This document shows positions 1 to 56,914 of a DNA stretch of 56,914 nucleotides, one piece after another. Within the stretch, counting starts at the first letter, position 1, and every line of letters begins with the position of its first letter. The translations under genes and the position numbers were made by a program. A model generated the notes under the pieces. It had not been told where the DNA came from. It did no database searches and worked only from the letters and a program-made list of their open reading frames with translations. The stretch is from Ruminococcaceae bacterium OttesenSCG-928-D13 (lineage in GTDB: Bacteria; Bacillota; Clostridia; Oscillospirales; Ruminococcaceae). The DNA is taken from positions 1-56,914 of the forward strand of contig JAJDIZ010000002.1 of NCBI GenBank assembly GCA_030266915.1. The letters are read 5' to 3'.

Positions 1-149
1 CTTGCCGCATAAGCAGGATAGTCAGATATTTCAAAAACTGTCTGCTTCGCCTACCCGGCAGAATTCCTGTCGATGTGTTGCCACATGCACCCGTATCCGG
101 TAAAATGGAAATGGTCAACCAAATAACTTCGTTAACCAGGAGGGCATAG

Positions 150-1091
150 ATGGCAAAGCAAATCATCGCCATTGCGGGGGCTGGCACCATGGGGGCGTCT
201 ATCGCGCAGGTGTACGCCCAGTGCGGCCACGAGGTGGTGCTGTACGACCTGTTTCCACTGGGCCTCGGGAAGGGCAAAGACCTGATTACCCTGAACCAGG
301 AGACGGCGGTGGCCGAGGGCAAGCTGACGGCGGCCCAATCGGCCGAGCTGCTGGGCCGCATCCACTTCACCACCGAGCTGGCCGATTTTGCCCGGGCAGA
401 CTTCGTCATCGAGGCCATCCTCGAGCGGATGGATGTAAAGCACGCTTTCTGGGCCGAGGCTTCGTCGCTGGTGCGTGCCGACGCCATCCTCACCAGCAAC
501 ACCAGCGGCCTGTCGCTTAGCGAGATCGCCACGGCCGTCATCCGGCCCGAGCGGTTCTGCGGCATGCACTGGATCAACCCGCCCCACATCGTGCCGCTGG
601 TGGAGGTGATCAAGGGGGACAAAACCAGCGATGAGACAGCCCAAGCGGTGTATGAAAGCGCCCTGGCCGCCGGGAAAAAGCCGGTGATGGTGCAGAAGGA
701 CGCCAAGGGCTTTGTGCTGAACCGCCTGCAGTTTGCCGTCCTGCGGGAGGCGATGCACATTGTGGAGAATGGCATCGCCAGCCCCGAGGACGTAGACAAC
801 GTGTTCAAGTACGGCCTGGGCATGCGCTACGCGGCCATCGGTCCCTTCGAGACGGCCGACCTGGGCGGACTGGACGTCTTCTACAACATCGCAAGCTATC
901 TGCTGGCCGACCTGAGCGACGAAAAGGCCGTGCCCGAGCTGCTGGCGGCCCGCTACCAGGCAGGTGATTACGGCGTCAAGAGCGGCAGGGGCTTCTATGA
1001 CTACTCGGATGGCAAGGACGAGGCGGCCATCCGCCGGCGGGACAAAATGTTCCTCAAGCTGGCCGAGTGCCTGTATGGCGGCGAGGACTGA
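150..1091 (+). CDS. hbd: 3-hydroxybutyryl-CoA / 3-hydroxyacyl-CoA dehydrogenase
   Basis: N-terminal Rossmann motif IAIAGAGTMGASIAQ; SNTSGLSLSEIA and RPERFCGMHWINPPHIVPLVEVIKG motifs; GFVLNRLQFAVLREA; full-length ORF. Confidence 0.93.
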   Translation: MAKQIIAIAGAGTMGASIAQVYAQCGHEVVLYDLFPLGLGKGKDLITLNQETAVAEGKLTAAQSAELLGRIHFTTELADFARADFVIEAILERMDVKHAFWAEASSLVRADAILTSNTSGLSLSEIATAVIRPERFCGMHWINPPHIVPLVEVIKGDKTSDETAQAVYESALAAGKKPVMVQKDAKGFVLNRLQFAVLREAMHIVENGIASPEDVDNVFKYGLGMRYAAIGPFETADLGGLDVFYNIASYLLADLSDEKAVPELLAARYQAGDYGVKSGRGFYDYSDGKDEAAIRRRDKMFLKLAECLYGGED

Positions 1092-1130
1092 CGTCCCCCA
1101 ACCCGACCCGGCAGCCCACCGAAAAAGCAG

Positions 1131-1168
1131 AAAAAGCCCGGCCCGATGTCACATCGGGCCGGGCTTTT
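1131..1168. terminator. Long palindromic bidirectional intrinsic terminator
   Basis: AAAAGCCCGGCCCGATGT-C-ACATCGGGCCGGGCTTTT between convergent genes. Confidence 0.85.
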
Positions 1169-1218
1169 GGCACAGTTAAAAACGGGCGGGCACATCAAAT
1201 GGCCCAAATAGCGGCGGG

Positions 1219-3231
1219 TCAGTCGGCGGGCTCCTGGTAGTTGCCGTAGTAGGTGATCACCACTTTGGTGCTGCTGGTCACCTCGGCGTTCACCACGTAG
1301 TCGATGGAGGCCACCTTGCCGTCATTGTCGGACGAGATATCGTTATCGGTGACCTCGGGCGGGGAGTAGGGCACGCCGATCTTGTCGAGGTAGGTGGTCA
1401 GGGCGGTGTAGTCCCCACCCATATAGCTCTCAAGGTTGGGCATATAGAACTTGTCCAGCACGTTCACGTTCACAATGGTTGCCTCGGTGGCCACCTCGCC
1501 GCCGGCGGGCGGGTCGGTGGAGTAGATCAGGCCAACCTTGTGGTAGCCCTCGCTGTTGGCAATGGTGTTGACGCGGTACTGGGTGATGCCCACCCGTGTC
1601 AGCTCCGCAATGCCCTCGGCCTCCTTGCGGCCCGTGATGTCGGGCATCGCGACGGTCTTCACCTCGCCGGCCACGTAGAGCACAACCTTATCCTTGCCGG
1701 GCTTCACCTCGCTGCCGGCCGCCGGGTCTGTTTTGGTGACAGTGCCGGGCTCCACCTTGCCCGCGTTGGCCTCGGTGGCAACGGTGTATTCAATCCCCAG
1801 CTCTTTCAGCTTCTTTTCAGCGTCCTCCTGGGTGGTAAAGGTGTTCACAAAGTCGGGCATCACCACCGGCTCCATGCCGTCACTCACCCACAGCTTAATC
1901 TTGGTGCTGCCGTCCCAGGTGTCGCCGCCCTTCGGGTCCTGCCGGATAATCCGGCCTGCTTCCACGTCGTTGCTGTATTCCATCACCGGCTCGTCAAAGT
2001 TGAAAATGTCGGTGTAGGCCGCGTTCTTGGCCACATCCTCGTACAGCTTACCGGTGAAATCCGGGATGGTCTCCCCCACACTGATGGAGGAGCTGACCGA
2101 AATCGACACGCTGGAGGAAGGATCCTCCTTGCCGCGGTTGCGGGTGAAGGCCGAAATCAGCAGGATGATCAGCAGCAGCACCACCACAGCGCCCACGGCG
2201 CAGGCGCCCACAATCAGCTGCTGGCGGGTAAGGCCCAGCGGGCCGCGGCCCTCGGGCTTGCCGGTGCGCCCGCCGCCGCCCTCGCCGGCCAGGGCCAGCC
2301 GCAGGTCGGGGATGTTCTGGATGCGCTCGGCCGGCACCAGGCGCATGGCCCGGGCAATCCCGGCCGAAAGGTAGGCCGGCACGTCACGGTTCACGGTGCG
2401 GGCCGGGCGCAGGTTGTCCTGCATCCGGCGCTCGTTGGCCGGGTAGGGCGCCTCGCCGGCCACCAGCCGGTACAGCACGGCGCCCATGGCGTAGATATCG
2501 GTGTAGCGGCCCTCAAACTCGTTGGCGGCATACTGCTCGGGGGCGGTGTAGCCCGGGTAGAGCTTGGGCTTCAGCTCGCTGCCCTGCTGGCGCAGCGCCA
2601 GGGTGCCGTAGCCGCAGAGCTTGGCGGTGCCGCCGCTCTCGAGGATGATGTTCTCGGGTGCAATGCCCCGGTGCACCATATTTGCGGCGTGCATCGCCTC
2701 CACCCCGTTCAGCACCGGGCGCATCAGGGCCACGGCCCGGGCGGCGTCCACAGCGCCCTCGCGCTTGGTCAGGTACTCGGCCAGGGTGGGGCCTTCTATC
2801 TTTTCCAGCACCGCATAGGCGGTGTTGTTCTCCTCCACAACGTCCAGCACCTGCACCAGGCCCTCGGTGAGGCCCATGCGCAGCAGGGTGCCATACAGCT
2901 CGGCAAAATCGATGCGGGTGGTTTTGAACAGCACCTCGTTGCCGGGCTTCGGGCGGATGGAGCCGGTTTCGTCCCGGGAGGCGCAAAGGGTGACCGGCAT
3001 GAACTCTTTGATCACCACCCGCTGCAGGGTGTTGCCGTCGATGGCGGAATAGGTGACCCCCTCGCCGTCGATGTCGTTATAGCGGCCGACGGTGTAGCGC
3101 CCGGCCAGCACCCAACCGTTGGGCAGGGCCCCGCCGGGGTTGGTGTTCTCAAAAGTGATTCCGCATTTTGGGCACTGCCCGCTCCCGGCCGGAACGCGAC
3201 CAAAGCAATTGTCGCAAATCCTGTCCGCCAT
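1219..3231 (-). CDS. Serine/threonine protein kinase-like protein with N-terminal zinc ribbon, TM segment and extracellular PASTA repeats (probable pseudokinase)
   Basis: CDNC..CPKC ribbon; kinase-fold motifs (VVIKEF, VHRGIAPENIIL, YTDIYAMGAVLYRLVAGEAPYP); TM segment QLIVGACAVGAVVVLLLIILLISAF; PASTA-like repeats (VVMPDFVN.., VAMPDITG..). Confidence 0.88.
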   Translation of the reverse strand: MADRICDNCFGRVPAGSGQCPKCGITFENTNPGGALPNGWVLAGRYTVGRYNDIDGEGVTYSAIDGNTLQRVVIKEFMPVTLCASRDETGSIRPKPGNEVLFKTTRIDFAELYGTLLRMGLTEGLVQVLDVVEENNTAYAVLEKIEGPTLAEYLTKREGAVDAARAVALMRPVLNGVEAMHAANMVHRGIAPENIILESGGTAKLCGYGTLALRQQGSELKPKLYPGYTAPEQYAANEFEGRYTDIYAMGAVLYRLVAGEAPYPANERRMQDNLRPARTVNRDVPAYLSAGIARAMRLVPAERIQNIPDLRLALAGEGGGGRTGKPEGRGPLGLTRQQLIVGACAVGAVVVLLLIILLISAFTRNRGKEDPSSSVSISVSSSISVGETIPDFTGKLYEDVAKNAAYTDIFNFDEPVMEYSNDVEAGRIIRQDPKGGDTWDGSTKIKLWVSDGMEPVVMPDFVNTFTTQEDAEKKLKELGIEYTVATEANAGKVEPGTVTKTDPAAGSEVKPGKDKVVLYVAGEVKTVAMPDITGRKEAEGIAELTRVGITQYRVNTIANSEGYHKVGLIYSTDPPAGGEVATEATIVNVNVLDKFYMPNLESYMGGDYTALTTYLDKIGVPYSPPEVTDNDISSDNDGKVASIDYVVNAEVTSSTKVVITYYGNYQEPAD

Positions 3232-3288
3232 ATGATGTTGCCACCTTTCGTGTTGGTTCTGGTTCTGTGCTCTTTATGGGCCTTGGCC

Positions 3289-4023
3289 TCAGGGCAGGTC
3301 GTCGGCGTTCTCCAGGTTGTGCCACACGTCCTGCACGTCGTCGTCCTCCTCCAGATGGTCCAGCAGCTGGCCCATGCGCTTGAGGTCCTCCCCGCTCGAG
3401 AGGCTGACGGTGCTGGAGGCCACAAACTCCGCTTCGGCAGAGGTGACGTTATAGCCCTTTTCCCGCAGGGCGGCGGCCACCGCGTCCACCTTGGGAGGCT
3501 CGCAGGTCAGCTCGGCCATGCCGTCGTCGATATCGAAATCGTCGGCCCCGGCGTCGAAGGCGTCTTCCATCAGCTTTTCCTCGTCGAGGTTCTCCCCCTC
3601 AATCAGGATGATGCCCTTCTGGCTGAACTGGAAGGCCACCGAGCCGCTCTGCCCAAGGCTGGCGCCGTATTTATCGAAGTAGTGCCGCATGTTGGCGGCG
3701 GTGCGGTTGCGGTTGTCGGTCAGGGTTTCCACCATCACCGCGGTGCCCGAGGGGCCGTAGCCCTCGTAGGTGATGGATTCGTAGTCGTCCTTTTCGCCGC
3801 CCTCGGCCCGCTTGATGATGCGGTTGATGTTATCGTTCGGCACGTTCAGGCTCTTGGCCTTGGCAATCAGGTCCCGCAGCCTGCCGTTGGAATTCGGATC
3901 GCCCCCGCCCTCGCGCACCGCCACGGCAATTTCGCGGCCAACCTTGGTGAACAGTTTGGCCTTCTGCGCGTCGGTTTTTTCTTTCTTGCGCTTGATGTTG
4001 TTCCACTTGCTATGCCCGGACAT
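3289..4023 (-). CDS. yebC: YebC/PmpR family transcriptional/translational regulator
   Basis: MSGHSKWNNIKRKKEKTDAQKAKLFTKVGREI signature, full length. Confidence 0.96.
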   Translation of the reverse strand: MSGHSKWNNIKRKKEKTDAQKAKLFTKVGREIAVAVREGGGDPNSNGRLRDLIAKAKSLNVPNDNINRIIKRAEGGEKDDYESITYEGYGPSGTAVMVETLTDNRNRTAANMRHYFDKYGASLGQSGSVAFQFSQKGIILIEGENLDEEKLMEDAFDAGADDFDIDDGMAELTCEPPKVDAVAAALREKGYNVTSAEAEFVASSTVSLSSGEDLKRMGQLLDHLEEDDDVQDVWHNLENADDLP

Positions 4024-4201
4024 AGCCCACCTCCGGAAGTATCATTATATTTTATCTACTGGTTATCCACTAAAGATTAATTTTACCATATTTTGGCGGC
4101 GGTTGCAAAACACGCCATTTGTAACGGCAGACCGGTATCCATCTCGCATAATCCACGAATAATTGTAGCATAAACACCGGCCGATTCAAACTTCGAAATG
4201 G

Positions 4202-6220
4202 TTACACTTTGTAGATCAGCACCGTCTCGCTCTCGAAGGCGGGCGCGGCACCTTCGAAGGGGTGCCCGCCGCTGGGCAGGTGCACCAGCAGCACCGAAAT
4301 GCCGTTTTCACGGGCCAGCTGCGTGGCCTGCTCGAAGCTTTCAGCCGCGAAGATACCGTCGCTCACCTGCTCCAGGTTGTGGCGCAGCAGGTGGTAGTCA
4401 AGGCTGTAATCCATGGCGTAGCGCCAGCTCTCCACAAAGGCCTGGCGCTGGCTCTCGGCCGTGTAGTAGTGGAAAACGCCCTCGGCGGCCTCGGGAACCT
4501 TGGCGTTGCGGTTGGTGGCGAACACCTCGTCCCTGGCCATGTTGTCCGCCAGCCAGCGGGCGGCGGCGTAGTCGTCCCGGGTGATGGTCTCAGCCGCCAG
4601 GGGCATGTCGGGCCGCAGGTGCAGGCAGCGCAGGGCGCTCTGCACTCCCACCCGCAGGCTGGGCGCGGCGTAGTAGACCGTGCTGGCAAAGCCGAGGGCG
4701 CACAGCAGCAGCACCGCCACCCCGGCGGTTCGCCCGGCCATCGGGCGTTCCGTCTTTTTTGACACAATCCCGTCGAAAAACCGTGAGGCCACCCGCCCGG
4801 CGCAGATCCACATACAGAACACCGCGGCCAGCAAAAAGTAGCTCTGGGAGAAGGAGTAGTGATTGAACAGCGCGTAGGCCGCGATGCCCCCCGGCACAAT
4901 GGCGTTCACCACAAGCGCCGTGACACCAAGCTTTTTGAACTCGACAAGGCTGTAGACCAGGGAGATCAGGTAGAGCACCAGGGCCGGCAGGCAGCGCTCC
5001 CACAGGATTTTGAGGGCGTCCACCAGCATGGCAAGACTGGGCTGGAACAGCAGGTTGTTGATGGCCTGCCGGTAGATCAAAAACCACAGCAGGCCGAAGA
5101 TGGCCGCGCCGCCGCCGGCGGCAGAGAGCAGCCACAGGTTTGGCTTTTTCCGCAGCAGGAAATCCACGAGAAAGGCGGCCAGCAGGGCGCACACCAGCAG
5201 CACCCCCACCGTGCTCTTGCCCCAGATCAAGGCCGTCAGCGTGCCCAGCAGGGCGGCCAGCGCCCGCTTGCTCTTGAAGCCCCCGGCCTCGCATTGCTGC
5301 AAAACCAGCAGGGCGGCGGCAAAGAAGAAGTTGCTCTGCATCACACCATTCATGTTGGTGAACACATGGCTGTAACCGGCGTTCCAGCTGGTGTGGCCAA
5401 ACAGCACCCCGGCCGGGACGATCAGCGCGGCGTAGGGCCCGGTGCCAAAGCCCTTTGCCAGCAAGTAGAGGGCCGCGCAGAGCAGGGCGCACCAGATGGG
5501 CCAGCCGTAGTAGCAGATGGAATCCCAGGCGTTCTGGCCGCAGAGCAGCCCCACAAGGCCGCCCAGCACGTCGCTGAAATAGTGGTAGTGCAGGATGCCC
5601 CCGGCCGTCCGGATGTCCCGCACCGGGCTGCCAAACTGGGCCGAGGCCGCGTTGCCCACGCTCCACAGCAGGTCCTGGCTGTACACCCGGTTGCCGCCGT
5701 TTGCGGGCCGCGCATAGGTGAACACCCCGGAAAAGATGTACAAAAACAGGGCCGCGGCCAGCAGCATCACCAGCAGCCAGGCGCCATTTGATAAGCCACC
5801 CAGCCGGGGTTTTGCGGGGAGGCGCTCGGCACCCACGCCGTCCACCATCCGTGCCGAGCGCTGATCCCTCAGCCGCAGAAAGGCCCACCCCAGCCCGAGC
5901 AGGGCGCTGGGCAGGCCGCAGAGCCACACCGGGGCAAAGCTGCCCAGGGTGGTGAACACCAGCATCAGTAAAAGGCCGCCCAGCGGCACAGCGGCCACCA
6001 GGCGCACCGCAAGCGCTGCCTTCGGCAGGGCAAGGGCGGACAGCCACAGGCCGGGCAGCACCACAAGCACTCCGAAGCCCAGCGGGTAGAGGAACACCCC
6101 GGCCACACTGCCGCCCGAGAGCCCCACCGCCACAGTGTACAACGCAAAAACGCCCGCCGCCACAACGATGGCGAGGACGGGTACAACACGGTTTGCTTTG
6201 GATGCTGCCGTTTTCTGCAA
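4202..6220 (-). CDS. Polytopic membrane protein, glycosyltransferase-like, function unknown
   Basis: 672 aa with many TM segments and a C-terminal soluble domain. Confidence 0.7.
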   Translation of the reverse strand: MQKTAASKANRVVPVLAIVVAAGVFALYTVAVGLSGGSVAGVFLYPLGFGVLVVLPGLWLSALALPKAALAVRLVAAVPLGGLLLMLVFTTLGSFAPVWLCGLPSALLGLGWAFLRLRDQRSARMVDGVGAERLPAKPRLGGLSNGAWLLVMLLAAALFLYIFSGVFTYARPANGGNRVYSQDLLWSVGNAASAQFGSPVRDIRTAGGILHYHYFSDVLGGLVGLLCGQNAWDSICYYGWPIWCALLCAALYLLAKGFGTGPYAALIVPAGVLFGHTSWNAGYSHVFTNMNGVMQSNFFFAAALLVLQQCEAGGFKSKRALAALLGTLTALIWGKSTVGVLLVCALLAAFLVDFLLRKKPNLWLLSAAGGGAAIFGLLWFLIYRQAINNLLFQPSLAMLVDALKILWERCLPALVLYLISLVYSLVEFKKLGVTALVVNAIVPGGIAAYALFNHYSFSQSYFLLAAVFCMWICAGRVASRFFDGIVSKKTERPMAGRTAGVAVLLLCALGFASTVYYAAPSLRVGVQSALRCLHLRPDMPLAAETITRDDYAAARWLADNMARDEVFATNRNAKVPEAAEGVFHYYTAESQRQAFVESWRYAMDYSLDYHLLRHNLEQVSDGIFAAESFEQATQLARENGISVLLVHLPSGGHPFEGAAPAFESETVLIYKV

Positions 6221-6320
6221 GTGCCGCCGCCCTTTCCGCTGGAATTGATTTACATCGAAACCTTACTGACGTTTCTTATCTGAATAGTAAGCGAAACCGC
6301 AAGCAAAGTGCGTCTCGTCC

Positions 6321-6413
6321 GCGGCGCCATGTGCCGTGGCATTCCTCCACTCGCATGCTTCGCATATCCTTAGCCCTAGGCTCGCTCCAGAATGCCCCGG
6401 CCCATGGCGCCGC
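6321..6413. repeat. Palindromic intergenic repeat, copy A
   Basis: Arms GCGGCGCCATGTGCCGTGGCATTC / GAATGCCCCGGCCCATGGCGCCGC around core CTCCACTCGCATGCTTCGCATATCCTTAGCCCTAGGCTCGCTCCA. Confidence 0.9.
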
Positions 6414-6455
6414 TGCCTTTTCTTCACTCTTCATTAAACTATGCAGCGGCCACTT

Positions 6456-6863
6456 TTATTTCATCTCAAGATGCCGCTGCCAGATCGGCTCGAAAAGCTC
6501 CTCCACCCGCTCCAGCCGGTTTTGCAGGTAGAGCCAGCCAAACAGCGCCTCAAGGCCGGTGGAGGCCCGGTACTCCTCGGCGGAGGCATTCTTGCTCACC
6601 GTGGCCTTGCTTGCGTTGCGGCCCCGGCGCACAATGTCGGCCTCCTGCTCGGTGAGCATCGGCTCCAGCAGGTGCAGGGCCGCAAACTGGCCCCTGGCGC
6701 TCACCATCTCCACCGCGCTGCGGTGCAGCGCCCCGGCGGGCATCCGGCTTTCGGCCACCAGGCGGGCGCGCACCAAAAGCTCAATCACACCGTCGCCCAC
6801 AAAGGCCAGCGCCAGGGGGCTGCGCTCCCGCAGATCAATCTCCGATTCAGGGAATGTCAGCAT
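6456..6863 (-). CDS. mrnC: Mini-ribonuclease III
   Basis: SPLALAFVGDGVIELLVR and ATVSKNASAEEYRASTGLEALFGWLYL motifs. Confidence 0.9.
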   Translation of the reverse strand: MLTFPESEIDLRERSPLALAFVGDGVIELLVRARLVAESRMPAGALHRSAVEMVSARGQFAALHLLEPMLTEQEADIVRRGRNASKATVSKNASAEEYRASTGLEALFGWLYLQNRLERVEELFEPIWQRHLEMK

Positions 6864-6872
6864 AGGGTTCCC

Positions 6873-8150
6873 TCAAAAGACATAGTCAAATTCGTAGTCG
6901 CCGATCTTGATGGTGTCGTCCTCCTCCACCCCAAGCTCAATCAGCTTCGCCAGCACGCCGACGCTATCCAGCTGGCGCTGGAAGTATTGCAGGCTCTCCC
7001 AGTCGTCCACGTTGCTGCCGGCCAGAATCCGCTCCAGCCAGGGGGCCTCCACCTCGAACAGGTGGTCATCCAGCTTGGTGGCAATGAAGGCGCGGCCCTC
7101 ACCCGCCGGCTGCAGGGACGGGATGTAATCCGGCACAAAGCGCTCCACCGGCGGCAGCTTTTTCAGCTCGGTGTAAACCAGGCGGGGCAGCTCGTCGGTG
7201 CCGGTGTGGGCCGCCGCGCTGATGGTGCGGAAAATCAGGCCCTTTTCCTCGATGAAATCCCTAAACGCGGCCACCTGTTCCTCGGTGGCGATGTCGCACT
7301 TGTTGCCCAGCACAATCTGGGGCCGGCCGGCCAGCTCGGGGCTGAAAGCCGCCAGCTCGGCGTTGATCTTCTCAAAGTCTGCCACCGGGTCCCGCCCTTC
7401 GCTGCCCGAAACGTCCACAAGATGCAGCAGCAGGCGGCAGCGCTCCACATGGCGCAGGAAGTCGTGCCCAAGGCCCGCCCCGCCGGCAGCCCCCTCGATC
7501 AGGCCCGGGATGTCGGCAGCCACAAAGCTCTCCTCCTCGGCCACCCGCACCACCCCAAGCTGGGGCACCAGCGTGGTGAAGGGATAGTTCGCCACCTTGG
7601 GCCGGGCCGCGCTGATCACACTGATCAGCGTGCTTTTGCCCACGTTGGGGAAGCCGATTAGCCCCACGTCGGCTATCAGCTTAAGCTCCAGCCGGGCGTC
7701 GAAGGCATCTCCGGGCAGGCCGGGCTTGGCAAAGCGCGGGGCCTGCCGCTGGGGGGTGGCAAAGTGGCTGTTGCCCCAGCCGCCCCGGCCGCCCTTCGCA
7801 ATCACCACCGGCTCGTCGCCCGAGACGTCGGCCCGCAAAAGGCCGGTGGCGTCATCCAGCACCAGGGTGCCCCGGGGCACCTTGAGCACCAGGTCCGGCG
7901 CGGCCTTGCCATACTGCTTCTTGCCACGGCCGTCCTCGCCGTTCTGGGCGGCGTACTTGCGCTTGTAGCGGAAGTCCATCAAAGTGGACAGATTGTCGTC
8001 AGCCACCAGCACCACATCGCCGCCGCGGCCGCCGTCGCCGCCGTCCGGCCCGCCGTTGGCCACATATTTCTCCCGGTGGAAGGACACACAGCCGTTGCCC
8101 CCCTTGCCGGCCTCGATGCGAATCTTCGCCACATCTACAAAACTGGCCAT
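6873..8150 (-). CDS. obgE: GTPase Obg/CgtA
   Basis: MASFVDVAKIRIEAGKGGNGCVSFHREK; G1 GFPNVGKSTL; NKCD; start set at the internal Met. Confidence 0.96.
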   Translation of the reverse strand: MASFVDVAKIRIEAGKGGNGCVSFHREKYVANGGPDGGDGGRGGDVVLVADDNLSTLMDFRYKRKYAAQNGEDGRGKKQYGKAAPDLVLKVPRGTLVLDDATGLLRADVSGDEPVVIAKGGRGGWGNSHFATPQRQAPRFAKPGLPGDAFDARLELKLIADVGLIGFPNVGKSTLISVISAARPKVANYPFTTLVPQLGVVRVAEEESFVAADIPGLIEGAAGGAGLGHDFLRHVERCRLLLHLVDVSGSEGRDPVADFEKINAELAAFSPELAGRPQIVLGNKCDIATEEQVAAFRDFIEEKGLIFRTISAAAHTGTDELPRLVYTELKKLPPVERFVPDYIPSLQPAGEGRAFIATKLDDHLFEVEAPWLERILAGSNVDDWESLQYFQRQLDSVGVLAKLIELGVEEDDTIKIGDYEFDYVF

Positions 8151-8238
8151 TGCGGGCCTCCTTTTGGTAGTTTTTTGTGTTCCCAAACCAAAAACTGCCG
8201 GACCAGCGGCCCGGCAGTGGTTCTGTTAAGCTAAAAAT

Positions 8239-8490
8239 TTACTGCTTGATAGAAACCTTTTTGCGGTCCCGGCCCCAGCGCTCGAAGCTCACGCGGCCGT
8301 CCACCAGGGCAAAGAGGGTGTCGTCCTTGCCTTTGCCAACGTTCTCGCCGGGATGGATGTGGGTGCCGCGCTGCCGCACCAGAATGTTGCCGGCCAGCAC
8401 AAACTGCCCGTCTGCGCGCTTCGCGCCCAGCCGCTTGCTCTCGGAGTCGCGGCCGTTCTTGGTTGAACCTACGCCTTTTTTATGTGCCAT
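8239..8490 (-). CDS. rpmA: 50S ribosomal protein L27
   Basis: [31 protein letters not shown]. Confidence 0.97.
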
Positions 8491-8512
8491 GGTAGTTTAC
8501 TCCTCCCGGAAA

Positions 8513-8833
8513 TTATTTCGCGTTGATGGCGGTGATCTCCACCTTGGTGTAGGGCTGACGGTGGCCAATGCGGCGCACGCTGCCCTTTTTGGGCTTGTAG
8601 GTGATGATGTTCAGCTTTTTGCCGCGGCCGCTTTTCAGCACGGTGCCGCTCACTTTGGCGCCGGCCACGTTCGGGGTGCCAACGGTAACTTTGCCGTCTT
8701 CGCCCACGGCCAGAACATCCTCGAACTCGACGGTGTCGCCCGCCTCGGCCTCGAGCTTCTCGATGAAGATCTCATCGCCTTTTTCCACGCGGTACTGCTT
8801 ACCGCCGGTCTTGATCACTGCGTACATGGCCAT
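8513..8833 (-). CDS. rplU: 50S ribosomal protein L21
   Basis: [27 protein letters not shown]. Confidence 0.97.
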
Positions 8834-8839
8834 TCCTCA

Positions 8840-8925
8840 TTTACTTATAGACTCGCTGCCAGGGGCGGCTGCACACTGCCAAACGCAGGCGCAACACTTC
8901 AAAACCCGTTACAAGCGGCCCTATT
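8840..8925 (-). ncRNA. Probable L21 leader RNA
   Basis: Upstream of rplU on the minus strand; contains GTTTTGAAGTGTTGCGCC...GTGTGCAGCCGCCCCTGGCAG, resembling the L21 leader from memory. Confidence 0.5.
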
Positions 8926-9029
8926 ACTATATCACAGGGGCGGGGCGGATGTCAACGGAATTCTCACAGGAAAACCGGGCCCGCGCGGGGCCCGGCATTG
9001 GCCAAATAATACCCATCGGGCTATATCGC

Positions 9030-9278
9030 CTATTCCCCCAGGTAACTCTTCACCAGAGCCTGCAGGATGTCATCCCGGTCCACCTTGCAAATTTTGGTGC
9101 GCGCACCGCCGAAGGTGGTGATGTAGGTGGGGTCTTCGCTGAGGATGTAGCCCACTATCTGGTTGATGGGGTTATAGCCTTTCTGTTTCAGCGCGGCGTA
9201 AACCTCGGTAAGGATCTTGCGAATCTCGGCGTCCTGGTCGTCGTGCACTGAAAAGATGGTGGTTGTGGAGTCGCTCAT
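9030..9278 (-). CDS. ireB: IreB family regulatory phosphoprotein (UPF0297)
   Basis: EVYAALKQKGYNPINQIVGYILSEDPTYITTFGGARTKICKVDRDDILQALVKSYL. Confidence 0.93.
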   Translation of the reverse strand: MSDSTTTIFSVHDDQDAEIRKILTEVYAALKQKGYNPINQIVGYILSEDPTYITTFGGARTKICKVDRDDILQALVKSYLGE

Positions 9279-9443
9279 AAAACCCCTCCTGTTGCCGTTA
9301 TATCGAGGAACTTGAATACATGGTCCGCTGGTTACATTATAGCGGTAAGACTGTCAAAACGCAATAGAGATGACAGAAGGTTTACAGAAAGTTGATGTTT
9401 GGGGCGGCGGTGCCTTAACCCGCCGCGACCGGCCTCCGCCTTC

Positions 9444-11846
9444 CTACTGCCGCAGCGCCACGCCCATGCCGCCGAGCTTTGCCAGCACCTTGCCGATGAT
9501 CTCATCGGCGTCGGCGTCGGTGAGGGTGGCGGCCGCGTCGCGCAGCACCAGGCTGTAGGCCAGGCTCTTTTTGCCGGGGCCAATCTTCTCGCCGGTGTAC
9601 ACGTCAAACAGGGTCAGGCTTTCAAGCCGCTTGCCGGCAGCCGAGGTAATGGCCCCCGCAATCTCGGCGGCGGGCATGTCTTCGCCTGCCACCAGGGCCA
9701 GGTCCCGGGTGATGGCCGGGAACTTGGGCAACTGCCTGAACTGCGGGGTGGCGCCGCTGGCCTCGAACAGCAGGTCGAGGGAGAGGTCAGCCGCCACGAG
9801 GCGCGGCTTGATGTCGTAGCTTTCGGTCACGGCCGGGTGTACCTCGCCCAGGGTGCCCAGCTTAACCAGCTCGGGCGGGGCGTTTTCCACAGGCACCTGC
9901 ACCCAGATGTCACCGCAGCGGCCCGGGTGGAAGGTGGTGCCCGCATCGTTGCGGCGCACCTCCCAGCGGGTGATGCCCGCGACCTCCAGCAGCGCCTCGG
10001 CCACCCCTTTCAGGGCGGCGTAGTCCCAGCTTGGGCCGTAGGCGGCCAGTACCAGCTTCTGCCGCTCGATGGGCAGGTCCTCCTCCCCCGGGGTGGGGGT
10101 GTACTCGGTGGCCTGCTCGAATACCGCGCAGCTCTCGGCCCGGGCGGCCCAGTTGCGGGCGGCCACCTCGAAGATGCTGGGCAGGGCGGTGGTGCGCATG
10201 ATCGAGGTCTCCTCCCCGAAGGGGTTCATGATCTTCACCGCGTCCCGCAGCGGGTCGTTTTCGGGCAGGTTGATTTTGTCGAACCCGGCCGGGCTGTAGA
10301 AGCTGTAGGTCTGGCACTGCCACAGGCCGCAGCCCACCAGCACCCGCATGCACTTCTCCTCGAACAGCTGGCGGGCCGTGGGCCGGGCCTTGGCCACCCC
10401 GCTCAGGATGGTGGCCGGAATGGTGTTGTAGCCCACGAAGCGCACCACCTCCTCGGCGATGTCGCAGTCGCGGGAGACGTCGGCCCGGGCGGTGGGAATG
10501 GTGATGACGCCGTTTTCCACCTTGAGGTCCAGCGGGGTGAGGATGTCGATCACCTCTTTTTCGGACACATCGATGCCCAGCAGCGCGTTCACGGCCGCCA
10601 CATTCAGCGGCATGGTGCGCTGGGCGCGCGGGCGGGGGTAGTCATCCAGAATGCCGCCCACAATGTCGCCGGCGTCCAGTTCCACCACCAGCTCCAGGGC
10701 GCGGCGCAGGGCCGGCCCGGCGGTGTTCGGGTCAAGGCCCTTCTCGAAGCGGCCGCTGCTCTCGGTGCGCAGGCCAAGACGGCGGGAGGTGGCCCGCACG
10801 CTGGGGCCGTCGAAGGCGGCGCTCTCGAACACCACCTTCTCGGTGGTGTCATACACGCCAGAGTACTCCCCGCCCATCACGCCAGCCACGGCAATCGGGC
10901 CTTTCTCGTCGGCAATCACCATCATGCCGGGGTCAAGGGCCCGCTCGATGCCGTCCAGCGTGACAATCTTCTCGCCTTCCTTCGCCATCCGCACGGTGAT
11001 TTTGCCGCCGTTCACATAGGCGTAATCGAAGGCGTGCATCGGCTGGCCGTACTCCAGCATCACGTAGTTTGTGATGTCCACGATGTTGTTGATGGGCCGC
11101 ACCCCGGCGTGGCGCAGCCGCTGCCGCAGCCAGCGGGGGCTGGGTTTGATGCGCACGTTCTCCACCATGGCGGCGGAATAGCGGTTGCAGGTCTCGGCCT
11201 GCACCACCGCCGAAAGCAGGGTGGAGACATCCCCCTTGCCCTGCGGCTCGGGCGGGGTGTGATCCTTGAAGGGCACCCTGAAGGTGGCGGCGGCCTCCCG
11301 CGCGAGGCCCCGCACGCTCAGGCAGTCGGGCCGGTTGGGGGTAATCTCGAAATCAAAGGTGACGTCGTCCATCCCAAGGGCCACGGCGGCGTCGCTGCCC
11401 GGCTCGGCCGGCTCCTCCAGCACGAGAATCTCCTCCTCGCTGCTGCCGGGGAAGTCGTGGGTGGTCAGGCAAAGCTCGGGCAGGCTGCACAGCATGCCGT
11501 TGCTCTCCAGCCCCCGCAGCTTGCCTTTGCGTATTTCGGCGCCGTTGGGCAGCTTGCTCCGGTGCAGGGCCACCGGGGCGTAATCGCCGGGCTTCAGGTT
11601 GGCCGCCCCGGTCACAATCTGGATCGGCTCGCCGGCACCGGTGTCCACCTGGATCACATGCAGGTGGTCGGAGTCCGGGTGGGGCTGGGTGGCCGCCACC
11701 CGGCCCACCACCACGTTGCTCATCGCGTCGGCCTCCCGCTCGAAGGTCTCCACCTTCGAGCCGGTCATCGTCATTTTCTCGGCAAACTCAGCCGGGGTCG
11801 CCTCAAAGGGCGCAAAGCTTTTCGCCCATTCCATCGGTAATTTCAT
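9444..11846 (-). CDS. pheT: Phenylalanyl-tRNA synthetase beta subunit
   Basis: tRNA-binding domain followed by B3/B4, B5 and FDX-ACB-like regions; adjacent to pheS. Confidence 0.96.
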   Translation of the reverse strand: MKLPMEWAKSFAPFEATPAEFAEKMTMTGSKVETFEREADAMSNVVVGRVAATQPHPDSDHLHVIQVDTGAGEPIQIVTGAANLKPGDYAPVALHRSKLPNGAEIRKGKLRGLESNGMLCSLPELCLTTHDFPGSSEEEILVLEEPAEPGSDAAVALGMDDVTFDFEITPNRPDCLSVRGLAREAAATFRVPFKDHTPPEPQGKGDVSTLLSAVVQAETCNRYSAAMVENVRIKPSPRWLRQRLRHAGVRPINNIVDITNYVMLEYGQPMHAFDYAYVNGGKITVRMAKEGEKIVTLDGIERALDPGMMVIADEKGPIAVAGVMGGEYSGVYDTTEKVVFESAAFDGPSVRATSRRLGLRTESSGRFEKGLDPNTAGPALRRALELVVELDAGDIVGGILDDYPRPRAQRTMPLNVAAVNALLGIDVSEKEVIDILTPLDLKVENGVITIPTARADVSRDCDIAEEVVRFVGYNTIPATILSGVAKARPTARQLFEEKCMRVLVGCGLWQCQTYSFYSPAGFDKINLPENDPLRDAVKIMNPFGEETSIMRTTALPSIFEVAARNWAARAESCAVFEQATEYTPTPGEEDLPIERQKLVLAAYGPSWDYAALKGVAEALLEVAGITRWEVRRNDAGTTFHPGRCGDIWVQVPVENAPPELVKLGTLGEVHPAVTESYDIKPRLVAADLSLDLLFEASGATPQFRQLPKFPAITRDLALVAGEDMPAAEIAGAITSAAGKRLESLTLFDVYTGEKIGPGKKSLAYSLVLRDAAATLTDADADEIIGKVLAKLGGMGVALRQ

Positions 11847-11853
11847 GGTTTCT

Positions 11854-12882
11854 TCACGCTCCTTTGAATTGTTTCAGGAATCGCAGGTCATTTTCGAACA
11901 GCAGGCGCATGTCGTCGATGCCATAGCGCATCAGGGTGATGCGCTCCAGCCCAACGCCGAAGGCAAAGCCCGAATAGACTGTGGAATCGATGCCGCAGTT
12001 TTCCAGCACCTTGGGGTGCACCATGCCGCAGCCCAGCATCTCGATCCAGCCTTCGCCCTTGCACATCGGGCAGCCCTTGCCGCCGCACTTGAAGCAGCTC
12101 ATGTCCACCTCGGCCGAGGGCTCGGTGTAGGCAAAGTGGTGGGGGCGGAAGCGGGTGCGGGTTTCGGGGCCGTAGAGCTGCTTGAAGAACAGGTCGAGGG
12201 TGCCCTTCAAATCGGTAAACGTGATGCCTTTATCCACCGCCAGGCCCTCGATCTGGTTGAACACCGGGCTGTGGGTGGCGTCGGCGGCGTCGCTGCGGTA
12301 CACCCGGCCCGGGCAGATGATGCGGATGGGCGGCTTTTCGGCCAGCATGGTGCGAATCTGCATCGGGCTGGTTTGGGTGCGCAGCAGGATGTTCTCGGTG
12401 ATATAGAAGGTATCCTGGGTGTCTCGGCTGGGGTGGCTCTTGGGCATGTTCAGCATCTCGAAGTTGTACTTGTCGTACTCGATCTCCGGGCCCTGCACCA
12501 CGTCGAAGCCCATGCCGAGGAAGATGTCCTTAAGCTCCCCCAGCACGATGTCCAGCGGGTGGCGGCCACCCAGGTCCTGCCGGGTGCCGGGCAGGGTGAC
12601 GTCGATGGTCTCCCCGGCCAGCCTGGCGGCGCGCTCGGCGTTTGCCAGCCGCTTTGCGGCGCCGCGCACCGTGGCGTCAATTTCCTCCCGCACCTCGTTG
12701 GCCAGCGCCCCAATCACCGGGCGCTCCTCGGCGGACAGGCCGCCCATCTGCTTCAAAATGGCGGTCAGTTCGCCCTTTTTTCCAAAAAAGCGGACCCGCA
12801 GGGCGTCCAGGGCCTGGGCGTCCTGCACCGCGCCGATCAGCCGGCCGGCCTCTGCGCGGATGGATTCCAGTGCATTTTTCAT
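11854..12882 (-). CDS. pheS: Phenylalanyl-tRNA synthetase alpha subunit
   Basis: HPLDIVLGELKDIFLGMGFDVVQGPEIE; GCGMVHPKVLENCGID; GVGLERITLMRYGIDDMR. Confidence 0.97.
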   Translation of the reverse strand: MKNALESIRAEAGRLIGAVQDAQALDALRVRFFGKKGELTAILKQMGGLSAEERPVIGALANEVREEIDATVRGAAKRLANAERAARLAGETIDVTLPGTRQDLGGRHPLDIVLGELKDIFLGMGFDVVQGPEIEYDKYNFEMLNMPKSHPSRDTQDTFYITENILLRTQTSPMQIRTMLAEKPPIRIICPGRVYRSDAADATHSPVFNQIEGLAVDKGITFTDLKGTLDLFFKQLYGPETRTRFRPHHFAYTEPSAEVDMSCFKCGGKGCPMCKGEGWIEMLGCGMVHPKVLENCGIDSTVYSGFAFGVGLERITLMRYGIDDMRLLFENDLRFLKQFKGA

Positions 12883-12980
12883 GCTCTCACGTCCTCTATT
12901 CTGCTTGTATTTTGCGTTTTAGCGTTAAAAGAGTGGGGTTTGCCAAAAATTCCGACTATCCAGTGCAGGCCTAAAGCGCG

Positions 12981-13069
12981 AAGGCCCGCACGGCGGATAT
13001 TTCTCTACTCGCATGCTTCGCATATCCTTAGCCCTAGGCTCGCTCCAAAACATCCGCCGCGCAGGCCTT
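12981..13069. repeat. Palindromic intergenic repeat, copy B
   Basis: Arms AAGGCCCGCACGGCGGAT / ATCCGCCGCGCAGGCCTT around core containing TACTCGCATGCTTCGCATATCCTTAGCCCTAGGCTCGCTCCA. Confidence 0.9.
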
Positions 13070-13109
13070 TATCACTGTAGGGCGCTGCATCACCGATATT
13101 TCTTCTACG

Positions 13110-13420
13110 CCAACCAGATAGTTAGAAAAAAATAAGCCCCGCCCCACAATGGGACGAAGCGTTGCTCCGCGGTACCACCCAAATTCCCGCGTTCGCGCGC
13201 GGGCGCTTGCCATCTGTAACGGGAAAGCCCGTTCCAGCCTAGTGCCGCGGTTTGCACAGGGTGTGCCCGCATGGTTCAGCCGGACCGCTCGGGAGGGAAC
13301 TTCGCGCGCCTGCGCCGCCAAAGGCTTTCAGCCGGGGCCTTTTTCTCTTGTTGCAGTGGCAGGCGGTTACTTTTCTCCGTCATCGCGTTTCCACATATTC
13401 TAGCACGAGAAATCAGTCAT
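13110..13420 (-). promoter_or_regulatory. T-box leader upstream of pheST (boundaries approximate)
   Basis: Minus strand has the T-box sequence GGGTGGTACCGCGG (13169-13183) followed by a terminator stem and a T-run (GGGGCGGGGCTTATTTTTTTC). Confidence 0.85.
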
Positions 13421-13492
13421 TGCAAGGGGCATGGCTGTTGCGCGGCGGTTTATTATGGTATCATAGGGACGAAAAGAATGCGGAGGTGGCCG

Positions 13493-13870
13493 ATGATCTA
13501 CGGAGTGGGCGTGGACTGCGTGCAGGTGGCGCGCATCGCCAAAAGCATGGAAAAGCCCCGCTTTGCGGAGCGGGTGTTCAGCGAGGCAGAACGGGCGCTG
13601 TTTGAGCAGATCGGCGCCGAGGCAAAGCGCGATGAGACCGCCGCCGCCAATTTTGCCGCCAAGGAGGCCTTTTTGAAGGCCTGCGGGGTGGGCCTTGGGG
13701 GCTTTGCCCTTTCGGAGATTGCCGCCCTGCGCAGGGAGAGCGGCGCGCCTTACTACCAGCTTTCAGGCGCGGCGCTGGCCTTTTGCGAGGAAAACGGCCT
13801 TGCGGCCCACCTCTCCCTCACCCACGAGGGCGGGATGGCGGTGGCCTTCGCGGTGCTGGAGAAGGGCTGA
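13493..13870 (+). CDS. acpS: Holo-[acyl-carrier-protein] synthase
   Basis: MIYGVGVDCVQVARI; FAAKEAFLKACGVG; RBS GGAGGTG. Confidence 0.92.
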   Translation: MIYGVGVDCVQVARIAKSMEKPRFAERVFSEAERALFEQIGAEAKRDETAAANFAAKEAFLKACGVGLGGFALSEIAALRRESGAPYYQLSGAALAFCEENGLAAHLSLTHEGGMAVAFAVLEKG

Positions 13871-13879
13871 ACTGGCCGG

Positions 13880-14803
13880 CTATACCAGGCCCTCCAGCGA
13901 TTCAAACTCAACGTTGCCTGTGGCGTCGGGATACTCGGCCTCACAGGCCTTAATAATTTCATAGAGGTACCGGGCCAAATCCGCCATCCGGGCCTCGTCG
14001 AGGGCAAGCAGTTCCCCGCTGCCCAGCACCTGCCGGGGGTTGGAATAGGCCGGTGCAGGCGTGGATTCATGGCTCACCGGCACCGGCTGGCCGCTTACCA
14101 GGCTGGCAGTGATGCTTACAGCAGGCCCGTCGGGGGCACCGGTGACCGACCCTGTAATTTTGGAAAGGACGATGTTCAGCTCCTGGGCTTCCGGGTTGTG
14201 GAAAGCGGTGATCCAGTTGGGGGCCGGGAACTCCGGCAGGCCCGGGAGGTTGTTCAGGCTGACGCCCCGCTGGCCGCCCTCACCGTCCGGCGGGAGGTAT
14301 TCATAATGGGATATATATGTGGCGGAGTCCTCCGGTTCACCTGTCCACTCATCCAGGCTGTAGAACGCCGCGTCGCGCCAATCCTCGTCCAGCCCGATGT
14401 CATACGTCATATCATAGAACCACGCCTCGCCGGTGGCCGCCGTCATCGCCGCGCGGGACACCAGCTCCCCCTCGGGGTTTGTCACCTCAAAGACGTAAGC
14501 GGGCTTGCCGTGCAGGCTGCGCTCACCGCTAAAGGCAAGCTCCACCCCCTCGGGGTAATAGGCCCGCAGCGCCTGTTCGGCCTGCTCTTGGGTGACCGGG
14601 TCGCCCTCGGGCTCCGGTTCGCTCTCCGCGCCCTGGTCGGGCTGGGGGGCAGAGCCGAACCGGTCTTCCATTGCCTGCACGAAGGCGTTGTTGCTTTCTG
14701 ACAAGTCGCTGTCGGCCTCGTCGCTTTGGGTGCAGGCGGCAAACAGGCCGGCGCACAGCGCCAGCCCCAGAATACAACTGATTAATCGCAGCTTTTTCAT
14801 CAT
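13880..14803 (-). CDS. Putative lipoprotein, unknown function
   Basis: Signal peptide with lipobox LFAAC. Confidence 0.7.
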   Translation of the reverse strand: MMKKLRLISCILGLALCAGLFAACTQSDEADSDLSESNNAFVQAMEDRFGSAPQPDQGAESEPEPEGDPVTQEQAEQALRAYYPEGVELAFSGERSLHGKPAYVFEVTNPEGELVSRAAMTAATGEAWFYDMTYDIGLDEDWRDAAFYSLDEWTGEPEDSATYISHYEYLPPDGEGGQRGVSLNNLPGLPEFPAPNWITAFHNPEAQELNIVLSKITGSVTGAPDGPAVSITASLVSGQPVPVSHESTPAPAYSNPRQVLGSGELLALDEARMADLARYLYEIIKACEAEYPDATGNVEFESLEGLV

Positions 14804-14915
14804 GTCGTCGCTCCTTCTTCACGGTTCTGATACGGAAAACGACACTCTCCGGCTGCCTTTCCTCTATTTATAAAACGGCCCTGTCTGCCGTTTTGTTACA
14901 GGTTTTGTGCCAAAT

Positions 14916-16340
14916 TCAACCCCAGGTGCTGTCGCCGAGCATCATGTGGGCGCATTTGTAGATGTCGCCGCAGCCCAGGGTGAGCACAAGATCGCCGGGC
15001 CGGGCGTTTTGCAGCACATAGTCGGCCGCCTCGCGCTGAGTTTCGAACCACACGCTGCCCGGGATCTTGTCCGCAAGGTCCCGGGTGGTGACGTTGTAGT
15101 CCTCCTTGCGCTCCCGCCCGCCCATGATGGCGGTGAGCACCACCCTGTCGGCAATGGGCAGCACGGCGGCAAAATCCTCCAGCAGGCTTTGGGTGCGGCT
15201 GTAGGTGTAGGGCTGGTGCACCGCCCACACCCGGCCGTATTCCATGGCCTTGGCCGCCGTGAGCACCGCCTTCACCTCCGCCGGGTGGTGGGCGTAGTCG
15301 TCGGCAATGGTGACCCCGTTCACCTGCCCCAGCACCTCGAAGCGGCGCCCGGTGCCGCTGAAGGCGGCAAGCCCCCGCTCGATATCCTCGAAGGAGGCGC
15401 CCAGCCGCATGGCGCCGGCCGCCGCGGCCAGCGCGTTGTAGACGTTGTGCTTGCCCGGGGCGCCGAGGGCGATCTCCCCGTGGGCCTCGCCGCCGGCCAT
15501 CAGCGTGAAGGCCCAGTAGCCGGGCCGGTGCTCCCGCAGGTTGATGGCCCCAAAGTCCGCCCCTTCCTCAAGGCCAAAGGAGAAGAAGGAAAGCTTCTCC
15601 CCCGCGCTGTTCACCCCGCTTTGCAGCAGCGGGGCCACCACCTCGCGGGTGTTTGCGTCGTCCCCGTTGTACAGCACGGCTCCGGTGGCCAGGCGGCAGA
15701 AGCTGCGAAAGGCCTCCTTCAAATTCTCCATGCTGCCGAAGAATTCCAGGTGATCGTCGTCCACGTTCAGCAGCACCGCGCACTCGGACGCAAGCTCCAG
15801 GAAGGTGTTGTGGTACTCGCAGGCCTCGACGACCATGGCGTCGTTCCCCTGCCCCGCCTGGCCGTAGCCGCCGATCAGCGGCAGCCGCCCGCCAATCACC
15901 GCGCCCGGGGCGTGGCCGCCCATCTCGAGAATCTGCACCGCCATGCCGGTGGCCGTGGTTTTGCCGTGGGTGCCGGCGATGCAGAGCGGCCGCCGGTACA
16001 GCGAGGCCACATAGCCCAGCATCACGCTGCGCTCCACGCAGGGAATGCCCAGACGCTCGGCCTCCAGGCGCTCGGGGTTGTCGGCCCGGATGGCCGCCGA
16101 ATAGACCACCAGCTCGCCGCCGTGCACGTTTTCGGCCACCTGGCCCATCATCACCCGCACGCCCTGCCGGCGCTCGTAGTCCAGTATCTCTCCCTCGTTC
16201 ACGTCGCTGCCCGAGATTGTGTGTCCAGCGGCCAACAAAATCTGCACCAGCGGGTACATGCCGCTGCCGCCCACCCCCACAAAGTGGATTTTCCTGCTCT
16301 GCTCCAGTATTTTGTTCAAATCCACCGGCATTTCTGCCAC
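14916..16340 (-). CDS. murC: UDP-N-acetylmuramate--L-alanine ligase
   Basis: IHFVGVGGSGMYPL; AGTHGKTTATGM; DDYAHHPAEVKAVL. Confidence 0.96.
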   Translation of the reverse strand: MAEMPVDLNKILEQSRKIHFVGVGGSGMYPLVQILLAAGHTISGSDVNEGEILDYERRQGVRVMMGQVAENVHGGELVVYSAAIRADNPERLEAERLGIPCVERSVMLGYVASLYRRPLCIAGTHGKTTATGMAVQILEMGGHAPGAVIGGRLPLIGGYGQAGQGNDAMVVEACEYHNTFLELASECAVLLNVDDDHLEFFGSMENLKEAFRSFCRLATGAVLYNGDDANTREVVAPLLQSGVNSAGEKLSFFSFGLEEGADFGAINLREHRPGYWAFTLMAGGEAHGEIALGAPGKHNVYNALAAAAGAMRLGASFEDIERGLAAFSGTGRRFEVLGQVNGVTIADDYAHHPAEVKAVLTAAKAMEYGRVWAVHQPYTYSRTQSLLEDFAAVLPIADRVVLTAIMGGRERKEDYNVTTRDLADKIPGSVWFETQREAADYVLQNARPGDLVLTLGCGDIYKCAHMMLGDSTWG

Positions 16341-16516
16341 CTCCGCCTGCGCCCCTGCGCAAATGTTTACAATTATTTCTATTGTTAGGCCTTGGGATAT
16401 GTTACAATTAGGCAGTCAAAAAAGCGCTCAAATTCTGCATTTTTCCTAACTGAACCCTTACCGTATCATATCATAAAAGTGCCGGATCGCCAATCGGATC
16501 ACGAGGAGGCGTTGCA

Positions 16517-17710
16517 ATGCTGGCAAAAATGCCTGGCCAGGCGGCCAGAGTGATACAGACCATCCACGCAGCCGGGGGCCGTGCCTACCTGGTGGGCGGC
16601 GCGCTGCGCGACCTTGCGCTCGGCGGCACCCCGAAGGACTGGGACTTCGCCACCACCCTCTCCCCGCAAAAGCTGCTGGCCCTGCTGCCCGGGGCACGCC
16701 TGATTGGCGGGGGCTGCGGCACGGTGCAGGCCCACTTTGTGGATTCCTGCCTCAAGCCCTACAGCGACTGGACCTACGAGATCACCCCCTGCCGCACCGA
16801 GAGCGGCTACAGCGACAGGCGCCACCCGGATGTGGTGGAGTTTGTGCCGGACATTTTGGCCGACCTTGCCCGCCGGGACTTCACGGTGAACGCGATGGCC
16901 TGGGACGGGCAGGTGCTGTTCGACCCCTTCGGCGGCCAGCGGGACCTGAGGCTCCGGCTGCTGCGCTGCGTGGGCAACCCGGCCGACCGATTCAACGAGG
17001 ACCCGCTGCGGGTGCTGCGGCTGTTCCGGCTGGCCGCCCAGCTGGGCTTCACGGCCGAGTGGGAGACCTTCTGCGCCGCCGGCGAGGCGATGGAGCTGAT
17101 TGCCACCCTGCCGAAGGATCGGGTGGCCGCCGAGGTGCGGAACATCCTGTTCAGCGACGGACCCCAGGTGCTGAGCGGGGTGATTGTGAAGGGCGGGCTG
17201 CACGGCTACGGCTTCGACTTTGCCCCCGCGCTGAACGCCCTGCGGGAGGTGCCGTCCCTGCCGCTGTGCCGCTGGTGGGGACTGATTGCCCTGTGCGGCG
17301 CCGACATCGAAAATGTGTGCCGGGCCTTTGGCTTTTCCCGCCGCTTCCAGGCCGACCTTGAAAACTGCACCCGGCTCTACCGGCAGGGCCCGGCCCTCGA
17401 CAACACCAGCCTCAAGCAAAAGCTGGCGGGCTCCAAGCTGGACTACGCCCCCATCGCCGCCACCTTCGCCGCGGTCTCCCCGGCCTTCGCGGCCGAGCCG
17501 GCCCTTTTTGCCTCGGTGTGCGCCCGGCACGAGCCCTACCGCCGGGAAGACCTGGCCGTGAACGGCGACATGCTGGCCGCCGAGGGCATCCAGGGCCGCC
17601 ACTGCGGCAAGGTGCTGGACGCGCTGCTGGCCGCCGTAATCCAGAACCCGGCGCTCAACAAGGCCGAGGTGCTGCTGGGGCTGGCCCGGGGGCTGAAAAA
17701 AACGCTGTGA
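16517..17710 (+). CDS. cca: CCA tRNA nucleotidyltransferase
   Basis: AYLVGGALRDLALGGTPKDWDFAT; RRDFTVNAMAWD; DPLRVLRLFRLAAQLGF. Confidence 0.92.
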   Translation: MLAKMPGQAARVIQTIHAAGGRAYLVGGALRDLALGGTPKDWDFATTLSPQKLLALLPGARLIGGGCGTVQAHFVDSCLKPYSDWTYEITPCRTESGYSDRRHPDVVEFVPDILADLARRDFTVNAMAWDGQVLFDPFGGQRDLRLRLLRCVGNPADRFNEDPLRVLRLFRLAAQLGFTAEWETFCAAGEAMELIATLPKDRVAAEVRNILFSDGPQVLSGVIVKGGLHGYGFDFAPALNALREVPSLPLCRWWGLIALCGADIENVCRAFGFSRRFQADLENCTRLYRQGPALDNTSLKQKLAGSKLDYAPIAATFAAVSPAFAAEPALFASVCARHEPYRREDLAVNGDMLAAEGIQGRHCGKVLDALLAAVIQNPALNKAEVLLGLARGLKKTL

Positions 17711-17738
17711 GCCACCACTCAACCGGAGGATTAAAGCA

Positions 17739-18605
17739 ATGAAAGAACGCGCAATCAGAAAAACCGTGCGCGGCCAAAGGGCTGTGGACGGCGCGGGGGT
17801 ACATCTGGTGCGGGTGCTGGGCCGCGACACCATCGCCGACTTCGACCCGTTTCTGATGCTGGACTCCTTTGACAGCACAAACCCCGACGACTACACCGCG
17901 GGCTTCCCGATGCACCCGCACCGGGGCATCGAGACCATCACCTACCTGATCGGCGGGCAGATTGACCACGAGGACAGCCTGGGCAACGCCGGGCGCATCG
18001 GCCCGGGCCAGGCCCAGTGGATGACCGCCGGCAGCGGCATCATGCACCAGGAGATGCCCCAGCCCTCAAAGCGGATGCTGGGCCTGCAGCTGTGGCTGAA
18101 CCTGCCCGCCGCCGAGAAGATGGCCGACCCACAGTATTTTGACATCGCCGGCGGGATGATTGGCGAGACCGAGGACGAGAACGCCGCCGTGCGGGTGATC
18201 TCGGGGGAATACGGCGGCACCCGCGGGGTGCAGCCCCGCCATCTGCCCGCCAGCATCTACGATGTGACGGTGAAGCCCGGCCGGTCCGTCACGATTCCCA
18301 CCCCGGCGGACGAAAACGTCAGCGTCTTTTTGATCGAGGGGGACGCGGTCATCGGCGGCCAGCAGATAGCGGAGAAAACCGCTGTCAATTTCGGCGCGGG
18401 GGACGCCGTCACCGTGGGCGCCCCGGCGGACGCCGAGGCCCGGTTCATCTTCCTGTCCGGCAGGCCGTTGGGCGAGCCGGTGGCCTGGGGCGGCCCGATT
18501 GTGATGAACACCCGCGAGGAGCTGAAGCACGCCTTTGACGAGCTGGACGCAGGCACCTTTGTGAAGCACAAGCCTGCGCCGCCAACCGGCGGCACGCCGC
18601 AGTGA
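17739..18605 (+). CDS. Pirin family protein
   Basis: DPFLMLDSF; GFPMHPHRGIETITYLIGGQIDHEDS; GDVQWMTAGSGIMHQE-type motif (GPGQAQWMTAGSGIMHQEMP). Confidence 0.93.
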   Translation: MKERAIRKTVRGQRAVDGAGVHLVRVLGRDTIADFDPFLMLDSFDSTNPDDYTAGFPMHPHRGIETITYLIGGQIDHEDSLGNAGRIGPGQAQWMTAGSGIMHQEMPQPSKRMLGLQLWLNLPAAEKMADPQYFDIAGGMIGETEDENAAVRVISGEYGGTRGVQPRHLPASIYDVTVKPGRSVTIPTPADENVSVFLIEGDAVIGGQQIAEKTAVNFGAGDAVTVGAPADAEARFIFLSGRPLGEPVAWGGPIVMNTREELKHAFDELDAGTFVKHKPAPPTGGTPQ

Positions 18606-18631
18606 TTGCTGCCGGCAAACAACCGCATTCG

Positions 18632-18660
18632 AAAGGCCCGGCCGAATTGGCCGGGCCTTT
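18632..18660. terminator. Bidirectional intrinsic terminator
   Basis: AAAGGCCCGGCC-GAATT-GGCCGGGCCTTT. Confidence 0.85.
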
Positions 18661-18687
18661 GCATATTGTCTTTATCTTACCCGCGTC

Positions 18688-20358
18688 TTACCCGCGCATG
18701 TCCCTGGTCATCTTGCCGTTCTCCCCGGGGTAGGGGCACAGCACCGCCACATAGCCGGCAGGGTCTTGCTGTTCGCCGTCCACCAGCACCTCGAAGTGGC
18801 AGTGGATGCCGGTGGAGTTGCCGGTGCTGCCCACGGTGGCAATCTGCTGGCCGGTGAGCACCGTCTCCCCCGCCTCCACCGTCAGGGTTTCGCAGTGGGC
18901 ATAGAGCGTCTCCAGGCCGGCGCCGTGGTCAAGGCGCACATAGTTGCCATAGCTGAAGTGCCAGCCCGCCTCGATGACGGTGCCGTTTTCGGCGGCGAGC
19001 ACCCCAATGCCCTCGGGGCCATTGAAATCGATGCCCCTGTGGCCGTCGTCGCTGTACAGCCGGGCCACATGGGTGGCCTCGGGCACTGGATTTTGCATCA
19101 GGGCGCCATTTTCATCCATCTCAATGAGCTTATCGCCCCACTCCACCACATAGACCGCGTCCCCATCATCCCCATTATCGCCGGCAGGCGTGTGCTCCGG
19201 TTCGCCAGCCGGCTCGGGCAGGCTGAGGCTGTCGGCGGGGTCCGTCGGCGCCGAATCCCCGGGCGGCATCGAAATCTCGGACGGCGCCGGGGCAGACACC
19301 TGCTGCTCGGTGTAGCTGGCCGCCCCGCTGCTCAGGGCGCAGCCGGCCAGCGTGCCGGCTGCAAGCAGCCCGCAAAGCAGCAGCAGGCAGGCGGCACACA
19401 GCCGTTTGCTGGGCCGCACCGGGCGCATCAGGGCGCCGAGGCGCTTTTTCAGCTTTTTTGCCGGGGTGGCAAAACCGGACACCATCACGTTCGGCGCCGG
19501 GCCTGCAAAGGCCAGCAAGGACTCGGCGTAGGCACGGCGGTTCTCTGGGTCAAAATCCCGCGCCAGGCTCTCGTCGCAGCTCTCCTCGCAGGTCTGGTCA
19601 AACTCCCGGCGCAGCAGCACACACACCGGGTTGAACCAGTGCACCGCGCAGGGCAGCAGCATCAGCAGCTTGAAGGGCAGATCGCCCCGGCGGAAGTGGG
19701 TCAATTCGTGGCGCAACGCGAAGGTCAGGTCGCCGTCCCGCATCGATGCTTCGGGCAGCAGGATGCGCGGCCGGAACACTCCGGCCAGCACCGGGGCGCT
19801 CACCCTGTCGCTGAGGCAGAGCACCGGAGCGCGCCGCAGGCCCATTTCGGCGCAAAGTTCCCGATAGACAATGGCGCTGCGATCTGCCGGGAGGACCGGC
19901 CGGGCGCTTCCTTTCAGCCCGGCCATCAGGCGGGCATAGCGGGCAGCCATCACCAGCAGGCTAAGGGCCGCTCCGGCCAGATAGACCACCCCGGCCGCCT
20001 GTGCCGGGCTTGCCGCCGGCCCAGCCTGGGACGCCGCATCCCCGGCGAGGGCAGGCGCGTTCACTGCCACAGGCGCCAGCACTTCGGCCAGCGCATGGCC
20101 GGCCTGAACCACCGGGGCCACCGGTCCTGTTGCCCGCAAACCCTCGGCGGGCAGGGCACCGGAGGCCATCCCTGCCGCCCCCGGCAGGGGCAGCAGGGTT
20201 AGCGGCAGCAGGAAGACAAGCCCTGCCACCAGCAGCATGGCCCGGCGCTGGCCCGCCCGCAGCCGCGCAAACAGCGGCCGGCACAGCCAGGTCAGTCCAT
20301 AAAATAGTGTACCTGCCAGGGAGACAGGCAGCACCAGGCGCAACAGCAGCTCAGTCAT
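18688..20358 (-). CDS. M56 (BlaR1/MecR1-like) membrane metallopeptidase fused to a C-terminal M23 endopeptidase domain
   Basis: M56 zinc motif LRHELTHFRRGDL; C-terminal M23 motifs GHRGIDF and HCHFEVLVDG. Confidence 0.87.
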   Translation of the reverse strand: MTELLLRLVLPVSLAGTLFYGLTWLCRPLFARLRAGQRRAMLLVAGLVFLLPLTLLPLPGAAGMASGALPAEGLRATGPVAPVVQAGHALAEVLAPVAVNAPALAGDAASQAGPAASPAQAAGVVYLAGAALSLLVMAARYARLMAGLKGSARPVLPADRSAIVYRELCAEMGLRRAPVLCLSDRVSAPVLAGVFRPRILLPEASMRDGDLTFALRHELTHFRRGDLPFKLLMLLPCAVHWFNPVCVLLRREFDQTCEESCDESLARDFDPENRRAYAESLLAFAGPAPNVMVSGFATPAKKLKKRLGALMRPVRPSKRLCAACLLLLCGLLAAGTLAGCALSSGAASYTEQQVSAPAPSEISMPPGDSAPTDPADSLSLPEPAGEPEHTPAGDNGDDGDAVYVVEWGDKLIEMDENGALMQNPVPEATHVARLYSDDGHRGIDFNGPEGIGVLAAENGTVIEAGWHFSYGNYVRLDHGAGLETLYAHCETLTVEAGETVLTGQQIATVGSTGNSTGIHCHFEVLVDGEQQDPAGYVAVLCPYPGENGKMTRDMRG

Positions 20359-20737
20359 CGGTGTTCACCTCCCGGGCGTTCAGCCACGCCCGCAGCTCGG
20401 CCACCTCATCGGCGCTCAGGGCGCGGCCCTCCACCATCGCCGCCAAAAAATCCCGCGCGCTGCCGCCATAAAGCTCATCCAAAAAGGCCCGTCCCTCGCC
20501 GCGGCCATATTCTTCCCTGCTCACAAGGGGGCTATACCAGTTACTCTTGCCCCGCTTTTCCACCGCCAGCATCCCCTTGGCCGCAAGGCGGCTCAAAAAA
20601 GTGAGCAGCGTGGTGGGTTTCCACCCGCGGGTCGCCACCAGCGCCCCCAGCTCGTCGGTGCCCATCCCGCCGTGTGCCCAAAAGGCCCGCATGATGTATA
20701 GCTCCGACTCGGACAGTCTGTTCTCGGGCATAATCAT
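20351..20737 (-). CDS. BlaI/MecI/CopY family repressor
   Basis: LSESELYIMRAFWAHGGMGTDEL...GWKPTTLLTFLSRLAAKGML; overlaps the M56 gene. Confidence 0.9.
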   Translation of the reverse strand: MIMPENRLSESELYIMRAFWAHGGMGTDELGALVATRGWKPTTLLTFLSRLAAKGMLAVEKRGKSNWYSPLVSREEYGRGEGRAFLDELYGGSARDFLAAMVEGRALSADEVAELRAWLNAREVNTDD

Positions 20738-20801
20738 CGCCCCTTCCCCCGCCCGACCGTTCAGCCTGGCGGTGCAGTTTTTCCTCAGGACGAGGTCATT
20801 C

Positions 20802-20812
20802 TACATCATGTA
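20802..20812. promoter_or_regulatory. Putative BlaI-type operator
   Basis: TACA-TCA-TGTA palindrome upstream of the blaI-like gene. Confidence 0.6.
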
Positions 20813-20938
20813 GAAACAAATGTCAACCTGAACACATTTTGGGATATTTCCACAAACTGCCCGCCAGTGGCTTGCATTTGTCTTCCCCTTGTGATATGGT
20901 ACATGTATTGCACACATTTGTATCTGGGGGAGGCACAG

Positions 20939-21373
20939 GTGGAAAAGCGCAAATATTTGCTGGTGGACATTAAGGTGCTGCCCGAGGTTTTCCTGCGGGT
21001 GCTCCGCGCCAAGGAGCTGCTGGCCAGTGGCGAGGCCAAGAACGTGAGCCGGGCCACAAAAATGGCCGACGTAAGCCGCAGCGCCTATTACAAGTACAAG
21101 GACAGTGTGTTCCATGCGGACAACGAACGCGAGGCCGTCACCATCACGGCAACCCTGCTGGACGAAACCGGCGCCTTGCAGGAGCTGCTGGCCAGCATCT
21201 CCAAGGTGGGAGGCAACGTGGTCACCATCAACCAGAGCATGCCGGAAAACGGCGCCGCCAACGTGGCAGTCACCATCCGCACCGAGGGAATGCGCATCAG
21301 CCTGGAGGAGCTTTGCGACAAGCTCGCCAAGCAGCGCACCGTGGTGGAGGTGCGACAAAGCACGAAGCTTTAG
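20939..21373 (+). CDS. ACT domain-containing protein (UPF0735/PheB-like)
   Basis: GTG start after GGGGGAGG RBS; LLVDIKVLPEVFLRVLRAKELL; ACT region VTITATLLDETGALQELLASISKVGGNVVTINQS. Confidence 0.85.
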   Translation: MEKRKYLLVDIKVLPEVFLRVLRAKELLASGEAKNVSRATKMADVSRSAYYKYKDSVFHADNEREAVTITATLLDETGALQELLASISKVGGNVVTINQSMPENGAANVAVTIRTEGMRISLEELCDKLAKQRTVVEVRQSTKL

Positions 21374-21389
21374 CCGCGAAGCTATGGCC

Positions 21390-21480
21390 GCGAAGGCAGC
21401 CACCCGGTGTTCATCCGTGCGGATGCTTCGCATATCCTTAGCCCTAGCCGCGCTCCTGAACACCGGGCGGCCACCTTCGC
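21390..21480. repeat. Palindromic intergenic repeat, copy C
   Basis: Arms GCGAAGGCAGCCACCCGGTGTTC / GAACACCGGGCGGCCACCTTCGC around core containing GGATGCTTCGCATATCCTTAGCCCTAG. Confidence 0.9.
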
Positions 21481-21523
21481 TAAGAGCAAACTTGATAAAA
21501 CAAAAATGGGGGAAATAAAGGAA

Positions 21524-22747
21524 ATGGCAAAACTGGTAATTCTTGGGTTCGGCATCGTGGGCGGGGGCGTCTACGAGGTGTGCAAGCGCAACCATGACAT
21601 CATCGAAAAGCGGCTGGGAGAGCCGCTGGACGTGGCCTATATCTGCGACATCCGGGACTTCTCGTCCCACCCGGACGCACAGCTTTTTGTGCAGAGCATC
21701 GACCCAATTTTGGCCGATGACTCGGTGCAGGTGGTGGTGGAAACCATCGGCGGGGCCACCATCGCCTACGACTATGTGAAGCGCGCCCTCTCGGCCGGGC
21801 GGCATGTGGCCACCAGCAACAAGGAACTGGTTGCAACCCACGGGGCCGAACTGCTGGCCCTGGCAAAAGCCAACAACGCGGCCTTCCTGTTCGAGGCCAG
21901 TGTGGGCGGCGGCACCCCGATCATCACCCCGATGTTCCAGTGCCTCGCGGCCAACAATGTTGTGAACGTGCTGGGCATCATCAACGGCACCACCAACTTC
22001 ATGCTCACCCGGATGGAGCAGGCCGGCCTCACCTTCGACGCCGCCCTGAAGGAGGCCCAGGATCTGGGCTACGCCGAGACCATCGACCCGTCCTACGACG
22101 TGGACGGCATCGACGCCGGCCGCAAAATCGCCATTCTGGGGGCCATCGCCACCGGCGCGCACATCCACCCGCAGAACATCGCCACCCGGGGCATCCGCCA
22201 GGTGACCCCGGCCGACATGGCCGCGGCCAAAAGCCTCGATCGGGCCGTGAAGCTGATCGCCTACGCCGGCCGGGACGAAAAGGGCGGCCTCACCATCGGG
22301 GTGGAGCCGATGCTGGTGCCGAAAAGCCATCAGCTGGCCGGCGTGGAGGACGTGTTCAACGCGGCGGTGATCGAGGGCGACATGGTGGGCGAGGTGATGT
22401 TCTACGGCCAGGGCGCCGGCAAGCTGCCCACCGCCAGCGCTGTGGTGGGCGACGTGATCGAGGCGCTGAAAGCGGGCGTCGGGGTGCACAACGGCACCCT
22501 GTTCTGGGAGGCCTCTGCACCCATCGAAGGACAGTACCCGGGCTACGGCCCCTGCGAGGTGTATCTGCGCTGCGCCCATCCGGCCGGGCTGGCACAGCTG
22601 AAAGACCTGCCCGGCGCGCGCCCGGTGGCCGGCGCAAGCGCGGTGGTGCTGCCCGCCATGGGTGCCGCCGAGCTGGACGCCACCTGCAAGCAGCTGGCCG
22701 AGGCGGGCTGTGAGGTGGGCATCGCGCTGAAGCTGATGAACCAGTAG
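21524..22747 (+). CDS. hom: Homoserine dehydrogenase
   Basis: ILGFGIVGGGVYE; SNKELVATHG; GGGTPIITPMFQCLAANNVVNVLGIINGTTNFML; start set at MAKLVILGFG. Confidence 0.93.
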   Translation: MAKLVILGFGIVGGGVYEVCKRNHDIIEKRLGEPLDVAYICDIRDFSSHPDAQLFVQSIDPILADDSVQVVVETIGGATIAYDYVKRALSAGRHVATSNKELVATHGAELLALAKANNAAFLFEASVGGGTPIITPMFQCLAANNVVNVLGIINGTTNFMLTRMEQAGLTFDAALKEAQDLGYAETIDPSYDVDGIDAGRKIAILGAIATGAHIHPQNIATRGIRQVTPADMAAAKSLDRAVKLIAYAGRDEKGGLTIGVEPMLVPKSHQLAGVEDVFNAAVIEGDMVGEVMFYGQGAGKLPTASAVVGDVIEALKAGVGVHNGTLFWEASAPIEGQYPGYGPCEVYLRCAHPAGLAQLKDLPGARPVAGASAVVLPAMGAAELDATCKQLAEAGCEVGIALKLMNQ

Positions 22748-22760
22748 GCGCATCGAGGCG

Positions 22761-22814
22761 GTCAGCCAGTGTTCTGGATATACAACGCATCCGCGTGGAT
22801 GAACCTTGGCTGAC
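22761..22814. repeat. Palindromic intergenic repeat, copy D (inverted, shorter, diverged)
   Basis: Arms GTCAGCCAGTGTTC / GAACCTTGGCTGAC; core TGGATATACAACGCATCCGCGTGGAT matches the reverse complement of core C with substitutions and lacks its second small hairpin. Confidence 0.7.
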
Positions 22815-22875
22815 GGTCCCGATAAATACCTGACACAGACCCATATCCAACGCAACTGAGGGGGAACATGGAAAG

Positions 22876-24096
22876 ATGGCATTGATCGTACAAAAATTTG
22901 GCGGCTCGTCGGTGCGCGACTATGAGCGCATCATGAACGTGGCGCGCATCGTGGGCAAAACCTACGCGGACGGCAACGACGTGGCCGTGGTGGTGAGCGC
23001 CCAGGGCGACACCACCGATGACCTGCTGGAAAAAGCCGCCCAGATTACGCAGCATCCCAACGCCCGGGAGCTGGACGTGCTGCTCTCCACCGGGGAGCAG
23101 ATCAGCATGGCGCTGCTTTCGATGGCACTGGGTGAGATGGGCTACCCTGCCATCAGCCTCACCGGCTGGCAGGCGGGCTTCGAGACCAACCGCAGCTACG
23201 GCCGCGCCCGCATCAAAAACCTGAACACCGAGCGCCTGCAAAGCGAGCTGGACAAGCGACGCATCGTCATTGTGGCGGGCTTCCAGGGCATCAACGTCAA
23301 CGACGATATCACCACCCTGGGGCGCGGCGGGTCCGACACCTCGGCCGTGGCCATCGCCGCCGCGCTGAACGCCGACAAGTGCCAGATCTACACCGATGTG
23401 GACGGCATCTACACCGCCGACCCACGCATCGTGGCAAACGCCCAAAAGCTGGACATCATCTCCTTCGACGAGATGCTGGAGCTGGCAACACTGGGCGCCC
23501 AGGTGCTGCAAAACCGCAGTGTGGAGCTGGCAAAAAAATACGGGGTGGAGCTTGAGGTACTCAGCAGCCTGGACCCGGTGAAAGGAACCATTGTGAGGGA
23601 GGTAGTGGACATGAAAGAAGGCATGCTGATCAAGGGCGTCACCAAGGACGAGAAGGTGGCGGTCATCACCATACTGGATGTGCCGGACGTGCCGGGCATC
23701 AGCTTCAAGGTTTTCAGCCTGGTGGCCCAGGCCAAGGTGAACGTGGACATCATCCTCCAGGCCACCGGCCGCGGGGGCAACAAGGACATTATCTTCACGG
23801 TGCCGGCCGCCCGGGCCGAGGAGGTTTGCACCCTGCTGCGGGAGAACCTGTCCCGCTTTGGGGGCCGCGAGGTGGAGTACAGCACTGATGTGGCCAAGGT
23901 GAGCGTGGTGGGCGCCGGCATGCAGAGCCACTCGGGGGTGGCCAGCCGGATGTTCGAAGCGCTGTACGAGGCCAACATCAACATCCAGATGGTGGCCACC
24001 AGTGAGATCAAAATCAGTGTGATTGTGAAGAAGGATGAGGCCGACCGCGCCGTGCAGGTGGTTCACGCCGCCTACGAGGAGATGAACGGTCACTGA
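22876..24096 (+). CDS. lysC: Aspartate kinase
   Basis: MALIVQKFGGSSVRDYERI; LSTGEQISMALLSMAL; TLGRGGSDTSAVAIAAAL; two ACT regions. Confidence 0.96.
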   Translation: MALIVQKFGGSSVRDYERIMNVARIVGKTYADGNDVAVVVSAQGDTTDDLLEKAAQITQHPNARELDVLLSTGEQISMALLSMALGEMGYPAISLTGWQAGFETNRSYGRARIKNLNTERLQSELDKRRIVIVAGFQGINVNDDITTLGRGGSDTSAVAIAAALNADKCQIYTDVDGIYTADPRIVANAQKLDIISFDEMLELATLGAQVLQNRSVELAKKYGVELEVLSSLDPVKGTIVREVVDMKEGMLIKGVTKDEKVAVITILDVPDVPGISFKVFSLVAQAKVNVDIILQATGRGGNKDIIFTVPAARAEEVCTLLRENLSRFGGREVEYSTDVAKVSVVGAGMQSHSGVASRMFEALYEANINIQMVATSEIKISVIVKKDEADRAVQVVHAAYEEMNGH

Positions 24097-24121
24097 GCCT
24101 TGTGAAAAACCATCACCTTTT

Positions 24122-24155
24122 AAATACGCCGGAAGCCCGGCGTATTTATTTTTGT
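24122..24155 (+). terminator. Intrinsic terminator after lysC
   Basis: AAATACGCCGG...CCGGCGTATTT followed by ATTTTTG. Confidence 0.8.
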
Positions 24156-24261
24156 CAAAATCCCATATATTGTATTGTCCCGGGGGGCAATATCGTGTAT
24201 AATGTGGTTTGATGGATTGGAATGGAGTAAAAACAACCCTGCGTGCAAAGAGGTGAGTGTA

Positions 24262-25272
24262 GTGCCAAACGATCCGCGCCGCCCCCGTAATGCGCCACCG
24301 GGCCGCCCTGCCGGTGGTTATGGCACCCCGGAATCGGGGGACGAATACCGCCGCCGGATGGAGGCCAAGGCCAAGCGCCGTAAAAAACGCCAGATGCAGC
24401 GCCTGCTGCTGATTGCCGCCTTTGTGCTGGCCGCTGTGCTGCTGGTGGTGTGCATCATCGCCATTTTCCGCGCCATCTTCGGTGGCGAGGGCAAGGATAA
24501 GGTCAAGAGCAGCAGCTCTGACACCACCAGCATCTCGGTGTCGTCCGAGGTGTTGAGCGGCCCGGGCTACAGCTGGACCATCGCGCCCGACCCCACCCTG
24601 TGGAACCTGATTCTGGTAAACGGCCAGCGTGCCCTGCCCGACGGGTTTGAGCTGACCACCGACCAGATGGGTACCATTGCCTACGGCCCCATCCCCTATT
24701 ACTTTGACGCCCGCATCATGGAATCCCTGCAGGGCATGATCGACGCCTGCAACACCGTGGAGGGCCACACGCTTAAAATCATCAGCGGCTACCGCGGCGC
24801 CAGCAACCAAAACGAGCGCTACAACTATCTGGTCACCTACTTCAAGGGACAGAACTCCAGCGACGCCGAGGCCGATATCCTGGCCCGCCAGATCGACCCG
24901 CCCGCCGGCTACTCTGATCACCAGACCGGCCTTGCGGTGGATTTTGTCACCGGCAGTGTCAACGAGCCGGGCGAGGCCTTCGCCGGCACCCCTGAGTATG
25001 CCTGGCTGAGCGAGCACGCCCACGAGTACGGTTTTGTGCTGCGCTACCCCCAGGAGAAGGAAAACATCACCGGCATCAAGAACCAGCCCTACCACTGGCG
25101 CTATGTGGGCATCGAAGAGGCCAAGATCATGAAGACCCAGGGCACCTGCCTTGAGGAATACCTGGCCTTCCAGCCTGACAGCAGCTCCGTCTCCGAACCG
25201 GACGGCAGCTCCTCCACCCCCACCAGCCTGTCCGAGTCCAGTTCAGACACCGGCTCTGACACCCCTGGCTGA
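24262..25272 (+). CDS. Membrane-anchored D-Ala-D-Ala carboxypeptidase, VanY/M15B family
   Basis: N-terminal TM segment; IISGYRGASNQNERYN; SDHQTGLAVDFV; PYHWRYVG. Confidence 0.88.
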   Translation: MPNDPRRPRNAPPGRPAGGYGTPESGDEYRRRMEAKAKRRKKRQMQRLLLIAAFVLAAVLLVVCIIAIFRAIFGGEGKDKVKSSSSDTTSISVSSEVLSGPGYSWTIAPDPTLWNLILVNGQRALPDGFELTTDQMGTIAYGPIPYYFDARIMESLQGMIDACNTVEGHTLKIISGYRGASNQNERYNYLVTYFKGQNSSDAEADILARQIDPPAGYSDHQTGLAVDFVTGSVNEPGEAFAGTPEYAWLSEHAHEYGFVLRYPQEKENITGIKNQPYHWRYVGIEEAKIMKTQGTCLEEYLAFQPDSSSVSEPDGSSSTPTSLSESSSDTGSDTPG

Positions 25273-25522
25273 GCCCGGCTTTCCACTTTCCTGAACAGCC
25301 CCTTCCGCCCGCTGCGGCCCGCCGGTGTTCACCGGCGGCCCGGCGGGCTTTGTGGTGGCATTTTCCGCCCTGTTTTGACAAAGCCCTGCCTTTGCTTTTT
25401 TTGCTAAAACAGGGTACAATGGCAGAATGCTGGCACGGTTTTGCCGGCATATGTTTCATTGTCTTCAAACACCCATTTTAGCGCGCCCAAAAGACGCGCC
25501 CGTAAGCAGAAAAGGAAATTGA

Positions 25523-26800
25523 ATGAAGAGAACCCAAATCGCCCCGGGCGTCTTTTACACCCAGGTGCCGGGCGAGAAATTCAAGCGCTGTAAACTGGCG
25601 GTTCACCTGGTGGTGCCGGGCCGGCGGGAGAACGCCACCGCCCTGGCCCTGCTGCCCCATGTGCTGGACCGCCGATGCGACGCCGTGCCGGACCCCACAG
25701 CCCTGTCGCGCCTGCTATTTTCCCTGTACGGGGCCGAGCTTGGCAGCGAGAGCTACACCGCCGGCGCCAGCCGGATTGTCAGCCTCTCGGTGGGCGGGCT
25801 GAAAAGCGAGTACGCCATGGCCGGGGAGGACCTGGCCGGCCAGTATCTCGACCTGCTGTGCAACCTGTTGTTCCACCCCAAGCTCTCGGACCAGGGCTTT
25901 TTCGAGGACGAGGACCTTGCCATCGAGAAGGAGAAGCAGGCCGAGTTCCTGAAAAGCGAGCTCAACGACAAGCGCAGCTACTGCATGCGCCAGGCCCGGC
26001 GCAAGCTCTATGCCGACTCCCCCTTGGGCATCGAGTCCCCCGGCTACCTCGAGGACCTGCCGGGCATCACCCCGGAAAACCTCTACGCCGAGTACACCAA
26101 CCTGCTGAACACCGCCCAGGTGGAGGTGCTGGCCTGCGGCATGGACGCCGAGGCCGCCGCGCGGCGCGTCGCCGAAAGCCTTGTCCGCCCGGGCCGGGCG
26201 CCGGTGGCCCTGCCGCCCACCGAGGCAGTGCCGGTGCCGCCCAGCTTTGAGCATTTCAGCGAGGGGATGGACACCGTGCAGGGCAAGCTGTGCATCCTGT
26301 GCGCCAGCGGCAAATCCTCCGATGGCACCGCCGACGCGGTGGGCCGGGTGGCCAGCGCCCTCTACGGTGGGCTGCCCACCAGCCGGCTGTTCGTAAGCGT
26401 GCGGGAGCAGCAGGGCCTGTGCTACTACTGCGCCACCGCCTTCGGCTACTTTGGCGGCACGCTGACCATCGACTCCGGCGTGGACCACGACAAGGCGGAA
26501 CACGCCCGGGACGCCATCCTCGCCGAGCTTGAAAAATTGCAGCAGACCCCGGTGCCCCAAGACGAGCTGGACACTGCCATCCGCTACCTGAAAAGCGCCT
26601 TCTCCTCCGCGAAGGACAGCCCCGACGCCCTGATGAACTGGGCCTTCACCGAGCAGATCAAGGGCACCGGCCGCAGCCTGGATGAAATGGCCGAGGCGGT
26701 GGGAAAAGTCACCCCGGGCGAGGTTCAGGCTTTGATGGCCGGCCTCACCCCGGCCGTGGAGTACGTGATCACCGGCAAGGGAGGTGCCTCGGATGCATAA
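25523..26800 (+). CDS. M16-family peptidase-like protein (YfmF-like)
   Basis: M16 fold motifs (REQQGLCYYCATAF...) without a canonical HxxEH; adjacent to the active-motif M16 gene. Confidence 0.82.
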   Translation: MKRTQIAPGVFYTQVPGEKFKRCKLAVHLVVPGRRENATALALLPHVLDRRCDAVPDPTALSRLLFSLYGAELGSESYTAGASRIVSLSVGGLKSEYAMAGEDLAGQYLDLLCNLLFHPKLSDQGFFEDEDLAIEKEKQAEFLKSELNDKRSYCMRQARRKLYADSPLGIESPGYLEDLPGITPENLYAEYTNLLNTAQVEVLACGMDAEAAARRVAESLVRPGRAPVALPPTEAVPVPPSFEHFSEGMDTVQGKLCILCASGKSSDGTADAVGRVASALYGGLPTSRLFVSVREQQGLCYYCATAFGYFGGTLTIDSGVDHDKAEHARDAILAELEKLQQTPVPQDELDTAIRYLKSAFSSAKDSPDALMNWAFTEQIKGTGRSLDEMAEAVGKVTPGEVQALMAGLTPAVEYVITGKGGASDA

Positions 26801-28073
26801 ATACCAGCTGCCCCCGGCCGCCGAAAAGGCCCTGCGCTTCGAGCAGGTGGAGCTGCCCAACGGCCTCGTTATCCGCCTTTTGCCGATGCCGGAGTACGGC
26901 GCGGTGCACACCATCTACGGCACCCATTTCGGCTCGATCAACCGGGCCTTCGAGCAGGGCGGCAAGAGCGTGGTTCTGCCGGCCGGCACGGCCCACTTCA
27001 TGGAGCACAAGATGTTCGAAAACGCCGACGGGGTGGACGCCTTCACCCTGTTTGGCGAGACCGGCGCCTCCTCCAACGCCTACACCGGCTTCGACCGCAC
27101 CAGCTACATCTTCACGGCCACCGACCAGCTCGAGCGCAATCTGGACATCCTGCTCAGCTTTGTGGGCCATCCCCACTTCACCAAAGCCACGGTGCAGAAG
27201 GAGCAGGGCATCATCGGCCAGGAGATTGGGATGTACGAGGACAACCCCGATGCCCGCAGCCTGTTCGGGATGATGGAGTGTCTGTATCACAACCACCCGG
27301 TGCGGGACGACATCGCCGGCACGGTGGCCTCGATTGCCGAGATCACCCCCGAGATTCTCTACGCCTGTGCCGACGCCTTCTACAACCCCGGCAACATGGT
27401 GCTGGCCGCTGCCGGCAACCTGACGATGAAGCAGCTGCTGGCCGCGGTGGAGCGCGCCGGTCTGCCTGCCGAAAGAGCCCCGGCCACCAAGCGGGTGTTC
27501 CCGGCCGAGCCGGACACCGTTGCCACCCCCCGGGTGGCCATCGAGATGCCAGTGGCGATGCCGCTGTTCTGCCTGGGCTTCAAGGAGGCCCCGGTGCAGG
27601 GCAGCACCACCAAAACCGAGGTGGTGTGCGACCTGCTGTGCGAGATGCTCTGCGGCGACACCAGCACCCTCTACCGCCGCCTGTACGACGAGGGCCTGGT
27701 GCAGCCCGGCTTCGGCGGCGAATTTGGCTGCTACGACGGCTGCCTCCAGTTCATTTTCAGCGGTGAGAGCCGACAGCCTGAGGCGGTGCGTGAGGCCATT
27801 TTTGCCGAGATCGCCCGCCAACGTGCCGAGGGAATGGACGCCGGGCAGTTCGATATCTGCAAACGGATGATGTACGGCGAGGCCATTGCCGACCTCGAGA
27901 GCGTGGAACGGGTGGCCTCGGTGCTCAGCAGCAGCTATTTCCGCGGGCGCACCCCGGCCGAGGAGCTGGCGGTAATCGCCGCCGTCACCCTGGCGGATGT
28001 GGAGGAGGCCCTGCACACCATGCTGCAGGAGGACCGCAGCGCCTTCCATCTGGTGAATCCCGTCAGTGAATGA
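26784..28073 (+). CDS. M16-family zinc peptidase (YfmH-like)
   Basis: AHFMEHKMFE HxxEH motif; overlaps the preceding M16 gene. Confidence 0.87.
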   Translation: MPRMHKYQLPPAAEKALRFEQVELPNGLVIRLLPMPEYGAVHTIYGTHFGSINRAFEQGGKSVVLPAGTAHFMEHKMFENADGVDAFTLFGETGASSNAYTGFDRTSYIFTATDQLERNLDILLSFVGHPHFTKATVQKEQGIIGQEIGMYEDNPDARSLFGMMECLYHNHPVRDDIAGTVASIAEITPEILYACADAFYNPGNMVLAAAGNLTMKQLLAAVERAGLPAERAPATKRVFPAEPDTVATPRVAIEMPVAMPLFCLGFKEAPVQGSTTKTEVVCDLLCEMLCGDTSTLYRRLYDEGLVQPGFGGEFGCYDGCLQFIFSGESRQPEAVREAIFAEIARQRAEGMDAGQFDICKRMMYGEAIADLESVERVASVLSSSYFRGRTPAEELAVIAAVTLADVEEALHTMLQEDRSAFHLVNPVSE

Positions 28074-28144
28074 ACCCCGCCACTTCCCACATATAAGACC
28101 GGCAGCACTGAAACTTTTGCATCCTTTGAAATGGAGGTTTTCCA

Positions 28145-29362
28145 TTGACCAATCTGGTTGAATTCCCGGGCCTTGGCCTCGAGTTCAAGGTTAGCCGCGT
28201 GGCCTTTTATATCGGCGACATCGCCATCTACTGGTACGGCGTGCTCATCGGCCTCGGCATGCTGATTGCCCTGGTTACCGCTTTCCGGCTGGCCCCCCGC
28301 TTCGGCGTCGATGTGGACCGGATGATCGACGTCATCATGATCGGCTTCGTGCTGGCCATCGTCTGCGGACGGCTGTATTACGTGCTCTTTGTGGACACCC
28401 AGTACCGCAGCTTCTTCGAGCTGATTGATCTGCGCAGCGGCGGCATCGCCATCTACGGCGGCATCATCGGGGCGGTGGTTGGGGCTGTCATCGGCTGCAA
28501 GTGGCGCAAGGTGCCGCTGGCCCCGATGCTGGACCTGGTGGGCATCGGCTTTTTGATCGGCCAGGCCCTGGGCCGCTGGGGCAACTTCACCAACCAGGAG
28601 GCCTTCGGCAGCAACACCACCAGCGTCTTCGGCATGATAAGCCCCGCCACCACCGCCTACCTGCAGTACAACGAGGCTGACCTGATTGCGAAGGGCATCT
28701 ACGTGGACCCCACGATGCCGGTGCACCCCACCTTTTTGTACGAGAGCCTGTGGTGCCTGCTGGGCTACATCCTGCTGCTGGTCTACCACAAGCACCGTAA
28801 ATTCAACGGTGAAATCTTCCTGATGTATGTCTTCTGGTACGGGGCGGCCCGCTCGGTAATCGAGGGCCTGCGCACCGACCCGCTGATGGTCGGCAGCTTC
28901 AGGGTATCCCAGGTGCTGGCGATCGTCTCGGCAGCGGCTGCTCTGGCTGTCTGGGCCGTGCTGCGCCACCGGCACCGGGGCCAGCCGCTGGAGGTGCCGG
29001 TCATTCCACCCCACACCGCCAAGGTGCGCCTCGAAACAGCCGATGGCCCCACCACGGTGGTCATCAGCTGGCCGGCGGACGAGAAGGCCCCCACCGCCGA
29101 GGAGCGCCGTGAGCTGGCCCGCAAGGTGCTGGCGGCGGCCAAAGACCAGACCGAAGAACCCGCCGCCGAGGACAGTGAAAAGACCCCGACGCCTGAGGGG
29201 GAGCCCCACGCGGACACCCCCGCGGCCGAGGCAGATGGCACCGACACCGATGCATCCAGGGACGAGGCGGACAGCGGCGAGGTGGCATCCACCGGCGCGG
29301 CCGAGGAAACCTCCGAGGATAGCGGAAACGACGACGAGAACCGGGGCGATGACGATGCCTGA
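28145..29362 (+). CDS. lgt: Prolipoprotein diacylglyceryl transferase with long acidic C-terminal tail
   Basis: YWYGVLIGLGMLIAL; RSGGIAIYGGIIGAVVG; GRWGNFTNQEAFG; HPTFLYESLW. Confidence 0.93.
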   Translation: MTNLVEFPGLGLEFKVSRVAFYIGDIAIYWYGVLIGLGMLIALVTAFRLAPRFGVDVDRMIDVIMIGFVLAIVCGRLYYVLFVDTQYRSFFELIDLRSGGIAIYGGIIGAVVGAVIGCKWRKVPLAPMLDLVGIGFLIGQALGRWGNFTNQEAFGSNTTSVFGMISPATTAYLQYNEADLIAKGIYVDPTMPVHPTFLYESLWCLLGYILLLVYHKHRKFNGEIFLMYVFWYGAARSVIEGLRTDPLMVGSFRVSQVLAIVSAAAALAVWAVLRHRHRGQPLEVPVIPPHTAKVRLETADGPTTVVISWPADEKAPTAEERRELARKVLAAAKDQTEEPAAEDSEKTPTPEGEPHADTPAAEADGTDTDASRDEADSGEVASTGAAEETSEDSGNDDENRGDDDA

Positions 29363-29534
29363 CGATTTGCTGGTGGCCATCCTCCAAAACCGGCCGCTGC
29401 CCGGCAGCGACGGCAGCATGCCCACCACCGGCGACGGCCAGCTGGACAGCTTCAACCTGATCTTCATCGTCGGCTTCGCGGTGCTCATCACCGTGCTGGC
29501 GCGGTGGCTGTCCACCCGGGGGCGAAGGAAATAG
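29355..29534 (+). CDS. Small single-TM protein, unknown
   Basis: MPDDLLVAILQNRPL...FNLIFIVGFAVLITVLARWLS; overlaps the lgt end. Confidence 0.5.
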   Translation: MPDDLLVAILQNRPLPGSDGSMPTTGDGQLDSFNLIFIVGFAVLITVLARWLSTRGRRK

Positions 29535-29628
29535 AGTTGCAATCCCGGCCGTTTTGCGGTATCATAGATTGGTGCCTGCCCGGCAGGCATGTTTGAGTGT
29601 GTTTTGTTCGAAAGGAGTATTCCCCCAC

Positions 29629-29934
29629 ATGGCATTTGAGCCGAAATTGAAATACAAGGGCAAACCGCTGGTACGTTCAAAAAATGAAATGTACTACGGT
29701 GATTTTTCCGACCCCTGGGTGGTGTTCATGCAGATTTTGTCCACCAAGCAGGAGAATGGCGACGAGCTGCCCGACAAGGTGATGGTGATGCTGCTGAGCA
29801 CCGACACCACCCTGGCCCCGAAGGACCGCATTGCCAAGCAGAGCGTGAAGAACGGCCTGTACAACGCGCTGGACTTCGCCGCCATCTTGCTGGAGCGCGC
29901 TTTGGCCGACGAAAAGAAAGTCGCCAAGGCCTAA
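29629..29934 (+). CDS. Conserved hypothetical protein, about 101 aa
   Basis: MAFEPKLKYKGKPLVRSKNEMYYGDFSD; RBS AAAGGAG upstream. Confidence 0.75.
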   Translation: MAFEPKLKYKGKPLVRSKNEMYYGDFSDPWVVFMQILSTKQENGDELPDKVMVMLLSTDTTLAPKDRIAKQSVKNGLYNALDFAAILLERALADEKKVAKA

Positions 29935-29938
29935 GCGG

Positions 29939-30364
29939 ATGAAGATCGTTGTGATTGACGGCCAGGGCGGCCGCATTGGCGCAACGCTGGTGGAAAAGCT
30001 GCGGGCCGTGCTGCCCACAGCCGAGATACTCGCCATTGGCACCAACAGCACCGCCACCGCCGCCATGATGAAGGCCGGCGCCACGGCCGGCGCCACCGGG
30101 GAAAACCCAATTCTGGTGGCCTGCCGGGACGCAAGCTACATCCTCGGCCCGTTGGCCATTATTGCGGCTGACGCGCTGCACGGCGAGGTGACCCCCGCCA
30201 TGGCCGTGGCCATCGGGCAGAGCACCGCCGCCAAGATACTGCTGCCGCTGAACCGCTGCAATCACTACGTGGCCGGCGCGCCGGAGTTGACGATGGCGGA
30301 GCTGGTGCAGCATGCGGCCAACCGTCTGCTGGCCCTCGAGGCCGAGCGACAAAACGGAACCTGA
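29939..30364 (+). CDS. DUF3842 family protein
   Basis: MKIVVIDGQGGRIGATLVEKLR...AIGTNSTATAAMMKAGATAGATGENPI. Confidence 0.85.
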   Translation: MKIVVIDGQGGRIGATLVEKLRAVLPTAEILAIGTNSTATAAMMKAGATAGATGENPILVACRDASYILGPLAIIAADALHGEVTPAMAVAIGQSTAAKILLPLNRCNHYVAGAPELTMAELVQHAANRLLALEAERQNGT

Positions 30365-30437
30365 TCCAAAGCAAAACCGGCGCTGCCGAAGCGGCGCCGC
30401 GCGGGTCCAGCCCGCCGGTTCACAATCCCGATCCACC

Positions 30438-30525
30438 CCACCAAAGACTGACTATAGTGCCACGAAGGCAGGCCCGTTTTCCGCAGAAAACGGACGGACT
30501 GCTTTGGTGGCATTTTCTTTTCAGA
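30438..30525 (+). promoter_or_regulatory. Candidate attenuator with mutually exclusive stems upstream of an ECF transporter gene
   Basis: CCACCAAAG (30438-30446) is complementary to CTTTGGTGG (30502-30510), which is also part of the stem TGCCACGAAGGCAG (30458-30471) / CTGCTTTGGTGGCA (30499-30512), followed by TTTTCTTTTC. Confidence 0.5.
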
Positions 30526-30542
30526 ACCAAGGAGGAATCATC

Positions 30543-31082
30543 ATGACCGCAACAAAAACCCGCTCCCTCATAAGAAACCTCACCGCCTCGGCTGTCTGCC
30601 TGGCACTGTGCCTGCTGCTGCCCTTCCTCACCGGGCAGATACCCACCTTTGGCAGCATGCTGGCCCCGATGCACCTGCCAATCCTGCTGTGCGGCTTCAT
30701 CTGCGGCTGGCAGTATGGGCTGGCTGTGGGCTTTGCGGCCCCGCTGCTGCGCAGCCTGCTGTTTGCCATGCCGCCCATGGTACCCACCGCCCTCATCATG
30801 GCCTTTGAACTGGCCGCCTACGGCGTGGCCACGGCCCTGCTGTACCGGGCGCTGCCCAAGAAGCCGGCCTATGTCTATGTCTCCCTCATCGCCGCCATGC
30901 TGATTGGCCGCGCAGTGTGGGGCGTTGCCGCATTCTGCATCTACGGCGCCCTCGGCATCGAGTTCGGCTGGGGCATCTTCTGGGCAGCCGTCTTTACCAA
31001 GGCCTGGCCCGGCATGCTGGTGCAGCTCATCCTGATTCCGTCCATCGTGCTGGCGATGCGGAAATCCAACCTGATGGTATAG
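30543..31082 (+). CDS. ECF transporter S component, substrate unknown
   Basis: Polytopic; MLAPMHLPILLCGFICGWQYGLAVGFAAPLLRSLLFAMPP; RBS GGAGG. Confidence 0.85.
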   Translation: MTATKTRSLIRNLTASAVCLALCLLLPFLTGQIPTFGSMLAPMHLPILLCGFICGWQYGLAVGFAAPLLRSLLFAMPPMVPTALIMAFELAAYGVATALLYRALPKKPAYVYVSLIAAMLIGRAVWGVAAFCIYGALGIEFGWGIFWAAVFTKAWPGMLVQLILIPSIVLAMRKSNLMV

Positions 31083-31117
31083 TTACTCTGGCATTCACGC
31101 ACCGTATCACAAAGCAA

Positions 31118-31157
31118 AGACCCTGTGCCGAAGCACAGGGTCTTGTTGTTCTGTTTT
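31118..31157 (+). terminator. Intrinsic terminator after the ECF transporter gene
   Basis: AGACCCTGTGC-CGAA-GCACAGGGTCT followed by a T-rich tract. Confidence 0.85.
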
Positions 31158-31168
31158 TCAGAAAAAAG

Positions 31169-31553
31169 TATGGAAGTACAACCGAAAATTATCAAAAGTG
31201 CGACGTCCGATTATCAAAATGCTTCACTCTATTTTTTCTCTATTTCCCTGCGCCACGGTGGCGATTTCCACATCGTAGGCAAGTTGGAAGTTGGACGGGA
31301 GGAACTACTGCGGAATGAGAAACGGACTTCGGCCAGAAGCGGTGTTATTCCCGATTCATCAATAATTTTATTCTATTTTTGCAGTAGTTTTCGTGGCCCC
31401 GCAGGGCCGAGCGGAGTGACCGAAGGGAGCGGAGCGAGGGCCTTTCTGGCAATAAAAAAAGACCCCACCGGGGCCAGTTACGGCCCGGTTGAGGTCAGTG
31501 TGTTTTGGTAATTTAGCGTTAGAACTTTGCTAATTTTTCAGTGCATGTTTTTA
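31169..31553. repeat. 385-bp direct repeat, left copy
   Basis: Identical base for base to 49529-49913; flanks diverge immediately on both sides. Confidence 0.97.
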
Positions 31554-32127
31554 TGGTAACACTGGCCTCGCATTCATCATAGCAAGGGCCGGTGGGCTTG
31601 TCAAGATTATTCGCTCACCCGCATTTTTTGAAGTATTAACATCAACAGCGGCCCGGAAATGGGCAAAAAAAATCCGCCCATTCGGCGGCTTCAATGCGGC
31701 GTATTCTCAAACAGGTTTTCCAACCTTGTTTTTCGTTTTCGTCATTATATTCTCCTTGTCTGTTATTTGCGGCCTGCAAAACCGCAGTGCGAATTGTAGA
31801 ACTTTCGCAATCCCCTCGCTTCGGTTTCTGCAAAGAGCAACCAGCGAAACCAAAACGTTATCGAAACACCCCTATCCTCCTTTGTGGCCCGTTAGGGCAA
31901 ACTAAAAACGCCGACCAAGCGTTTTCGTATTTTATTTAGGGTACAGACGTTCCTTGTAACCCATGCTATAATTCTACACGAAATTGACATAAACGGCAAC
32001 AAAATATTTTTTTGTGCTATTTTTTGTGTACATTAAACATGCGATAGCCACAATAAACGTCCAAATTGGTGATTTTAGACAAGAGAAAAGAGCGGTGGCA
32101 AAACCGCCCCTTCCGATGCTTCTCATA

Positions 32128-32155
32128 AGAACAGGGCCCCGAAGGGCCCCGTCAA
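32128..32155 (-). terminator. Intrinsic terminator downstream of the Big_2 lipoprotein gene
   Basis: Minus strand GACGGGGCCCTTCGGGGCCCTGTTCTT. Confidence 0.7.
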
Positions 32156-32171
32156 TCAAATCAATAGGCGC

Positions 32172-33578
32172 TTATCCGTTCATCACGTAAATGTAGGTTC
32201 CGTCAGAGTGTATGGTTATCGGGGGCGGGTATCCGCCACCCATGTGTACCCAGAAGTCAATATCCGAGCAAATAGCCGCAGTCATCGCTTCGGTGCTAAT
32301 GCTGGTGCTGATGGGCGCACGGTAGGAGCCGCCGCCAGTGCCACTTGTGCAACCTTTGGAAGCGGCGTAAGAATAGCCAGCCGCGATAGCCGAGCCTACG
32401 TCACCGCCCTGGGCCGGGGGAGGAGTTTCTCCACCGCCGCCAGTGTCACCACCGCCGCCACCGCCAGTACCACCGGTGCCGCCGCCTCCGCCAGTACCAC
32501 CACCGCCACCAGCGCCGCCGCCTGCACCACCAGCACCTCCGGTGCCGCCACTGCCATTGCCGCCGCCCGTAGGCGCAGGGTTCTTCACAGTCAGAGTATA
32601 GCTTGCGGACACAGCTTCACTGTACACGTCGCTTTCGCCCGCTTCTTCCTCGGTCAATACACGCTCAATGGGGTTGCCCTCGGCATCCACCACCGTCGCA
32701 GTGATAGTCGCAGTACCAGCCTTCACGGCGCTCATGCGGCCTTCTTCGTTCACGGTCGCCACGCTCTCGTCGCTGGAAGCCCACACGATGCTGTAGTCCA
32801 CGTTGATGTCTTCGGGATTCACCCTGTACTCAATGTTGTACGCCTGACCCTTGGTCAATACGCCCTCGCTGTTGGTGAACTCAATGGCGTTCGGCCAAGT
32901 CTCCACGGCCACGTCAAAGGTCGCCTTGTGTTCCTTCTGGGTAAAGCTGTCCACCACGGTCACGGTGATTTTCGCACCGCCGTTGCCAATCGCAGTCACA
33001 ACGCCGTCGGCGTCCACGGTAGCCACTTCCTCGTTGTCCGAGGCATACGTCGCGTCTTCGTGCTTCGCGTCGGCAGGAGCAACCTTAAAGCCGATTTCAT
33101 GGGTCTCGCCCAGTTTCAGGGTAATGGTTTCCTCGTCCAGCTTCACTTCGCTCACCACGTTCACAACGGTCAGCGCAAGCGTCGCCGTCAAGGGATTCTC
33201 GCCCTCGCCAAGCGTCAGCGTGATAACACACTCGCCGGGCTTCAAAGCCTCAATCTGGCCGTTCGCCGGGTCAACCTTCGCCACGTCGGGCTTGTCGGAA
33301 GTCCATACGGGTGCGAGTTTGGCGATTTCTTCAAGCACTTTTTCGTCTGCGCCCTCGCCGGGTGTGACCTCCACGCCGCCAGCAAAAGCTACGTTCACTG
33401 CGTTTTCGTCAACTGCCGCAGTAACAGTGTAGCCGGTTTGTGAGGTTTCGCCCACCATGAGCGTAAAGTTGGTGTCGGCTAATGCAAGGCCGGTCATTTC
33501 AATTTTGGTGCCAGCACAGCCCGCCAGCATTCCCACCAGAATCAGCGCCACGCATAGCATTGCGGTTGTCTTTTTCAT
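32172..33578 (-). CDS. Big_2 (bacterial Ig-like) lipoprotein with Gly-rich linker
   Basis: Lipobox LAGC; repeats such as WTSDKPDVAKVDPANGQIEALKPGECVITLTLGEGENPLTATLALTV; (GGxGG)n tract. Confidence 0.85.
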   Translation of the reverse strand: MKKTTAMLCVALILVGMLAGCAGTKIEMTGLALADTNFTLMVGETSQTGYTVTAAVDENAVNVAFAGGVEVTPGEGADEKVLEEIAKLAPVWTSDKPDVAKVDPANGQIEALKPGECVITLTLGEGENPLTATLALTVVNVVSEVKLDEETITLKLGETHEIGFKVAPADAKHEDATYASDNEEVATVDADGVVTAIGNGGAKITVTVVDSFTQKEHKATFDVAVETWPNAIEFTNSEGVLTKGQAYNIEYRVNPEDINVDYSIVWASSDESVATVNEEGRMSAVKAGTATITATVVDAEGNPIERVLTEEEAGESDVYSEAVSASYTLTVKNPAPTGGGNGSGGTGGAGGAGGGAGGGGGTGGGGGTGGTGGGGGGDTGGGGETPPPAQGGDVGSAIAAGYSYAASKGCTSGTGGGSYRAPISTSISTEAMTAAICSDIDFWVHMGGGYPPPITIHSDGTYIYVMNG

Positions 33579-33685
33579 TCGTTCGTTCCTCCTGTTAAAA
33601 TCAGTATGGTTTTGTTGCCATCTGATAGACGGTATATTGGGTGGGCGGGTAGGTTTTATATTTATATAAAATTATTTTCTCCCGC

Positions 33686-34822
33686 TCACATAAGCCCTTC
33701 GAGCCCATCGGTGACAGACCCGTCATCCTCGACCGCTCCCTTGTCGCCTTGACCATGGATGGGTTCTCCGCTCTCGCCACCGCCGCCCGATGGGGCGGGG
33801 TCGGCACTTGGGGAGGGGTCGCCTCCACCAGCCGGGGCCGGTGCGGTGCCGCCATTCCCTGTGCCGCTTGCAGGTCGGGGTGCAGACACGCCCACGGTGC
33901 AAACGGCGGTTATCTCGGTGCCGTTTACGGCCACCGTTACGGTGCAGTTCCCCGGTGCCACCGCCTTTACGGTTACGCTGTGGGCGTCCTCGCTGGGGGT
34001 GATGGTGCAAACGGCTTCGTCGCTTACAGTCCATACGATTTCATAAGGTGCGGTTATATTCTCCGGGCCAACTTCTGCCACAAGCTGAAAGGTGCCGCCC
34101 GTTGTCAACCATGCCTCGGCCTGCGTGAGCATGATGCTTTCGGGTGGGGTTTGCACAACGATGCGCACGGTGGCAGTTATCTTCTCGCCGCCATTGTACT
34201 TGTCCTCGGCGGTGATGGTGATGCTCGTTTCCCCATCGGCCAGCCCGGTAATTTCGCCGGTGGCGCTTACCGTCACAATGTCCGGGTTACTACTGGCATA
34301 GGTTAAGCTGGGGTCTGTGGCGCCAGCCGGGGCCAAGGAAGCCGCCAGTATTTGGCTCTCGCCCACAGCAAGGGTGATTTCGTTCTCTGTGGTGATGCTC
34401 TCCACAAGCTGTGCAACGGTCAGCGCAAGCGTCGCTGTCAAGGGATTCTCGTCCTCGCCAATGGTCAGCGTAATGACGCACTCGCCGGGGGCTACAGCGG
34501 TTATTAGGCCGGTGCCAGCGTCCACAGTGGCAATGCCGGTGTTGTCGGAACTCCATACCACGGCGGGTAGCTTCTCTACGGCTTTTTCGTCAGCCTCTTC
34601 GCTGGGCACAGGGTCAATGCCTCCCGGCCCATACGCAACGGTGATGGGCGTATCGCCCACGTTGGCGCTGATGATGTACCCAAGCTGGGCGCTCTCGCCG
34701 GGTGCAAGGGTGATATTCTGCTCGTCTGCTTCTATGCCGGTAACGGTTACGGATGGACTACACGCGGTAAGCATCCCAATCGCCAAAAGTAACGTGATAA
34801 AAAGTGCTGTTGTTTTCTTCAT
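33686..34822 (-). CDS. Big_2 (bacterial Ig-like) lipoprotein, paralogue of the neighbour
   Basis: MKKTTALFITLLLAIGMLTAC lipobox; WSSDNTGIATVDAGTGLITAVAPGECVITLTIGEDENPLTATLALTV. Confidence 0.85.
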   Translation of the reverse strand: MKKTTALFITLLLAIGMLTACSPSVTVTGIEADEQNITLAPGESAQLGYIISANVGDTPITVAYGPGGIDPVPSEEADEKAVEKLPAVVWSSDNTGIATVDAGTGLITAVAPGECVITLTIGEDENPLTATLALTVAQLVESITTENEITLAVGESQILAASLAPAGATDPSLTYASSNPDIVTVSATGEITGLADGETSITITAEDKYNGGEKITATVRIVVQTPPESIMLTQAEAWLTTGGTFQLVAEVGPENITAPYEIVWTVSDEAVCTITPSEDAHSVTVKAVAPGNCTVTVAVNGTEITAVCTVGVSAPRPASGTGNGGTAPAPAGGGDPSPSADPAPSGGGGESGEPIHGQGDKGAVEDDGSVTDGLEGLM

Positions 34823-34846
34823 ATCAAAAATTCCTCTTTTCAAATC

Positions 34847-36364
34847 TTACCCGTTGCGCCGGGCCTCTAAAAAAGGCTCGTAATTGCGCCGTGCAACGAT
34901 GGCGGGTTTGCCGTGGATGTTGTCAGTTCCAAACTCGATATATAATTCCAGCATTTCATCTTGGCCGGGGAAATACAGTTCGTAGGACAGATAGACATCG
35001 GGTTCATCATCATAGATGCCGCTACGTGACAGGTCGAAAACTCCGCTCTCAAACGTGGCTTCCATTGCCGCTTTCATCTGTTCATAATTCATGCCGAGGT
35101 CGATTCCAAAAACGCTGTACCTATCACTGTAAATGGTCAGCCAGCGGTATTCATCTTCCGGGCCGTAGGCTCTGGTGTAGTCCAGTTCGGATGCTTCCGG
35201 CGAATCCTCGCCCGTGTGGGGATTGGAGTAAAAAGTGACACCATAATTAAACGTTTCCCACTGCCAGCCAATGTAGGCGGGTTCATCAACATTCGGTAAC
35301 AGCGGCACAGTGTATTCCGGCGCTCCGGCTATCTGTTCCAGCAGGGCCAAATCATCAAACCCGGCCTCTGCCTCATGGGGTAGCGTCATGGTGAAGTCCA
35401 GCGCGGGCCTCTCGCTCAAACGTGGGTCACGCTGGGGTGGCTGGCTCACACTGGATGAAGCCGGGGCTGGGATGCTCTGCACGATGGAGGACGGCGGCGG
35501 TGCTGGTTCCTCGCTGGGCCGGGTTGCAAGGAAAATCCCGGTTCCGATGCCGCCAGCCAAAACAGCGGACGCAACCCCAATGGCGATTTTTGCGGTCAAG
35601 GTCATGCCGGTTGCTGTTGCCGTTCCTGTACCCGCCGCCGCAGTGCCAGTCGTGGCCGCAATGGTGCCTGCCGCCGCCTGCGTGATGCTCTGCAAAATGG
35701 CGCTTTGGGTGGTGAGGCTCGGCGCAGTTGCCAAAGCATCTTTTGCAAAAATGCCAAACAGAGCAATGGCGGAAATGCTGTGCAGACGGACGCCGGATTT
35801 TTCTTCCTCTTTTTCCACTCCGGCCTTAATCTTTTTTCGGGCATAGTTCAGTTGGGATTTGATAGTATTCTCGTTGGTGCCTGTTACCTCGCTTATCTGT
35901 TGGATGGTGAGTTCTTGATAGTAATACATCAAAACCACTGCCCGTTGCTGGTCGGGCAGGCTATCCACAATCCGCAAAATTAGCTGTTTAATGTCCTCCC
36001 GTTCCAGCACGGCGTCAGGCTGGTCGCCGTTGTCGTCTTCCACGTCGGGCAAGGTGCTGTCGGCATCATCACCCACCGGCGCAAAAAGCACTTCGGTTTT
36101 CTTTTTCATTCTATTGGTACACTGGAACGCTGTAATCTGCTGAACCCATTTGAAAAAAGATTCGGGAGTTTCCAACTTACCAAGGTCGCGGTAGGCAATA
36201 AGGAACACATCCTGTGTCACCTCTTGGGCGCTATCTTCATTCCTCAAGATTTTGCGGGCAGTGTAGTATGCGTTGTTGAAACTTTCTGCATAAAGTGCCG
36301 CAAAGGCCTCTTGGTCGCCCTGCTTGGCCTTTATCACCAGTTGCCGCAGTTCTGTTTTTTCCAT
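34847..36364 (-). CDS. ECF-type sigma-70 factor with C-terminal TM segment and predicted extracytoplasmic domain
   Basis: Sigma2 AFAALYAESFNNAYYTARKILRNEDSAQEVTQDVFLIAYRDL; sigma4 LPDQQRAVVLMYYYQELTIQQISEVTGTNENTIKSQLNYARKKI; TM IAIGVASAVLAGGIGTGIFLA; about 220 aa beyond it. Confidence 0.88.
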   Translation of the reverse strand: MEKTELRQLVIKAKQGDQEAFAALYAESFNNAYYTARKILRNEDSAQEVTQDVFLIAYRDLGKLETPESFFKWVQQITAFQCTNRMKKKTEVLFAPVGDDADSTLPDVEDDNGDQPDAVLEREDIKQLILRIVDSLPDQQRAVVLMYYYQELTIQQISEVTGTNENTIKSQLNYARKKIKAGVEKEEEKSGVRLHSISAIALFGIFAKDALATAPSLTTQSAILQSITQAAAGTIAATTGTAAAGTGTATATGMTLTAKIAIGVASAVLAGGIGTGIFLATRPSEEPAPPPSSIVQSIPAPASSSVSQPPQRDPRLSERPALDFTMTLPHEAEAGFDDLALLEQIAGAPEYTVPLLPNVDEPAYIGWQWETFNYGVTFYSNPHTGEDSPEASELDYTRAYGPEDEYRWLTIYSDRYSVFGIDLGMNYEQMKAAMEATFESGVFDLSRSGIYDDEPDVYLSYELYFPGQDEMLELYIEFGTDNIHGKPAIVARRNYEPFLEARRNG

Positions 36365-36406
36365 GATGTTTCCCCTTATATATATAATGAAGTTGGTTGC
36401 TGGCGT

Positions 36407-36670
36407 TCACGGTGGGCGGGGCCACAGGTCGAACAGGGCCAGCAGGGTATTTCGTTCGGCTTCCGGGTTTCTGTGCGCTTCGGCGTCCTCTTGTAGCGCC
36501 GCCATGATTAAGGCGTCCAGTTCGGACAAGTCCGGGCCGTCTCTTATTTGTTCTATGATGCCCACCCCCTTGTGTCTCTGCATAACGGTATCGCAGAGGG
36601 CAGGGGTGGTTTTATTCCGGGTGAAAAAAGTCTTTTTGTGTGTCCCTCCCGGTTTTTGACGGCTGGACAA
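36407..36670 (-). CDS. Small hypothetical protein upstream of the sigma factor
   Basis: Open frame co-oriented with the sigma-factor operon; start uncertain. Confidence 0.35.
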   Translation of the reverse strand: MSSRQKPGGTHKKTFFTRNKTTPALCDTVMQRHKGVGIIEQIRDGPDLSELDALIMAALQEDAEAHRNPEAERNTLLALFDLWPRPP

Positions 36671-36788
36671 ATCTACACATTATAGCATAATTTGCCATTC
36701 CGTCAACACCGTTATAACATTTTATCGTCCTATAAAACGGACGTCAACCCTTACAATATGATTATCTCTTGAAAATGAGGTAATCACG

Positions 36789-37037
36789 ATGGCAAAAGGA
36801 ATCCAGCAGGCATTTGTGCGTCAGCTTAAAGTGCAGATGAAAGCCCGTAAAATCACCGCATACAGGCTGGCATACGACGCCGGGGTGCCATACAGTACGG
36901 TAAAAAGTATACTGGACGGCAAGAGCAGAGCAACCAACATTGTCACCATCAAAAAGCTACTGGATGCAATGAAGCTGTCAGTGCCCGACTTCTTCAGTGC
37001 AGACGATTTTGCACAACTGGAACAGGAAATCAAGTGA
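36789..37037 (+). CDS. XRE-family HTH regulator (small)
   Basis: KARKITAYRLAYDAGVPYSTVKSILDGKSRATNIVTIKKLLDAMKLSVPDFF. Confidence 0.85.
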   Translation: MAKGIQQAFVRQLKVQMKARKITAYRLAYDAGVPYSTVKSILDGKSRATNIVTIKKLLDAMKLSVPDFFSADDFAQLEQEIK

Positions 37038-37233
37038 CGGCCCTGCCAAACTGGCGGGGTTTTGCTTTGTGTACAAACACTGTGCAAAGCTGTGTACAAA
37101 AGCACAAAGCCGAAATATTACGATAATACAAGCATAATCACCACCTCCTTTTTCTTTTACACGTTGTTTGCACGGAGTTCTGTACAAAAGGTTTTGTTTG
37201 TTAATATTCAAGATACCTGGGGCCTTGCGGCCC

Positions 37234-37890
37234 CTATTTTTGTTGCCAAACCATTTGCTCGTTGCAATCCCCGCACATGATGTTGACCATCTTTGTTGCT
37301 CGCACCGATGTACCGCAACATGGGCAAACATACTTCCGGCTGTTGCTGGTGGTTCTACCTGTTGGCGGCAGTGTTCCAGTTCCGGCGCTCCCGGCTCCGG
37401 CTCCACCGCGAGGCACAAAAGACCATTCACGACGTGCCATGTCGATGTCAGTCCAAGCCTGTTCGATGATAAAATCAAGCAATCCCTCTGTCGGCTCCGT
37501 AATGCTCCAGCCAATCCGCTTGTCGTAGCTGATGGAGAGGTCGCGCTTTTCGGCCTCGACCTTGAAGCGTTTGTTATGATACTGCCCCGCGCGCGAAACA
37601 TCTTTAATATCGTTAGCCAGACAAAAAAGGTGTACACACTCATGTAAAAGGGTGGCCGTGACTTCCTCAATGGGCCTGTCCAGCGTCCCGGCCCCAATGT
37701 TCAATTCGTGGCGGCTCTCTTGGCCTTTTCGCCAGCTTTTACCCACCGTCACATGACCATAGGCGCGGGGTGTGCTCTGTATGGTAATGATGGGTTCTTC
37801 CAACTGACCTTCAAAGTATTTTTCATTGAGCGCCCGAAACATCTTTTCCAAATACCCGGCTGTCCTCGATGTCTTAACGGTCTTTTTCAT
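37234..37890 (-). CDS. SprT-like zinc metallopeptidase with C-terminal zinc ribbon
   Basis: LLHECVHLFCLANDIKD...HNKRFKVEAEKRDL; C-terminal CPCCGTSVRATKMVNIMCGDCN. Confidence 0.83.
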   Translation of the reverse strand: MKKTVKTSRTAGYLEKMFRALNEKYFEGQLEEPIITIQSTPRAYGHVTVGKSWRKGQESRHELNIGAGTLDRPIEEVTATLLHECVHLFCLANDIKDVSRAGQYHNKRFKVEAEKRDLSISYDKRIGWSITEPTEGLLDFIIEQAWTDIDMARREWSFVPRGGAGAGSAGTGTLPPTGRTTSNSRKYVCPCCGTSVRATKMVNIMCGDCNEQMVWQQK

Positions 37891-38090
37891 GTTTCGTACC
37901 TCCATAATTTTTTGTTGGCCCCAACTTGGGGCTTAAAAACCGTTTCCGGCTGTAATTAACAAAAAAGCCGCTGTCCGGGGTGGTCAAGAGCACCGTGGAA
38001 TAAGGCCCTACCTTATGCCGCGAAAGGCTCTTTACCGCCGCAGAGGACGGCGGGTTATTATATCCGTCAGCCGAAACGGTATCACAAAAT

Positions 38091-38186
38091 GCCCTGCCAG
38101 CAGGCAGGGCTACAACGCACTTGTTCTTGACCTTTGGCCCTTAACGCTTTACCCGGACTATGATTTATCATATCCGGGTAAAGCGT
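38091..38186. repeat. Two adjacent strong inverted repeats
   Basis: GCCCTGCC-AGCA-GGCAGGGC (38091-38110); ACGCTTTACCCGGA-C-TATGAT-TT-ATCATA-TCCGGGTAAAGCGT (38144-38186). Confidence 0.75.
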
Positions 38187-38346
38187 CTAAAGGGTCGCTG
38201 GGTGTATATATCGGGGCAGATGGTTACTGGGCGTGTCCGAAAAAAGCCGTCACAGGTGTCGGCTCCGGGTGATACAATCACCCATCCGAATTGACATACT
38301 TTGCAATTTATGGTATAGTTTCGAACGTTGCTACGAAAATTAGTTG

Positions 38347-38375
38347 TTGCACACCTCTTTTAGATATGGTATAAT
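38347..38375 (+). promoter_or_regulatory. Sigma-A type promoter
   Basis: TTGCAC - 17 bp - TATAAT. Confidence 0.8.
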
Positions 38376-38381
38376 TAATAT

Positions 38382-38680
38382 GTACAAACCCACATTGCCA
38401 AAACAACACCCGTTACCGGGCTGAAAGCATCAGATGGCACGCCGTGGCATTAAAACCATCTGGTGACGGTGGGTATGGACTGCACAGGATTGAATCTTCA
38501 TATTCAAAACTGCAACCAAGCTGGGAAGGGTCAGCGAAAAATCCGTGAATGGCCTTAACCTCTGGCAGAGAATGTGTAAGTGGAGCCGTGGTTATCCCAT
38601 GCAGTCCTCGCGCGAAAGCGCCGTCAGCAACGAGACGTAAAAACCCGTTGTTGGCCGAGAGGCCTTTAAGGAATTATTTA
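38382..38680 (+). ncRNA. Candidate structured noncoding RNA or long leader upstream of the integrase; family not recognised
   Basis: Long-range helix GGACTGCA/TGCAGTCC; CAGATGG/CCATCTG; TTGAAT/ATTCAA; two GNRA-capped hairpins (GCGC-GAAA-GCGC, GGCC-GAGA-GGCC); strong promoter upstream and terminator downstream; no ORF. Confidence 0.65.
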
Positions 38681-38710
38681 AAACAAAAAAACTAAACACC
38701 GAAAATCCAC

Positions 38711-38765
38711 CACAGACAATACCACCCAATTTTGAACGGGGATGGTTTTAGGTCTGTTTTTTTAT
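38711..38765 (+). terminator. Intrinsic terminator or attenuator between the structured RNA and the integrase
   Basis: ACAGACAATACCACCC...GGGGATGGTTTTAGGTCTGT followed by TTTTTT. Confidence 0.75.
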
Positions 38766-38785
38766 TGCACGGGGGGTGATAAAAA

Positions 38786-39655
38786 ATGAGAAAACGAGGG
38801 TCTTTACAATTCGAGGCGAATCAGGCGCTTGAAAATATGAAAGCGTTTGGACGAAGCCGTGATGCTGACAAGAAAGCCGGTGTAACCAAAGACAAAATTT
38901 ATACATATAAAACCATGCGCACTTACCAACACCAAGCTGGACGTTTCATCGAGTGGGTTCGTGGTCAGGATGAGAATAAGAAAACGAAGACGCTGGAACA
39001 GTCCCGCGAATGGGTAGACGCATATATCCAGCATATGAAAGATAGAGGCGACAAGGCCGCCAGTCAGGCAACTGCGGCGGCGAGCCTCGCCAAGTTGTTC
39101 CAATGCTCCAAGAGCGATTTTGCGCCGACTGACCCGGTACGCAGGGTTGATATTGAGCGTTCCCGCAACGAGGTTCCCAGCGACAACCGTTTCAGCGAGG
39201 AAAAAAACCGTGACCTTGTGGACGTGTGCAAAGCAACTGGCCTCCGACGCTGTGAGGTGTCGGCTTTGCGGCCCGATTGGTTGCGTGGGGATGCACAGGC
39301 TGGGTTTCGCCTGTCAATCCCGCCCGGTATCGCCAAGGGCGGACGACCACGCGAGTTACCAATAAGAGGTGAAACGGCGGCGAAAGCGGTTGAGGTTATA
39401 CGCCGCACGTTCGCCGGAAATCGCGTTTTCCCACGCGTCCATACACACGCTGACATTCACGCCTACCGCGCCGAGTACGCCAACAGCTACTACAGGGAGT
39501 TGGCGCGTGATGTGCGTACACTCCACCGTTCCGAGCGATACGATTGTCGAAAAGACAAGGCCGGTATCCATTATGACCGTGCGGCAATGAAGGCGGTCAG
39601 CGAGGCTCTGGGACACACGCGAGTCTCGGTAATCGCCAGCAATTATTTGATGTGA
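38786..39655 (+). CDS. Tyrosine recombinase / integrase
   Basis: ATGLRRCEVSAL (Arg I), GIAKGGRPRELPI (Lys), HAYRAEYA (HxxR), ALGHTRVSVIASNYLM (H...Tyr). Confidence 0.88.
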   Translation: MRKRGSLQFEANQALENMKAFGRSRDADKKAGVTKDKIYTYKTMRTYQHQAGRFIEWVRGQDENKKTKTLEQSREWVDAYIQHMKDRGDKAASQATAAASLAKLFQCSKSDFAPTDPVRRVDIERSRNEVPSDNRFSEEKNRDLVDVCKATGLRRCEVSALRPDWLRGDAQAGFRLSIPPGIAKGGRPRELPIRGETAAKAVEVIRRTFAGNRVFPRVHTHADIHAYRAEYANSYYRELARDVRTLHRSERYDCRKDKAGIHYDRAAMKAVSEALGHTRVSVIASNYLM

Positions 39656-40098
39656 GGAAGGTGAAGCCAGTGGGTGAACAGGAGTATATCAAACGGCTTG
39701 AAGCCGAGGTAAGCGCCATGAGGGCAACCATCACCGGCAGAGCCAACCGTGACCGCGATTTGCGGCCCCGTGACCAGCATTGTGGATACCGGGTAATTTC
39801 CAAAAAAGAGGGTGAGTGGGTGGCGATTCGCGGCGGTGCTGTACAAGGCCGGAAACCGGCCTACATTGTTGAGCTTGAGACGCCGTACACCTCCACCATG
39901 CGGATTTATCCCCTGCGGGAGAGCATCAAACAGGCGGTGTGTGAGTTGGCCGCAAACAGCGATTTTGAAGGGCCGGAGCCGCCCAAGCTGTTTGACTTAA
40001 AAATGTTCGTTCAGCGCGGGCCTGCTGATTTTTGGGCAGTGACGTGCTTCTTCAATAAAGAGTGGACGGAAATATCACAGGAGGGAGGTGAAAAATGA
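39652..40098 (+). CDS. Hypothetical protein in the integrase operon
   Basis: ATGA overlap with the integrase stop; possibly starts at an internal GTG. Confidence 0.65.
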   Translation: MRKVKPVGEQEYIKRLEAEVSAMRATITGRANRDRDLRPRDQHCGYRVISKKEGEWVAIRGGAVQGRKPAYIVELETPYTSTMRIYPLRESIKQAVCELAANSDFEGPEPPKLFDLKMFVQRGPADFWAVTCFFNKEWTEISQEGGEK

Positions 40099-40496
40099 TG
40101 AGGGATGAGTTTTATTCGTGGCTCTATGCAGGCTCCAATATCAAGCTCGGTAGTGCAATGGATGTGCTTATAAGGAATATGAGCACGGACGAACTGGTGT
40201 GCATGTTGCCGCGTATCACGACGGCACCTCCGATGTCGCGTTGCAGTGGGGTTGTGGCAAGCTTTCACACGCCGGACACGCACAGTAAGGCCGAAGTTAC
40301 TCGCGCCGCACGGGCTTTGTTTGAGGCGCTGGAGAACGAGCCGAACGTGTACGACGGTTGGAACGATGTTGCTGACCATGTTTCTTCTAAATGGGCGCTC
40401 ATTGAAAATCGTGGCTATGATGTGGATGCGACGAATCGCGCCATTCGGATGATGGCTGATGAAATCAAAGCGGCGTTTGAAACCGAGATTGCGTAG
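40095..40496 (+). CDS. Hypothetical protein in the integrase operon
   Basis: ATGA overlap with the previous gene; RBS GGAGG. Confidence 0.65.
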   Translation: MMRDEFYSWLYAGSNIKLGSAMDVLIRNMSTDELVCMLPRITTAPPMSRCSGVVASFHTPDTHSKAEVTRAARALFEALENEPNVYDGWNDVADHVSSKWALIENRGYDVDATNRAIRMMADEIKAAFETEIA

Positions 40497-40504
40497 GCGA
40501 GCGC

Positions 40505-40545
40505 AACAAAAAAGGCGACCTCCGTTTGCAATGGGGGTCGCCTTT
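40505..40545. terminator. Intrinsic terminator
   Basis: AAAAAAGGCGACCTCC-GTTTGCAAT-GGGGGTCGCCTTT. Confidence 0.8.
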
Positions 40546-40742
40546 CATTTGGGCTTTGGTGCTGGTGCCGAGTGTGCGTAGCACATTTCAACGGCTCCTT
40601 TCTTTTCTGCAAGGGCTTTCTGCAAAGGACTTTATGCGTGTGGCTCCTAATGGAATGGGCCGTGTTTGTTCAATTCTACGGGTAGGTCAAGGACGGTGAT
40701 GTTCAAAAAACAAATTCCTCACCCGTAGCCCTTCCCGATACT

Positions 40743-40886
40743 CTTGATACCTTGATACCTTGATACGTTGATACTTCTTTTAAAAAAATTATCAATAGTA
40801 TCAAGTGGTAGTGTTTGACTTGATACCCGTAAAACGGCTTGAAATCGGTATATTGGGGGGTTCGGTATCAAGTATCAAGGTATCAG
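40743..40886. repeat. CTTGATAC/GTATCAAG iteron array overlapping the 3' end of the RepA-like gene
   Basis: CTTGATAC at 40743, 40751, 40759, 40819; GTTGATAC at 40767; GTATCAAG at 40798, 40865, 40872; GGTATCAG variant at about 40880. Confidence 0.85.
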
Positions 40887-42066
40887 CGACACCAGCGTTT
40901 TCGTCAACGTTGGAGTTCTCTGAAAAATTGGCCTCACCCGAATAATCGTTCAACGTGATTTGCTCGGCATCTTCATCGTCTACATCGACAGGCGTTGAAG
41001 TAGGAGAAACAAGGCGACTGAAACGATACGTCCTGTCTTTCGTGCTTGTGGGGCGGTCACATCGAACGTGGTCGCGTTCCAGCAATAAGGCGCTGAATTT
41101 CTTAAACCGCTTACCAACCTCATTGCTGACCAGCATCTCCCCGGTCACGTTCATCACATCCGCCATAAAGTCCGACGGTTTTGTTTCAAAGCCGCTCGGC
41201 TCCTGTGCCAGCCTGTGAAGGATGGTTCTTACAACCGGGTCTTGGCTGTACGCCATCACACGCTGGTGCCGTTCCAGTTCTTCCCGTGAGCCGCGATACT
41301 TCCAAATACAATCCTCGCCGTCAAACTCGACCACAAAAGACGTTTCTTCGGTTTCGCGGGAGGTGTAATAAAGGGTTGCAATTCTGTCCTCGGAATTGCC
41401 CCGAGAATGGCGTTGAAGTACCATTGCGAAGTCTACGCCACCAAAGATGCCCTGCCCGCCCAAGATGCTATCAAAAGGGTTTTCCGGGTTCTTCTCTTGC
41501 CTGTTATGGTGAACAAGCAAAACACAAATATTGTGCTTGTCGGCGATTGCTTTAAGCGCCGCCATTTCGGTTGTATCCATCCCATAGAAATTCTTGTTAC
41601 CGTAGTTGCGGTCAGGTCGAATGCGTTGGAAAACATCAATAATTACAATAGTGGTTTCGGGAAAATCGGCCATGTGGTTGTCAATCTCGGCTTCCAACCC
41701 AGCCCCAAGAATACTTGCCTCGGTACGCATTCGCAAACGCTCATTCGGAGCCACTCCCAGCGCGGTAGAAATTTTACGCACCCTGTCCTGCAAACGCCTC
41801 TCGCCGTCCTCCAGCGCCATATAAAGCACGTCGCCTTTGTGGGTCGAGTGTTCAAGAAAAGGGATACCTTCGGTGATACAGATGCCCATTTCCATCATCA
41901 TCATGCTTTTGCCAGCTTTCGGGTCGGCACTGATGATACCCAAGCCTTGATGCACAAGTCCCTCAACCACCCACAGCAGAGGCGGCAGTGCCTTTTGGTC
42001 AAGTTCTTTCGCGTTTTGTGTCGTAATCTTCAAAATAATGTCCTCCTTTATAATTTTTTGTTTCAT
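40801..42066 (-). CDS. RepA-like hexameric AAA/RecA-fold ATPase (AAA_25 type)
   Basis: Walker A SADPKAGKSMM; VIIDVFQRIRP; CVLLVHHNRQ; resembles plasmid replicative helicase RepA. Confidence 0.87.
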   Translation of the reverse strand: MKQKIIKEDIILKITTQNAKELDQKALPPLLWVVEGLVHQGLGIISADPKAGKSMMMMEMGICITEGIPFLEHSTHKGDVLYMALEDGERRLQDRVRKISTALGVAPNERLRMRTEASILGAGLEAEIDNHMADFPETTIVIIDVFQRIRPDRNYGNKNFYGMDTTEMAALKAIADKHNICVLLVHHNRQEKNPENPFDSILGGQGIFGGVDFAMVLQRHSRGNSEDRIATLYYTSRETEETSFVVEFDGEDCIWKYRGSREELERHQRVMAYSQDPVVRTILHRLAQEPSGFETKPSDFMADVMNVTGEMLVSNEVGKRFKKFSALLLERDHVRCDRPTSTKDRTYRFSRLVSPTSTPVDVDDEDAEQITLNDYSGEANFSENSNVDENAGVADTLILDTEPPNIPISSRFTGIKSNTTT

Positions 42067-42140
42067 CTATTGAAACACACCCCCGGTTTGTCCGGGTTGG
42101 TGTGGAAAAAATTTCCAAGTTTGGTACATTGCCGAGGCTG

Positions 42141-42521
42141 TTATTCGCCTACAGCGGCGGCATAGATGTCGCCAATGAGGTCGCTCTCGCCGGTGCCACA
42201 GAAGGTGGAAATGAGGCAATCGACACCCAAGCCCTCATCTTTGGGGATACAGAGCGTGAAATCCGTTACCCGCATGGTCTTGATGCGCTCATTAGGGATG
42301 CCCTGCTTACGAAGCCGGACAATGGTCTCGTCGGCCCACGATTCCCCTTCCTCGCCCAGCGCGGGAAAAATAATCACCCGTTCGCTGACCTCAATATCAT
42401 GGAAAAAGGGTTGAACGTCGCCACGGATGCGGTGAATGGCTTTAAACCCCGAACGGACAAGCGCAATGGCATCAGTGAGCGTTGGTGTAAGAAAAACGAC
42501 GTTAGAAATAGACAAAGGCAT
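42141..42521 (-). CDS. Toprim-like protein (DnaG/OLD-type fragment)
   Basis: VVFLTPTLTDAIALVRSGFKAI...VIIFPALGEEGESWADETIVRLRKQGI; upstream of the RepA-like gene. Confidence 0.5.
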   Translation of the reverse strand: MPLSISNVVFLTPTLTDAIALVRSGFKAIHRIRGDVQPFFHDIEVSERVIIFPALGEEGESWADETIVRLRKQGIPNERIKTMRVTDFTLCIPKDEGLGVDCLISTFCGTGESDLIGDIYAAAVGE

Positions 42522-42524
42522 ATG

Positions 42525-43556
42525 TTAATTCTCTCCATCTTCGATAACATTCTGCCAACGAACGTTCGCAGATGGCATTGCGCTCTCTATTTTTTGGACA
42601 ATACTTCTTCCCCACGCCTCTTCGCTTTTTCCGAAAGAAAAAACAAAGAAGCCTGGATTTTTAAGTTTTTCCAGCGGTGGAATAGAAGTATAGAAGGTTA
42701 TATTCATCTTTTTTTCCGCCGCTGTTTCCTGTAACATATCCGCCATTTCTTTTGTTTTCACAATACCGACCATGTCAATCATTTTTTTTCCGTCAAGCAT
42801 GATTTTGCCATAGTAGTCTGTCTGCATCGGGGATTCTGTACTGAAAATGAGATTTTCATAATAAGAGAAATCCTCACACCCTTCCATGATATAAGCCATT
42901 TCTTCGACTACGTCTTCATCCTCTGGAAAGATATTGTCGCTATTGGTGAAAAGGCCCATGAAAGCCCAGCCAGCAGTGCGGCATCCACCCAAAATTTCCA
43001 CCTCGTAATATGTGCTTTTGAGTGCGCTCTCATCCTGCTTTACAAATGTGCGGTATTCATCCAAAGTATGACCCCGAAAATACCTCCCAGTGTCCTCATG
43101 GTTGTAAAAATACGCTTCAACAAATAGTATTCCGTCTCTAAACATTATTCTGCTGATACTCATGAAGTGGTGGTACACACTGGTGAGTATGTTGCACTCC
43201 ACTTCGATAGCCTTTTTCAAATTCCTTATATGGACTTTACCAGTGTGAGCAACTGGAATGGACATCACGACACTTCCAAACTCTTTATCCATGCTGAAAA
43301 AAACATCCTTTTTACAAACGGCATCTTTACAAACGGCATTGTGTTTCTCGAACTCATCAAAGGAATACATGTTCTGTTTGACCTTCCTTTTTCCCAGCTT
43401 TCTAACAGATGCGTTATACAGCATCTGCAAATCCATATAGGTAAGCATAAAAAAGGGAGCATCGTCCTCATTGAGCTTGCGAGGGGCGACAGGCGTGGAC
43501 TTCCCACTGTTGATTTTCTCGTAGTATTCTTCGATTTTTTTTAATTTCGTGTTCAT
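42525..43556 (-). CDS. Hypothetical protein, unknown family
   Basis: 343-aa ORF in the replication operon, AT-rich. Confidence 0.75.
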   Translation of the reverse strand: MNTKLKKIEEYYEKINSGKSTPVAPRKLNEDDAPFFMLTYMDLQMLYNASVRKLGKRKVKQNMYSFDEFEKHNAVCKDAVCKKDVFFSMDKEFGSVVMSIPVAHTGKVHIRNLKKAIEVECNILTSVYHHFMSISRIMFRDGILFVEAYFYNHEDTGRYFRGHTLDEYRTFVKQDESALKSTYYEVEILGGCRTAGWAFMGLFTNSDNIFPEDEDVVEEMAYIMEGCEDFSYYENLIFSTESPMQTDYYGKIMLDGKKMIDMVGIVKTKEMADMLQETAAEKKMNITFYTSIPPLEKLKNPGFFVFSFGKSEEAWGRSIVQKIESAMPSANVRWQNVIEDGEN

Positions 43557-43840
43557 TCTATATCCTCCATTTAATTTTATATTTGACTAAAAACGTAAAA
43601 AACATCCCTCTTATCGCTTGGGATGATGGCGTTCACATCATCCGGGGGTGCCCGTCCTCGGTATCTACCGAGATAGTTAGCACCTCTGTTAAGCGTAAGA
43701 AAGATGTATACAAACATAATAAACCTCCTTTTATTTTTTCGTTATCACGCCCTTTCTGGTCGGCCGAAATGGTTTTATGTGAATGACGGGTGGGTCAACT
43801 GATAGGTGGATTATACCATGATTCTTTGAATATGTCAAGC

Positions 43841-43874
43841 AAATATTGACGATATAATTTATTCGTCAATATTT
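43841..43874. promoter_or_regulatory. Inverted-repeat operator between divergent genes
   Basis: AAATATTGACGA - 10 nt - TCGTCAATATTT, followed by further TTGACG half-sites. Confidence 0.7.
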
Positions 43875-43941
43875 ATGTATTGACGCTTTCGTGTTGACGA
43901 CAATATATGAGCGTGATATGATTGGTTTTGGAGGTGCGAAT

Positions 43942-44682
43942 ATGAAAGAGCAAGATTTAGGCGAAATAAGCATTTTTGGGCAACGGTTACGTGCATTGCG
44001 AAACTCTTGGAATCCTCCGATGTCCTCACAGGATTTAGCTACGGAACTTGGTTATAAATCTGATGCAACTGTCAGAAACTGGGAGAATCCAAAACGGCTT
44101 GACAAAAACAGCGAGGATGAAAAAAAATGGATAATGCCTCCCATTGATAAAATCGCACAAATAGCCGACATCTTTTCGTGCAGTGTAGATTATCTGTTGG
44201 GAAGAACGGATGTCATAAATGAAGAGCGATTAGAGGGTATGAGTGAAGATTTAAGTGAACTACATGCGACCCTATCCCGCTACGGCCTATATGGTGATAA
44301 GTTCTTTAACCTCATTCAAAAATATCTTAAAACAATGACAACGGCTATCGGTGACACGCCATTTGGCAAAAAAAACCTATTCTTCAACTATTTTGAGATG
44401 TTGACCATGATGGACGAAGCGACCCGCATATCGCTTCTGTTGCCTAAAAAAAATGATGTCAATGAATCATCCAATATTGTAGATGTAAGCAAAGTTGTCG
44501 TTGGCACAGCAAACGCAACACAACGCATTCACGGGTTCCATAAAAAAGCTCAAGACTCTTTTGCCCAATACTTCAAGATACTTTATGATATGACCGAGGA
44601 TGCCTATTTAGATATTGCCAAAAGTGATAGTGAGAAAAATGTCATCGCCGCAATAGTGAAAGCTCATACAGACCCGGTCTAA
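43942..44682 (+). CDS. XRE/Cro-CI family repressor
   Basis: FGQRLRALRNSWNPPMSSQDLATELGYKSDATVRNWENPKRL...IADIFSCSVDYLLGRTD; RBS GGAGGTG. Confidence 0.85.
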   Translation: MKEQDLGEISIFGQRLRALRNSWNPPMSSQDLATELGYKSDATVRNWENPKRLDKNSEDEKKWIMPPIDKIAQIADIFSCSVDYLLGRTDVINEERLEGMSEDLSELHATLSRYGLYGDKFFNLIQKYLKTMTTAIGDTPFGKKNLFFNYFEMLTMMDEATRISLLLPKKNDVNESSNIVDVSKVVVGTANATQRIHGFHKKAQDSFAQYFKILYDMTEDAYLDIAKSDSEKNVIAAIVKAHTDPV

Positions 44683-44706
44683 TATGTACCAGCCAGTATA
44701 AAGAGA

Positions 44707-44738
44707 AAAGGCCCTGCCATCATCGGCAGAGCCTTTTT
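44707..44738. terminator. Terminator between convergent XRE and tniQ genes
   Basis: AAAAGGCCCTGCC-ATCATC-GGCAGAGCCTTTTT. Confidence 0.75.
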
Positions 44739-44751
44739 GTTTTGGAAACCA

Positions 44752-45783
44752 TCACGATACCAACCCATAAATCTTTCCCCAGCGACGCACCGTTCCGGGG
44801 TCGATGCCCAACCTCCGTGCAATAGCCTTTTGGGGTTCTCCCTTTTCCAGCCCCTTGCGAATTTCTGCGATTCCGTCAACCTTCTTGGGTTTTGAAAATA
44901 GACTTTCAAAACCGATACCCATAAAATGTGCTACCTGTAAGATGAAGCGTGGGGCCGGGTTCTTGGCGTAACCAAAAGTTACAGTTAGGCGAAGCTGGCT
45001 CACATCATCATCAGGCACAAAATCATCATAGAACACCCGCATAGCCTCTGCCATTTCCCGTGTTTTCGTCCATCGTCCTGTCACTGGTCGCCAACCGTGC
45101 CGTTTTAAGCCCTCGTCCAGCACGGCGGTGTGTATGCCGCCATCGGCTTTCAAGTCCAGCGGCGAAGCCAAACAGGCACCATACAGCGCCGATAAATCGC
45201 GCTCTTGCTGGCTCGCCTCTCCCTGCCGGACGGCTGACAGTTCCATCCCCAGCAGGGCCGGGCGAAAAGTCACCTCGCAGTCGGTAAACGGCACACCCGT
45301 ATCACACAGCCAGCACCCGTGCGTTGTGCAGATGCGAAGGTCTACAAGCTGGTGTGCCCGGTGCCAGTAGGGTTCGCCATACTGGGCAATGTCATCATGA
45401 TAGCACTCCGGGCAGTAGCGGAAAAAGGGGTGCCGCTCACCGCTTATGGTGTTCATGCCTACCAGCATTACGGCCCTGCCGCCACCGTGGGTTAGTTCAT
45501 GTACAACATTTTGCTTGCGTTCGGCGCTCCAAAACCGGGCGTAGTAGGGTAGTAGTGTGTGCTGGACCAGTATATCTACAGGTTTCATATAAGGCGCATG
45601 CAGATTGCCCATGACAACCGCCAGTTCGGTTGCCAGTTCCAGTGACACCCTGCCCTTGTACCGGCCAAACAAATCACGGACGCTTTGGGTGGCACAATAA
45701 TTCCCGCTCCGAAGGTGATACCGGGAAAGCACCGAAAACCACAGTTCATCCGGGTAAGGTGTAGGCAGAAAAGACAGGCTCAT
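44752..45783 (-). CDS. tniQ: TniQ/TnsD-like target-selection protein
   Basis: LPTPYPDELWFSVLSRYH; zinc motif YCPECYHDD...CTTHGCWL; C-terminal HTH QKAIARRLGIDPGTVRRWGKIYGL. Confidence 0.88.
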   Translation of the reverse strand: MSLSFLPTPYPDELWFSVLSRYHLRSGNYCATQSVRDLFGRYKGRVSLELATELAVVMGNLHAPYMKPVDILVQHTLLPYYARFWSAERKQNVVHELTHGGGRAVMLVGMNTISGERHPFFRYCPECYHDDIAQYGEPYWHRAHQLVDLRICTTHGCWLCDTGVPFTDCEVTFRPALLGMELSAVRQGEASQQERDLSALYGACLASPLDLKADGGIHTAVLDEGLKRHGWRPVTGRWTKTREMAEAMRVFYDDFVPDDDVSQLRLTVTFGYAKNPAPRFILQVAHFMGIGFESLFSKPKKVDGIAEIRKGLEKGEPQKAIARRLGIDPGTVRRWGKIYGLVS

Positions 45784-47081
45784 AATATGGCAACCTCCGT
45801 AACGTATTCGGCGAGAGCATCCACCACTGGCTTACCCTGCTTTTTGGCATCTACGACGATAGCCCGAAGGTCGGCCCTGCCGGTGGTTTGGTGTGGTTCC
45901 AAGCTTTGAGTATTAACATTCAAATCACCCGTACCCGGTTTTGGTGCTGTTCTCTGGCGCTTGGGGGTATCGTCCAGCGAAGCGAGAAAGCCGTCAACCA
46001 TCTGTAAACTGCCTTTGTAGGCCCGTTCCAGCGTGTCTATTGTTACGGCTTCCGTGCCGTCCATGATGGCCCGTTGCTGGGCATGGTAAATCAGCTTCAC
46101 CATAATATCGGGCACACCCTGCGTTTTGCGATAAATCCAGTTCGCAACCTCCGGGGTGAGGTCGGCAGAGTTCCGGGTGTACTGGTAGCGCCATAAGGAT
46201 TTTAACAAAAGCGAAAACTCGTCATTGTTCCCCAGCCGGTCATACACAAGGCCGGTGGCTCGGCGGGCACTCCGAAATTCAGCTTGCAGGGTGCCCAGCA
46301 CTTGCGGGGTGCCAACCATGCAGACGGACAAATGCGCGGAATTTATTAGCTGAACAATAAAATTTAATAGCCGGATTCCACCGCCGTTGCGTATGTGGGC
46401 AATGTTCTGTATCTCGTCCACCACCAAAAGGCCCAAGTTGATACTCTTGCTGATTTGGCTTATCTGGCTCACCATCATATCAGCGGATAGCCTGTTGGTC
46501 ACGGCTCGCTGGTGATGCGCTGTACCACTGGCACCATCTATCTGTAAGAGAATGTCAAGGCAAAGGGCTTTGATTGAAGCATCGGAGGGGGTCTGTACAA
46601 CAATGTAGGGTATCTGCTTACACACAAGCGGTTGCCCGTTGTAGGCTTCGTGCTCAATGACAGGTGGGAACAGGCCAAGCACCTGTTGAAGTGCCCGCGA
46701 TTTTCCCAGCCCGCTAATGCCGATAACGGAAAAGCTATTGCCACCACCTGTCGCGGCAGTGATGCGGCGGTTTTGAAGGTCTGTATAATTGGTGTGATAC
46801 TGCTGAACATCGGCCACGGTCAGTTTTTGGGCAAAGCTGTGTTGCATGGCGGCGCAGACTTGATAGTACAACTGTACGGTCATTTCAAGCGGCTGGTATA
46901 CTTCATATAACGTCCCCAACATCTGCAAGCGCACTTCTGCTGGTAACTGGCGGCTGGATTCGTCATAAGGCGGAAAGTGACCGAGAGCATCAACAAGGGC
47001 CTGCCCGCCCAGCGTAGGCGGTAGGGCCTCTATGAACGGGTTGCCGGGGTATGCCGGGTTTGGCGTATATACTGCTTTCAT
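45780..47081 (-). CDS. tnsC: TnsC/TniB-like AAA+ transposition regulator
   Basis: Walker A VIGISGLGKSRAL; Walker B LGLLVVDEIQNI; overlaps tniQ and tnsB. Confidence 0.9.
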   Translation of the reverse strand: MKAVYTPNPAYPGNPFIEALPPTLGGQALVDALGHFPPYDESSRQLPAEVRLQMLGTLYEVYQPLEMTVQLYYQVCAAMQHSFAQKLTVADVQQYHTNYTDLQNRRITAATGGGNSFSVIGISGLGKSRALQQVLGLFPPVIEHEAYNGQPLVCKQIPYIVVQTPSDASIKALCLDILLQIDGASGTAHHQRAVTNRLSADMMVSQISQISKSINLGLLVVDEIQNIAHIRNGGGIRLLNFIVQLINSAHLSVCMVGTPQVLGTLQAEFRSARRATGLVYDRLGNNDEFSLLLKSLWRYQYTRNSADLTPEVANWIYRKTQGVPDIMVKLIYHAQQRAIMDGTEAVTIDTLERAYKGSLQMVDGFLASLDDTPKRQRTAPKPGTGDLNVNTQSLEPHQTTGRADLRAIVVDAKKQGKPVVDALAEYVTEVAIL

Positions 47082-48940
47082 GCTCCATTCCCCCTTAAAA
47101 TCTCAAACACACTCGGCTCTTGGCGCTGTTCTGCGGCCCGGTTCGCCCGGATGCCCGTTGATATGGTCTTGACTGTCTGCGGCTCTACAGGTGTAGCCTG
47201 TGCCGCAATATCCTCAATGTCTGCAATCAAGGACACCCGCGCTTGCAACTCCTGTTGTTGATATTGAGATTTCAAGTTTTTTTCATCCTTCCGTAGCTGG
47301 GTCAGTTCGTCTAATGTCTTGCCCCTGTATTGGCTCTGAACGACTTCAAACGGCGTGTACACCATGCTCTCATACAGCCACACGGTGCCTATATCATCAG
47401 GATTGTACGCCACCGTCACCTTCTCTTTTCCCCTCATCCCTGCGGTCACAAACCGCTTGTTGTAGGCGCTGTTATTATAATGGATGCCGTTCACTTCAAG
47501 GCCCTTTTGGGTAAACCCGCCCTGTATGCGAGGCAACAAAGCCAACGTGAAGCGTCCAGCATCCACCGTGGGCAAGGCTCCCTCCGGCTGGGCCATACCA
47601 TGCAACCACAGTTTTGAAGCAACAGGCGGCACATCAGCCGCAATCTGGCTTTCCGTGCGCGGGTAGTTCTGCATTATGTGTTCAGAATTGTAATAAAGAA
47701 CGCACCGTATGACGATTGCCGTAAACTGCTCCAAATCCAAAGTGCTATCCTTGCGGTAATCATGCCCGCCGCGCTCTTGGAAGTCTGGTTCAATAACACC
47801 TTTCCCCTTCAAGTGCGGCTTGTAGGAAGTCTGCAACAGGTCAAACAGCTTTTCCACCGGGCCTTTGAGGTCAGGCCGGTAAGCAGGCAAGTTTACAATC
47901 TCTATCCCATATTCACTACACAGGTTTTCCAACACGTCACCGATAAACTCTTTGCCCCGGTCTGTGAGGATGCGCCGGGGTAGGTGGTGAGCGGGCCATT
48001 GCTCCGGGTCTATTTCGATTCCGTGTTGCTGGCAATACTCGGCCTTGTGCATGATGGTGTTCGCCAAAAGCATCCGCAAGCCGTGTTTGCCGCCCTCCAA
48101 GCCCACATACAAGCCAGTTATCATGTTGGTATGAGCATCCACCATCGTATAGATGATGGGGCGACCTATCACCTTGCGAGAAAATCGGCTGACAATATAG
48201 ATGTCGGCTATCGTTGCGTCCGTCATAAAAGTGCCGATTTCAGCGGCGTATTCCCTAACGCTCCCGGTAAAGGCTCTGTGGTTCCTCTGATAAGCCTTTA
48301 GCCCCTTGCGACTGATAGCTTCGTTCACGGGGTCACGGGTGGAGTAGAAAAAGTAGCGGAATTGGTGAAAAGATGGGTACGGCTCCTGTAGGGTGCCGTG
48401 GGCATCGGTATATTTTTCTTTGAGCATCAACGTGTAGGCATTTTTCAAGGTGTGTTGCAGAGGGGAATAGTAAAAACGGTTGAGCGCCCAGCGTATGTTT
48501 TTCTGGTCAGCGGTCAGCGGCGGTGGCTCCTTCTGCTGGCGCTCGGAAGGTAACAGGGCATTGCGGCTCTGCGCCACCCAATAGCGCCAGAGATAGCTTT
48601 TGACGGTCTGCATCCCTACACCCGCATAAACGGATACATCATGGATTATTCGGTTTCGATGGGCCTTGTTTGTGATGCACTCCACCGATAGTAATGGCTC
48701 TATCAGCGAATACCGTTTGTCGCGAGTTTCCTTCTGTCTGGGTTCCAATTCTTCATCCGTATAGGGAATACGGTATTCATTGGTGCTGACAGGCTCCATA
48801 TCATCCAGGATGTCATTATCCAACATGAACGGCATCCGACACCGCGAACAATCCACCACCCAGCTTGCAGGGTCAGACAGCACCAAAACCCGCACCGTCA
48901 GCCCAGCATCCCGTAAAATGTCATTCTCTCTCATGGTCAA
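47078..48940 (-). CDS. tnsB: TnsB-like DDE transposase
   Basis: DDE core: TDATIADIYIVS (D), RILTDRGKEFIG (D), YRPDLKGPVEKLF (E); Mu-type C-terminal region. Confidence 0.93.
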   Translation of the reverse strand: MTMRENDILRDAGLTVRVLVLSDPASWVVDCSRCRMPFMLDNDILDDMEPVSTNEYRIPYTDEELEPRQKETRDKRYSLIEPLLSVECITNKAHRNRIIHDVSVYAGVGMQTVKSYLWRYWVAQSRNALLPSERQQKEPPPLTADQKNIRWALNRFYYSPLQHTLKNAYTLMLKEKYTDAHGTLQEPYPSFHQFRYFFYSTRDPVNEAISRKGLKAYQRNHRAFTGSVREYAAEIGTFMTDATIADIYIVSRFSRKVIGRPIIYTMVDAHTNMITGLYVGLEGGKHGLRMLLANTIMHKAEYCQQHGIEIDPEQWPAHHLPRRILTDRGKEFIGDVLENLCSEYGIEIVNLPAYRPDLKGPVEKLFDLLQTSYKPHLKGKGVIEPDFQERGGHDYRKDSTLDLEQFTAIVIRCVLYYNSEHIMQNYPRTESQIAADVPPVASKLWLHGMAQPEGALPTVDAGRFTLALLPRIQGGFTQKGLEVNGIHYNNSAYNKRFVTAGMRGKEKVTVAYNPDDIGTVWLYESMVYTPFEVVQSQYRGKTLDELTQLRKDEKNLKSQYQQQELQARVSLIADIEDIAAQATPVEPQTVKTISTGIRANRAAEQRQEPSVFEILRGNGA

Positions 48941-49314
48941 GCCTCCTTTTCAATGACGATGCCCCAATCGGTCACACCTTGTTGGTACCAATATTCCAGC
49001 GAGAGTTGTAACAGGTCAATCACGCTCTGACGGGGTAAGATATGCCGAAAAACACACTCGCGTACTGCCATAGTCCCATCTGTCTTTTTTATAAGAAAGT
49101 CGCTCATGTGCGAAGTTGGTGGCGCTGGCAGGTCTGACGGCAACGCGGTTTTTTTGAAATCAAGTGGTATGTTCATGGAAAACTCGGACACGTTTTCATC
49201 GGTGTTAAGCTGGCGGGCGTATGCCTCCATCAGCTTATCGTGACATCTGCATATCTGCTGGTTCTTATCGAGGCTGATTTTTGCGCAACGGTTTTTTTGG
49301 CTCGTTCTCCGCAT
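48937..49314 (-). CDS. tnsA: Short TnsA-like endonuclease subunit (125 aa)
   Basis: SHMSDFLIKKTDGTMAVRECVFRHIL...LLQLSLEYWYQQGVTDWGIVIEKE, resembling the TnsA N-terminal domain; first gene of the tns operon. Confidence 0.75.
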   Translation of the reverse strand: MRRTSQKNRCAKISLDKNQQICRCHDKLMEAYARQLNTDENVSEFSMNIPLDFKKTALPSDLPAPPTSHMSDFLIKKTDGTMAVRECVFRHILPRQSVIDLLQLSLEYWYQQGVTDWGIVIEKEA

Positions 49315-49328
49315 GGTGTTTCCTTCCT

Positions 49329-49423
49329 TTCAGTCCGGGGTCAATCCGGGTTCAGTCCGGCTTTTTCGGGATAAAAGGGCGTTTTGGGGGTTCAATCCGG
49401 GGTCAATCCGGGTTCAGTCCGGC
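49329..49423. repeat. Two arrays of three 11-bp iterons upstream of tnsA
   Basis: TTCAGTCCGGG/GTCAATCCGGG/TTCAGTCCGGC (49329-49361) and TTCAATCCGGG/GTCAATCCGGG/TTCAGTCCGGC (49391-49423), each followed by TTTTTC; inverted GCCGGACTGA at 49506-49515. Confidence 0.93.
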
Positions 49424-49528
49424 TTTTTCAAAAATATCCTCACCTCTATTCTGACGAATTAACAGCCCTTTTTTCGCATATATTAAAAACCCGGATAGCC
49501 GGGATGCCGGACTGACTGAAAACCACTA

Positions 49529-49913
49529 TATGGAAGTACAACCGAAAATTATCAAAAGTGCGACGTCCGATTATCAAAATGCTTCACTCTATTTTTTCTC
49601 TATTTCCCTGCGCCACGGTGGCGATTTCCACATCGTAGGCAAGTTGGAAGTTGGACGGGAGGAACTACTGCGGAATGAGAAACGGACTTCGGCCAGAAGC
49701 GGTGTTATTCCCGATTCATCAATAATTTTATTCTATTTTTGCAGTAGTTTTCGTGGCCCCGCAGGGCCGAGCGGAGTGACCGAAGGGAGCGGAGCGAGGG
49801 CCTTTCTGGCAATAAAAAAAGACCCCACCGGGGCCAGTTACGGCCCGGTTGAGGTCAGTGTGTTTTGGTAATTTAGCGTTAGAACTTTGCTAATTTTTCA
49901 GTGCATGTTTTTA
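49529..49913. repeat. 385-bp direct repeat, right copy, ending 6 bp from the rplL stop codon
   Basis: Identical to 31169-31553. Confidence 0.97.
49813..49860 (-). terminator. Intrinsic terminator of the rplJL operon, inside the direct repeat
   Basis: Minus strand GACCTCAACCGGGCC-GTAACT-GGCCCCGGTGGGGTC-TTTTTTT; the same hairpin is at 31453-31500. Confidence 0.8.
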
Positions 49914-49919
49914 AAAAGC

Positions 49920-50291
49920 TTACTTGAGCTCGATCTTGGCGCCCTGCTCTTCCAGCTTCTTCTGGATGTCCTCGGCGTCGGCCTTGGAGGCACCCTCTTT
50001 GATGGGCTTCGGAGCGGTATCCACCAGCTCTTTGGCTTCCTTCAGGCCCAGGCCGGTGATCTCCTTGACGGTCTTGATAACGGCCATCTTGTTGGGGCCG
50101 ATCTCCGCCAGGATGACGTCGAATTCGCTCTTCTCTTCCTCGGCGGAAGCGGCGGGGGCGGCGCCGGCCATCATCACAGGGGCAGCGGCAGACACGCCGA
50201 ATTTCTCCTCGATCGCCTTGACCAGCTCGTTCAGTTCCAGCACGGTGAGTTCTTCCACCGCGGCAACAATTTTATCAATTTTTTCAGCCAT
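49920..50291 (-). CDS. rplL: 50S ribosomal protein L7/L12
   Basis: [33 protein letters not shown]...[19 protein letters not shown]. Confidence 0.97.
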
Positions 50292-50340
50292 TGTTGGTTA
50301 TCTCCTTTAGTATTCAGATTGATTCGTTGGGTGGAAGTGC

Positions 50341-50859
50341 TTACGCGGCGCCTTCCTCGGCGGCCTTCTTCTCGGCCAGGGCGTTCAGGCCAACGGCCAG
50401 ACCGCGCAGATTGCCGGTCAGGGCGCTCAGCAGCATGGACAGCAGGCCCTCGCGGCCAGGCAGCTTGGACAGGGCGGTCACCTCGTCGGCGCTCATCACC
50501 TTGCCTTCCATGTAGCCGATCTTCACGCTGAACTTGCCTTTGCTCTTTTCGGCGTATTTGCACAGGATGCGGGCCGCGGCCAGCGGATCCTCCCCGCCGC
50601 ACACCGCAAGGGCGGTGGAGCCGGTCAGCACCGTGTCCAGCTCGGCGTAGTCGGTGTCCTGCACGGCCAGGTGCATCAGGGTGTTCTTCACCACCTTGTA
50701 GTCCACGCCGGCCGCGCGCAGCTCTTTGCGCAGGGCGGTGTCCTGTTCCACGGTGATGCCGATATAGTCCACCAGCACGCCGGAGGCGGCGCCGGTGATC
50801 TTCTCCTTCAGTTCGGACACGAGTTCCTTCTTCTGTGCCAAAATCTTATCACTGGGCAT
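50341..50859 (-). CDS. rplJ: 50S ribosomal protein L10
   Basis: MPSDKILAQKKELVSELKEKITGAASGVLVDYIGITVEQDTALRKELR. Confidence 0.96.
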   Translation of the reverse strand: MPSDKILAQKKELVSELKEKITGAASGVLVDYIGITVEQDTALRKELRAAGVDYKVVKNTLMHLAVQDTDYAELDTVLTGSTALAVCGGEDPLAAARILCKYAEKSKGKFSVKIGYMEGKVMSADEVTALSKLPGREGLLSMLLSALTGNLRGLAVGLNALAEKKAAEEGAA

Positions 50860-50899
50860 TCTTCTTTTTCACCTCTTTCCGGGGGTCCGCCGGTTGCCG

Positions 50900-51062
50900 G
50901 CGGGTGTCGATCAAACAAAAAACCTCTTTCCCATGCCGGGAAAGAGGTTGTAGACACGCAATAAAGCCAATCTAAACCTGTTTCTCGGCAGGACGGGTTC
51001 GTCGAACCACGGTTAGGCGCAAATGCGCTCCTGCTGTCTTGGAAGCAGCTTTTTTATTTTAC
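50900..51062 (-). ncRNA. L10 leader RNA
   Basis: Minus strand AAGACAGCAGGAGCGC...CGCCTAACCGTGG...CCTGCCGAGAAACAGG then stem ACCTCTTTCCC/GGGAAAGAGGT plus T-run, upstream of rplJ. Confidence 0.75.
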
Positions 51063-51096
51063 CACAGATGTGGCGGTTGTCAAGTCTTTGCCAGGC

Positions 51097-51804
51097 TTAG
51101 GCGCCGGGCTGGGCCACATACTTGGCGCTGGAGAGACGCACGCCCGGGCCCATGGTGCTGGCCACGGTGGCACTCTTGATGTACTGGCCCTTGGCGGCGG
51201 CGGGCTTTGCCTTGACAATGGCGTCCATCACGGTGGCCAGGTTGTCGCCCAGCTTTTCGCTGCCGAAGCTGGCCTTGCCAATCGGCACATGGATAATGTT
51301 GGACTTGTCGAGGCGGTACTCGATCTTACCGGCCTTGGCCTCGGCCACCGCCTTGCCCACGTCGGGGGTCACGGTGCCGGCCTTCGGGTTCGGCATCAGG
51401 CCGCGGGGGCCCAGCACCTTACCAAGACGGCCCACCAGGCCCATCATGTCCGGGGTGGTGATCAGCACGTCGAAATCGACGAAGCCTTCCTTCTGGATGC
51501 GGTCCACCAGGTCCTGCTCGCCCACGAGCATGGCCCCGGCTTCCTCGGCGGCCTTCACAGCGTCGCCCTTGGCAATAACCACAACGCGTACGTCCTTGCC
51601 GGTGCCGTGGGGCAGCACAACGGCGCCGCGCACCTGCTGGTCGGCATGGCGGCTGTCCACGCCGAGGCGCACATGCAGCTCAACGGTCTCGTCAAACTTG
51701 GCCTTGGCGTTCTTGCACACCAGCTCGAGGGCCTCATCGCTCTCGTAAAGCTTAGCGCGGTCGACGGTCTTTGCCGCGTCGGTATACTTTTTTCCGTGTT
51801 TCAT
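51097..51804 (-). CDS. rplA: 50S ribosomal protein L1
   Basis: [29 protein letters not shown]; full length. Confidence 0.97.
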
Positions 51805-51818
51805 CTGTTATGCCCCCC

Positions 51819-52244
51819 TTAACCTTCCACCGTGACGCCCATGCTGCGGCAGGTACCCGCAATCATGCTCACGGCTGATTCAAGATCGCTGGCGTTGAGA
51901 TCGGCCATCTTGGTGTTGGCAATCTCCTCCAGCTGGGCACGCTTGATGGTGGCCACCTTGGCGCTGTTCGGGGCGCCGCTGGCCTTCTCAATGCCAACCG
52001 CTTTCTTGATCAGGGTAGCGGCGGGCGGGGTTTTGGTGATGAAAGAGAAAGAGTGGTCGGCGTACACGGTGATAACCACCGGGATGATGTAGCCGGCATC
52101 CTTCTGGGTGCGCTCGTTGAACTCCTTGGTGAAGCTCATGATGTTCACGCCGTGCTGGCCCAGCGCGGGACCAACCGGGGGGGCCGGCGTCGCTTTGCCG
52201 GCGGGTATCTGGAGCTTGATGTACCCAATTACCTTTTGTGCCAT
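51819..52244 (-). CDS. rplK: 50S ribosomal protein L11
   Basis: [38 protein letters not shown]. Confidence 0.97.
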
Positions 52245-52278
52245 TCTTAAATTACCTCCAAATGTGGTTAACTAGCGA

Positions 52279-52342
52279 GCAGGTTTTCCCTGCCCTCCCA
52301 CGGGCAAGCGGGCTTGCCCTTTGTAAAACCCCGGGTGGGGTT
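52279..52342. repeat. Cluster of three hairpins in the rplK-nusG gap
   Basis: GCAGG/CCTGC; GGGCAAGC-GG-GCTTGCCC (52302-52319); AACCCC-GGGT-GGGGTT (52327-52342). Confidence 0.75.
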
Positions 52343-52371
52343 AGTACCAAATCTGCGGCGGCAGGCAGGCC

Positions 52372-52887
52372 CTAGATGGGCTTCACCTGCGCCAGTTCCA
52401 GCTCGGCGGGGGTCTCCCGGCCGAACATCGAAACCTTGACGTTCACCTTGCCTGCGTCCTTGTCGATGCTCTCCACCAGGCCGATGAAGCCTTCCAACGG
52501 GCCGGTGAGCACCTCCACGCTGTCGCCCACGGCGTAGTCCACGCTTGTTTGCTGCTCGTCCACCCCAAGGGCTTCAACCTCAGCCTCGGTCAGCGGGATC
52601 GGCTTCGAGGACGGGCCCACAAAGCCTGTGACGCCACGGGTGTTGCGCACGATGTACCAGCTGTCGTCGGTCATCACCATCTTCACCAGCACATAGCCGG
52701 GGAACAGCTTGCGCTCCACCATCCGCTCCTTGCCGTCTTTGATGTCCGGCACGATCTCGGTTGGCACCCGCACTTCCTGGATCAGCTCCTGGAGGCGCTG
52801 GTTCTCGATGATGGTGGTCAGGTTCGTGGCCACCTTGTTCTCATATCCGGAATAGGTATGCACCACATACCATTGTCCCTGGTCCAT
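52372..52887 (-). CDS. nusG: Transcription termination/antitermination protein NusG
   Basis: QWYVVHTYSGYENKVATNL; FPGYVLVKMVMTDDSWYIVRNTRGVTGFVG. Confidence 0.97.
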   Translation of the reverse strand: MDQGQWYVVHTYSGYENKVATNLTTIIENQRLQELIQEVRVPTEIVPDIKDGKERMVERKLFPGYVLVKMVMTDDSWYIVRNTRGVTGFVGPSSKPIPLTEAEVEALGVDEQQTSVDYAVGDSVEVLTGPLEGFIGLVESIDKDAGKVNVKVSMFGRETPAELELAQVKPI

Positions 52888-52913
52888 TTAGCTCTCCTTA
52901 AAGAAAGGCGTGA

Positions 52914-53168
52914 TTATGCGCCGGTGTCGGTGCCGGTTGTCAGCAGCACAATCCCCCGGAAAATCTGCGCAAACAGGAAGTCCAGCCCGGCAATCAGCAC
53001 CGCGCAGATGATGACGAAACCCATCACCACGAGGAAGTTGTTCCACACCTGCTTGCGGGAAGGCCAGACCACCTTTTTCATCTCGCCCCGGGTATCCTTG
53101 AAGAAGCGGGCGATGGCGCGGCCGGCGCGTACCAGGAAATTTGGTTTCTTGGTCGTTTTTTCAGCCAT
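52914..53168 (-). CDS. secE: Preprotein translocase subunit SecE
   Basis: FFKDTRGEMKKVVWPSRKQVWNNFLVVMGFVIICAVLIAGLDFLF. Confidence 0.92.
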   Translation of the reverse strand: MAEKTTKKPNFLVRAGRAIARFFKDTRGEMKKVVWPSRKQVWNNFLVVMGFVIICAVLIAGLDFLFAQIFRGIVLLTTGTDTGA

Positions 53169-53213
53169 TAATTATGTACCCCCTACCCACGCCTCGCCGG
53201 CTCATTCGCCGGC

Positions 53214-53282
53214 TCTTGCGGCTCACCTGCGCCGCAACTGCGGCTTGCCTCGCCGGGCGCGGGAAAATTTGTTTTGCCCTTA
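53214..53282. repeat. Intergenic repeat family 2, copy 1 (inverted relative to copy 2)
   Basis: Reverse complement TAAGGGCAAAACAAATTTTCCCGCGCCCGGCGAGGCAAGCCGCAGTTGCGGCGCAGGTGAGCCGCAAG aligns with 54522-54588. Confidence 0.85.
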
Positions 53283-53336
53283 GTACACTTCTGCATTTCA
53301 GTTTAAATAGCAAAGCCAAATTTTGCACTTCGTGCC

Positions 53337-53486
53337 CTATTTGGTTTCCCGGTGGGTGGTGTGCTTCTTGCAGAAGCGGCAATATTTTTTGCGCTCCAGC
53401 CGGTCAGGGGTATTCTTTTTGTTCTTGGTCGTGTCGTAATTGCGTTGCTTGCACTCGGTGCAGGCCAGTGTGATTTTGGTCGTCAT
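53337..53486 (-). CDS. rpmG: 50S ribosomal protein L33 (absent from the supplied ORF track)
   Basis: Manual translation [49 protein letters not shown]. Confidence 0.95.
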
Positions 53487-53750
53487 AGGGCACCTCCATT
53501 GCTTCGGCAGGCGCCGCCGGTCGGCGGCGCAGCATTAAAATACCTCCCTCATCCGGCGCTGCCCCTTGGTGCGTCCAAAAAAGTCCACACAAAAAAACAA
53601 GCCTTCCGGCGAGGTGCAATCATCATATCACACCGGGCGCCGTCGCGTCAAGGGTTTGGGGCGATTTGCCGGCACAGGCACAACAAATAGTTTTTCCCGC
53701 GCTTTACGCCCCGGTGTATTTTGAGTATAATACCATACATGGTCAACCAT

Positions 53751-53897
53751 CTTGAAAACCTTAATGGTTTTCAAGCAGCAGGTTTTACCTGCTGGCACGC
53801 CTTTGGCGTGCGGTTGGCTATGAACGGTGGAAAGCTCGCCCATATTGGGCGAGCACGCGAATGCATTCGCGTCTTCAAAACCGCGTCGGTTTTGAAG
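53751..53897. repeat. Array of six consecutive short palindromes
   Basis: CTTGAAAACC-TTAAT-GGTTTTCAAG; CAGCAGGT-TT-ACCTGCTG; GCACGCC-TTT-GGCGTGC; GCTCGCCCA-TAT-TGGGCGAGC; ACGCGAATGCATTCGCGT; CTTCAAAACCG-CGT-CGGTTTTGAAG. Confidence 0.95.
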
Positions 53898-53944
53898 TTT
53901 CCTTAGTATAGTTGTAACGAAATGGTGAAAGGGCGGGCACGGGA

Positions 53945-54460
53945 TTGGCAATTGCCGGAAAAATGAAGCTGCGCAAGCAGCAGGTGCTCAAGGTGGTGAC
54001 CGGCATCGTTCTGGTGCTGATGGCCTCCTTTGTCACTATTTTTGTGCGGGATTCGTTGAATATGCGCAACCCCGAGAACGCCCTGCCCAACATGACGATC
54101 TACTTCGACAGCAACGGCAAAAGGGTTGCGATGCCCTACATCCACAGCAGCCGCCGGAACTACACCTGGCAGTTCTCCCTTTGGGAGCCTGTCTCCAAGG
54201 CGGATTTCGACCTGGAGCCCTGGCGGGAGCTTTACCCCGGCCAGGTGAACCCGGGCAGCAAGCTGGAGCTGGAGTTCAGCTTTAAACCGAAAGCGGTGGC
54301 CATCTACGCCGCTGCGGGCGAGAGCAGCTATATGGAAGTGGGTGACAGCACGGTTCTGTACGCTCCCACCAGCAAGGGCAACTACGCCTACAAAGTGGTA
54401 GCCACCTGGGGCGCCAACCGCACAGTGACCTACTATTTCAGAATTGATGTGCCGTGGTAG
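53945..54460 (+). CDS. Membrane-anchored hypothetical protein
   Basis: N-terminal TM VVTGIVLVLMASFVTIFVRDSL; start possibly at the Met at 53963. Confidence 0.65.
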   Translation: MAIAGKMKLRKQQVLKVVTGIVLVLMASFVTIFVRDSLNMRNPENALPNMTIYFDSNGKRVAMPYIHSSRRNYTWQFSLWEPVSKADFDLEPWRELYPGQVNPGSKLELEFSFKPKAVAIYAAAGESSYMEVGDSTVLYAPTSKGNYAYKVVATWGANRTVTYYFRIDVPW

Positions 54461-54521
54461 GGACTCCTTAAAGGGAGTTGGCATTTGGCTTTGCCGGCAA
54501 AACTGGCGATTCACTCCCAAT

Positions 54522-54588
54522 TGAGGGCAAAACTGATTTTCCCACGCCCGATGAAGCAAGCTGCGATGCAGCGCAGGTGAGCCGCAAG
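54522..54588. repeat. Intergenic repeat family 2, copy 2
   Basis: TGAGGGCAAAACTGATTTTCCCACGCCCGATGAAGCAAGCTGCGATGCAGCGCAGGTGAGCCGCAAG. Confidence 0.85.
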
Positions 54589-54704
54589 CGCGGCCCGGCA
54601 CGGGCGCGCGGGCGTGGGTGGGGCCCCTTAAAGGGGGCTGGCGGCTGGCTTTGCCGGGAACACTGGCAAAACAGGCGACACCCGACGCCCGGAAAACGCC
54701 GGCC

Positions 54705-54733
54705 GTAGGAAGGCGGAGGCCGGTTGCGGCGGG
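54705..54733. repeat. 29-bp repeat, inverted partner at 9419-9447
   Basis: GTAGGAAGGCGGAGGCCGGTTGCGGCGGG; one mismatch to the reverse complement of 9419-9447. Confidence 0.85.
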
Positions 54734-54871
54734 CCGGGCCCCAAAGCGTGGCAGATGCCAACTTGTCGAGCGCGTAAACCATCTTAAAGGCCGGTGGGCT
54801 GTGCCCCCAAATTAAACCACCAACCCATCGATTCACCCAACTATATACAATACCCCTACAGAGGAGCCCCC

Positions 54872-55789
54872 ATGAGCGAGGGAAAAAAACCGTCCCAACA
54901 GCATAACCAAAGCGCTCGCGTATTCACCATCGCCATCCTGATCTATGCGGTCGGGTTGTTTCTGGGCGCTTTCTATGATCTGCCCCTCACCCGGGCCGCC
55001 TACAACCCCACCAGCCTGTTTGGCATCGTGATGGAGGCGGTGGGCTGGTACCCGGCCTTCCTGCCCAGCCTGCTGCTGTTCATACTCTGGACCTTCCAGA
55101 AGAACCTGCCCCAAAATCGCCTGTGGCAGCGCCCGGTGTGCGGCCTTGCGTCGGCCGGGGGCCTGGGGGCGCTCTACCTGGTCAGCGGGCGCTACCTGGC
55201 CCGCCGGGGCATGTTCACCGCGCTGGAGGGACTGTCCCTCTGGCTGTGGGTTGCGCTGGGGGTGGCCTTCGCGGCGATACTGGTCATCATCGTGCTGCGC
55301 ATGGTGCCTTCCACCCGCGTCAAAATGACCTTCTTTGGCATCTGGGGCACGGTGTATATGGTGGCAAACCAGGTGGTCACCTACCCCATCAAGGTGGCCT
55401 GGGCCCGCTCCCGCTTCGACGACATGGCCGCCATCGGCTCCTTTGAAGCCTTCACCCCTTGGTACCAGCCCTTCGGGAATGGCGGCAGCTCTTTCCCCTC
55501 GGGCCACACCGCCAACGCCGCCGGCATCTTCATGCTGCTGGTGCTGTGCGACCTGTTCCCCGCCTGGCACCGCCGCAGCAAAACGGTCTATGTGGTGTGC
55601 TGGGGCTATATCGCGGTGATGGCCGCCGCCCGCATCATCATCGGCCGGCACTACCTGTCCGACACGCTGGCCGCCAGCGCCATCATGGCGGTGCTGTTCT
55701 ACGCGATGCGCAGCACCAAACTCTACCAGGCACAGCTGCGCAAAACCCTGAGCAAGGCCGCCGAGGAAGGAACCCCCAATGCAATTTGA
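54872..55789 (+). CDS. PAP2 superfamily phosphatase (membrane)
   Basis: SSFPSGHTANAAGIF and IIIGRHYLSDTLAASAIM motifs. Confidence 0.87.
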   Translation: MSEGKKPSQQHNQSARVFTIAILIYAVGLFLGAFYDLPLTRAAYNPTSLFGIVMEAVGWYPAFLPSLLLFILWTFQKNLPQNRLWQRPVCGLASAGGLGALYLVSGRYLARRGMFTALEGLSLWLWVALGVAFAAILVIIVLRMVPSTRVKMTFFGIWGTVYMVANQVVTYPIKVAWARSRFDDMAAIGSFEAFTPWYQPFGNGGSSFPSGHTANAAGIFMLLVLCDLFPAWHRRSKTVYVVCWGYIAVMAAARIIIGRHYLSDTLAASAIMAVLFYAMRSTKLYQAQLRKTLSKAAEEGTPNAI

Positions 55790-56888
55790 CTTTACCGCCC
55801 CCTGTTATTTTGGGCTGGAGAGCGCCGCCGCCTTTGACTTTCGCCGGCTGGGCGCTGAAAATTTGAAGATCACCGACGGGCGCGTCACCTTCACAGGGGA
55901 CGCGCGCCTTTTGGCCGACGCAAACCTCTGGAGCCGCTGTGCCGAGCGCATCATGATCAAGCTGGCCGCCTTTCCCGCCGCCACCTTCGATGAGCTGTTC
56001 GACCGGGTATACGCAATCCCCTGGGAGGATTACATCCCGCGAAACGGCAAGTTCCCGGTGAAGGGGTCCAGCCTGTCGAGCACCCTGTCCAGCGTGCCGG
56101 CCTGCCAGAGCATCGTCAAAAAAGCCGTGGTGGAGCGGCTGCGCAAGGGCCACCGGGTGGAGTTTTTGCCCGAGCGGAGCGAGGAGTACCGCATCCGGTT
56201 CTCGATTCGCAAGGACATGGCCGAGGTCTTTCTCGATACCTCGGGCGACGGGCTGCACAAGCGTGGCTACCGGCGTCTGGCCGGCGGCGCCCCGCTGAAG
56301 GAGACCCTGGCCGCCGCGATGGCCGACTTTGGCCGGGTGCGGCGGGACAGCCGGGTGGAAGACCCGTTCTGCGGCAGCGGCACACTGGTGATCGAAGCCG
56401 CGCTGAAGGCACTGAACATCGCGCCGGGGCTGCGGCGCAGCTTCGCGGCCGAGCACTACGCCTTCCTGCCCGAGGGCCTGTTTGCCGAGGCACGGGCGGC
56501 GGCCGAGGCCGAAAAGAAAACCGACGCAGCCTTTGCCGGGGCCGGGTTTGACATTGACCCGGAGATGGTGGCGCTGGCCGCCGCCAATGCCGAGAAGGCC
56601 GGGGTGGGCAGTGTTTGCCGGTTCGAGGCGCGGGACGTAGCCGCCTACCGGGCAGATTCCTCCGCCCTGATGATGACCAACCCGCCCTACGGCGAGCGCC
56701 TGCTGGACGCGGGAGCCGCCGCAAAGCTGGAGCAGGCGCTGGGCCGGGCCACCGCCGCCGCGCCGCCTGCCAGTGCCTACGTCATCACCGCCGACGCCGA
56801 GTTTGAGCGCCACTTTGGCCGCGTGGCCAAAAAGCGCCGCAAGGTTTACAACGGCATGATTCCCTGCCAGATCTACATGTATTACTGA
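55779..56888 (+). CDS. THUMP-domain class I SAM-dependent RNA methyltransferase (RlmL/RlmK-like)
   Basis: N-terminal THUMP-like region; VEDPFCGSGTLVIEAAL; MMTNPPYGERL. Confidence 0.9.
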   Translation: MQFDFTAPCYFGLESAAAFDFRRLGAENLKITDGRVTFTGDARLLADANLWSRCAERIMIKLAAFPAATFDELFDRVYAIPWEDYIPRNGKFPVKGSSLSSTLSSVPACQSIVKKAVVERLRKGHRVEFLPERSEEYRIRFSIRKDMAEVFLDTSGDGLHKRGYRRLAGGAPLKETLAAAMADFGRVRRDSRVEDPFCGSGTLVIEAALKALNIAPGLRRSFAAEHYAFLPEGLFAEARAAAEAEKKTDAAFAGAGFDIDPEMVALAAANAEKAGVGSVCRFEARDVAAYRADSSALMMTNPPYGERLLDAGAAAKLEQALGRATAAAPPASAYVITADAEFERHFGRVAKKRRKVYNGMIPCQIYMYY

Positions 56889-56914
56889 GATTGGAATAGA
56901 GTATGAAAAGCCCC

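Follow-up and report, generated by a model that had tools for sequence, protein, structure and literature searches.

The window analysed here, a 56,914-nucleotide stretch of DNA, carries an insertion of 18,745 bp (31169-49913) between rplL and a terminator that now stands beyond the far end of the insertion (Table 1). GC content changes from about 0.6-0.68 outside to about 0.40-0.59 within this island. Two direct copies of a 385-bp unit, here called M, bound it, with the near copy adjoining rplL and the far copy at an offset of 18,360. The tnsA-like gene, tnsB, tnsC and tniQ sit on the rplL side and are transcribed away from rplL, and together with the cargo they occupy the space between the two M copies. 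Elsewhere in the window, a T-box leader (13147-13392) and a ribosomal L10 leader (50908-51061) are ordinary regulatory RNAs.

Table 1. Coordinates and strands of features in and around the island
Feature	Position	Strand	Basis
TSD, left, AAAAG	31164..31168	.	sequence comparison
Far M, 385-bp LTR-like unit (b-end, terminator, a-end), same as near M	31169..31553	-	repeat identity
Putative TnsB sites, b-end of far M, same as near M	31185-31222		repetition and symmetry
Putative TnsB sites, a-end of far M, same as near M	31500-31537		inferred
Cargo-side flank of far M, TGGTAACACT outward, TRGWR flank	31554..31563	.	
Cargo: two Big_2-domain proteins	32172..34843	-	
Cargo: ECF sigma factor, long C-terminal extension	34847..36364	-	
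Cargo: SprT-like protein	37234..37905	-	
Cargo: XerC/XerD-like tyrosine recombinase	38786..39655	+	
Cargo: AAA_25 ATPase resembling replicative helicases	40801..42066	-	
Cargo: uncharacterised protein, 343 aa, weak Csm4-like match (E 0.0016)	42525..43556	-	
Cargo: phage-repressor-like helix-turn-helix regulator	43891..44682	+	
tniQ/tnsD-like target selector, C-terminal helix-turn-helix	44752..45783	-	
tnsC/tniB AAA+ ATPase	45780..47081	-	
tnsB, DDE transposase, 620 aa	47078..48940	-	
tnsA-like, 125 aa, TnsA fold, altered catalytic residues	48937..49314	-	
Cargo-side flank of near M, TAGTGGTTTT outward, in conserved TRGWR flank	49519..49528	.	
Near M, 385-bp LTR-like unit adjoining rplL, same as far M	49529..49913	-	repeat identity
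Two putative TnsB sites, b-end of near M (AAAATTATCAAAAGT, GATTATCAAAATGC)	49545..49582	+	repetition and symmetry
Promoter-like TTGATA-18-GATAAT in b-end, into tnsA, overlapping putative TnsB sites	49548..49577	-	
Intrinsic terminator in M, rplL direction	49821..49835	-	
Two putative TnsB sites, a-end of near M (AAAATTAGCAAAG, AAATTACCAAAACAC)	49860..49897	-	inferred
TSD, right, AAAAG, 1 bp from the rplL stop codon	49914..49918	.	sequence comparison
rplL, target gene, insertion directly downstream of stop codon	49920..50291	-	

Outer junctions of the island and the make-up of M

The two M copies are identical at 385 of 385 positions, and the sequences outside them diverge at once, as a sequence-only reading of this DNA had reported; also confirmed were its observations that 6 bp separate the right copy from the rplL stop codon and that this copy holds a terminator, which acts in the rplL direction. 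That reading had regarded the repeats as not a standard transposition footprint, which is wrong for the outer junctions. AAAAG stands directly outside the repeat pair on either side as a perfect 5-bp target-site duplication (TSD), and this TSD had escaped notice together with the inverted transposase-type end motifs at both edges of the 385-bp unit. The island is a real Tn7-like insertion with the layout TSD-M-island-M-TSD, since the AAAAG duplication lies outside the repeats, which makes a misassembly or a pair of att sites of a tyrosine recombinase unlikely. The oddity of the element is the complete pair of transposon ends at each terminus, not its outer footprint.

The earlier suggestion that M is an unusually long att identity, used by the tyrosine recombinase of the island for site-specific integration, can point to the XerD-like gene carried inside the island. 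Against it, the 5-bp duplication lies outside the repeats, where an att island would have none, the repeat edges are Tn7-like transposon termini, and the target genes vary among the relatives (rplL, tsf, gatB, guaA, nrdR and others). We consider this origin unsupported and extremely improbable.

Across the source genome (a 2.37-Mb draft assembly in 229 fragments, 67.6% complete) the 385-bp unit occurs in two copies in total, and a search of 150 relatives of the window did not find it, so that within this set its own genome alone carries this M. A dispersed repeat was ruled out, the unit being present in two copies only in the source genome. A tandem insertion of two independent elements was also rejected, because duplications would then remain at the inner junctions and these are absent. 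An empty site had been proposed as a check; within the genus, the rplL neighbourhood of G004 differs (another terminator, no element) and therefore provides no exact empty allele.

As read from its sequence, M is a small unit with the order a-end, terminator, b-end: the two transposon ends are inverted, the terminator serves the target gene, and a candidate promoter would serve tnsA. It measures 385 bp in the window and about 220-430 bp among relatives. One edge reads TATGGAAGTACAACCG, followed by AAAATTATCAAAAGT and GATTATCAAAATGC, and the opposite edge, inverted, reads TAAAAACATGCACTGA, followed by AAAATTAGCAAAG and AAATTACCAAAACAC; at both edges the first putative site starts 16 nt in. Inverted arrays of putative TnsB sites at both ends are a Tn7-like trait, although the standard arrangement, with one a-end and one b-end at opposite termini, gives way here to both ends within each terminal repeat. 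The terminator in M apparently replaces the native rplL terminator displaced by the insertion. Tandem repeats (TTCAGTCCGGGGTCAATCCGGGTTCAGTCCGG) occupy 49329-49429, between M and tnsA, and relatives carry different but analogous repeats or palindromes in this interval, for example TTTTTGGGA; these are perhaps regulatory.

The products of the transposition genes are those of a Tn7-like element. TnsB belongs to the DDE transposase family of Tn7 TnsB (Pfam rve and Mu-transpos_C; E 6e-60 against Tn7 TnsB, 7PIK), and it is accompanied by a TnsC/TniB ATPase and a TniQ selector. Pfam scans of the island genes gave no reverse transcriptase. The TnsA homologue matched Tn7 TnsA by profile (E 9e-5), and its predicted structure (pLDDT 89.8) matched 1T0F (2.7e-7) and 1F1Z. 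The catalytic residues of Tn7 TnsA, which we take to be E63, D114 and K132, were traced by profile alignment: M29 stands in the place of E63 (most relatives have Q there), the invariant D72 corresponds to D114, and K132 falls on R90, or on V88 if a gap is moved, the alignment around K132 being ambiguous. Of the three residues on which cut-and-paste by TnsA would depend, D114 alone is kept. The homologue is thus probably a weak or inactive nuclease, judging by these substitutions. In G143a the glutamate at the E63 position is retained, so that such inactivity would not be uniform. TnsA mutated in its active site no longer supports cut-and-paste, while replicative transposition still proceeds (PMC8649781).

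Second copies of M among clostridial relatives

Searches with TnsB brought up relatives across Clostridia. Their target genes, assigned by inspection of C-terminal residues, include guaA, tsf, gatB, nrdR, rsmI, polC, a pyruvate-phosphate-dikinase-like gene and a peptidase-like gene, alongside rplL in the window. The order at the near end was the same in nearly every readable relative, namely gene 3' end, a-end, terminator, b-end and tnsA, with the a-end usually starting TGT or TGA and the b-end usually finishing ACA. The a- and b-ends were more alike within one element than between elements (2 of 20,000 permutations were as good).

A second direct copy of M was found in seven further elements of related gut bacteria, 7-54 kb away, and most of these have a 5-bp duplication outside the pair. 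Three of the seven pairs are base-identical within one contig and one is so across two contigs, which with the window makes five identical pairs out of eight. At gatB in G124 the copies agree at 425/425 positions (54.8 kb), flanked by the TSD GCCGA, inside a 1.55-Mb contig, and at nrdR in G1123 at 238/238, 38.7 kb apart, with the TSD TGAGC on a 524-kb contig. The G1190 pair (270/270, 23.8 kb) has no TSD match, while that of G911 (90% identity, 7.4 kb) is flanked by ATTCC. The remaining three are at tsf: G963 (225/225 over two contigs, TSD AATTG), G227 (87%, TSD AATTG) and G143b (88%, TSD one base short). A partial second copy is present in G198. In G471, G279, G225 and G1099 a far copy was not found within the 14-25 kb of sequence of each. 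A control set of six near-complete genomes with ordinary clostridial Tn7-like elements, with longer TnsB, gave no such repeats (0/6) within the 60 kb read.

These pairs bear on the possibility that the layout in the window is an assembly artefact, with a single copy at rplL or the island belonging elsewhere. The source genome is indeed fragmented; the outer duplication nevertheless matches, and the same architecture, with 5-bp TSDs, lies inside long contigs of two other species, G124 and G1123. The misassembly allowed for by the sequence-only reading is accordingly highly improbable.

The pairs bear equally on a cut-and-paste movement of the whole 18.7-kb unit by its outermost ends, in which the inner ends would be carried along and owe their likeness to gene conversion or a recent duplication. 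The outer ends are properly inverted and flanked by a 5-bp duplication, the element has a TnsA homologue of matching fold, and cut-and-paste followed by gene conversion between the copies would be expected to look similar. On the other hand, the internal b-ends keep their terminal ACA in nearly all relatives, for which this mode has no need, five of the eight M pairs are base-identical, and the catalytic residues of the TnsA homologue are altered. We regard whole-unit cut-and-paste as unlikely.

Several further observations were made on the relatives. Many draft contigs of these elements (L109, L110, L111, L043, L045) end within or near M or tnsA, which would be expected if identical M copies break assemblies, and surveys may overlook the far copy on this account. 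A short copy of the 3' tail of guaA, either GAGTGGGAATAA or a version differing at one base, lies on the cargo side beyond the a-end in some elements (L041/L053 of G198, L044 of G225, L042 of G461 and L113 of G549), preceded by sequence that is not guaA. Contig L156 (G861 C34) holds, at about 6840-7180, the decayed remnant of such an element downstream of gatB, and the same G861 genome has another element at tsf.

A solo M, exchange between copies and a proposed circular donor

The tsf site also carries M by itself. In G299 one M of 224 bp has AATTG on both sides, the 20 kb read there contains no tns genes, and this is a solo M; as a short unit with inverted ends, a TSD and no transposase, it answers to the description of a MITE. 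Among the tsf copies, the near and far types of G143b take turns from segment to segment: the near copy of G227 has a far-type interior and its far copy a near-type interior, and in the G299 solo M a near-type interior is joined to a far-type end. This segment-wise alternation is the signature of recombination between M copies.

Such recombination could also have built the pairs. In a Campbell-type integration, a solo M would have been at rplL first, and an M-bearing circle would then have joined it by homologous recombination, giving the same end structure and duplications; the solo M known at tsf and the recombinant mosaics of near and far M there fit this. It requires, however, a pre-existing identical M at every new site, whereas fully identical pairs are found at five different target genes, and solo M was not found in relatives of the window or of G124 (in the G124 family the search returned a-end pieces only). 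This route seems quite unlikely to us.

Contigs of G892, G852, G225, G461 and G549 run from the far cargo end through M to the tnsA side. These junctions fit a circle or a tandem, and assembly across the repeat, or a collapsed M, could also yield them. One contig of G143a leads from the b-part of M across the genes and back into the a-part, the two parts overlapping by 18 bp. A plasmid search with TnsB returned distant relatives only, at 28-31% identity.

The cargo-side five bases next to M are conserved in inverted orientation, reading TRGWR outward in most cases (22 b-sides and 9 a-sides), and the ten-base flanks were more alike within an element than between elements (51 of 20,000 permutations were as good). 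The outer flanks of M are plain target sequence. One possibility is that both TRGWR flanks (YWCYA-M-TRGWR) come together only on an M borne by a circle and mark the active donor there, so that the circle alone may be licensed to act as donor.

Taken with these findings, the reading that we favour, and hold to be rather probable, is that a circle made up of the island and a single M inserts through replication of M, and that later recombination between the two M copies frees this circle, with a solo M staying behind. The donor in the window would have the junction AAAACCACTA-(385 bp)-TGGTAACACT. TniQ and TnsC would pick a housekeeping gene, here rplL, at its 3' end, and TnsB would attach M to the target by both ends. 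With second-strand cleavage apparently beyond the TnsA homologue, M would then be replicated, and the whole circle would come to lie between two identical M copies with the 5-bp duplication outside. In Tn7 relatives lacking TnsA activity, the replicative product consists of two direct transposon copies around the donor, with the target duplication outside (PMC11406308, PMC8649781). If M is equated with that transposon and the island with the remainder of a donor circle, the layout, the identity of five of the eight pairs and the position of the tns genes outside M would all be explained, and homologous recombination between M copies would explain the solo M and the mosaics. The sequence-only reading had already raised a circular form with one repeat, and this part of its interpretation has gained from the solo copy, the near/far exchange and the circle-type junction contigs of the relatives, while its att, misassembly and non-standard-footprint readings have lost ground.

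Some findings sit less easily with a replicating and recombining circle: neither a circle nor a donor was seen, G1190 has no TSD match, the far copy was not found in several relatives in the sequence read, and G143a keeps the glutamate at the E63 position. On inspection, replication genes were also not obvious in the islands of G124 and G143b, so that there the circle would need excision to form.

Comparison with known systems

A search of open-access text, most subscription journals being outside its coverage, did not find this arrangement described. By every gene feature tested the core of the element is Tn7-like, and what differs is the architecture of the ends and TnsA. With Tn7 and Tn7-like elements it shares TnsB, TnsC, TniQ and a TnsA homologue, a site just downstream of a conserved gene, a 5-bp TSD and arrays of end sites. 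In contrast to these, each terminus here comprises both ends and a terminator in a direct repeat, the transposition genes stand outside the repeat unit, and TnsA is short with altered catalytic residues.

The cointegrate formers without TnsA, Tn5053 and type V-K CAST, share the expected direct transposon copies around a donor with a 5-bp duplication outside. Their duplicated unit contains the transposition genes, whereas the unit here is about 0.2-0.4 kb and contains none. IS26 translocatable units (PMC6952201) and the B. thailandensis megacircle (PMC6350997) likewise have a circle with one repeat and an integrated form between two direct copies. Their repeat is, however, an insertion sequence that encodes the transposase, as the flanking repeats of a composite transposon do; here M is 385 bp, and tnsB lies outside it, within the island of a targeted Tn7-like element.

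If the proposed cycle is true, this is a targeted DNA transposon whose moving unit is split from its own transposase genes, and whole circles of about 7-55 kb integrate downstream of housekeeping genes, bringing a replacement terminator with them. It would then be a DNA-transposon analogue of LTRs. The likeness to LTR retroelements is one of function and not of membership, no reverse transcriptase having been seen here. Shared are long direct repeats with a promoter and a terminator, a short duplication outside, strand transfer of the DDE type, near-identical repeats in young insertions and solo repeats arising by recombination; the TG...CA repeat termini of LTRs are matched in most relatives, while those of the window are TA...TA. 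That this clostridial Tn7-like lineage has converged on the life cycle of LTRs, with a 0.2-0.4-kb unit alone recognised and copied, the tns genes carried along by the circle, direct repeats that start out identical and solo repeats where the element has been lost, is an idea to which we give a little less than an even chance.
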